Part shown: in pieces, positions 1 through 35,081 of the stretch
Position numbering within the stretch: the stretch's first letter is position 1
How the letters are laid out: each line of letters begins with the position of its first letter
Origin: Acidobacteriota bacterium
GTDB lineage: Bacteria > Acidobacteriota > UBA6911 > RPQK01 > JACQSY01
Direction of reading: 5' to 3'
Length of the DNA: 35,081 nt
NCBI GenBank assembly: GCA_016211085.1
Contig: JACQSY010000120.1
Location: 1-35,081 of the forward strand
The notes under the pieces: generated by a model
Seen by the model: the letters and a program-made list of their open reading frames with translations, nothing else
The model's database searches: none
Told to the model about the DNA's origin: nothing
Made by a program: the position numbers and the translations under genes

Positions 1-222
1 AGGGTTCGGAGGCGCGAATGCCAATGAGCGCTCCCGGTGCAAGTGAGCGCTTACTCCGCTTCGCTTCGTGCGCGCCTCCGATTACGCCGGGGCGTCGATA
101 GCCACAGGCGGGGCTGATCATGGGTGCAAGGGTTCGGAGGCGCGAATGCCAATGAGCGCTCCCGGTGCAAGTGAGCGCTTACTCCGCTTCGCTTCGTGCG
201 CGCCTCCGATTACGCCGGGGCG
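1..222. repeat. Two direct copies of a 94-bp hairpin-forming repeat
   Basis: Positions 1-94 and 129-222 are identical by eye, with a 34-bp unique spacer, so the period is 128 bp. Each copy carries an outer inverted repeat (CGGAGGCGCG at 7-16 with CGCGCCTCCG at 71-80 in copy 1). Inside lie two TGAGCGCT blocks (25-32 and 44-51) whose AGCGCT cores can pair. The first copy begins at the window edge, so more copies may lie outside. The array sits just downstream of the gcvPB stop codon, so the folded RNA could end or stabilise the gcv transcript; that role is inferred. There is no run of T after the stem, so it is not a textbook intrinsic terminator. Confidence 0.85.
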
Positions 223-234
223 CCGCCCACGGGC

Positions 235-1737
235 CTACGTGGACTCGTCGGGAGGTGCTTCAGCGGGAGGCGACCAACGCAGGATGGGCTGCCTTGCGGC
301 ACGTGTTTCGTCAACGCGAGTCCTCTTGGTGGTAATGGGAGCGTTGATGAGCAATTCGGGACTCTCACGTGCTTCACGCGCAATCGCAATCATGGCATCA
401 ATGAATGAGTCCAGCTCAGCCTTGCCTTCACTTTCGGTGGGCTCAATCATGAGGGCCCCGCGCACGATCAGAGGAAAATAAATCGTTGGTGGATGAAAGC
501 CATGCTCGATCAGACGTTTGGCAATGTCCAGGGTCCTGATCTGGTTGGATGCCTGCTTTTTATCCGAAAAAACGACTTCGTGCAGTGAGGGTGAATGGTA
601 GGCGAGAGCGTAGTGATTTTTCAAACGGGCTCGAATGTAGTTGGAATTCAGCACGGCCGTCTCAGAAATTTCCCGAAGGCCAGTTCTGCCGCAGCTCAGG
701 ATGTAGCACAGCGCTCGCACAAACATTCCGAAATTTCCATAAAAGCCGTGGACACGACCTATGCTGGAGCCGGGGGACTCCTCCAGTGAATATCCGGCAC
801 CGGTGCGGACCACCCGCGGAACAGGGAGATAAGGTGCCAGAATTTGTCTACAGGCAACCGGTCCACTGCCGGGTCCACCTCCACCGTGCGGTGTTGAGAA
901 AGTCTTGTGCAGATTCAGATGCAGAACGTCGATGCCCATATCTCCCGGACGTGCATACCCCATCAGAGCATTGAAATTCGCTCCGTCCATGTAAATGAAT
1001 CCGCCGCGGCCATGGACGATCTCGGCAACTTTCTCTATCTCGACTTCGAAAATGCCTAGCGTATTCGGGTTGGTCAGCATGAGGCACGCCACGTCTTCGC
1101 TCATGCGTTCGGCCAGGAGTGAAGTATCGATGGTCCCGCCCGGATTGGAAGGAATGGAGATTACGTCGTATCCAGCCAGGGTAGCGCTGGCAGGATTGGT
1201 GCCGTGCGCGGAGTCGGCGATCAAGACGTATTTTCTGGGCTTTCCTTGATGGACATGGTAGGCGCGGATCATGAGCAGGCCGGTAAGTTCGCCCTGGGCT
1301 CCTGCAGCGGGTTGGAGGCTCACCGCGTCCATGCCGGTAAGTTCTTGCAGGAAAACCTGCAGTTGAAACATCAACTCGAGGTTGCCCTGACTGAGTGTTT
1401 CTTCCTGGAGGGGGTGTACGCCCGACAGGTCACCCAAACGCGCTACCTTTTCGTTGAGCTTGGGGTTGTATTTCATCGTGCAGGACCCTAGAGGGTACAT
1501 GCCGAGGTCAATATGGTAATTCCAGGTCGAGAGGCGTACATAATGGCGTATCAGGTCCAATTCGCTGACTTCCGGGAACCCTTCGATCTCGCCACGAACC
1601 AGGCTGGGTTCCAGAAGGGCTTCGATGGTGTCGTCTTCCACATCGAGCGGAGGGAGACTATAGGCCATTTTACCGGATGCCGACTTTTCGAAAATCAACT
1701 CCTCATTGATGTTGAATACGGTGGTGGTCCGGCTCAC
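235..1737 (-). CDS. gcvPB: Glycine dehydrogenase (decarboxylating) subunit 2, P-protein C-terminal half
   Basis: This is the C-terminal half of the two-subunit P-protein. With GcvPA it decarboxylates glycine using pyridoxal phosphate and passes the aminomethyl group to the lipoyl arm of GcvH in the cytoplasm. The PLP-binding lysine is K278 in HLNLHKTFSTPHGGGGPG, and the family motif YPLGSCTMKYNPK lies at about 81-93. At 500 aa it is slightly longer than usual because of a basic and proline-rich tail of about 30 residues. The start is GTG and overlaps the gcvPA stop (GTGA, 4 nt), which implies translational coupling. It is the last gene of the gcv operon; the 94-bp repeats follow its stop codon. 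Confidence 0.96.
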   Translation of the reverse strand: MSRTTTVFNINEELIFEKSASGKMAYSLPPLDVEDDTIEALLEPSLVRGEIEGFPEVSELDLIRHYVRLSTWNYHIDLGMYPLGSCTMKYNPKLNEKVARLGDLSGVHPLQEETLSQGNLELMFQLQVFLQELTGMDAVSLQPAAGAQGELTGLLMIRAYHVHQGKPRKYVLIADSAHGTNPASATLAGYDVISIPSNPGGTIDTSLLAERMSEDVACLMLTNPNTLGIFEVEIEKVAEIVHGRGGFIYMDGANFNALMGYARPGDMGIDVLHLNLHKTFSTPHGGGGPGSGPVACRQILAPYLPVPRVVRTGAGYSLEESPGSSIGRVHGFYGNFGMFVRALCYILSCGRTGLREISETAVLNSNYIRARLKNHYALAYHSPSLHEVVFSDKKQASNQIRTLDIAKRLIEHGFHPPTIYFPLIVRGALMIEPTESEGKAELDSFIDAMIAIAREARESPELLINAPITTKRTRVDETRAARQPILRWSPPAEAPPDEST

Positions 1738-3077
1738 TTGGCAACCTCGACGGCTTTGAAGAGTTCGGCGAAACGTTTAATCTGGGCGCGGGAATTCTGC
1801 TCCGTGACGCAGATCAGCATCTGGTGGGAACGTTCTGGATAGTATTTGCCCAAGGGGAGGCCTCCCACGATTCCCTCTCCAAACAATCTCCGATTGATTT
1901 TGCGTGGGTGCTCGTCACAGGTCAGAACCATCTCGTTAAAGATAGGTCCGCTGAAGACAACATAATCCTTTAGCAAGTTTTTCAAATAATGTGCTTTCTT
2001 CACATTGTGCTCTGCGAGTTGACGCAGGCCTGACTTTCCCAGCGCGCAGAGGTAGACGGATGCAGTAAGAGCGCACAGGCCCTGGTTTGTGCAGATATTG
2101 GAAGTCGCCCGTTCTCGTTTGATGTGCTGTTCCCGGGTCGACAAAGTCAGTACGAAACTGCGCCGCCCCCGCGTGTCGACAGTCTGACCAACCAGGCGGC
2201 CGGGTATTTGTCTGAGGTACTGGTTGCGGGTTGCAAACAAACCGAGGTACGGGCCTCCATAGTTGAAGGGAATTCCGAAGGACTGTCCTTCGCCGGCCAC
2301 AATGTCGATACCGAGTTGACCGGCGGGTTGAAGAAGCGCCAGTGATATTGCTTCGGTCACGGTGGCGATTGTCAGCACGCTATGGCGTTGCGCGATGGCC
2401 GAGACTGCCTTGAGGTCCTCGATGACTCCAAAAAAATTGGGGTTCTGTACCACGACAGCAGCGTGACGGTCGTCGAGAGCGGATTCGAGATAATTCAGGT
2501 CCAGGCGGCCTGAAGGCTCCAGGCGTAATTCATCGAGGGGAAAATCCAAATTTGCCAGGTAAGTGGCGAGCACCTGTCTGTAGTTAGGGTGCAGGCTGGG
2601 CGGCACCAACGCACGGCTACGGCCGGTGATTCTCTGAGCCATCAAAACTGCTTCAGCCAGGGCGCTGGCACCGTCGTAAAGGCTTGCATTGGCCACATCC
2701 ATGCCCGTGAGCTGGCAGATCAGCGTTTGGTATTCAAAAATCGCTTGAAGGGTGCCCTGGCTGATTTCCGGCTGATAGGGTGTGTAAGCTGTGTAAAACT
2801 CGGAGCGGGAGATCACTGCGTCTACCACGCTGGGAATGAAGTGATTGTAAGCTCCTGCGCCCAGAAAATACCCATGGCGCTCGCTCGACGCATTTCTTTT
2901 CCCAAGGGATTTGAAATAATCAAGCACAGTGCTTTCCGCCCATGCTTCTGGTATTTTGAGCGCTTCTTTGAGACGAACTGCGGGTGGAATGACAGCAAAC
3001 AGGTCCTCAACCCGCCTAATGCCGATCGCGTCCAACATCTGCAGTTTTTCTTCCGCGGTGAGTGAAAGATAGCGCAT
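1734..3077 (-). CDS. gcvPA: Glycine dehydrogenase (decarboxylating) subunit 1, P-protein N-terminal half
   Basis: This 447-aa protein is the N-terminal half of the split P-protein and pairs with GcvPB to form the PLP-dependent decarboxylase of the glycine cleavage system. Family features are visible along its whole length: the early RYLSLT...MLDAIG segment, FLGAGAYNHFIPSVV near 72, YTPYQPEISQGTLQ, and GEGQSFGIPFNYGGPYLG in the middle. The length matches the roughly 440-450 aa usual for GcvPA. Its ATG overlaps the gcvH stop by one base (TAATG), and its own stop overlaps the gcvPB start, so H, PA and PB are read as one tight unit. Nothing appears truncated. Confidence 0.96.
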   Translation of the reverse strand: MRYLSLTAEEKLQMLDAIGIRRVEDLFAVIPPAVRLKEALKIPEAWAESTVLDYFKSLGKRNASSERHGYFLGAGAYNHFIPSVVDAVISRSEFYTAYTPYQPEISQGTLQAIFEYQTLICQLTGMDVANASLYDGASALAEAVLMAQRITGRSRALVPPSLHPNYRQVLATYLANLDFPLDELRLEPSGRLDLNYLESALDDRHAAVVVQNPNFFGVIEDLKAVSAIAQRHSVLTIATVTEAISLALLQPAGQLGIDIVAGEGQSFGIPFNYGGPYLGLFATRNQYLRQIPGRLVGQTVDTRGRRSFVLTLSTREQHIKRERATSNICTNQGLCALTASVYLCALGKSGLRQLAEHNVKKAHYLKNLLKDYVVFSGPIFNEMVLTCDEHPRKINRRLFGEGIVGGLPLGKYYPERSHQMLICVTEQNSRAQIKRFAELFKAVEVAK

Positions 3078-3469
3078 TACTTGGCGAGTTCTTCTTTGAG
3101 GTAATGCTCGTAATCCTGAGCGGAAAGAAGGCCCTTGATCTCGGAACGGTCTATCAATCTAAGTCTCACGATCCATCCGTCGCCATAAGGATCACTGTTG
3201 ATCTTATCGGGCGTCTCCTGAAGCGCGCTGTTGGTCTCGAGAATCTGCCCCGAAACCGGGCTATAGATCTCTGAAACAGCCTTAACGGATTCGATGGACC
3301 CGAAAGGCTCGCCGGCGCCGATTTCCTCTCCTCTCTGGGGAAGCTCGACAAACACAACATCACCCAGTTCTTTTTGCGCATGATCCGTGACACCCACAGT
3401 GCCCGTATCGTCTTCAACAAGGATCCACTCATGTTCGCGCGTGTAATGGAGCTCTTCTGGAATATTCAT
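3077..3469 (-). CDS. gcvH: Glycine cleavage system H protein (lipoyl carrier)
   Basis: GcvH is the small carrier whose lipoyl-lysine shuttles the aminomethyl group between the P and T proteins. The attachment site is K63 in ESVKAVSE, and the amino-terminal HYTREHEWI and the glycine-rich DPYGDGWI segment are both typical. At 130 aa it has the normal family length. An SD-like GAGAGG lies only 3 nt before the ATG, so this internal operon gene seems to use ordinary ribosome binding, unlike the suggested leaderless first gene of the operon. It lies 76 nt downstream of gcvT and overlaps gcvPA by one base. Confidence 0.97.
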   Translation of the reverse strand: MNIPEELHYTREHEWILVEDDTGTVGVTDHAQKELGDVVFVELPQRGEEIGAGEPFGSIESVKAVSEIYSPVSGQILETNSALQETPDKINSDPYGDGWIVRLRLIDRSEIKGLLSAQDYEHYLKEELAK

Positions 3470-3545
3470 AATCCTCTCAACCTCAAATCCGATTTGAAAG
3501 CAGGGCGTTGTTCTTTTACCTTAGCAGGCTTGTCGGAATCAAATG

Positions 3546-4634
3546 CTAATTCACCGGGCGTCTGTAAAAAGGAGTTGGCACCACGTTTGCTTTGATCCGT
3601 TTTCCTCGTATGTCGATACTTATCTCAGTCCCAGGATTTGCAATCGCTGGTGGAAGGTACGTCAGGCCAATTGCTTTTTGAAGAGTGGGAGCGAAACTGC
3701 CGCTGGTTACATGACCCACCAATCGGTCCCGGTAGTAGACAGGGAAGTGATCGCGGGCAATTCCACGTTCCACCATCTCAAAACCTACCAGCTTGCGCGA
3801 AATTCCAGTTTCTTTTTGCCGCAGCAGAGCCTGCTTTCCAATAAATTCTCCTTTTTCCAGCTTCACGATCCAGTTGAGGCCGGCTTCCCAAGGCGTGGTT
3901 GTTTCATTGATATCATTGCCGTAAAGCGCAAGGCGCGCTTCGAGCCGAAGGGTATTCCTTGCAGCCAAGCCTGCTGGAGTCAGCTCGCATTCCGTACCGG
4001 TTGCAAGGAGCCTCTTCCAAATCTTTTCGGCTTCCTGTGAAGGAGGATAGATCTCAAACCCATCCTCCCCCGTGTAGCCGGTTCTTGATACCATGCTCCT
4101 GGTTCCATTTATTTTGGTGAAAGTAAACCAGTAGCTCTTCAGCTGCCCAAGGTCAACGTCGACCAGTTTCTGGAGCAGTGCCTGTGAAAGCGGGCCCTGA
4201 AGTGCCAGTTGGGCGTAGTCGTCGCTGAAATCACGAATTTCCGCCTCCATTCCAATGTGCTGCACAATCCAGTGGTAATCCTTTTCGCGGTTGGAAGCAT
4301 TCACGCAAATCAACAAGTGCTCGGCGTCAATTCGGTAAACAAGAATGTCGTCGACAAATGTTCCTTCGTTGAAAAGTAATGCGGAATATTGGGCCTGGCC
4401 GTCTGCCAGACGGTTGACATCATTGCACGTGATTTTTTGTACGGCGGAGAGCGCATTCCGGCCCCGAATCTCGATCCTCCCCATATGACTCACGTCGAAG
4501 AGTCCGGCGTGGGTACGAACGACCAGGTGCTCCTGAAGGGCGCTTTCGTATTGAACCGGCATTTCCCAGCCGGCAAAGTCAATGAATCGAGCGCCAAGTT
4601 CTTGGTGGGCTGAGAAAAGAGGAGTTCTCTTCAT
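3546..4634 (-). CDS. gcvT: Aminomethyltransferase, glycine cleavage T protein
   Basis: GcvT releases ammonia from the aminomethyl-lipoyl H protein and transfers the methylene group to tetrahydrofolate. The 362-aa product shows the family pattern from the start: the TPLFSAHQELGA opening, FAGWEMPVQY, GLFDVSHMGRIEI, then LALQGPLSQ, RTGYTGEDGFEI, and the C-terminal LRLEARLALYGNDI and TTPWEAGLNWIVKL. The length is normal. It lies 11 nt after the small membrane protein gene and upstream of gcvH, so the order is membrane protein-gcvT-gcvH-gcvPA-gcvPB. I looked for a glycine riboswitch ahead of the operon and did not recognise one in the short upstream gap. Confidence 0.96.
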   Translation of the reverse strand: MKRTPLFSAHQELGARFIDFAGWEMPVQYESALQEHLVVRTHAGLFDVSHMGRIEIRGRNALSAVQKITCNDVNRLADGQAQYSALLFNEGTFVDDILVYRIDAEHLLICVNASNREKDYHWIVQHIGMEAEIRDFSDDYAQLALQGPLSQALLQKLVDVDLGQLKSYWFTFTKINGTRSMVSRTGYTGEDGFEIYPPSQEAEKIWKRLLATGTECELTPAGLAARNTLRLEARLALYGNDINETTTPWEAGLNWIVKLEKGEFIGKQALLRQKETGISRKLVGFEMVERGIARDHFPVYYRDRLVGHVTSGSFAPTLQKAIGLTYLPPAIANPGTEISIDIRGKRIKANVVPTPFYRRPVN

Positions 4635-4645
4635 GATCAGGAGAC

Positions 4646-5074
4646 TCAGCGGATTTCAGCGGCACTTTTAAAGACATAATTCTCGGAAATAGATGAATAA
4701 AAAGCCATGCCCAGGAACCTCAATTTGCCGTCCGGCAAAGCGCTTCCGGTCCAAACGCTGGAGTGCCGGTCCTTGCCGACCACGTCCTGCACGTCATAAA
4801 GCGCATCCAAAGTACGCATGCGCAGCGCCTCTGAGGAGGCAGGCTCCTCGCTGAGCACGATGTTTACACGCAGGACACTCCCGTCAGCCTGAACACTGTG
4901 GACTTGATAATCCTCATGAAGATCTTGCTGGAGGCGACGTTCAATCTCCGTCAAATCCTCCGCAGCGGGCTGCTCATCGGGAGAGGTCCGAAAGATGCTG
5001 TAGAAGATAAGAACCGGAAGGCCCACGGCAAAGAGGATCATGACAACAGCTTTGTAAAAGCCCTTCCAACCCAT
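4646..5074 (-). CDS. Small membrane-anchored protein of unknown function at the head of the gcv operon
   Basis: I do not recognise this 142-aa protein. It has a short basic start (MGWKGFYK), one hydrophobic segment at about 9-28 ending in FYSIFRTS, an acidic region rich in glutamate at 30-55 and a mixed alpha/beta remainder. With the single N-terminal anchor, the C-terminal 110 residues probably lie outside the cytoplasm. It ends 11 nt before gcvT in the same direction, so it is probably co-transcribed with glycine cleavage, but a link to that pathway is only positional. A promoter-like site whose -10 ends 6 nt before the ATG suggests that it begins the operon, perhaps without a leader. Confidence 0.75.
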   Translation of the reverse strand: MGWKGFYKAVVMILFAVGLPVLIFYSIFRTSPDEQPAAEDLTEIERRLQQDLHEDYQVHSVQADGSVLRVNIVLSEEPASSEALRMRTLDALYDVQDVVGKDRHSSVWTGSALPDGKLRFLGMAFYSSISENYVFKSAAEIR

Positions 5075-5080
5075 GCGGCC

Positions 5081-5108
5081 AATATACTGAATTCATTGGA
5101 AAATACAA
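5081..5108 (-). promoter_or_regulatory. Predicted promoter of the gcv operon, leaderless type
   Basis: On the minus strand there is TTGTAT (5108-5103), a 16-nt spacer and TATATT (5086-5081). Six bases follow, then the ATG at 5074. A start site at the usual distance from the -10 would fall on the A of the ATG, so the mRNA would have no leader. The hexamers match the sigma70 consensus at 4 and 5 of 6 positions. It could be chance; only mapping of 5' ends would settle it. Confidence 0.45.
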
Positions 5109-5136
5109 GCCGACTGAGGGCAAGTCGAACCGCTCG

Positions 5137-7044
5137 CTAATTAAAGGAGGCGTGAACTCTTGAAGAGGAAGTTGCGTAATAACCCCGGCGTGTACGCACC
5201 ACTGCATCGGGACGATTCTTGATCCTAACGTCAATGGAACGCCATTTACCATCCCGTTCCCTGTGGGTGGAGTTGTAAGCCAGGGTGTACTGGATTCGAA
5301 GATCCTGGGCGATCTCGGAATAGGCTCCAGACAGGTCCTCGATCCGCTGTGGCGAGTAGAGCCGACCGCCGGTCTGCTCGGCGATCATTTCCAGCTGGCG
5401 GCGTGCTTCTTCATAAGCCAGAGATTCGTCGCGGTCACGGGGACCACGGCCTCCCGGATTATAGGGGGGAAGTCTCCCCAAAAGAATGTCACCCAGAATG
5501 TCGGCCAGTCCGCCGCGTGAACCGCCCCGTCGAAAGACAACGTCCTCTTCAGTATCCAGCAAGATAGGATAAATCATGGACTCGGTTTCCTGGATGTCAC
5601 GGTAAAGCTCCTGGAATCCAATTTGCGAGCCGTTCTGATAGTCCCCGGTAAATTGATTGTCTACCCCATCCGTGAAGACGACCACCGCTTTACGGCCATG
5701 AATCTTTCGCATGTAATCGGTTACCGACTCGTGCAGGGCATCATAAAATGCAGTTCCACCCCCTGACCTGATTTTATCAATTGCTTCGCTTATTCGCTCC
5801 CGGCTCCCGGTAAAATCCTGGAGCAGCCGTGTTCTTGAATTGAAGACTGCTAATGCAATCTGGTCGTTTTCCTTGATTTGACGCGTGAACGAGATGGCAG
5901 CCTTCTTCATCAAAGAAAGATATTTTTGAGTGCTGCCGCTCACGTCGAGGAGGAGCAGGAGGTGGATCGGAGATTCGACCGGCTCAAATTTTTCGATCGC
6001 CTGCTGAACACCCTCCTCAAGAACGAGGAAGTCGTCTTTGGTAAGGCTGGATATGGCCCGGTTCGTCCGCCGCTCGCGAACCGAGGCATTTAAGTAAATC
6101 CAGTCCACATCAACCTTCAGGCTGTAGCCGGTATCGACGGCACCCCGTGCCGTTTCCACGGGCGCCGGAGATAAGGCTGGGCTGGACGTTGTCCCGGGCT
6201 GTGAAGTGACCGAGCCTGAAGAGCCTGGCTCCGGCACGGACTCTTTCTGGGAACGACCACCTTCCTTTAGAACGGTGGAAGGCTTTTCCTCTACTGAAGC
6301 ACGACCTGTTGAATGAGTCGCCGACGCGTCATCAACCATCGGGATCATGTCGAGAGAGACATCTCCCTGCAGGCTGGAGGCGTAGAGCAGGGGACCGCCT
6401 GAACCATATGATTGGCGAAGCTGCGGCTTCTTCTGCGGCCTGCCGTTTTGGTAAATGGTTCCTCCAGCTCTCAGCCACGCTTCTACTCCTGACTTCTGCG
6501 GGAGCGAGCAGAGGAGATTGCCCGTTACAGACTCCAGGCGCACGTCGTGTTGCGGCTGGATGGCGGTGCTGAAATGAATGTCTCCGCTATCACTCAATGC
6601 GGATACCGAAGCGTTGGTATTTTCGATGGAAATGGCACCGGTAAGGGTCTGTACCCTCAAGTGGCTTTTGAGTCCCTCGATTCTCACCTCTGGATTAGCC
6701 CCGCCGATCATCAGGCTGGTGTCATGAGGGACACGCAAGTTCAAATCCAGATAGCCGCCCTCATACTCGTAGTAGTATGTGTGAAGGAAAATTTTGTCTC
6801 GGGATTGAGCGGTGACCAGCACGATTTTATGCAGCACTTTTTCGTCAGGAGCGGTTTTGTGCGCTTCCACCACAACTGCAGCTTCGTTAGAAGCTCGCAC
6901 GGTAACCGATCCATAATCGTTCTGAATAATCAGACCAACAGGCCCCGAGACTTCAAAATTTGTGCGCTCAACCTGTTCAGCCGCGTTCAAAAAGGCCGCT
7001 GCCAGCGAAAGTACTGCGAAACCCGGCGGGATACGAATTAACAT
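5137..7044 (-). CDS. Secreted protein with DUF4097-like beta domain fused to a VWFA-related Acidobacterial domain
   Basis: This is a 635-aa exported protein. Residues 1-22 look like a signal peptide (FAVLSLAAAFLNAAE). About 28-235 is a repetitive beta-rich region with short strands such as GSVTVRAS, GAISIENTN, SGDIHFST and TGNLLCSL, resembling the DUF4097 putative-adhesin fold. A low-complexity Ser/Pro/Glu linker spans about 240-305. From about 308 comes the VWA domain with an intact metal site: DVSGS 367-371, T431 in GGTAFYDAL and D459 in FTDGVDNQ. The C-terminal part ends with the RTRRGYYA signature shared with the other three VWA proteins here. The role is probably extracytoplasmic binding, but the ligand is unknown. 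It is divergent from the next gene with only about 40 bp between starts. Confidence 0.85.
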   Translation of the reverse strand: MLIRIPPGFAVLSLAAAFLNAAEQVERTNFEVSGPVGLIIQNDYGSVTVRASNEAAVVVEAHKTAPDEKVLHKIVLVTAQSRDKIFLHTYYYEYEGGYLDLNLRVPHDTSLMIGGANPEVRIEGLKSHLRVQTLTGAISIENTNASVSALSDSGDIHFSTAIQPQHDVRLESVTGNLLCSLPQKSGVEAWLRAGGTIYQNGRPQKKPQLRQSYGSGGPLLYASSLQGDVSLDMIPMVDDASATHSTGRASVEEKPSTVLKEGGRSQKESVPEPGSSGSVTSQPGTTSSPALSPAPVETARGAVDTGYSLKVDVDWIYLNASVRERRTNRAISSLTKDDFLVLEEGVQQAIEKFEPVESPIHLLLLLDVSGSTQKYLSLMKKAAISFTRQIKENDQIALAVFNSRTRLLQDFTGSRERISEAIDKIRSGGGTAFYDALHESVTDYMRKIHGRKAVVVFTDGVDNQFTGDYQNGSQIGFQELYRDIQETESMIYPILLDTEEDVVFRRGGSRGGLADILGDILLGRLPPYNPGGRGPRDRDESLAYEEARRQLEMIAEQTGGRLYSPQRIEDLSGAYSEIAQDLRIQYTLAYNSTHRERDGKWRSIDVRIKNRPDAVVRTRRGYYATSSSRVHASFN

Positions 7045-7086
7045 TGGTTTTAAGAGTAGATGACGAATCTGTACATTTGTTTCAGA

Positions 7087-7947
7087 ATGGCGTACTTAAG
7101 TGACGCAGCAAAAGCATGCTGGTTGGGGTTGTGGATGTTCTTACTGGTCCCAAACCTCCTATGCCAGGGTGTTTCCGGCTGTCGTTTTCTTTACCTCTCC
7201 GACCAGCGTATTGCGACGGTTGAGCTCGTGAGTGATCATGAGGCAATCCTGAATTATTTTAATTTAAAGGATGACTACGAAGTCATCCAGGCCCCTTACT
7301 TGGTGATCCAGTTTGAAAACGAGGCTGCTTTAAGGGGGCATGTTATTCAGAACGAGCGTCCATCATCACCCCCGCAGAAATACCAAGTGCATGATCTGCT
7401 CAAGCCGCGTGACTACCGTGGGTTTACAGTGCTTGGGAACTTCCGGAATCCGTCGAACTGCCGTCAGGCGTTCTTAAAGGTAGGATCGCAAGTCCTCGAG
7501 CTTGAGCCCGTAGAAGAAGAGGAATTTGGCCTAACGGAAGCCCGCGTGGGACGACTAGACCTCCAGTCTGAAGACAGGGTGGGGATGATCGAGAACGCCG
7601 GTTTCACCCGCGGCTACGGAACAATTCACCCGGTAGGAAGCGAGACATTTTCGAGGTTGGAACGATTGTTTCCGGACCTGGAATCGATTGCGCCGTTGGT
7701 CTTGAAAAACCCACCTCCGCGGCTGCCAGATCGACACCCTTCTGCAGATACCGTGCTGGTAAAGGTCAAGGGGCTCGTGAATCGTGAAGGGGGGATTTTC
7801 GACCTCAAGGTGCTCGACGAGGTGGAGCCTGATCTAGGCCAGGCAGCGGTGGAGACAATACGCAACTCCTGGGTATTTCTACCGGCAATTTCAAAAGGAG
7901 AGGTTGCGGAGGCTGAAGTAACCCTTAATGTGGTTTTTCAGAAATAA
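7087..7947 (+). CDS. Secreted protein with a TonB C-terminal-like domain, function unknown
   Basis: The product from the ATG at 7087 is 286 aa. An ATG 27 nt upstream is in frame, but it lies only 15 nt from the divergent start and adds nothing useful to the signal peptide. The N-terminus has a hydrophobic stretch (WLGLWMFLLVPNLLCQG), consistent with export. The middle is unrecognised. The last 70 residues (VLVKVKGLVNREGGIFDLKVL, then AAVETIRNSWVFLPA and a final strand) match the shape of the TonB C-terminal domain often found in Acidobacteriota periplasmic proteins. There is no TonB membrane-anchor/proline-rich architecture, so it is not TonB itself. It converges on hemD, with 9 nt between stops. 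Confidence 0.7.
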   Translation: MAYLSDAAKACWLGLWMFLLVPNLLCQGVSGCRFLYLSDQRIATVELVSDHEAILNYFNLKDDYEVIQAPYLVIQFENEAALRGHVIQNERPSSPPQKYQVHDLLKPRDYRGFTVLGNFRNPSNCRQAFLKVGSQVLELEPVEEEEFGLTEARVGRLDLQSEDRVGMIENAGFTRGYGTIHPVGSETFSRLERLFPDLESIAPLVLKNPPPRLPDRHPSADTVLVKVKGLVNREGGIFDLKVLDEVEPDLGQAAVETIRNSWVFLPAISKGEVAEAEVTLNVVFQK

Positions 7948-7956
7948 ACGAACACT

Positions 7957-8757
7957 TTATTGCGACTCTACATGCTTTGAAAAATATTGCTCGATTGACC
8001 GGACAAAGTCAGGAATGGTCGCCTGCTCAGGCTGGACCACCACGTTAAGTCCGAGTCGACGGGCAGTATCTCCGGTAACCGGTCCGATTGCGGCAAAACG
8101 AAAAGCCCCAGGTGGTTGTCCTTCCAGCAGCGTCAAAAAATTCTCCACCGTAGAAGAGCTGGTAAATGCAACCAGGTCCGGAGCCTCCTTCTCAAGCACC
8201 TTCGCAAGCACGGGACCGCTCTCGGGTGGAATCACGGTGTCGTAAAGGGCGAGGACCGTCATTTCCACTCCAAATTCCTGAAGCTTTAACGGAAGCAAAT
8301 CCCTGGCGCGGCTGGCCCTGGCCAGCAGGACCTTCAAGCCCTTCACGTGGCCCTGGTGCAGGCTCATGAAGTCCTCCAATATGCCCTCAGCCTGATAGAT
8401 CTTGGGCAGGAGAGCTACTTTTTGGCCGTGCTCTTCAAGGACGCGGGCGGTAGCTGGTCCGATGGCACAAATTCGCACAGCGGCAGGGACGGAAAAGCCG
8501 GCCTCGGCAAGATACAGGAGGAAAATCTCTGCCCCGTTAGGACTGGTCAGTATCAACCAGTCGTACTCAGCCAGGCGGCTCAGCACAGGGAGAACCTCAA
8601 GGAGAGGCCTGGCTTCGATCTCGATGGTCGGGGCCTCCACTACCCTGGCGCCGGCTTTCTCCAAAAGCTCGCGAAAGACCTTGGATTGGGCGGACCGGCG
8701 GGTGATTAAAATGGTACGGCCCTTGAGTGGAGATTGCGGAGACGGTGGGCGATTCAT
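7957..8757 (-). CDS. hemD: Uroporphyrinogen-III synthase
   Basis: HemD closes hydroxymethylbilane into uroporphyrinogen III with inversion of ring D, and is the last enzyme encoded in this hem operon. The 266-aa product has the expected pattern for this poorly conserved family: RTILITRRSAQSKVFRELL near the start, DWLILTSPNGAEIFL at about 66-80, CAIGPATARVLEEHG, and LVAFTSSSTVENFL with FAAIGPVTGDTARRLGL in the second half. The order after hemC supports the call strongly. Its ATG overlaps the hemC stop (ATGA). It ends 9 nt from the convergent secreted-protein gene. Confidence 0.93.
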   Translation of the reverse strand: MNRPPSPQSPLKGRTILITRRSAQSKVFRELLEKAGARVVEAPTIEIEARPLLEVLPVLSRLAEYDWLILTSPNGAEIFLLYLAEAGFSVPAAVRICAIGPATARVLEEHGQKVALLPKIYQAEGILEDFMSLHQGHVKGLKVLLARASRARDLLPLKLQEFGVEMTVLALYDTVIPPESGPVLAKVLEKEAPDLVAFTSSSTVENFLTLLEGQPPGAFRFAAIGPVTGDTARRLGLNVVVQPEQATIPDFVRSIEQYFSKHVESQ

Positions 8758-9686
8758 GAAACAGGCAAACTCTTGAGAATGCCTTCAGCGCCGTTGGCAA
8801 GAAGGTATTCGGCCGCCTCGAGAGCAAGCCGGGACAGTTCGTCAAGTGTTCCATTCAGGCGCTTTTCGACGAACTGAGTAGCGTCAGGATTGGCGACAAA
8901 GGCAAGAAACTCGGCCTGTCCATACTCGACAAACGCGTGCGCTCCCATGGGCACTTGGCAGCCTCCACCCATCCTCCGTAAAAAAGTCCGTTCAGCGTAA
9001 ACGCAACGGCGAGTCTCCAGGTGATCCATCACGGAGAGAAGTTCCTTGAGCTCAGAGTCCTGCGACCTGATTTCAATCGCCAGGGCGCCCTGGCCTACAG
9101 CGGGGATCATTTCGGAGAAGGGAAACCGATAGCAAATAAAACGAGCAAGACCAAGGCGTCGCAGGCCGGCGGCAGCCAGCACAATGGCGTTCAGGCCCTG
9201 CTCACGCATTTTCCTGATGCGTGTGTCGACATTGCCTCGCATCAAATGAATCTGCAGGTCGGGCCTCAGGTGCCGGAGCTGTACAGTCCGCCTTAATGAA
9301 CTGGTGCCTATGGCGGCATTCTGGGGAAGCTGAGCAAGCGTCGGCACGGGTTCGTCGGAAACCAGGACGTCGGCAGCGTCTTCTCGCGGCGGAATGGCTC
9401 CGATCTCCAGACCGTCCGGCAGTTCGGTCGGCACATCTTTCATACTATGAACCGCCAGGTCCACTTTTTTTTCCAGCAATTGATCCTCGATCTCTTTTAC
9501 GAACAATCCCTTGGTGCTTCCCAGGCGTGCCAGAGCCGAATCAGTTATCTTGTCGCCGCTGGTTCGAATGATTTCGATGCTTACTTGTAAATGGGGATGG
9601 CATTTCTGCAGTTCAGAAGCCACATGATTTGACTGCCATAATGCAAGCTGGCTTCCACGCGAGCCGATAATGAGCTTCCGCATCAT
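8754..9686 (-). CDS. hemC: Porphobilinogen deaminase (hydroxymethylbilane synthase)
   Basis: HemC joins four porphobilinogen units into hydroxymethylbilane in the cytoplasm. The cofactor-carrying cysteine is C243 in MGGGCQVPMGAHA. Other family motifs are IGSRGSQLALWQSNHV at the start, HSMKDVPTELPDGL, TSSLRRTVQLRHLRPDL, RGNVDTRIRKM and VGQGALAIEIR. The length of 310 aa is normal. The first ATG of an ATG-ATG pair overlaps the hemA stop by 4 nt, and its own stop overlaps hemD by 4 nt, so hemA, hemC and hemD are translationally coupled. Confidence 0.97.
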   Translation of the reverse strand: MMRKLIIGSRGSQLALWQSNHVASELQKCHPHLQVSIEIIRTSGDKITDSALARLGSTKGLFVKEIEDQLLEKKVDLAVHSMKDVPTELPDGLEIGAIPPREDAADVLVSDEPVPTLAQLPQNAAIGTSSLRRTVQLRHLRPDLQIHLMRGNVDTRIRKMREQGLNAIVLAAAGLRRLGLARFICYRFPFSEMIPAVGQGALAIEIRSQDSELKELLSVMDHLETRRCVYAERTFLRRMGGGCQVPMGAHAFVEYGQAEFLAFVANPDATQFVEKRLNGTLDELSRLALEAAEYLLANGAEGILKSLPVS

Positions 9687-10933
9687 TCTGGGTCTGGCTC
9701 AAAAACGCGCTTGATGGCTTCAAGCTCCTGATTGCCGTTCTGAGCAAATTTAAGGCGCACAATCAGGGGGTGAGCTATTCGACCGGCCGTACGTGTCAGA
9801 ACCTTCCGCAGGCGTTCGTATTCAGCCGGTGAGAGGGAATCTCGACTTTTTTCCAGTTCCTGAAGACAAATCTGCTCAATGCGGCGCCGTAAAGCGTTAG
9901 CAACCGGCCCGGCCGGAGAACTCGAGACTCTTCGTAAGAAATTTTGAACTTCTTCCTCGATAATTTCCTCGGCCACTGCGGCCTGTTGCTCGCGTTCGCG
10001 GACATTGGCATCGATGACCGACTGGAGGTCGTCAATATCGTAAAGGAACACATTGTCCAGTTGGTTCACATGAGGATCAACATTCCGGGGAACTGAAATG
10101 TCTACGATAAACAGAGGTGTGTAGCGGCGACCCCTCAGAGCTTGCTGAACGCAAGCTTTGTCGAGGACATAGTTGTCGGACCCTGTGGAAACCAGGATGA
10201 TGTCGGAAACCAGAAGGTGTTCCCCCATCTCTTCAAAAGGGACCGCCGTGCCCTGGAACTGTCGGGCCAGCTCGGCCGCTTTCTCGTGAGTTCTATTGGC
10301 CACTAAGATTCGCGAAACGCCGGAATTGAGGAGATTACGAGCGGCCAACTCCCCCATTTTTCCGGCGCCCAGGAGGAGGATTGTCATGCCCTGGAGATTT
10401 CCAAATATCTTTCGAGCCAGTTCCACGGCCGCATAACTGACGGAAACTGCCGAGGCGCCAATTTGAGTCTCTGAGCGGACTCTCTTTGCGACAAAGAACG
10501 CTCGCGGCAGCAGGCTGTTTAAATGCGCGCCGACACTGCCGGCTTCACAGGCCGCTGCATACGCACGCTTCATCTGGCCCAGGATCTGGGACTCCCCGAC
10601 GATCATTGAATCAAGACTGCTGGCAACGCGGAACACGTGCTTGATCGCATCATGATGCAGATAGCTGTAGAAAAAACGTTCCAGCTCAGGAGGGCTGATC
10701 GAGTGATAGCGGTAGAAAAAATTCTTCAGACGCTGCGGTCCGTCAGTTTCTTCGGGAAGGCTCGCGACTAGTTCGACGCGGTTGCACGTCGAGATTATAA
10801 AGCTCTCCGGTACCTGGAAGTCGCGTCGCAACTGTTGATGTGCTGAGCACAGCCCGCCCTCAGGGAAGGCAACACGCTCCCGAATCTCAACGGGAGTCGT
10901 CTTGTGACTGAGGCCTACCAGTACAAGACCCAT
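9683..10933 (-). CDS. hemA: Glutamyl-tRNA reductase
   Basis: HemA reduces glutamyl-tRNA to glutamate-1-semialdehyde with NADPH, the first committed step of C5-pathway tetrapyrrole synthesis. I place the start at the ATG at 10933 (416 aa, MGLVLVGLSHKTTPVEIRER) because that is the family N-terminus and it lies 4 nt after the upstream stop; a longer reading from a TTG at 10969 would add 12 unrelated residues. The nucleophile is C50 in IISTCNRVEL. The NADPH-binding fold follows at LLLGAGKMGELAARNL, and the C-terminal dimerisation helices are present. Control of HemA by the preceding HemX-like protein is possible. Confidence 0.96.
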   Translation of the reverse strand: MGLVLVGLSHKTTPVEIRERVAFPEGGLCSAHQQLRRDFQVPESFIISTCNRVELVASLPEETDGPQRLKNFFYRYHSISPPELERFFYSYLHHDAIKHVFRVASSLDSMIVGESQILGQMKRAYAAACEAGSVGAHLNSLLPRAFFVAKRVRSETQIGASAVSVSYAAVELARKIFGNLQGMTILLLGAGKMGELAARNLLNSGVSRILVANRTHEKAAELARQFQGTAVPFEEMGEHLLVSDIILVSTGSDNYVLDKACVQQALRGRRYTPLFIVDISVPRNVDPHVNQLDNVFLYDIDDLQSVIDANVREREQQAAVAEEIIEEEVQNFLRRVSSSPAGPVANALRRRIEQICLQELEKSRDSLSPAEYERLRKVLTRTAGRIAHPLIVRLKFAQNGNQELEAIKRVFEPDPE

Positions 10934-10937
10934 AAGT

Positions 10938-11741
10938 TTAGAAGCGGTGCAGCCCGCTGAAGTATCCAACCCCGAGAAAAGTGACCAGAACTGAAATAAA
11001 GCCCACGATGCTGATCAAAGCGGCTCGGCGGCCGCGCCATCCTGCGGTCACCCGAAAGTAAATTAAGATCAAATAAATGCACCAGGTGATCATGGCCGCC
11101 ACGACCTTGGGATCCCCATGCCACCCCGAAACCCAGTCCTTTTCGGCCCAGGCAACGCCTGCAAGCAGCCCCAGCGTCATGAAGCAAAAACCGGAGATGA
11201 GAAATCTATAAAAAAGCTCGTCCAGCAGGACCAGAGAGGGAAGGCGGTAATAAAAAGTCTTGGGCTTCTTGGTTTTCAATTCCTTCTCCTGAAAAAGGTA
11301 AAGCAGCCCCGCAATAAAGGTGACAAAAAACATCGCATATGCAAAAAACAAGAGCGTCGTATGAACGTAAATCCATGTGCTGCGCAGGACATCCGGGACC
11401 GGCGACGACTGGAGAAAGGCTGTTCCCAGCATTAACGCGGCAACCAGCGGCAGCAGAAAAAGACCGAGGGCCTTTATCCGGTAACGCGCATACGAAATGA
11501 AGAAGCAAAGCGAGACAGTCCAAGCCAGAAAGGCCAGAGAGTCCCTTAGGTCCGTCATCAAGAGTCCGGATTTTTCCACCGCGTGGTCCACCAAAAATCC
11601 GGTGTGCAACGCAAACCCGATCCCCACAGAGATGATGGCCACCCTGAAGAAGAGATCCTTTTTTGAAACAAAGGCAACCACACTGTGGAAGAGGCCGATT
11701 GCGTAAAACCCAAAACTGGCGTTCCACAAAAGCGTATCCAT
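10938..11741 (-). CDS. HemX/CcsA-like polytopic membrane protein of the hem operon
   Basis: From the ATG at 11741 the product is about 267 aa with roughly eight hydrophobic helices. It belongs to the cytochrome c assembly (CcsA/ResC/HemX) superfamily: near 200-220 it has AGVAWAEKDWVSGWHGDPK followed by AMITW, an imperfect version of the haem-handling WWD motif in which the last tryptophan is replaced. Conserved-looking histidines occur in LHTGFLVDHA and YVHTTLLFF. It heads hemA-hemC-hemD. In Bacillus a related HemX sits beside hemA and limits HemA levels, so a HemX role fits the position better than cytochrome c ligation, but both remain open. An extended -10 promoter with TATAAT lies just upstream. 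An in-frame GTG at 11795 would add 18 residues upstream of that promoter. Confidence 0.82.
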   Translation of the reverse strand: MDTLLWNASFGFYAIGLFHSVVAFVSKKDLFFRVAIISVGIGFALHTGFLVDHAVEKSGLLMTDLRDSLAFLAWTVSLCFFISYARYRIKALGLFLLPLVAALMLGTAFLQSSPVPDVLRSTWIYVHTTLLFFAYAMFFVTFIAGLLYLFQEKELKTKKPKTFYYRLPSLVLLDELFYRFLISGFCFMTLGLLAGVAWAEKDWVSGWHGDPKVVAAMITWCIYLILIYFRVTAGWRGRRAALISIVGFISVLVTFLGVGYFSGLHRF

Positions 11742-11750
11742 CGGTCGATC

Positions 11751-11759
11751 ATTATAGCA
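11751..11759 (-). promoter_or_regulatory. Extended -10 promoter of the hem operon
   Basis: The minus strand reads TGCTATAAT, a perfect extended -10, ending 9 nt before the ATG at 11741. The predicted leader is 0-3 nt. No good -35 is visible, which is tolerated when the TGN extension is present. The divergent protease promoter lies about 50 bp away, so both may share regulation. Confidence 0.6.
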
Positions 11760-11805
11760 CCAGAAGAAAGGTCCCTCTGAGCAGGTCTTAAACACTGCGA
11801 CTCCG

Positions 11806-11814
11806 TGATATCAT
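11806..11814 (+). promoter_or_regulatory. Extended -10 promoter of the site-2 protease gene, leaderless type
   Basis: TGATATCAT is an extended -10 (TGN plus TATCAT, 5 of 6). Exactly six bases separate it from the ATG at 11821, which places the expected start site on the ATG. No convincing -35 was seen. There is no Shine-Dalgarno sequence in the six bases. Confidence 0.5.
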
Positions 11815-11820
11815 TGCCCG

Positions 11821-12471
11821 ATGGACCTGGGCTTTGATCCAGCGGTGCTGCTCATTAATTTGGTCGTGCTGCTTTTGTCATTGAGCATTCACGAATCTGC
11901 GCATGCGTGGGCGGCGGATCTCTGCGGCGACTATACCGCACGTCTGATGGGACGGGTCTCCCTGAATCCCCTGGTCCATATTGACCCCATAGGGACCGTG
12001 TTGTTTCCGCTGGTCAGCGCCGTGACGGGCGTCCCGCTCTTTGGTTGGGCCAAGCCGGTGCCGGTCAACACCACGAAGTTAAAAAACCCCAAGAGGGATC
12101 ATCTGTTGATTGCAGCGGCTGGTCCCGGCAGTAATATCCTGGCCGCTGTAGTTTTTTTGATTGGTCTAAAAATCATCTTGTCTTTCTTTGCTATTCAGGT
12201 GCTGACAAATCACGCCGTTGTTTACCCGCTTTATCTGATTTGCAGCGGAGGTCTGGCCATTAACCTGGTTCTGGCCGTTTTTAACCTGATTCCAATTCCT
12301 CCCCTGGACGGCAGCTGGATCCTTTCCGGATTACTACCCGATCAAGTTTCCGGTCTGATGGATTTTATTCGCCCCTATAGTTTTCTCTTGCTCATGCTGC
12401 TGCTCTGGAGTGGCTTTCTCGGTTTACTCCTGCGCCCCGTACTGATTCTCGTTCAGGGATTGGCTCTTTAA
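11821..12471 (+). CDS. Site-2 protease family membrane metalloprotease (M50)
   Basis: This 216-aa intramembrane zinc protease is of the short, PDZ-less M50 group. The metal-binding HExxH is HESAH at 24-28, inside the first hydrophobic segment. The third ligand is D163 in NLIPIPPLDGSW. The conserved GWAKPVPVN sits at about 75-83, and there are about five hydrophobic segments in all. The substrate is unknown. Short proteases of this type commonly precede scpA-scpB-rluB, as here, 93 nt upstream of scpA; the reason for that association is not known. The ATG directly follows a predicted extended -10, so the mRNA may be leaderless. Confidence 0.93.
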   Translation: MDLGFDPAVLLINLVVLLLSLSIHESAHAWAADLCGDYTARLMGRVSLNPLVHIDPIGTVLFPLVSAVTGVPLFGWAKPVPVNTTKLKNPKRDHLLIAAAGPGSNILAAVVFLIGLKIILSFFAIQVLTNHAVVYPLYLICSGGLAINLVLAVFNLIPIPPLDGSWILSGLLPDQVSGLMDFIRPYSFLLLMLLLWSGFLGLLLRPVLILVQGLAL

Positions 12472-12564
12472 GACTTGTCGCCTCGCGGAAAGACACGCCT
12501 GGGTCGTTTTTATCAGCAGCCGCACAGACAACGAAGCGTCAGCCTCGGCCGTTAAGATGAAGCC

Positions 12565-13281
12565 ATGAATTCTGATCCAGAGACATACAAGGTACGACTG
12601 GAGATATTTGAAGGGCCTCTGGATCTCTTACTTCATTTGATCCGTCAACAGGAGATAGACATCCATGATATTCCCATAGCGAAAATCACGGATCAGTACC
12701 TTAACTATCTTCAGATGATGAAAGATCTTAATATCTCCGTCGCGGGGGAGTTTTTGCATATGGCAGCGACGCTGATTTATATCAAATCGAGGACATTGCT
12801 TCCGCCTGATCCGGTTGCCTCAGGTCAAGAGGAAAGCGAAGATCCGCGCCGCGAACTGGTGGAGCAGTTAATCGAGCATGAAAAATTCAAGAAAGCAGCT
12901 CACATGCTTTATGAAAAGGAAACAGTAGAGCTGGCAAGCTGGCCCACCGGTTTAAATGAATTCGAGGAAGAGGAGAAGGAAACGGTTGTCGTCACTCTCT
13001 TTGACCTGGTGAGCGCCTTCCATCGAATCGTAGAGCGTTACAAAGAGCAGGTAGTGATGGACGTACACCATGAGTCGGTGACCCTTGAGGAAAAACTGGC
13101 CGAGATCCGTTGCTTACTGAAGGTGCAGGCGCAGTTCTTCTTTTCATTTTTTCTCCAGCACCGCATCTCCAGGCTTCACCTAGTGGTCACTTTTCTCGCC
13201 CTGCTGGAGTTAGTGCGGCTGAAAGAGGTGCGCCTGTTTCAAAAAGCGCCTCATGACGATATTCGAATTGTGGCATGTTGA
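12565..13281 (+). CDS. scpA: Segregation and condensation protein A
   Basis: ScpA is the kleisin that bridges the SMC heads in the bacterial condensin complex. The 238-aa product has the diagnostic N-terminus (EIFEGPLDLLLHLIRQQEIDI), then IPIAKITDQYLNYL and AGEFLHMAATLIYIKSRTLL. The middle is charged, and the C-terminal winged helix (FLALLELVRLKEVRLFQ) is present. No Shine-Dalgarno is visible; a weak TAAGAT at 12553-12558 ends 6 nt before the ATG, the same spacing as at the protease gene. The end overlaps scpB by 7 nt. Confidence 0.96.
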   Translation: MNSDPETYKVRLEIFEGPLDLLLHLIRQQEIDIHDIPIAKITDQYLNYLQMMKDLNISVAGEFLHMAATLIYIKSRTLLPPDPVASGQEESEDPRRELVEQLIEHEKFKKAAHMLYEKETVELASWPTGLNEFEEEEKETVVVTLFDLVSAFHRIVERYKEQVVMDVHHESVTLEEKLAEIRCLLKVQAQFFFSFFLQHRISRLHLVVTFLALLELVRLKEVRLFQKAPHDDIRIVAC

Positions 13282-13910
13282 GCAAAGAAACTTACGATCA
13301 GATCATCGCTATTTTGTTTGTGGCGCGTGAACCGGTAACCCTCCGGCAGTTCCAGGAGGTCTTTCCCGCCTTGCCCGAGCTGGAACTGGTCCAGAACCTC
13401 AGCGAGTGCATGTCTGAATTCAACTCCCTACAGGGGGCGGTTCAGCTCAGACAAATAGCCGGCGGCTATCGGATCACTACGCGCCCGGAACACCATGAGC
13501 TCATACGTGAATATCTCAAGACCCGGGCGTCAGCAAAATTGTCACTTGCCGCGCTGGAAACCCTGGCAGTGATCGCCTACAGACAGCCCATCACGTTGCC
13601 TGAGATCATGGACATTCGGAGCGTACGCGGTACCTCGACCATTCGTACGCTGCTGGAGAAAAAATTAATTGAAACCCGGGGAAGAAAAAAAGAAGTGGGC
13701 CGGCCCATCCTCTATGGAACCACCCAGGAGTTCCTGGTCCATTTTGGCTTAAACGATCTTTCGGAATTGCCCACTCTGGAGGAATTTGCGGAAATTTTCG
13801 AAACCGGGGATACGCTCCATTTATCGGCACCTGAAAGTCCGCCCGTCTCTTCTCACACAACGCCAGATGGCGATGGTAGCCTGCCTGCTAATGTCCCGTC
13901 CCCCGAATAG
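13275..13910 (+). CDS. scpB: Segregation and condensation protein B
   Basis: ScpB binds the central part of the ScpA kleisin as a dimer of winged-helix repeats. The 211-aa protein shows the first winged helix at about 1-80 and the strongly conserved second one: SLAALETLAVIAYRQPIT, EIMDIRSVRGTSTIRTLLEK, and GRKKEVGRPILYGTTQEFL. After about 175 comes a low-complexity acidic Ser/Pro tail (PPVSSHTTPDGDGSL), which varies in this family. It overlaps scpA by 7 nt and is 294 nt from the next gene. Confidence 0.96.
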   Translation: MLSKETYDQIIAILFVAREPVTLRQFQEVFPALPELELVQNLSECMSEFNSLQGAVQLRQIAGGYRITTRPEHHELIREYLKTRASAKLSLAALETLAVIAYRQPITLPEIMDIRSVRGTSTIRTLLEKKLIETRGRKKEVGRPILYGTTQEFLVHFGLNDLSELPTLEEFAEIFETGDTLHLSAPESPPVSSHTTPDGDGSLPANVPSPE

Positions 13911-14204
13911 GTTGAATTCTTGCCGACGTGGATTGGGCGCGAAATCGCGAAAGGAGGAGGGATCCAGACGGGAACCATTGCTGAGAGGAGAGGGTTTGGC
14001 CGTAGCCTCTGGAGCCGGTCCCTCGGTTTCGCGAGGCTTTTCCGGGGGCAAAGTGGCTTCTAATTTCTCCCTTCCCGGCACCGAGTCCTTCCCTATCTCC
14101 GGCGGGTTCTTCGATCAGATCCGCATCGGCTACCTGGAACGTCGCTGCCTCGCACGGTGCAGTGGGTTTTCTCCTATAGAGTTTTTGGACTTATACTGAT
14201 TCGG
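13911..14204. other. Gap of 294 bp between scpB and rluB
   Basis: No gene is supported here. A plus-strand reading frame runs through it, and a short minus-strand frame is proline- and serine-rich, but neither has a recognisable domain or ribosome site. The sequence holds CGCGAAATCGCG, a near palindrome, and GC-rich stretches. At its end TATACT (14192-14197) lies 7 nt before the GTG used as the rluB start, a possible -10 for a leaderless transcript. Confidence 0.4.
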
Positions 14205-14915
14205 GTGCTGCAGCGACTCCAAAAAATTATTGCCGCGGCGGGCGTCACATCTCGAAGAAAAGCCGAGGAATTGATCCTCCAGGGTCGGGTAACGGTCAAC
14301 GGACGCGTTGTTCGCGAACTTGGCGCGCAAGCGGATGCCCAGCATGACCATATCAAGGTCGATGGTAAGCTGCTTCGCCCGGAGCCTCTGGAGTACTACG
14401 CGCTCAACAAGCCTCGCGGGGTTCTCAGTTCTGTCTCGGACCCGGAAAACCGGGCAGTGGTTACGGCCTTTATCAAGACGAGTGCACGTCTCTATCCCGT
14501 GGGTCGGCTGGACTACCATAGTGAAGGTTTGATTCTGCTGACCAATGACGGGCAGCTTGCCCGACGGGTCACCCAACCAGGGCAAGTGAGAAAAGTTTAT
14601 GAAATCAAAGTTAAAGGTTGCGCCGACTCAAAAAAGCTTGAAAAGCTCACACGGGGAATGATTATCGATGGCGAGAGGCTTCAGGCGCTGGATGCGAAAA
14701 TCTTGAAGGTCGGTGAGAACTGCTGGTATAAAGTCGTGCTGGTTCAAGGGAAAAATCAGCAACTTCGTCGAATGTTTGATCAGCTGGGCCACGCCGTTCT
14801 GCGCTTGCGGAGAGTCGCAATTGGTCCCGTCGAACTGGGGAAATTGCCCGTCGGAGCGTACCGAAAGCTGACCTCAACTGAAATCAGAGAACTTCGTGGC
14901 GACAGGAAAAAGTAA
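14205..14915 (+). CDS. 23S rRNA pseudouridine synthase, RluB/RsuA family
   Basis: This enzyme converts specific rRNA uridines to pseudouridine. The N-terminal S4 domain is clear (LQRLQKIIAAAGVTSRRKAE, then GRVTVNGRVVREL). The catalytic aspartate is D103 in PVGRLDYHSEGLILLTNDG, and GKNQQLRRMFDQLGHAVLRL is the C-terminal family motif. I start at the GTG at 14205 because the family begins almost at the S4 motif; a GTG at 14157 would add 16 residues of no known match. The length is 236 aa. Its position after scpA-scpB is the classic one for rluB, but which rRNA site it modifies cannot be told here. ribE begins 14 nt downstream. Confidence 0.93.
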   Translation: MLQRLQKIIAAAGVTSRRKAEELILQGRVTVNGRVVRELGAQADAQHDHIKVDGKLLRPEPLEYYALNKPRGVLSSVSDPENRAVVTAFIKTSARLYPVGRLDYHSEGLILLTNDGQLARRVTQPGQVRKVYEIKVKGCADSKKLEKLTRGMIIDGERLQALDAKILKVGENCWYKVVLVQGKNQQLRRMFDQLGHAVLRLRRVAIGPVELGKLPVGAYRKLTSTEIRELRGDRKK

Positions 14916-14929
14916 ACGAGGCCGATGAA

Positions 14930-16126
14930 ATGTTTACCGGTATAGTTTGCGAGACAGGCGATGTGGTCAACATTGACCATTCCCGAACTGGGACGACGCT
15001 GGTGGTGCGCTCATCATTGGCGGCGCGGCTAAAATCGGGCGACAGCGTCAGCGTTGACGGAGTCTGTCTCACGGTTACGGAAGGAGAGCCGCGCTCCCAG
15101 CGGTTCACCGTAGTGGCCACGCCGGAGACTTTGCGGCGCACTAATTTAGGCCATCTTCGGTCCGGGAGTTCTGTAAATCTCGAACCCTCCGCCACCCTGA
15201 GCAGCTTTTTAGGCGGGCACCTGGTACAAGGACATGTAGATGCTACCGGTACGGTGGCGTCCGTCAAACCGGAAGGAAACTCATATATCTTTCGAATCGA
15301 CACTCCTGCTGAGGTGCTCCAGTATTGCGCAATGAAAGGAAGCATCACGATTAATGGTGTGAGCTTGACGATTTCCGGAATGGGCAAAAGTTTTGTGGAG
15401 GTGACCATCATTCCGCACACTTACGATGTCACCAACTTTTCGAGGCTGAAGCCGGGAGATGAGGTTAACCTCGAAGCTGACATCATCAGCAAGTATGTCG
15501 AATCACATGTGCGGCGCATCCTGGGAACCACGGTCTTATTCCTTCTGTTTAGTTCCTCCGTTTTGCTGGGAAGTGGGCTGGTGTTGGGGCCTCACTCCAT
15601 TCTGGTTTACGAGAACCTGGCCGGCAAGAAAGAGAGCCGTTTTATACTCCGCCTTGTGCGATTGTCCCCCGACGCTTTTCTGGAGTGGGAATCGGTCAGT
15701 CACCAGGGGACCGTTCACCTTTACAGTCGGGCATTAAAAGAAGGCCGCAAGTTCAGCTTGTCCCAACTTTTTGAAGTCGGGGTGGACGTGGAATCGGAGG
15801 AAGTAACCACCATCTGGCTTTCCGAAGCCATGTACCGGGAACTCACGACTGAGGGTGCCAGCCGGATTGTCTTTAACAACCTGCCACTGGTCCTGCAGGT
15901 AAAAGACGAAACGACGTTTTCCTTAACGGTGGACAAACAGCCTGTGGAAATATCGGTGATCCGCGCCCAGGATGACAGAAAAGGAAACTGGAAGTTCCAA
16001 AAAGACCCGAATAACCCGATTCTGGTTGAATATACCTCACCTTATTTCAAGCAATCATTAAAGTCTGTCTCCACCGGCACCGGCAGCAATCTCCGTTGGA
16101 TCCGAAAAGTTCCACCCGTCAAATGA
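14930..16126 (+). CDS. ribE: Riboflavin synthase fused to a transmembrane segment and a C-terminal domain of unknown function
   Basis: Residues 1-193 are a complete riboflavin synthase alpha subunit, which dismutates two lumazines to riboflavin. It starts with MFTGIV and has both halves of the duplicated fold ([55 protein letters not shown]). Instead of stopping, the frame continues: two arginines, a hydrophobic helix at about 197-218 ([20 protein letters not shown]), then about 180 residues that are rich in beta strands and unrecognised ([19 protein letters not shown] onward). Arginines before the helix favour the enzyme inside and the tail outside. A GTG at codon 194 could instead start a separate secreted protein, but it lacks a ribosome site and no stop precedes it. 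A sequencing error is possible. Confidence 0.85.
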
Positions 16127-16160
16127 CCCGCAGCTCGGTTCGCTGCTGACGCAGGTTATG

Positions 16161-16166
16161 TATAAT
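16161..16166 (+). promoter_or_regulatory. -10 element for the ribBA-like gene
   Basis: A perfect TATAAT lies 42 nt before the ATG at 16209, preceded directly by TG. The predicted leader is about 36 nt and contains AAGGA (16194-16198) with good spacing to the ATG, so this gene has a conventional leader, unlike several others here. The -35 is weak. No FMN riboswitch was recognised. Confidence 0.5.
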
Positions 16167-16208
16167 AGATTTCCCGATTGAAGCTTCCGACACAAGGAAC
16201 GTTGGCAA

Positions 16209-17339
16209 ATGCTGGACAGTATTGAAGACGCGTTGGCAGACATACGCGAAGGCAAGATGGTGATCGTGGTCGATGAAGAGGACCGCGAAAACGAGGGGGA
16301 TCTGACTATGGCTGCAGAAAAGATCACCCCCGAAGGAGTTAACTTCATGGCACGGTATGGTCGTGGGCTCATCTGTTTGTCCTTGACGCCGGAGCGTTTG
16401 GAGGAACTGCAGATTCCTTTGATGGTTTCTGAGAACCAGTCGACCTACGAAACCGCCTTCTGTGTCAGCATTGAGGCGAGATATAACGTGTCAACCGGAA
16501 TATCAGCCGCCGACAGGGCGGTGACCATATTAACGGCTATCCACCCACGGACCCGCCCCCAAGACCTCGTCCGGCCGGGCCATGTTTTTCCTCTGCGTGC
16601 GCGGCGGGGGGGGGTGCTGAAGCGCGCGGGTCAAACCGAGGCATCGGTTGACTTGGCTAGAATCGCCGGACTCTACCCAGCCGGGGTCATCTGCGAGATT
16701 ATGAATGACGATGGCACCATGGCCCGGCTGCCCGAGTTAAGAGAGTTTGCCAACCGAATGGGTCTCCGAATTATTTCCATTGCGGATCTCATCAGGTTTC
16801 GTCTCAAGACCGAGAAATTTGTGAAGCGCGTGGAACAGACTCCATTCCAGAGCGAGTTTGGCTCCTTTGAGCTGATTGTTTTTGAAAACGAAATTGATGG
16901 AGATCTGCACCTGGCGCTGGTAAAAGGGGATATCTCGGGAACAGCACCGGTTCTGGTACGCGTTCAAACGGAATCAGTTCTGGATGATGTTTTGTTGAGT
17001 ACCCGCGGGCATTCCGGTCGTGAACTCCGTAGCGCACTTCGAAAAATTGAGGAAACTGGTCGCGGGGTGCTGGTGTATTTGCGATTCAAAGGTAAACAAA
17101 ACAAGCTGCTGTACGAAGTAGCTCGTTATCAGGAAGAAGGTTTAGAGGAGGCGCCGCATCCTGAGAGTTTCCGCGATTACGGTATCGGCGCACAGATCCT
17201 TGCCGACCTGGGCCTCCATGAAATCCAGTTGCTCACGAACCATCCCAAGAAAATCGTGGGGTTGGAGGGTTACGGCCTCACGGTGGTGGAACAACTTCCC
17301 CTCCCATTAATCGGTGACGCGCTCGCAATTGATTCCTAA
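16209..17339 (+). CDS. RibBA-like protein: DHBP synthase with a degenerate GTP cyclohydrolase II domain
   Basis: Residues 1 to about 200 are 3,4-dihydroxy-2-butanone-4-phosphate synthase (RibB), which makes the four-carbon precursor of riboflavin. It has [11 protein letters not shown] at 22-32, [28 protein letters not shown] and [16 protein letters not shown], all intact. Residues about 205-376 keep the GTP cyclohydrolase II fold ([22 protein letters not shown]) but lack its zinc site: the three cysteines of the canonical SEC...RCDCG stretch are S256, G267 and S269. The catalytic RQEGRGIGL segment reads RFKGKQNKL. The second half is therefore probably inactive, as in RibBX-type hybrids, and a true RibA should exist elsewhere. 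The length of 376 aa is slightly short for RibBA. The genes ribE and this one lie in series. Confidence 0.93.
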
Positions 17340-17816
17340 ACCCTTGCAATTTCTGGATTCGCAATTGAGTCTGGTAACTTAATCCTCTCAAGCTTAATCA
17401 TTCGAAACTGCGAACTGCCACCGTGCGCGTTGATAAGATCGCTATGGATTTGCGGACAGAGGAATCGTATACCAGACGCACAAGGGAAGAGTGATTCTAC
17501 ATGCGCTTGCAGGTGTCCAAGGTTCCCCCAGGTTGAACTGGCCGGCTATTATTCATGTGCCGCGTAAGCGTCTCTTCACAGTATCGGAGCCGCGCGTGTC
17601 ACAGACGCCGGTCTAGCAAGGCGCCTTCTAGTAGCTGCGCGGCAGAACAGAGCCACGACCGTGAGGGAGTGGCCCTGGAGCCTTTGGCTGCGGTGCCGCT
17701 TGCTGGTTGGGAAGCTCGATATCCGCCCGTTCCACACAGATCCTATGTACATGCGGTGGGCCGTTTTCCGAATTACAGGGAAGGACGGGGTCCGAGCATG
17801 GTAAAATTTAATTACT
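17340..17816. other. Gene-free stretch of 477 bp upstream of the YtxH-like gene
   Basis: I see no convincing protein or tRNA gene. The direct repeat TCGCAATTGA occurs at 17323-17332 (within the end of the preceding gene) and at 17359-17368. Short stems are possible, such as GCCAC 17652-17656 with GTGGC 17669-17673 and AGCC with GGCT just after it, so a small structured RNA is conceivable but not identified. The last 18 bases hold the promoter-like TGGTAAAAT (17799-17807). Confidence 0.4.
17799..17807 (+). promoter_or_regulatory. Extended -10 promoter of the YtxH-like gene
   Basis: TGGTAAAAT is TGN plus TAAAAT (5 of 6). It ends 9 nt before the ATG at 17817, so the leader would be only about 2-3 nt. 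No Shine-Dalgarno sequence lies between them. Confidence 0.4.
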
Positions 17817-18062
17817 ATGGAAAAGAAAGAATACCTGCTTTTGATTGGGCTAGGTGGTCTCGTAGGAGCGGCTCTGGCACTGCTTGTCACTCCCTATAAT
17901 GGGCGAAGGACCCGCAGGGGACTCAAGAGGGTGACGGGCAAGATGACGCGAGGGGTGGGCGAGCTTGCGCGTGACGTAAATCATCAGATGTACAGCCTCA
18001 TGGACGACCTTGTGGAAACAGGTCAAGAAATCACGCGAAAAGCAGTTGCACGCTTCCGTTGA
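17817..18062 (+). CDS. YtxH-like small membrane protein
   Basis: This 81-aa protein has a short basic start (MEKKEY), a glycine-rich hydrophobic helix at about 6-24 (LLLIGLGGLVGAALALLV) and then TPYNGRRTRRGLKR, which matches the YtxH pattern of a glycine helix followed by P-x-x-G-x-x-T-R. The rest is an amphipathic helix of about 50 residues. YtxH-type proteins are often linked to stress or envelope functions, but no biochemical role is established. It is followed 98 nt later by another small gene in the same direction. Confidence 0.78.
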   Translation: MEKKEYLLLIGLGGLVGAALALLVTPYNGRRTRRGLKRVTGKMTRGVGELARDVNHQMYSLMDDLVETGQEITRKAVARFR

Positions 18063-18160
18063 CGGCGTCCAGGTTTGGCGAAGACTCTAGTTTACGCTGA
18101 GCCTCTCACGGCGAGGCGGCTCGAGGTGAATATCTGTCTTTTCTCATAGGGAACGTGACA

Positions 18161-18352
18161 ATGTTTCATTTGGAATTGACGCAAGCCGAGGTTGAAACGC
18201 TGAAAGACATCCTGCAAGGTTACCTTTCCGACCTGCGCATGGAGATTGCAGACACGGATCGGATGGATTTTCGTGAAGGCCTGAAGAAAAGAGAACTCTT
18301 GGTAAAAGATCTGCTCCAGCGCTTGGATGCTAAGGCCGCTCCAGACAGGTAA
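18161..18352 (+). CDS. Small helical protein of unknown function
   Basis: The product is 63 aa from the ATG at 18161, mostly helical and charged, opening MFHLELTQAEVETLKDILQ and containing the conserved-looking SDLRMEIADTDRMDFREGL. I recall similar short proteins in many bacterial genomes, but know no function. I prefer this ATG to the GTG at 18155 because AGGGAA at 18148-18153 is 7 nt before it, a good ribosome site. There is no signal peptide or membrane segment, so it is probably cytoplasmic. Confidence 0.72.
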   Translation: MFHLELTQAEVETLKDILQGYLSDLRMEIADTDRMDFREGLKKRELLVKDLLQRLDAKAAPDR

Positions 18353-18680
18353 GCGAAGCGGGGATGATCCCAAAACTCATGCTTTGACGAGAATCAAAAC
18401 AGTTCGAGCCGACAACTCCTAGCCGGCTCCCTCACCCTTTCTTCCGTGTTTTCAATTATTTCCGGAGCGTGTTTCCGAATTCTTTCCGAACTCCGTCCCC
18501 AGAACCTCCGCCCAGAACCTCCGAGAACCTGTGTGCAGCACGGCCGGAAACCACCTACGTCATAACTCATGCTGAATCTCAAGGCTTGTAGTTCAGGACT
18601 CTTTGCGAAAAATCTATTTGCGGCGTGTTGAGTGACAACGGACTGAAAATGGAACCAGCGCCCAGGCGTTGCAAAAACCG
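18353..18680. other. Gap of 328 bp holding a short repeat
   Basis: No gene is supported. The convergent VWA gene ends at 18681. The middle (18490-18530) contains the short repeat listed separately. Nothing else was recognised, and no clear intrinsic terminator is visible despite two converging genes. Confidence 0.4.
18490..18530. repeat. Short CTCCGTCCCC repeat with tandem CCCAGAACCTCCG units
   Basis: The sequence begins ACTCCGTCCCCA and has two tandem units of CCCAGAACCTCCG, then a partial third. The element at 27273-27306 starts with the same 12 bases and has the same tandem layout with C/T and A/G changes. They look like two members of one interspersed repeat family. Confidence 0.55.
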
Positions 18681-19715
18681 TCAATCAAGTTTGGACTTGG
18701 GGGCAAGATAGCCTTCTCGGTGCTGGACCTTGAGCTGCTCCGGCTTACCATCATTATTCAGATCAGCCAAAGCATCCACTTTGATCTTGCGAAATTTGCC
18801 ATCCCTTTTTTTGTTGGTCGATACGTAAGCCAGTGTGTACTGGTGTCGTAAGAATTTCGCAATGGTGTCGAAGATGTTGTTAAATTCTTGCGAAAAGCGG
18901 GGGAAAAAAGCTTCTCCGCCTGAGTATCGGGCAAAGGCTTTCAAAGTGGCATCGGCCTGGTAGAAATCCATACGGGCGCTGTCTGAAATGAAAGGGTCGT
19001 AACGCAGCCTGAAATTCCCGCCAATGCTCACGGGATAAATCACCACTTCGGTCTTCTTGACGCGCTCCAGTGTCTTGTCCAGGTTTGCCTTGCTGAAAGT
19101 GTCCAGCCCTGAACTGACGAGGACCACCGCCGTCTTGCCCTCATTTTCCTCCAGGCGATCCAGCGTATCGATCAATGCATCGTACAGATTGCTTTCTCGA
19201 AAACCAGGATAGTTCAGGCGGCGCAGCGCGCCGTGAATTTCTGCTTTGCTTTGAGTAAAATCTGCGAGGATTTCCGGCTTGATGTCATACGCGACGACCG
19301 CTGTCCAATCTTCAGAGCGGAGCTGATCGACGAATGTGTAAGAGGCAAGTAGCACCTCATAAAGAAATTCCCAAGGGAGCACATTGCTGTATTCGACGAG
19401 CAACACGGTGGTCATGGGCGCTTCATTAGGAGTAAAGTTGGTGATTTCCTGCGGCACCGAATCTTCAGCCAAGTGGAAATTTTCCTTCGTCAGCCCCTGG
19501 ATTAAATTGCCGTCTTTATCCTTGACCACTACATCCACGCGGACCTGTTCTACTGCAACGCGAAGGCTGGTCTGACCCTTAGGCTTTTCTACCGGCTCCT
19601 CAATCTTCTTTTCATCCCGATCGTTAGGGTTGCCGGACTGTTGCCACTCTGCCTGCAGGAACGCTGACAAGACCAGAGCAGAAGTAACAAACAAAGCCAC
19701 AATAAATCGCTTCAT
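18681..19715 (-). CDS. Secreted VWFA-related Acidobacterial domain protein with a degraded metal site
   Basis: From the ATG at 19715 the protein has 344 aa, a signal peptide (MKRFIVALFVTSALVLSAF) and the same overall plan as the other VWA genes: VRVDVVVKDKDGNLIQGLTK, a VWA core and a C-terminal REGYLAPKS. The metal-binding residues are mostly changed. In longer numbering (GTG at 19727), the DxSxS position reads EYSNV at 112-116, the threonine of TALYDAI is N180 and the aspartate of TDGED is S206. It therefore probably does not bind metal in the usual way. An SD-like GAGGAAG lies about 11 nt from the ATG. It is transcribed away from larE. Confidence 0.83.
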   Translation of the reverse strand: MKRFIVALFVTSALVLSAFLQAEWQQSGNPNDRDEKKIEEPVEKPKGQTSLRVAVEQVRVDVVVKDKDGNLIQGLTKENFHLAEDSVPQEITNFTPNEAPMTTVLLVEYSNVLPWEFLYEVLLASYTFVDQLRSEDWTAVVAYDIKPEILADFTQSKAEIHGALRRLNYPGFRESNLYDALIDTLDRLEENEGKTAVVLVSSGLDTFSKANLDKTLERVKKTEVVIYPVSIGGNFRLRYDPFISDSARMDFYQADATLKAFARYSGGEAFFPRFSQEFNNIFDTIAKFLRHQYTLAYVSTNKKRDGKFRKIKVDALADLNNDGKPEQLKVQHREGYLAPKSKLD

Positions 19716-19757
19716 TGGAAAACCCACTTCCTCTATGTTAGATGCCTCGCACCCAGA

Positions 19758-19766
19758 ATTGTAGCA
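19758..19766 (-). promoter_or_regulatory. Extended -10 promoter of the degraded VWA gene
   Basis: The minus strand reads TGCTACAAT (TGN plus TACAAT, 5 of 6). The expected start site is near 19751, giving a leader of about 36 nt that includes GAGGAAG. The -35 is not evident. Confidence 0.4.
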
Positions 19767-19891
19767 TACGAGCTACGTTATGCATGTTTTAAGCTCTTGG
19801 AGATCAATCAATTGCAAAACAATCTCAAGGTTCACCGTTAATAAGGCCCGAAGCACCAGGTGGCCAAGGGCATGCCGCTCCAGCCGATCGT

Positions 19892-19921
19892 TTGAAGCCC
19901 CTTTTCGGCCGGTGTTAGAAT
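19892..19921 (+). promoter_or_regulatory. Predicted larE promoter, leaderless type
   Basis: TTGAAG (19892-19897), an 18-nt spacer and TAGAAT (19916-19921, 5 of 6) preceded by the TGN extension TGT. Exactly six bases follow, then the GTG at 19928. The start site would fall on the GTG. Confidence 0.5.
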
Positions 19922-19927
19922 CTGAAG

Positions 19928-20785
19928 GTGCCCCTCAACGAAGCCCTTCAGAAAAAAGAAGAAAAGTTACGAACTTTCTTAAAGCAATTTAATCGCGTCA
20001 TTGTTGCTTTCAGCGGGGGCGTCGATAGCTCATATCTGGCTTTTATTGCTCACGCTGTCTTGGGTGCTCGCGCTCACGCCGTGACAGCTCTGTCGCCCTC
20101 CGTGTCCGAATTTCAAAAGAGACAGGCGCTGCGCTTTGCTCATTCCTTCAACCTGAACCATACAATCATCTACACGGAAGAGATGCAGGACACGCGGTAT
20201 ACAGCCAATCCAGCCAATCGATGCTATTTTTGCAAAACAGAATTGTTTCGAAAGCTGGCGATTTTCAAAAGAGAGTGGCGTGTTGACGCCGTCCTTGACG
20301 GAAGCAACACGGACGATTTGGTTGATTTCCGCCCGGGCCGACAGGCGGCGTATGAATCTGAGGTCATCAGTCCTCTGGTTGATGTGGGAATGAACAAGAA
20401 AGATATCCGCGCGCTGTCCGCCGCCTGGAATCTCCCCACTTGGGATCAGCCTTCTATGCCGTGCCTCTCCTCGCGCTTCCCATACGGAACAACCATTACT
20501 GATGAAAAGCTCCGGCAGGTTGATCGAGCGGAAAGCATCCTTCGTGATCTAGGTTTCCACACTTTTCGTGTGCGACACCATGACAACTTGGCACGGATTG
20601 AGCTGAGCCGAGCTGAATTTTCTCGCCTCCACGGGGAACTTTTCGAAAAAATCGACCGGGCGCTGCGCTCCCTCGGTTATCGATATGTCACACTCGACCT
20701 CCGGGGGTTTCGCTCGGGTTCCCTCAATGAAGAGCTGGCCGAGACGGCATCGACTCAAGATGCATTGACTCAAATTGATGAGTAA
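19928..20785 (+). CDS. larE: LarE-type ATP-dependent sacrificial sulfur transferase
   Basis: LarE activates pyridinium dicarboxylate mononucleotide with ATP and donates sulfur to it during synthesis of the nickel-pincer nucleotide cofactor of lactate racemase. The PP-loop is SGGVDSSYL at 29-37 and the product is 285 aa. Three cysteines stand out: C99 and C102 in NRCYFCKTELF and C179 in SMPCLSSRFPYGTT. The last is probably at the position of the sacrificial cysteine; the three together resemble LarE versions reported to hold an iron-sulfur cluster instead of consuming a cysteine. GTG is the start, with no Shine-Dalgarno. No larA, larB or larC lies in this window. Confidence 0.9.
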   Translation: MPLNEALQKKEEKLRTFLKQFNRVIVAFSGGVDSSYLAFIAHAVLGARAHAVTALSPSVSEFQKRQALRFAHSFNLNHTIIYTEEMQDTRYTANPANRCYFCKTELFRKLAIFKREWRVDAVLDGSNTDDLVDFRPGRQAAYESEVISPLVDVGMNKKDIRALSAAWNLPTWDQPSMPCLSSRFPYGTTITDEKLRQVDRAESILRDLGFHTFRVRHHDNLARIELSRAEFSRLHGELFEKIDRALRSLGYRYVTLDLRGFRSGSLNEELAETASTQDALTQIDE

Positions 20786-20936
20786 GCGTCCGGAGCAGAT
20801 TCCCCTCGGAACCAAAGCCACTACCACCAAGATCACTGTCACAGACCTGGACGTTCGTATTCGGTGCTCATGTCCGGCGCAGGTAAGAGTGAGTGGTGCC
20901 ACAACCGTATCGTCGGTTTTTCGCCTTTCTCTGAGA

Positions 20937-22622
20937 GTGAAGACTCCCTTGCTGTACTGGCTCATCCTGGTGCCGTTTTTCTTCGCTTTTGTTCCAGGAC
21001 TTGATGCCTCAGATTCAACCGTTCAGGCGCGGCGTGGAATGGTAGTTAGCTCCCACCCCGACGCGAGCCGCGTTGGTATAGAGATCCTACAGAAAGGCGG
21101 CAACGCGGTGGACGCTGCCGTCGCCGTTGGTTTTGCTCTGGCCGTGGTGCACCCCATAGCAGGAAACATTGGTGGCGGCGGATTTATGTTGATTCACGTG
21201 GCGGACCGGAAAGCAGAATTCACGCTGGACTATCGAGAAACGGCGCCGCGGAAAGCGCACCGGCGGCTTTTCGAAGAAGCACCGCAGGACGCTTCCACAG
21301 TCGGACACCTCGCATCCGCCGTTCCCGGTTCCGTCGCCGGCCTGTACCGGGCCTGGAAACGTTTTGGAAGCCTCCCGTGGCAGGAGTTGGTGCAGCCTGC
21401 CGTTAAGTTGGCGGCCGAAGGTTTTCAGGTCAACGAACCCTTTAGCCGCGCCCTCCAGCGCTCTCAGGATAAGCTCTCTCGTTTTGCCGAGAGTCGAAGG
21501 ATTTTCCTGCGCGATGGTCTTCCTTATCAGGCCGGCGAGGTGCTGGTTCAGTCTGAACTGGCGAGGACGCTGGAACGTATTATGCGCCAGGGTGCGAATG
21601 GTTTTTACAAGGGTGCTACGGCACGGTTGATTGAAGAGGAAATGAAGCGGCGTGGGGGACTGATTACTGCTTCCGATTTGAAATCCTATCGGGCGAAATT
21701 CCGGGACCCGGTCCGCGGAACTTACCGTGGCCTTGAGGTCATTTCGATGGGGCTGCCCAGTTCGGGCGGCATGGTGCTGCTTCAACAGCTCAACATGGCC
21801 GAGCTATTTCCCATTTCAGAATATACGCTCAACTCGACGCGCGAGGCCCATCTGAAAGCTGAGATCATGCGGCGAGCCTTTGCTGACCGTGCTCATTTTC
21901 TGGGCGACGGCGATTTCGTCGCGGTGCCGGTTAAAGAACTGCTTTCAAAGAAATACGCACAAGCGCGAACCGCCACCATTGCTGAATTTGAAGCCTCCAA
22001 AAGCGTGGATGCGAGCCACGGGACACCAGACGAGTTGAAGAATGAAACCACCCACTACTCCATCGTCGACACAGACGGCAATGCGGTAGCGGCCACCACC
22101 ACCCTTAACGGGAACTTTGGTTCGGGACTGACCATTCCCGGTGGGGGTTTTCTCATGAACAATGAGATGGATGATTTCACTTCGCGGCCCGGCGTTCCCA
22201 ACATGTTTGGCTTGATTCAGGCAGAGGCCAACGCGATCTCGCCGCGGAAACGTCCGCTCAGCGCCATGACCCCCACGTTGGTCAAGAAAAATGGCAGCGT
22301 CATTCTGGTTTCTGGAAGCCCGGGAGGACCCACGATCATCAGCACCGTGTTCCAGATTATCTTGAATCTTTTTGATCACCACATGAGCATCCGGGAGGCT
22401 GTTGAGGCCCGGCGGATTCACCACCAGTGGATGCCGGACGAAATTGTTGCCGAAACGGGAGCGCTGCTTCCTCCATTCGAAGCGGAACTCAAAAATATGG
22501 GACACAAGATCACTTATCGGGAAACCATCGGTGAGGCGCACACCATCGCCATTGACGAGAACACTTCAATTCGCTATGGGGTCGCTGACCCTCGGGGTTC
22601 CGGGAAAGCCATGGGATATTAG
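20937..22622 (+). CDS. ggt: Gamma-glutamyltransferase, exported
   Basis: This is a periplasmic enzyme that cleaves the gamma-glutamyl bond of glutathione and related peptides. It is made as a precursor that cuts itself at a threonine. The nucleophile is T372 (this start) in NETTHYSIVD; other family motifs are GGNAVDAAVAVGFALAVVHP, GNIGGGGFMLIH, and PLSAMTPTLV with GSPGGPTIISTV. I start at the GTG at 20937, which gives a clean signal peptide (MKTPLLYWLILVPFFFAF). In-frame starts also exist at GTG 20889 and ATG 20778; the last overlaps larE by 8 nt. The length of 561 aa is typical. Confidence 0.94.
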   Translation: MKTPLLYWLILVPFFFAFVPGLDASDSTVQARRGMVVSSHPDASRVGIEILQKGGNAVDAAVAVGFALAVVHPIAGNIGGGGFMLIHVADRKAEFTLDYRETAPRKAHRRLFEEAPQDASTVGHLASAVPGSVAGLYRAWKRFGSLPWQELVQPAVKLAAEGFQVNEPFSRALQRSQDKLSRFAESRRIFLRDGLPYQAGEVLVQSELARTLERIMRQGANGFYKGATARLIEEEMKRRGGLITASDLKSYRAKFRDPVRGTYRGLEVISMGLPSSGGMVLLQQLNMAELFPISEYTLNSTREAHLKAEIMRRAFADRAHFLGDGDFVAVPVKELLSKKYAQARTATIAEFEASKSVDASHGTPDELKNETTHYSIVDTDGNAVAATTTLNGNFGSGLTIPGGGFLMNNEMDDFTSRPGVPNMFGLIQAEANAISPRKRPLSAMTPTLVKKNGSVILVSGSPGGPTIISTVFQIILNLFDHHMSIREAVEARRIHHQWMPDEIVAETGALLPPFEAELKNMGHKITYRETIGEAHTIAIDENTSIRYGVADPRGSGKAMGY

Positions 22623-22737
22623 CTTATTCAACAGAGCCCCGAAATGCAGGTCAGTAAGCACTCACGCCCACACTGGCAGGAGCCTTTTTGTACTCTCGCT
22701 TCGGAAAAACCCACCGTGGTTGCGTTCTCAAATTCCT

Positions 22738-24084
22738 TCAAAGTCTACTGTGGCTTCTTATCAGAATGAACCGGAAATCCATGACGTTGGTGCGAGTGGG
22801 CCCGGTGACGATAAGCCCCCCCATTCGTTTGAAAAAATGGTAGGAGTCATTGCGCCGCAGATAATCATCGACCACAACTCCCTTTGAGTGGGCGCGCAGA
22901 CCCAGATCAGAAAAAGCAAAGGCTCCCGCTGCTTCGGTAGAGCCGTCTGTCCCATCGGAGCCGATGCTGGCGAACAACACCTCATCGGTGGACCAGTCCG
23001 ACGTGAATTGAACGCATCGAAGAACGAATTCCTGATTGCGCCCTCCTTTGCCATCCCCCTTGACCTCAACGGTCGTCTCTCCACCTGAGATGACACAACA
23101 TGGAGGCGGTAACGGTAAGCCGGTTGATAGAATCTCCCGGGCAATCGCCACGTGGAATCGGGCTATTTCCGTCGTCGATCCTTCCAGTGATGAAGAGAGG
23201 AGCAGGGGGCGTAAGCCGGCCCTTCGCGCTTCTGCCGCGGCTGCGCGCAAGGCGGAACAATTATTGCCGGCCAGCTCATAGTGCACTTTTTGGAAGCGCG
23301 GGTCTCCGGGTTTCGGCGTCTCTGGGTAAACGCCTTGAGACCCTTTCTCAAGAAAAGAAATCACTCGCCGCGGCAGGCGTCCCCCTAAACCGTATTTCCG
23401 AATAATAGTCAGACACTCTTCATAGGTCGTGGGATCAGGAACCAACGGACCCGAGGCAATGGAAGAAAAATCATCTCCGACAACATCCGACAGCGCAAGG
23501 ACCACAACGCGGGCGCCGCTGACGATGTCGATGAGTCGTCCTCCTTTGAGACGGCTCAGGTGTTTGCGGACTGCGTTGAGTTCGTGTATGGAAGCGCCAC
23601 ATTTCAACAAGGCGGCAGTGGTCGCTCTTTTTTCTTTGAGGGAAATATTCGAGGGCGGTGCTGGAAGCAGTGCTGAGCCTCCCCCCGACCAAAGCGCAAT
23701 CACTAGGTCTTCAGCACAGACATGGTTTTCAATGAAGCCGATGAGGCGACGTGCTGCACGTAGGCCGGCCTGGTCTGCCTCCGGGTGACCGGCCTCCAGC
23801 ACGCCGATACGCCGCAGCCGTCCTCCGTAACCGTACTTGGTCACGATTACTCCTGCGTGTAGACGCGAGCCGAGAACTTGCTCTATCACCCGAGCCATCG
23901 GGTAACAAGCCTTGCCGGCCCCAATGACTAAAACCCTCCGAAAATGTTCCAGGGGGTAACGCCGGCGCCCAACCTGCAACACATTCCCTTTCAACTTTAA
24001 AAGATTCTTTATCGCCAGCCCCGGGTCCGCAGCCTTCAGTGCCGCGCCGTAGAGTCGCTTTAGCTCCGTCTCGAGCCTTCGCAT
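22738..24084 (-). CDS. Glycerate 2-kinase, MOFRL family
   Basis: The 448-aa product belongs to the glycerate kinase type with a DUF4147 N-terminal part and a C-terminal MOFRL domain. It probably phosphorylates D-glycerate to 2-phosphoglycerate, linking serine or glyoxylate breakdown to glycolysis. Motifs: VLVIGAGKACYPMARV near 51, LWSGGGSALLPAP, ALSDVVGDDFSSIASGPLVP, then GGETTVEVKGDGKGGRNQE, GSDGTDGSTEAAGAF and LIVTGPTRTNVMD. It starts 9 nt after the DUF6599-like gene. Together with glycine cleavage in the window it suggests C1/C2 metabolism, but the two loci are far apart. It converges on ggt with 115 bp between stops. Confidence 0.9.
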   Translation of the reverse strand: MRRLETELKRLYGAALKAADPGLAIKNLLKLKGNVLQVGRRRYPLEHFRRVLVIGAGKACYPMARVIEQVLGSRLHAGVIVTKYGYGGRLRRIGVLEAGHPEADQAGLRAARRLIGFIENHVCAEDLVIALWSGGGSALLPAPPSNISLKEKRATTAALLKCGASIHELNAVRKHLSRLKGGRLIDIVSGARVVVLALSDVVGDDFSSIASGPLVPDPTTYEECLTIIRKYGLGGRLPRRVISFLEKGSQGVYPETPKPGDPRFQKVHYELAGNNCSALRAAAAEARRAGLRPLLLSSSLEGSTTEIARFHVAIAREILSTGLPLPPPCCVISGGETTVEVKGDGKGGRNQEFVLRCVQFTSDWSTDEVLFASIGSDGTDGSTEAAGAFAFSDLGLRAHSKGVVVDDYLRRNDSYHFFKRMGGLIVTGPTRTNVMDFRFILIRSHSRL

Positions 24085-24093
24085 GGGAAATGG

Positions 24094-25149
24094 CTAGTGA
24101 TTAGAAAGGTTGAGTCTGACCATTTCACGCCGTTTGCCGAGTTCGGGATTTCTTTTCAATACCTGGTAACGAATTACCCCCGCCGCCAAACCGCCAAGAA
24201 AGGTGATAAGTAGAAATGCTCCGGTCGCCAGAAACGCATTCTTGATGAGACCAAGAAAGGTGAACACCTTTTCCTGCGGAGGATCGGGTGTCTTCTTATA
24301 GACCCATTTGATGGTAGGAGAATATTTAACCTCTGCAAGAATTTTCTGAGCGTGCTCTTCGGGTCCGATGAAGAGAGCGATCAGCGCTCCTGTCCGCTTC
24401 ATGAAAATTCCTTGCTGGGAAAAATACCCTTGCAGTTCCTGCTGCATTCGGAAGAAATAATCAGCCGCGAGCTTCACTGTTGGGTAGGCGACAATAAAAA
24501 GCGGATGGCGCTGGTCCGTATAGGAGGCAAAACCAATTTCAATGTGCTTGTCGAAACCGAGTTTTTGGACTAGAGGACGAGGAAAGGCTGCATTGGTTGA
24601 AAGAGAGTTCTCTCCAAGGTAAAAAGCCGTCGAGTCGGGGTTCAAATGAGAAGCCGGAAGATGAAGCACGCTTACCGGCTTTAAGTTGGGTTGGTCAATG
24701 GCTTGAATCAGGGTTTGTGCCAGAGCGATAAGGTGCTCCTGATCGCTTCCAGACAATCGAAGAAAAAAATTACCTTTCCACAGACTCAACTGCGAACCGT
24801 CCCAGTTGTTCTCGACCGGAAGATTCACTGGCTTGCCCGCCTTGTTGATTGAAAAGATCCCGAATGCTCCAGGTGGATCCATCATTTCAATCGCGTGGAG
24901 TTGCGTGCGGTTGGTGGGGTTTCTCAAAGAGGAGATTTCCCAGCGGGAATATTGGATAAAGGTGTAATCGCGCAGCAGAGCTGCGTCTACTTCAGCTATG
25001 GAAGGCGTGCCGCCAAGCCCCTTGATTTCTCGAGTTTTTACAAACCGGTAGCCCGAATCTTGTGGGAAAAAGGTCTCAATGGGGGCGGCTATGGCGGTCG
25101 TGAGTAGGAACAGCCACATCAGCAAAGGTCCGGTCCACTTTTGGAGCAA
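24094..25149 (-). CDS. DUF6599-like exported protein with a C-terminal membrane helix
   Basis: I recognise only a resemblance to the DUF6599 family seen in Acidobacteriota; no function is known. I start at the TTG at 25149, giving a signal peptide with a basic start (MLQKWTGPLLMWLFLLTTAIAA) followed by PIETFFPQDSGYR; an ATG at 25119 is inside it and lacks charge. The frame is open to 25533, but the extra 128 residues look non-coding. Features: RTQLHAIEMMDPPGAFGIFSI, LSLWKGNFFLRL, and a C-terminal helix (FLATGAFLLITFLGGLAAGV) followed by a basic tail, so the bulk is probably outside the membrane. It lies 9 nt before the glycerate kinase gene. Confidence 0.72.
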   Translation of the reverse strand: MLQKWTGPLLMWLFLLTTAIAAPIETFFPQDSGYRFVKTREIKGLGGTPSIAEVDAALLRDYTFIQYSRWEISSLRNPTNRTQLHAIEMMDPPGAFGIFSINKAGKPVNLPVENNWDGSQLSLWKGNFFLRLSGSDQEHLIALAQTLIQAIDQPNLKPVSVLHLPASHLNPDSTAFYLGENSLSTNAAFPRPLVQKLGFDKHIEIGFASYTDQRHPLFIVAYPTVKLAADYFFRMQQELQGYFSQQGIFMKRTGALIALFIGPEEHAQKILAEVKYSPTIKWVYKKTPDPPQEKVFTFLGLIKNAFLATGAFLLITFLGGLAAGVIRYQVLKRNPELGKRREMVRLNLSNH

Positions 25150-25465
25150 GCATGTATTTCGTCGGATAAATACCCCTACCTTTGTTGCGAGCCCAACAGC
25201 CCTTGGTCGATGCACCGCGGCATCGCCTCCTCCCCCCTCCCAAACCTCACCTCGCAAGCCCCATCTGCAAAGGTGCGTGTATTGACTGGGAGGAAGACAA
25301 AACAGTTTGTGAGTTCGCGGATTCTGCAGAATGCAAAGTGGCGCCCGGGCCGCGCTTTCTTTGTCGCTCCTCCTCCCCCAGGCCTCTACATCGCCTTCTC
25401 TGTCGTTTCGCGAAATCAGGGCCGTCTCACCGACACAAAAATCAACGTATTTCGGAGATGGAATG
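25150..25465. other. Gap of 316 bp between the amidase gene and the DUF6599-like gene
   Basis: The stretch contains pyrimidine-rich blocks (CCTCCTCCCCCCTCCC at about 25222-25240 and another near 25370-25382). The minus-strand frame of the downstream gene stays open through it but shows no domain. I recognised no promoter, RNA or terminator with confidence. Confidence 0.35.
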
Positions 25466-27142
25466 CTAGGGCTGTTTCGTGACACGTTCATAAGAGGGAA
25501 CAGCCCCCAGCGATCGGAAGTAGAGTTCGACACCTTTAAAGAGCGCTTCAGCGATGCGATCGCGAGCCGCAGTTGTCTTGTAGTATTCCTCGTCTGAGGG
25601 ATTGCTCAAGAATCCGACCTCCGCCAAGATGCTAGGCATATTTGATCCGATCAGTACAATAAAGGGAGCTCGCTTTACCCCTCGATTTCTAACAGATGGC
25701 CTCCCTTGTCTCATCTCTGTAAAAAGGCTGTTTTGAACGACGTGAGCCAGATCTCTTGACTCCTCGATGAAATCTCCCAAGGCAATCTTACGAAGCAGAT
25801 CTTCCAGTTCGCGAATATTCTTTTGCGAACCTGCATTTTCGCGGCTGGCCACTTCTCGTTCATCAGCATTAGATGCAAAGTTCAGGAAGAAAGTTTCCAC
25901 GCCTGAGACCCGCGCCACAGGGCTGGAATTGGCGTGGATCGAAATGAAGAGGTCAGCTTTTTCCTGGTTTGCGATAGCGGTGCGCTCCTCGAGCGGTATG
26001 AATCGATCGCTTCTGCGCGTCATGATCACTTCCATTCCGAGTTGAGTCTGTAACAAGTCTCTCAATCGCAGCGATACGTCAAGCACCAGGTCTTTTTCGC
26101 GCAGTCCGGTGGGCCCGATCGTGCCGGTATCGTGTCCTCCGTGACCTGGATCGAGGACGACCTTCCCAATTTTGAGGCCAAGAGTGCGGGTCAAGCTGCG
26201 TTGCCCATTAAGATTGGGTGAGGCCGGAGCCGGTGCCGCAGAGGGTAAGGATTCCTCGGGTGCCGGACCCACTTGTGTTGAGGGAGGGAGAACTGCCTTG
26301 GCGGTTTTGGCTTTTTGATCTTGTGGCACCTTCATGGCGGCGCTCGGTTTTCCCCGGGTGTCGATGACTATTCGGAAAGGGTCGTAAAGAGCAAAAACGG
26401 TGTGCTTATTGATTCTCTCGAAGTCGAGAACCACCCGTACCAATAATTCGCGAGGTTCTCCAACGCGGATTTGCTTGATGAATAAGTCGTTGACTTTATA
26501 TGTCTTTCCCTCCAGGCTCGGCGTCAAACGAGCCTGCTCCAAATCGAAATAAATGCGGTACGGATTTTCCAGTACCTCCTTTTTGAAGGCGACCTCCCGA
26601 TCGAGTTGAATGACCACCCGCGTATATTCGTCGCTGGACCAGTATCTGATTTCGGAAACCGTGGCGTATTCATTTGTCTCTCGCCCGGCAAGCTCCGACT
26701 GTGCTTTTGCAGTTTCAGGCTTGTTCTGGAGAGATCTTGAAGCAATCAACCACTCTGCCCGCTCCACGGCAGCGCTGCGGAGGGGACTTGATGGATACTG
26801 GGTGGCGAGAAACTGATAGTAATAAATGGCACGGCGCTTGTGCTCCTCGGCGGGGCTTTGTGACGCCATCTGCTCGTAAAGCCCTGCCATTGCAAAAAGA
26901 GCATCATCGCAGCCACTATAGGAGGGATCGTTATCCAGAACTTTCCTGTAGAAAAAAACCGCCTGTCTCAGCTCCTCTAATGAGGGATTTTTGCGGGAAA
27001 GTCCTTCGTGAAACTCTTGCGCCTTTCGAAAGGCCCGCCGTGCCGCGTCGCGATTCCGTGCCTCGGCTGTATCCCACACCACGGCGCTCAAGAACACGAA
27101 CAGCACAATGCCTTTTAGCAATCTTCCAAGTAAAACCATCAT
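25466..27142 (-). CDS. N-acetylmuramoyl-L-alanine amidase with TPR-like and AMIN domains
   Basis: This exported zinc amidase cleaves the peptide stem from N-acetylmuramic acid and probably acts at division. From the ATG at 27142 it has 558 aa. A signal segment (GRLLKGIVLFVFLSAVV) is followed by TPR-like helices at about 30-140, an AMIN domain (septal targeting) at about 165-265, and an Ala/Pro-rich linker. The Amidase_3 domain follows: H334 in LDPGHGGHDTG, E349 in GLREKDL, H403 in ISIHANSS, and the catalytic E508 in AEVGFLSN. All are intact. A TTG 30 nt upstream would add 10 residues. It follows the transglycosylase gene after a large hairpin. Confidence 0.93.
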   Translation of the reverse strand: MMVLLGRLLKGIVLFVFLSAVVWDTAEARNRDAARRAFRKAQEFHEGLSRKNPSLEELRQAVFFYRKVLDNDPSYSGCDDALFAMAGLYEQMASQSPAEEHKRRAIYYYQFLATQYPSSPLRSAAVERAEWLIASRSLQNKPETAKAQSELAGRETNEYATVSEIRYWSSDEYTRVVIQLDREVAFKKEVLENPYRIYFDLEQARLTPSLEGKTYKVNDLFIKQIRVGEPRELLVRVVLDFERINKHTVFALYDPFRIVIDTRGKPSAAMKVPQDQKAKTAKAVLPPSTQVGPAPEESLPSAAPAPASPNLNGQRSLTRTLGLKIGKVVLDPGHGGHDTGTIGPTGLREKDLVLDVSLRLRDLLQTQLGMEVIMTRRSDRFIPLEERTAIANQEKADLFISIHANSSPVARVSGVETFFLNFASNADEREVASRENAGSQKNIRELEDLLRKIALGDFIEESRDLAHVVQNSLFTEMRQGRPSVRNRGVKRAPFIVLIGSNMPSILAEVGFLSNPSDEEYYKTTAARDRIAEALFKGVELYFRSLGAVPSYERVTKQP

Positions 27143-27253
27143 CACGGCCCCACCAAAGTATACCCGCAGCAACTGTCAAAGAAGGGTGAAGAAGGTGCAT
27201 AGTCCCGCAACTTATAGGTGCGGTAAGAAATCAGAAACATGCTCCGTCACCTC

Positions 27254-27378
27254 CCCCGCGCCCTCCTCCTGTACTCCGTCCCCAAAATTCTCCCCCAAAA
27301 TTCTCCTCCCCTAAATTGCGGCTTTTCTCCGCTTCAAGTTCCGGGGACGGAGTACGGGGATGCCGGGAGGGCGCGGGG
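27254..27378. repeat. Long imperfect hairpin (REP-like) between slt and amidase genes
   Basis: GTACTCCGTCCCC (27271-27283) pairs perfectly with GGGGACGGAGTAC (27343-27355). Further out, 27254-27267 pairs with 27365-27378 at 13 of 14 positions. The loop holds tandem CCCCAAAATTCTCC units. The left arm shares its core with the repeat at 18490-18530. It could attenuate transcription between the two hydrolase genes or be a REP-type mobile repeat; no T-run follows the stem. Confidence 0.65.
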
Positions 27379-27428
27379 ATGGCGGATGTATTTGAAAACA
27401 GGACGCTCAGGTCCGGAAGTAGGCAGCT

Positions 27429-28070
27429 CTAAAAAATCTGACCCGGAACGTTGGTCAACAGCACGCGGCCGTTGGCCTGAACCACACGGGCCACCTTTCG
27501 GTAAATCAGCTCCGAAACGGAGGGAGGAGCGGGGTTTGCCGGCTGATAAAGCGTGGTCACGCGGCGGACGTAATCACGTGTTTCACGATAAGGCGGAATG
27601 CCCTGGTACCGGATAACGGCGTTTTCCCCCGCATTGTAGGCCGCCAGAACCAAGCGCAAATTCCCCTTGAAATAGCCCAGCAAGTATTGAAGGTAGCGTA
27701 TTCCTCCTTCAATATTTTCCGCAGGATCAAAGATATTGCGCACCCCGAACCGCGTCGCGGTATCCGGATGTAACTGCATCAGACCAATGCAACCCTTGGG
27801 GGAAATCGCTCGGGGATCAAAGTTGCTCTCTACTTCCATAATCGCCCTTACCAGGTTTTGGTCCACCCCATACTGGATAGAGTAATTATTTATTAATGAC
27901 AGGTAGTTATATGTCAATGGCTCATGGTAAATCTCTGATGAGGTGGTCACTGAGCGGGCCGTTCCAATGTTTGTAAGGACCTTGGCACCGGATTCATTGA
28001 CAAAGACCCGGATGGGGTCGGCCCAGGCTGTGCTGGTTAGGAAAAGAATCAGAAGCCAGGTTCGGTACAT
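27429..28070 (-). CDS. Lytic transglycosylase, SLT domain
   Basis: This 213-aa exported enzyme cleaves peptidoglycan between N-acetylmuramic acid and N-acetylglucosamine with formation of a 1,6-anhydro ring. The signal peptide (MYRTWLLILFLTSTAWA) is clear, with no lipobox. The catalytic glutamate is E81 in IMEVESNFDP, followed by SPKGCIGLMQLHP and AAYNAGENAV, the typical SLT set. The last 40 residues (SELIYRKVARVVQANGR...) may be a short beta domain. It precedes the amidase gene in the same direction, and the two could act on the same cell wall sites. Confidence 0.93.
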   Translation of the reverse strand: MYRTWLLILFLTSTAWADPIRVFVNESGAKVLTNIGTARSVTTSSEIYHEPLTYNYLSLINNYSIQYGVDQNLVRAIMEVESNFDPRAISPKGCIGLMQLHPDTATRFGVRNIFDPAENIEGGIRYLQYLLGYFKGNLRLVLAAYNAGENAVIRYQGIPPYRETRDYVRRVTTLYQPANPAPPSVSELIYRKVARVVQANGRVLLTNVPGQIF

Positions 28071-28124
28071 GCAAACCTAGGATGCCTGAAGTTGAAGAAA
28101 GACGAAAGTGATAATTAACACAAA

Positions 28125-30770
28125 TCAGGAAAGGAGTTCCCCCACCACCTGGTAGGTTTGCTCGAGAGCTTGGTCCAGATGGGAAGGGTCCTTACCGCCG
28201 GCCTCAGCCATTTCGGCACGTCCCCCTCCACCGCCCCCTACCAGGGGAGCAATCTTCTGCAACAATACGTTGGCTTTTATACGGTCTGTCAGGTCCGAAG
28301 TGACCATGGCGATCAAACTGACCTTACCGTCGGCTGGCATTCCCAGCACGACCACGCCCGAGCCAAGCTTATTTTTGAGTTGATCGGCCAGCGTGCGCAG
28401 ACCGTTTTTATCGAGATTTTCAACTTTTTGGGCCAGCACGCGCACGCCTTTAACCTCTCGAGCGGCCTCGGAAGCGCGCGAGCTTTCCTGACGCGCCAAT
28501 TGAAGACGCAATTCTTCGATTGTGCGGTTTGCCTCTTTCAATTCACGCAGGACGCGCGTGGTAACCCGCTCCAGTTCCTCACGCCGGCTTCGCAGTTCCT
28601 CGCTCAGGCGCTTTAGGAGAAGCTCATCTTCCTGGAAGCGCGAAAGGGCGACCTCCCCCGTGAGGGCCTCAATACGTCGGACGCCTGCAGAGATTCCACC
28701 TTCATCGACAATCTTAAAAACCGCGATGTCTCCGGTTCTCTGAACGTGTGTCCCACCGCACAATTCGGTGCTGAATCCCGGAACTTGCACGACACGCACC
28801 TTGTCCTGATATTTTTCGCCAAAGAGTGCCATGGCGCCCCCTTTTAGGGCCTCCTCGAGTGGTTTTATTTCGGTGCGGACACCAATGTTCTCCAGGATCT
28901 TTTGATTGACCAGCTCTTCGATTTCCTGAATTTCTCGAGTGGTCAGGGGCTGATAGTGGGTGAAGTCAAAGCGAAGGCGCTCAGGGGCCACCAGTGATCC
29001 GGCTTGTTTGACATGCTCTCCGAGCACCTGCCGGAGCGCCGCATGAAGCAGGTGAGTGGCGGTATGATTGCGAGCTGTACTGAGCCGGAGCGATGTGTAA
29101 ACGTTGGCACGCACCAGATCGCCTGTATGGAGGATGCCGCGTTTGACTTCCACGCGGTGGACGCGAATTCCGCTCACGGGTGATGAAACCTCCAGGACGT
29201 CAGCGTGCATCTTTTCGTTTTCCACTACCCCCCGGTCTGAAACCTGGCCTCCAGCTTCGGCATAAAACGGACTCCGGTCTAGGACTAGTTCTCCCGCCTC
29301 GCCTGCCGCCAGCGAATCCACACGCTTCTCATTGCGAATCAGCGCCAGAACGCGGCCGGGGACGTCGTGGATTTCTGTGTAGCCGGTAAACTCAGTGGCG
29401 AGCTTTTCGCTGGCGAGTTCCTGGTATACCGGCTTGACGGCTTTCTCTGCTCCCTTCCAGCTAGCGCGCGCGCGTGCCCGCTGCTTTTCCATTTCCTGGA
29501 GGAACCCTTCCTCATCCACTTCGAACTGGCGTTCGGTAGCGATTTCGTATGTGAGGTCGAGTGGGAAGCCGTACGTGTCGTAAAGACGAAAAACCTGCTC
29601 TCCCGGCAACCGGCGCTGGCCGCGCTTCTGAGCTTCGGCGAAAATCTCCTCGAGCATCTGCATTCCATACGTCAGGGTGGTGCTGAATTTCTCTTCCTCA
29701 TTGCGTACGATTTTCGAAGCGTAATCCCTGCTGTGCTGGAGTTCCGGATAGGCTTCTTGCATGAGTTCCGCCACGAGCGCGGTAAGCGTGAAAAAAAACG
29801 GTTCGTTTTTGCCCAGCATCTTCCCATGGCGGATGGCGCGCCTGAGAATCTTGCGGAGAACATAGCCGCGCCCTTCATTACCGGGAATCACGCCATCGTG
29901 TATGAGAAAGGAGCAGGCGCGGCTGTGGTCCGCCAGGATGCGTAAGCTGACATCGGATCCCATGCTTTCGCCGTAGGCCATACCGGTGAGACGCGAAGCT
30001 TCCTCGATGAGCGGCCGGAAGAGATCCGTATCATAGTTGCTCTGTACTCCCTGAAGCACGCAGCTGACGCGTTCCAGTCCCATCCCCGTATCTATTGACG
30101 GAGAGGGCAAGGGGGTGAGGGTGCCGGAAGCGTCGCGGTTGAATTGCATGAACACCAAATTCCAGATCTCAACATAGCGCCCACAATCACATTCCAGCGT
30201 GCATTCGGTGTGTCCTGAAGGACTGTTGCCAAAGTCATAATGTAGTTCTGAACAGGGTCCGCAGGGCCCCGTTTCCCCCATGCTCCAAAAATTATCTTCC
30301 TCGCCAAGTCGAAAAATACGCGATTCCGGAATACCGATCCGATCACGCCAAAATGAATAGGCTTCCACATCGTCGCGATAAACGGTGGTCAGCAATTGGT
30401 CAGGCGAAATTCCGTAGACAGTGGTGCAGAGTTCCCAGGCATATTCGATGGCCTCTTTCTTGAAGTAGTCTCCGAAAGAAAAATTGCCCAGCATTTCGAA
30501 AAATGTGTGATGGCGAGCAGTCCTGCCGACTGTTTCAAGGTCATTGTGTTTCCCGCTGACGCGCATGCACTTCTGACTGCTGGCGGCCCGCCTGTATTCT
30601 CTGCGCTCCCGGCCTAGAAACACTTCCTTGAATTGGTTCATGCCGGCGTTGGTGAACAGCAGCGTGGCGTCGTTTTCCGGGACCAGCGAACTGCTGTTGA
30701 CACGCCGGTGTCCCCGTTTTTCGAAATAGTCGAGAAAAATCTCTCTAATCTGGTTAGCAGTCTTCAACAT
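28125..30770 (-). CDS. alaS: Alanyl-tRNA synthetase
   Basis: AlaS charges tRNA-Ala. The 881-aa length and domain order are standard: the class II catalytic core at the N-terminus (IREIFLDYFEKRGHRRVNSS, LLFTNAGMNQFKEVFLG, GPCGPCSELHYD), the tRNA-recognition domain, then the editing domain with HTATHLLHAAL and ELCGGTHVQRTG, which carry its metal-binding residues. A glycine-rich C-terminal domain ends in VGGGGGGRAEMAEAGG. Every expected motif is present. No Shine-Dalgarno is obvious upstream of the ATG. It lies 42 nt after the pilT stop and may be in the same transcript as ilvE-pilT. Confidence 0.98.
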   Translation of the reverse strand: MLKTANQIREIFLDYFEKRGHRRVNSSSLVPENDATLLFTNAGMNQFKEVFLGRERREYRRAASSQKCMRVSGKHNDLETVGRTARHHTFFEMLGNFSFGDYFKKEAIEYAWELCTTVYGISPDQLLTTVYRDDVEAYSFWRDRIGIPESRIFRLGEEDNFWSMGETGPCGPCSELHYDFGNSPSGHTECTLECDCGRYVEIWNLVFMQFNRDASGTLTPLPSPSIDTGMGLERVSCVLQGVQSNYDTDLFRPLIEEASRLTGMAYGESMGSDVSLRILADHSRACSFLIHDGVIPGNEGRGYVLRKILRRAIRHGKMLGKNEPFFFTLTALVAELMQEAYPELQHSRDYASKIVRNEEEKFSTTLTYGMQMLEEIFAEAQKRGQRRLPGEQVFRLYDTYGFPLDLTYEIATERQFEVDEEGFLQEMEKQRARARASWKGAEKAVKPVYQELASEKLATEFTGYTEIHDVPGRVLALIRNEKRVDSLAAGEAGELVLDRSPFYAEAGGQVSDRGVVENEKMHADVLEVSSPVSGIRVHRVEVKRGILHTGDLVRANVYTSLRLSTARNHTATHLLHAALRQVLGEHVKQAGSLVAPERLRFDFTHYQPLTTREIQEIEELVNQKILENIGVRTEIKPLEEALKGGAMALFGEKYQDKVRVVQVPGFSTELCGGTHVQRTGDIAVFKIVDEGGISAGVRRIEALTGEVALSRFQEDELLLKRLSEELRSRREELERVTTRVLRELKEANRTIEELRLQLARQESSRASEAAREVKGVRVLAQKVENLDKNGLRTLADQLKNKLGSGVVVLGMPADGKVSLIAMVTSDLTDRIKANVLLQKIAPLVGGGGGGRAEMAEAGGKDPSHLDQALEQTYQVVGELLS

Positions 30771-30812
30771 GAAAATAGTAGAGGGGAGGATTGATCGTCC
30801 GAGTTGTGGTAC

Positions 30813-31904
30813 CTACACCGCCTCGGAAGAGCTGACCACACCCTGCATCCGTAATTTTAAATCATCCGGAGAACTGGCGTTTTTGAGAGCGTCGTTTAGG
30901 CTGATCAGCCCCTTTTGATAAAGACTGAGGATGGACTGGTCGAATGACTGCATACGGTACTGTGAGGCACCGGCTTCCAGAGCGCGCCGGATTTCCTTCG
31001 TCCTTTCCGGCTGGGCAATCAGGGAGCGGATCAGCTCGGTATTCCTCAAGACCTCCACCGCGGGCACCCGTCCGCCTGTCACAGAGCTTCGTATCAACCG
31101 GATGCAGATGATGGCTCTCAAAGCAGATGCAAACTGCAGACGTATTTCCGTCTGCTGGTGAGCGGGAAAAACCGTGACCATTCGGTTCACCGTCTCCACG
31201 GTGTCCGTGGTGTGCAGCGTGCTCATGACCAGATGGCCGGTTTCAGCAGCCTGAATAGCTGTGTGAATAGTTTCCACGTCGCGCATCTCTCCCACCATGA
31301 TCACATCGGGGTCCTGACGCAGCGCCGCGCGAAGGGCGGACCCAAAGTCCTCCGTGTCAATTGAAATCTCCCGCTGTGTAATAAAAGCGACCCGGTCGTG
31401 AAAGAGGAACTCGATGGGATCTTCTATTGTAATGATGTGCGAACGTCGCGCCTCGTTGATCTGACGGATCATTGCCGCCAGGCAGGTGGATTTTCCGCTT
31501 CCGGTGGTTCCGGTGACGAGAACCAGTCCCCGGGGTTCCTCTGCAATCTCCTCAAGAACCTCCGGAAGATTAAGTTCCCGCATCGTGGGGACCGTATCTG
31601 GTATGACACGGAACACCAGCGACAACGTGGTACGCTGATGAAAAACGGCAAGCCGAAACCTGCCCAGGCCATCACCGCCAAAAGAGAGATCTACTTCCAG
31701 CTTGCGCGCCAGCACCTCCTTTTGGTGCGAATTTAAAAGATGATCCACAAGATCAAAAGCATCTTCTTTAGAAACAACAGCTGTGTTGGCCAGGGGAAAC
31801 AGTTCGCCGTTGACTCTGAGATGCGGGAGCGCCCCGGACTTCAGATGAAGGTCAGAAGCCTTTCTTTCGACGGCTCTCTGGAGAAGAGATTTTAAATCGA
31901 TCAT
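30813..31904 (-). CDS. pilT: Type IV pilus retraction ATPase, PilT family
   Basis: PilT is the hexameric cytoplasmic ATPase that retracts type IV pili. The N-terminal half starts with DLKSLLQRAVERKASDLHLK and RVNGELFPL. The ATPase core has Walker A GTTGSGKST at 132-140, the Asp box IITIEDPIEF, Walker B DVIMVGEMRD at 200-209 and the His box HLVMSTLHTTD. The C-terminus (QYRMQSFDQSILSLYQKGLI) is also typical. At 363 aa the size is normal. The AIRNLI region is less conserved than in classical PilT, so a PilU-like role is not excluded. Its ATG overlaps the ilvE stop by 4 nt (ATGA), a curious coupling with an amino acid gene. Confidence 0.92.
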   Translation of the reverse strand: MIDLKSLLQRAVERKASDLHLKSGALPHLRVNGELFPLANTAVVSKEDAFDLVDHLLNSHQKEVLARKLEVDLSFGGDGLGRFRLAVFHQRTTLSLVFRVIPDTVPTMRELNLPEVLEEIAEEPRGLVLVTGTTGSGKSTCLAAMIRQINEARRSHIITIEDPIEFLFHDRVAFITQREISIDTEDFGSALRAALRQDPDVIMVGEMRDVETIHTAIQAAETGHLVMSTLHTTDTVETVNRMVTVFPAHQQTEIRLQFASALRAIICIRLIRSSVTGGRVPAVEVLRNTELIRSLIAQPERTKEIRRALEAGASQYRMQSFDQSILSLYQKGLISLNDALKNASSPDDLKLRMQGVVSSSEAV

Positions 31905-32854
31905 CTTCCGACGCTCTTTACCCGGGCTTCCTTATAGACATTGGTGAGCCATCCGTGCCGGTCTTCTACTTTGCCTTCGACGTAGTCAAAAAAATCGCGC
32001 TGTAAGCGTGCGGTCAGCGCGCCTTTCTTTCCGTTTCCAACTGGAATTCGATCCACAGAACGAACCGGAGTGATCTCGGCGGCTGTCCCACACAGGAAAA
32101 TTTCATCGGAAATATATAACATCTCCCGTGGAATTAATTGCTCAATTACTTCGTAACCACGTTCGCGAGCCAGTGTAAACACGGTATCTCGGGTTATCCC
32201 CGGAAGAATGGAGCTGCTTTGGGGCGGAGTATACAGCCTTCCGCGAAAGTTGAGAAAAACGTTTTCTCCACTCCCCTCGCTGACGTAGCCTTGGGTATCG
32301 AGTGCAATTCCTTCGGCGTACCCGTTCTGGACTGCCTCCATCTTGATCAAACCGCTGTTGATGTAATTTCCACCAGCCTTTGCCATCCACGGAAAAGTGT
32401 TTGGAGCCATTCGTGACCAGGTCGAAACGCACGCGTCGATGCCGGCATCCATTGCGTCCTCGCCGAGGTAGCGTCCCCATTCGTAGACAGCAATAAAGCA
32501 TTCTAGGGGAGCCTTTAACGGGTTTACGCCCAGGCTTCCGTAGCCCCGGAATACAATGGGGCGAATGTAGCAATGCTCCAGTTGGTTAACTCGAATGCAC
32601 TCCAGGATGGCCTGTGCGATTTCCTCCTGTGAGTAGGGGATCTCGGTGCGATAAATCCGGCACGAATCAAAAAGGCGCCGGACATGATCTTTCAGCCGAA
32701 AAACCTCGGAACCGCGAGTGTTCTTGTAACAGCGGATCCCCTCAAACCACGACGAGCCGTAGTGTAGCGCATGGGACATTACATGAACTGTCGCTTTGTC
32801 CCAGTCGATGAAATCGCCATTATGCCAGATTCTCTTTGATTTAAGATCGGTCAT
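31901..32854 (-). CDS. ilvE: Branched-chain amino acid aminotransferase
   Basis: IlvE is a fold-IV PLP aminotransferase that makes or breaks down valine, leucine and isoleucine. The PLP lysine is K159 in MAKAGGNYINSG. Other motifs are HNGDFIDWDKATVHVMSHAL and YGSSWFEGIRCY at the start, IRPIVFRGYGSLGV, and EGSGENVFL with ITRDTV and FLCGTAAEITPV in the second half. At 317 aa the length is normal. It overlaps pilT by 4 nt and has a strong predicted promoter with the start site on the ATG, so it leads the operon. Confidence 0.96.
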   Translation of the reverse strand: MTDLKSKRIWHNGDFIDWDKATVHVMSHALHYGSSWFEGIRCYKNTRGSEVFRLKDHVRRLFDSCRIYRTEIPYSQEEIAQAILECIRVNQLEHCYIRPIVFRGYGSLGVNPLKAPLECFIAVYEWGRYLGEDAMDAGIDACVSTWSRMAPNTFPWMAKAGGNYINSGLIKMEAVQNGYAEGIALDTQGYVSEGSGENVFLNFRGRLYTPPQSSSILPGITRDTVFTLARERGYEVIEQLIPREMLYISDEIFLCGTAAEITPVRSVDRIPVGNGKKGALTARLQRDFFDYVEGKVEDRHGWLTNVYKEARVKSVGR

Positions 32855-32860
32855 TCAATC

Positions 32861-32889
32861 AGGATAGTCACTTCCAGAAAATTGGTCAA
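32861..32889 (-). promoter_or_regulatory. Predicted ilvE promoter, leaderless type
   Basis: On the minus strand there is TTGACC (32889-32884, 5 of 6), a 17-nt spacer and TATCCT (32866-32861, 4 of 6). Six bases (GATTGA) follow, then the ATG at 32854. The -35 and spacing are close to the sigma70 ideal, and the start site would be the A of the ATG. Confidence 0.6.
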
Positions 32890-32947
32890 TGCAACGTGCG
32901 CAACCAGCGGCAGGATACAGTCAGGCACAGACGAGGGGGAACGCCCG

Positions 32948-33952
32948 CTACTTGGCAGCCAGATAACCCTTGCGGGCTCGCACCTTATAACCTTTCTCCT
33001 TGGCGCCATTAACCACCACATCGATCTCGCGCCAGGTGCCGTCTTTGGGAAGTGACGAAGTATAGGAGAGACGGTATTGTTTTCGCAGCTCCTCGGCAAT
33101 TCCGCGAAATGCGCCCTCTAACTCTTCGACTTCGTCCGCGAAAAGAGCTTTTCCACCCGTCTCGGTGGCAATGGAACTGATTTTTTCTTTCACCTTCTCA
33201 CGTTCCGACTTGAAAATCCCAAAAAAGCCGCCTTCGCTTTTCAAATCGCGGTCCAGGATAGCGACGATGTGGACCTGCACCTCAGATTCACGGATCTTAT
33301 CGATCAGTTCATCGAATTTATAGTAGCTATCGCGGTCCTCGCCATCCGTGAAGACCACCGCCGCTTTCTTGGGCTCGCTTCCAGCATGGGCCCGTTCCAC
33401 TGCCAGATAAATCGCGTCGTAAAGAGCTGTACCTCCTGAAACGATAATGTTATCGAGGGCGTCTCGGATGTCTTCGACGTCGTGAGTAAAATCCTCTTCC
33501 AGCACCACCTCATCGTCAAAGTCAACCAGAAAAAGTTCATTTTCCGGGTGGCTCAAGTCAAGAAACAGGTGGCTTGCCTTCTGGACGAATTCCATCTTGT
33601 CGCGCATGCTTCCGCTGCTGTCGAGGACTAGGCCAATAGTGGAAGGAAGATCGTCCTGGCCGAAGTAGGTGAGTTGCTGCTTCACCTTGTTTTCGAACAC
33701 TGAAAAATCTTCTTTGGTTAAACCCGTGACCAAGCGGTCTTCCTTGTCGTAAACCGCAGCATGAAGGACCACTTGATCAACCTCTGCACGGAATTCGACC
33801 GGGCCCCTTTGGGTGCCTTGGTCGGAAAAGCTGGGTTGTTCTTTTTTCTTCCGGCCGGAGTTGTTGCCGTCCTGAGAAAGCCAGGCGAGACAATACAGGG
33901 CCAGCAGGGACACCACAAGAGGTCTTAGTCTGAAGGGGAAGTGGGTAGTCAC
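32948..33952 (-). CDS. Secreted VWFA-related Acidobacterial domain protein, tandem copy 2
   Basis: This 334-aa exported protein has a signal or anchor segment (LRPLVVSLLALYCLAWL) and a basic linker (GRKKKE). The VWA core begins at about 53 with FRAEVDQVVLHAAVYDKEDR. The metal site is intact: DSSGS 111-115, T175 in GGTALYDAIYLAV and D203 in FTDGEDRD. The C-terminus ends in VRARKGYLAAK. It starts 4 nt after the stop of the next VWA gene, to which it is clearly related in the core; a duplication is likely. The function is unknown; extracytoplasmic protein interaction is the usual guess for VWA. Confidence 0.88.
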   Translation of the reverse strand: MTTHFPFRLRPLVVSLLALYCLAWLSQDGNNSGRKKKEQPSFSDQGTQRGPVEFRAEVDQVVLHAAVYDKEDRLVTGLTKEDFSVFENKVKQQLTYFGQDDLPSTIGLVLDSSGSMRDKMEFVQKASHLFLDLSHPENELFLVDFDDEVVLEEDFTHDVEDIRDALDNIIVSGGTALYDAIYLAVERAHAGSEPKKAAVVFTDGEDRDSYYKFDELIDKIRESEVQVHIVAILDRDLKSEGGFFGIFKSEREKVKEKISSIATETGGKALFADEVEELEGAFRGIAEELRKQYRLSYTSSLPKDGTWREIDVVVNGAKEKGYKVRARKGYLAAK

Positions 33953-33956
33953 GCGC

Positions 33957-34853
33957 TTACTTCTTGGGAGCGAAATATCCTTCCCTGGCGCGCACGCTTA
34001 ATTTGGGCAAGCCCTCCGGCGGATCAAGACTCACCTTAAGCTTACGCCAATTTCCGTCGAAGTTGTGGTTGCTTGAGCTGAAACCCAGGACATACTGATT
34101 ACGCAATTCGGTGTGGATCAGATCACAAAAATAATCCAGCTGCTTAAAGTTGTTAGGGAAAAAGGCCCGTCCGCCGGTCAGGCTGACGATTTCTGTGATG
34201 ATTCCCCGCCCAAACCCGATTTCACCCTTTTCTCCGATCACATAGATTTGCACGTCGGATTCCTTAGCAAACTCTTTCACTTCGCTGAAGGTGTACCGGC
34301 TGCTGTTATCCTCGCCGTCGGTGATCACGATCAAAGCTTTCTTGTCATTACGGGCGTCGCGAATCTTTTCAAGACCGAGGTAAATGGCGTCATAAAGAGC
34401 AGTCCGCCCTTTGGGGTTGGAGAAAGTGATTTGGTTTTGGATGTTCTCACTTCGTGCGGTGTAGTCCTGGACCAGGGTGGTCCTTTCATTAAAAGTCACC
34501 AGGAAGTATTCATCGGAGGGATCTCCCTGCTCCAAGAAACGAATGACGGAATTGCGTGCGCTCAAAACGTTGTCGCCCATAGAACCGCTTACGTCAAAGA
34601 CGATTCCCACGCTGATTGGAGATTTGTCATTAGCAAAGTGAGTGATAGCTTGCTCTATCTTGTTCTCAAAGAGCTTGAAATGTTCCTTGCCGAGGCCCAC
34701 GACGTAACGATTCAGCGGATCTGTGACACTTACGCGCACGACCACGGTGTCGACATCGACACGAAAACCCGGGGGTTGATTCCGTGAACCCTCTGCGCGC
34801 GCCGACTGATTCAGTAATAGTAAGAAGAAGGAAAGGAAGAAAAATCCTTTCAT
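33957..34853 (-). CDS. Secreted VWFA-related Acidobacterial domain protein, tandem copy 1
   Basis: The 298-aa exported protein has a signal peptide (MKGFFFLSFFLLLLNQSARA). It is followed by FRVDVDTVVVRVSVTDPLN and the VWA core: DVSGS 87-91, T151 in GRTALYDAIYLGL and D179 in ITDGEDNS, all intact. It ends SVRAREGYFAPKK. Upstream on the minus strand TAAAAT (34873-34868) could be a -10 that gives a leader of about 8 nt containing AAGG close to the ATG. It leads the tandem pair. An insertion element starts about 50 bp beyond its start codon. Confidence 0.88.
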   Translation of the reverse strand: MKGFFFLSFFLLLLNQSARAEGSRNQPPGFRVDVDTVVVRVSVTDPLNRYVVGLGKEHFKLFENKIEQAITHFANDKSPISVGIVFDVSGSMGDNVLSARNSVIRFLEQGDPSDEYFLVTFNERTTLVQDYTARSENIQNQITFSNPKGRTALYDAIYLGLEKIRDARNDKKALIVITDGEDNSSRYTFSEVKEFAKESDVQIYVIGEKGEIGFGRGIITEIVSLTGGRAFFPNNFKQLDYFCDLIHTELRNQYVLGFSSSNHNFDGNWRKLKVSLDPPEGLPKLSVRAREGYFAPKK

Positions 34854-34905
34854 AGCCTTAATTTGTTATTTTAGTGGAAAAAGGACTAAAAAAAAAGCAT
34901 TCGTA

Positions 34906-34966
34906 TCGAGCCATCTAATATGTAACCGGAGCAGGTATCGTCGAGCCATCTAAAATGTAACCCGAG
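34906..34966. repeat. Left-end direct repeats of an insertion element
   Basis: TCGAGCCATCTAA(T/A)ATGTAACC occurs at 34906-34927 and again at 34941-34962, a period of 35 bp. Both lie just before the transposase gene, as expected for transposase-binding sites at an element end. The exact outer tip of the element cannot be placed; an A-rich run (34886-34896) precedes the first copy. Confidence 0.7.
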
Positions 34967-34990
34967 TGGAGCGATCAGGAGGGTTACGGG

Positions 34991-35081
34991 ATGACCGGGA
35001 AATCAAGATGGGAATACTTAAGAACCATTGATGGGCGCTACCAAGAAGCTGCGGGGAAACTGAAGGGGAGAATCCTAGACG
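34991..35081 (+). CDS. Transposase, N-terminal fragment cut by the window edge
   Basis: Only the first 30 codons are present (MTGKSRWEYLRTIDGRYQ, then AAGKLKGRILD). The opening resembles transposases that begin with SRWEYLxxIxxRYxxA and later carry an integrase-type DDE core, but that core is outside the window, so the IS family is not assigned. AGGAGGG at 34977-34983 is 7 nt before the ATG, the best ribosome site in the window. It is read in the opposite direction to the VWA pair. Confidence 0.72.
   Translation, partial: MTGKSRWEYLRTIDGRYQEAAGKLKGRILD

Follow-up and report, generated by a model that had tools for sequence, protein, structure and literature searches.

The window, by which we mean the whole 35,081-nucleotide stretch of DNA analysed, comes from an Acidobacteriota MAG of 3.54 Mb in 152 contigs, 87% complete. 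Eight of its genes are preceded at very short distance by a promoter-like box, and all eight sites described in the first-pass annotation were located at the spacings it had claimed, as read directly from the sequence. Throughout, the gap denotes how many bases separate the last base of the hexamer from the start codon. On the reverse strand, an ilvE-type aminotransferase gene (31901..32854; Aminotran_4 domain match) carries a promoter-like site (32861..32889) composed of TTGACC (32884-32889), a 17-nt spacer and TATCCT (32861-32866), with a gap of 6 to the ATG at 32854. The same gap separates the extended -10 box TGTTAGAAT (19913..19921, forward strand) from the GTG at 19928 of a larE-like gene (19928..20785, forward), which shows weak NAD_synthase and Asn_synthase matches and keeps the name given earlier, and the extended -10 box TGATATCAT (11806..11814, forward) from the ATG at 11821 of a site-2-type protease gene (11821..12471, forward; Peptidase_M50 domain match, hereafter M50). 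Gap 6 is also found for TTGTAT-16-TATATT (5081..5108, reverse; -10 at 5081-5086) ahead of the ATG at 5074 of a 142-aa gene heading the gcv operon (4646..5074, reverse), and for a weak -10-like TAAGAT (12553..12558, forward) ahead of the scpA ATG at 12565. The -10-like TATACT of the rluB-type gene (14192..14197, forward) lies at gap 7 from the GTG at 14205. Extended -10 boxes at gap 9 precede the ccsA-type gene that heads the hem operon (TGCTATAAT, 11751..11759, reverse, ATG at 11741; gene at 10938..11741, reverse, Cytochrom_C_asm domain match) and an 81-aa gene still called YtxH-like after its first description (TGGTAAAAT, 17799..17807, forward, ATG at 17817).

Domain matches fit the names of ilvE, the M50 protease, scpA, the rluB-type gene and the gcv and hem genes. 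The 142-aa gcv-leading protein gave no Pfam match and its family is unassigned; its relatives, present in 6 of 20 other genomes, are few and diverged, and scpA orthologs are present in relatives. Two of the starts lie inside the longest ORF, ccsA at 11741 (ORF from 11795) and rluB at 14205 (ORF from 14157), and both inner positions are backed by ortholog alignments. The statement that the gaps contain no Shine-Dalgarno (SD) sequence holds at all eight sites, with gaps of 6-9 nt; however, gaps of this length (6-11 nt generally) leave little or no room for one, so that the count of SD sequences between box and start was dropped as evidence, gap 6 leaving no room at all in the stretch searched. 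Judged from its position, the box occupies the place of the would-be SD. As for the SD sequences reported at other genes, those of gcvH (GAGAGGA) and of the RibBA gene (AAGGA) are present, but the gene of the 63-aa protein has only a weak AGGGAA.

Genome-wide, we used a custom gene caller in which the choice of start depends on coding potential and on the type of start codon, never on upstream motifs. Applied to 1.76 Mb of the MAG, it returned 1280 genes, 673 of which were leading, i.e. lay next to a divergently oriented gene or had 60 nt or more of free DNA ahead of them, with 127 genes at stretch ends excluded; transcription units were deduced from spacing alone, and the Poisson background came from this same set of genes, at gaps 19 to 54. 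As a benchmark, the caller was run on one stretch of E. coli DNA, where it found 38 of 42 listed genes, 33 of these 38 at the annotated start. In the MAG, 34 of the 673 leading genes had TANNNT at gap 6, the background being 8.6 per position (P = 5e-11); with the window removed, 29 of 657 had it, against 8.4 (P = 2e-8). Across 300 dinucleotide shuffles, the mean at gap 6 was 6.8 and the maximum 15, the maximum at any position being 21. As a check, the first-pass annotation had proposed to look for a peak some 12 nt ahead of the start codon; leading genes do show this peak, and it exceeds the shuffles (34 versus at most 15), which confirms that the layout is real and above chance. The proposal that only leading genes would carry it fares less well: tightly packed genes (15 nt or less behind another) show no clear excess (4/288 versus 1.7, P = 0.09), but genes with 15-59 nt upstream also peak (8/192 versus 1.7), so the restriction is not strict. 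The window itself is richer than the rest of the sample, with gap-6 TANNNT at 5 of its 16 leading genes at motif-blind starts, where about 0.2 are expected from the outside-window background, versus 29/657.

The position of the box is sharply bounded on the side of the start codon. Among the 673 leading genes, TANAAT was found once at gaps 2-5, 14 times at gap 6 and 30 times at gaps 6-11, so that the pattern includes gaps 7-11 beyond gap 6. This step from 1 to 30 fits the limit expected of leaderless transcripts, because a start codon less than 6 nt from the box would lie upstream of the transcript. In a scan of both strands independent of gene calls, TANAAT-N6-RTG reached 59 occurrences, whereas the other gaps from 2 to 20 averaged 33.7 (P = 5e-5); for the reversed sequence the gap-6 count was 32. 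The scan also gave a secondary peak, at gap 19 (53 occurrences), which is absent at motif-blind starts and was dropped. When all plausible starts were allowed, the gap-6 peak was nearly lost (24 versus 17.4, P = 0.08; 29 versus 18.3, P = 0.01); this approach dilutes the signal and was rejected.

The same procedure was run on leading genes of control organisms. On the Thermus plasmid pTT27, the positive control, TANNNT was found at gap 6 in 5 of 61 genes and at gap 7 in another count of 5/61, for a background of 0.6, and tightly packed genes of this plasmid also carry it (gap 6 in 6/72 versus 0.2). No gap-6 peak was seen in the negative controls, E. coli K-12 (0/82 versus 1.9) and Desulfobacterota loci (2/274 versus 5.8). 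The method therefore detects a known leaderless lineage and is silent in two SD lineages. Two further sets, both small or weak, comprise loci of named Acidobacteriota (3/155 at -12 versus 1.6, and 6 at -14) and a Granulicella plasmid (1/70 versus 0.6).

Taking gaps 6-11 together, TANNNT precedes 106 of the 673 leading genes. The background predicts about 51, which leaves some 55 genes, or 8%, in excess; an SD-like 4-mer is carried by 29% of the leading genes. The box learned from these upstream regions resembles TGNTANAAT. Sites scoring well with it occur at 115 of the 673 genes, a number that includes chance matches and in which the box helped to choose the start. At these sites no enrichment of a -35 box was observed (1/115 at spacer 17); ilvE departs from this in having a TTGAC box. 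A mixture model gave the -10 class a weight of 0.35, which we do not use as a fraction since rotated controls reached 0.42 and 0.56; its shape is nevertheless distinct, with 3.2 genes at gaps 2-5 and 145 at gaps 6-11, versus 50 and 71, and 76 and 43, in the controls. A 16S rRNA match, from whose 3' end the anti-SD would be read, was sought in the MAG and none was found.

We compared the upstream regions of five of the window genes (ilvE, larE, M50, ccsA and rluB) in up to 39 relatives, with at most 30 loci per gene including the window's own; 56 of 61 same-order loci and 77 of 83 outside the order were usable. Since these genes were picked for their layout in the window, the ortholog sets inform on conservation and not on frequency. 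For the five genes pooled, TANNNT lies at gap 6-11 in 45/56 same-order loci versus 6/77 outside, the latter being about chance level. For ilvE, the box is present in 12 of 13 same-order loci (gap 6-8), most of them with TTGACTT upstream, and in 0 of 15 outside; TTGAC and TATYCT are retained in most members of several same-order families while the flanking sequence varies. The M50 box is found in all eight same-order loci at gap 6-7, all eight with a GTG start, and at gap 6-11 in 1/17 outside. The corresponding counts at gap 6-11 are 9/11 and 3/16 for larE, and 12/12 and 1/12 for ccsA. At rluB the box is poorly conserved (4/12 in the order, 1/17 outside), and an SD-like 4-mer is seen in 5 of the 12 same-order loci. 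Stricter -10 patterns, applied to four genes, gave 40/44 in the order versus 3/60 outside. The layout is thus conserved within the order at four of the five tested genes. An SD 4-mer between -18 and -4 shows the opposite distribution, with 5/56 same-order versus 36/77 outside loci, although the two counts are not independent, as a box at gaps 6-8 occupies part of the SD stretch; for ilvE, the SD 4-mer is present in 15/15 outside loci and 0/13 in the order. At ccsA the -10 box itself is retained, and what differs is its distance to the start: 10 of 12 loci outside the order have one at gap 20-27, versus 6-11 nt inside.

The remaining genes of the ortholog loci show no peak (0/81 at -12, and 6 versus 3.5 expected at -17 to -12). 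An initial comparison of same-order and outside loci was circular, since neighbouring loci contained other query genes, and nothing was left once these and duplicates were removed; because 0/81 remained at -12 after this clean-up, we do not claim order-wide generality from the locus comparison. In whole genomes, we counted TGNTANAAT followed by N6, N7 or, as control, N4 and then RTG. The 17 same-order relatives gave 113, 120 and 47 occurrences (17, 25 and 30 backwards), and the 22 outside relatives 121, 121 and 81 (P = 0.001; 48, 66 and 77 backwards). The excess over the gap-4 control is greater in the order than outside (P = 0.016), but as the outside counts also exceed this control, leaderless starts would not be confined to the order, which is only richer in them. 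With the strict TGNTANAAT pattern, the present MAG has 7 occurrences at gap 6, 2 at gap 7 and 2 at gap 4; two genomes of family f4, G003 and G011, have 11 and 8 at gap 6, 4 and 1 at gap 7, and 6 and 8 at gap 4. By alanyl-tRNA synthetase, the best named relatives are Acidobacteriota MAGs at 62% identity, followed by Bryobacterales at 55-56%. We place the order within Acidobacteriota because the closest of these MAGs (L022) is identical in its larE and ilvE upstream sequences to G013, a same-order relative.

These observations are, very probably, best explained by leaderless or near-leaderless transcripts at a minority of leading genes, with 5' ends that are predicted. In this reading, the housekeeping RNA polymerase would recognise the -10-like box, which in many cases is of the extended type TGNTANAAT and leaves 6 to 11 nt up to the start codon. 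The usual distance from a -10 box to the start point is about 6-7 nt. Transcription would then be predicted to begin at the start codon itself or no more than about 5 nt ahead of it, and the mRNA, leaderless or nearly so, would likely be translated without an SD. Leaderless initiation by 70S ribosomes, or by 30S subunits with initiator tRNA and IF2, is known elsewhere, and either route could operate here on the 5'-terminal AUG or GUG; the leaderless transcriptome study of Mycobacterium tuberculosis reportedly found GTG starts too. Genes downstream in the operons would still depend on an SD or on coupling. The peak and the ortholog conservation at most tested genes speak for the leaderless translation proposed at first, but the word 'systematic' does not suit the genome, because the excess concerns only about 8% of leading genes and the window, with 5/16, is a rich sample.

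Other readings of the layout have to be weighed against this one. TANNNT is short, and a window with a GC content of about 53% will contain some copies at any chosen distance; the background amounts to about 1.3% for each position and gene, and the window examples had been picked by the first-pass annotation. Yet the peak persists without the window (29/657 versus 8.4), the two negative controls are flat and the box is conserved among orthologs, so that chance is scarcely credible as an explanation. The promoters might also be real and the start codons misplaced, the true starts lying downstream behind ordinary leaders. Motif-blind calls are indeed imperfect, as the 33/38 E. coli starts placed as annotated illustrate, but errors of this kind would blur the gaps and not yield so abrupt a rise, from 1 gene at gaps 2-5 to 30 at gaps 6-11. 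Moreover, the ilvE orthologs L174 and L177 from outside the order begin at aligned residue 1 with an SD just before it, which fixes the same codon, and we regard misplacement as very improbable.

A third reading accepts both box and start and holds that expression comes mainly from promoters farther upstream with normal leaders, the near box being minor or inactive. Against this, what the families of the order have conserved is the near box, as with TTGAC and TATYCT at ilvE, and an SD 4-mer is rare at the same-order starts compared with those outside; this arrangement thus appears unlikely. We retain leaderless or near-leaderless transcription from the near box as the preferred reading.

With the outside lineages taken as outgroups, the ortholog contrast reads most naturally as a loss of the leader in the line of descent towards this order. 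It is possible, though we hold this only tentatively, that conserved operons switched jointly on the stem of the order, from SD-led to leaderless, by losing their 5' leaders. Sequence alone suffices to recognise leaderless-type promoters in this uncultured Acidobacteriota lineage, and their sharp spacing limit helps to place start codons, here those of ccsA and rluB. The apparent order-specific loss of leaders provides gene-by-gene pairs for studying the change from SD-led to leaderless initiation; if general, it would make the order a natural experiment on changing the mode of translation initiation in bacteria.

Leaderless starts as such are already known, including in Acidobacteria. A literature search of limited coverage returned no transcription start-site map for this phylum, but Zheng et al. 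(2011; PMC3160421) reported leaderless genes in three of three Acidobacteria genomes, on average 13.3% of genes (9.7-19.4%), described a TANNNT signal some 12 nt ahead of the start codon, took this signal for a -10 box that leaves the 5' UTR missing or very short, and argued that in a polycistronic transcript no gene but the first can be leaderless. What we observe agrees with the TA-like class of that study as it is described there: the first T of TANNNT lies about 12 nt upstream, above chance, and the motif is carried by leading genes without a clear excess at packed genes. In Deinococcus-Thermus, a -10 motif adjoins about 30% of ORFs at a specific spacing, and experiments in Deinococcus show that the box drives leaderless or very short-leader genes (PMC12340547); the same TANNNT adjoins the ORF here, at about 8% of leading genes by excess and by prediction from DNA. 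In Mycobacterium tuberculosis, a member of another phylum, an extensive leaderless transcriptome emerged from the mapping of start sites (PMC3898074); there the 5' ends were mapped, and here they are predicted. Compared with the account of Zheng et al., whose genomes lie outside this comparison, we add a TGNTANAAT-like box and a gene-by-gene contrast between SD-led and leaderless orthologs, and what is new is one further lineage together with an apparent exchange, at the level of the order, of leadered starts for leaderless ones in conserved operons.

In the gene-call-free scan for hexamers upstream of RTG (ATG or GTG) on both strands of a 1.76-Mb sample of G000, the MAG that holds the window, the number of TANAAT motifs lying 19 nt before RTG was also high (53 vs 33.7); this 19-nt excess was absent at the starts called by the motif-blind gene caller in the same sample. 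A search of the whole MAG for 16S rRNA returned no match.

We also counted TGNTANAAT before RTG over two whole genomes from one family (f4), where the numbers are small: G003 carries 6 sites at 4 nt, 11 at 6 nt and 4 at 7 nt, and G011 carries 8, 8 and 1, respectively. In these small numbers, the 4-nt spacing is commoner than the 7-nt one in each of the two genomes.

Within the window, the gcv operon begins with a gene encoding a 142-aa protein (4646-5074), which has no match in Pfam and has relatives in only 6 of the 20 other genomes. Matches to the von Willebrand factor A domain were observed in three separate genes of these 35 kb (5137-7044, 18681-19727 and 33957-34853).

The divergent ccsA and M50 protease genes are separated by 79 nt between their two starts (11742-11820), and a promoter-like box adjoins the start on each side of this spacer, one per gene. 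In the relative G008 (loci L227 and L306), the predicted ccsA and M50 promoters would compete, because their -10 boxes are separated by only ~23 nt.
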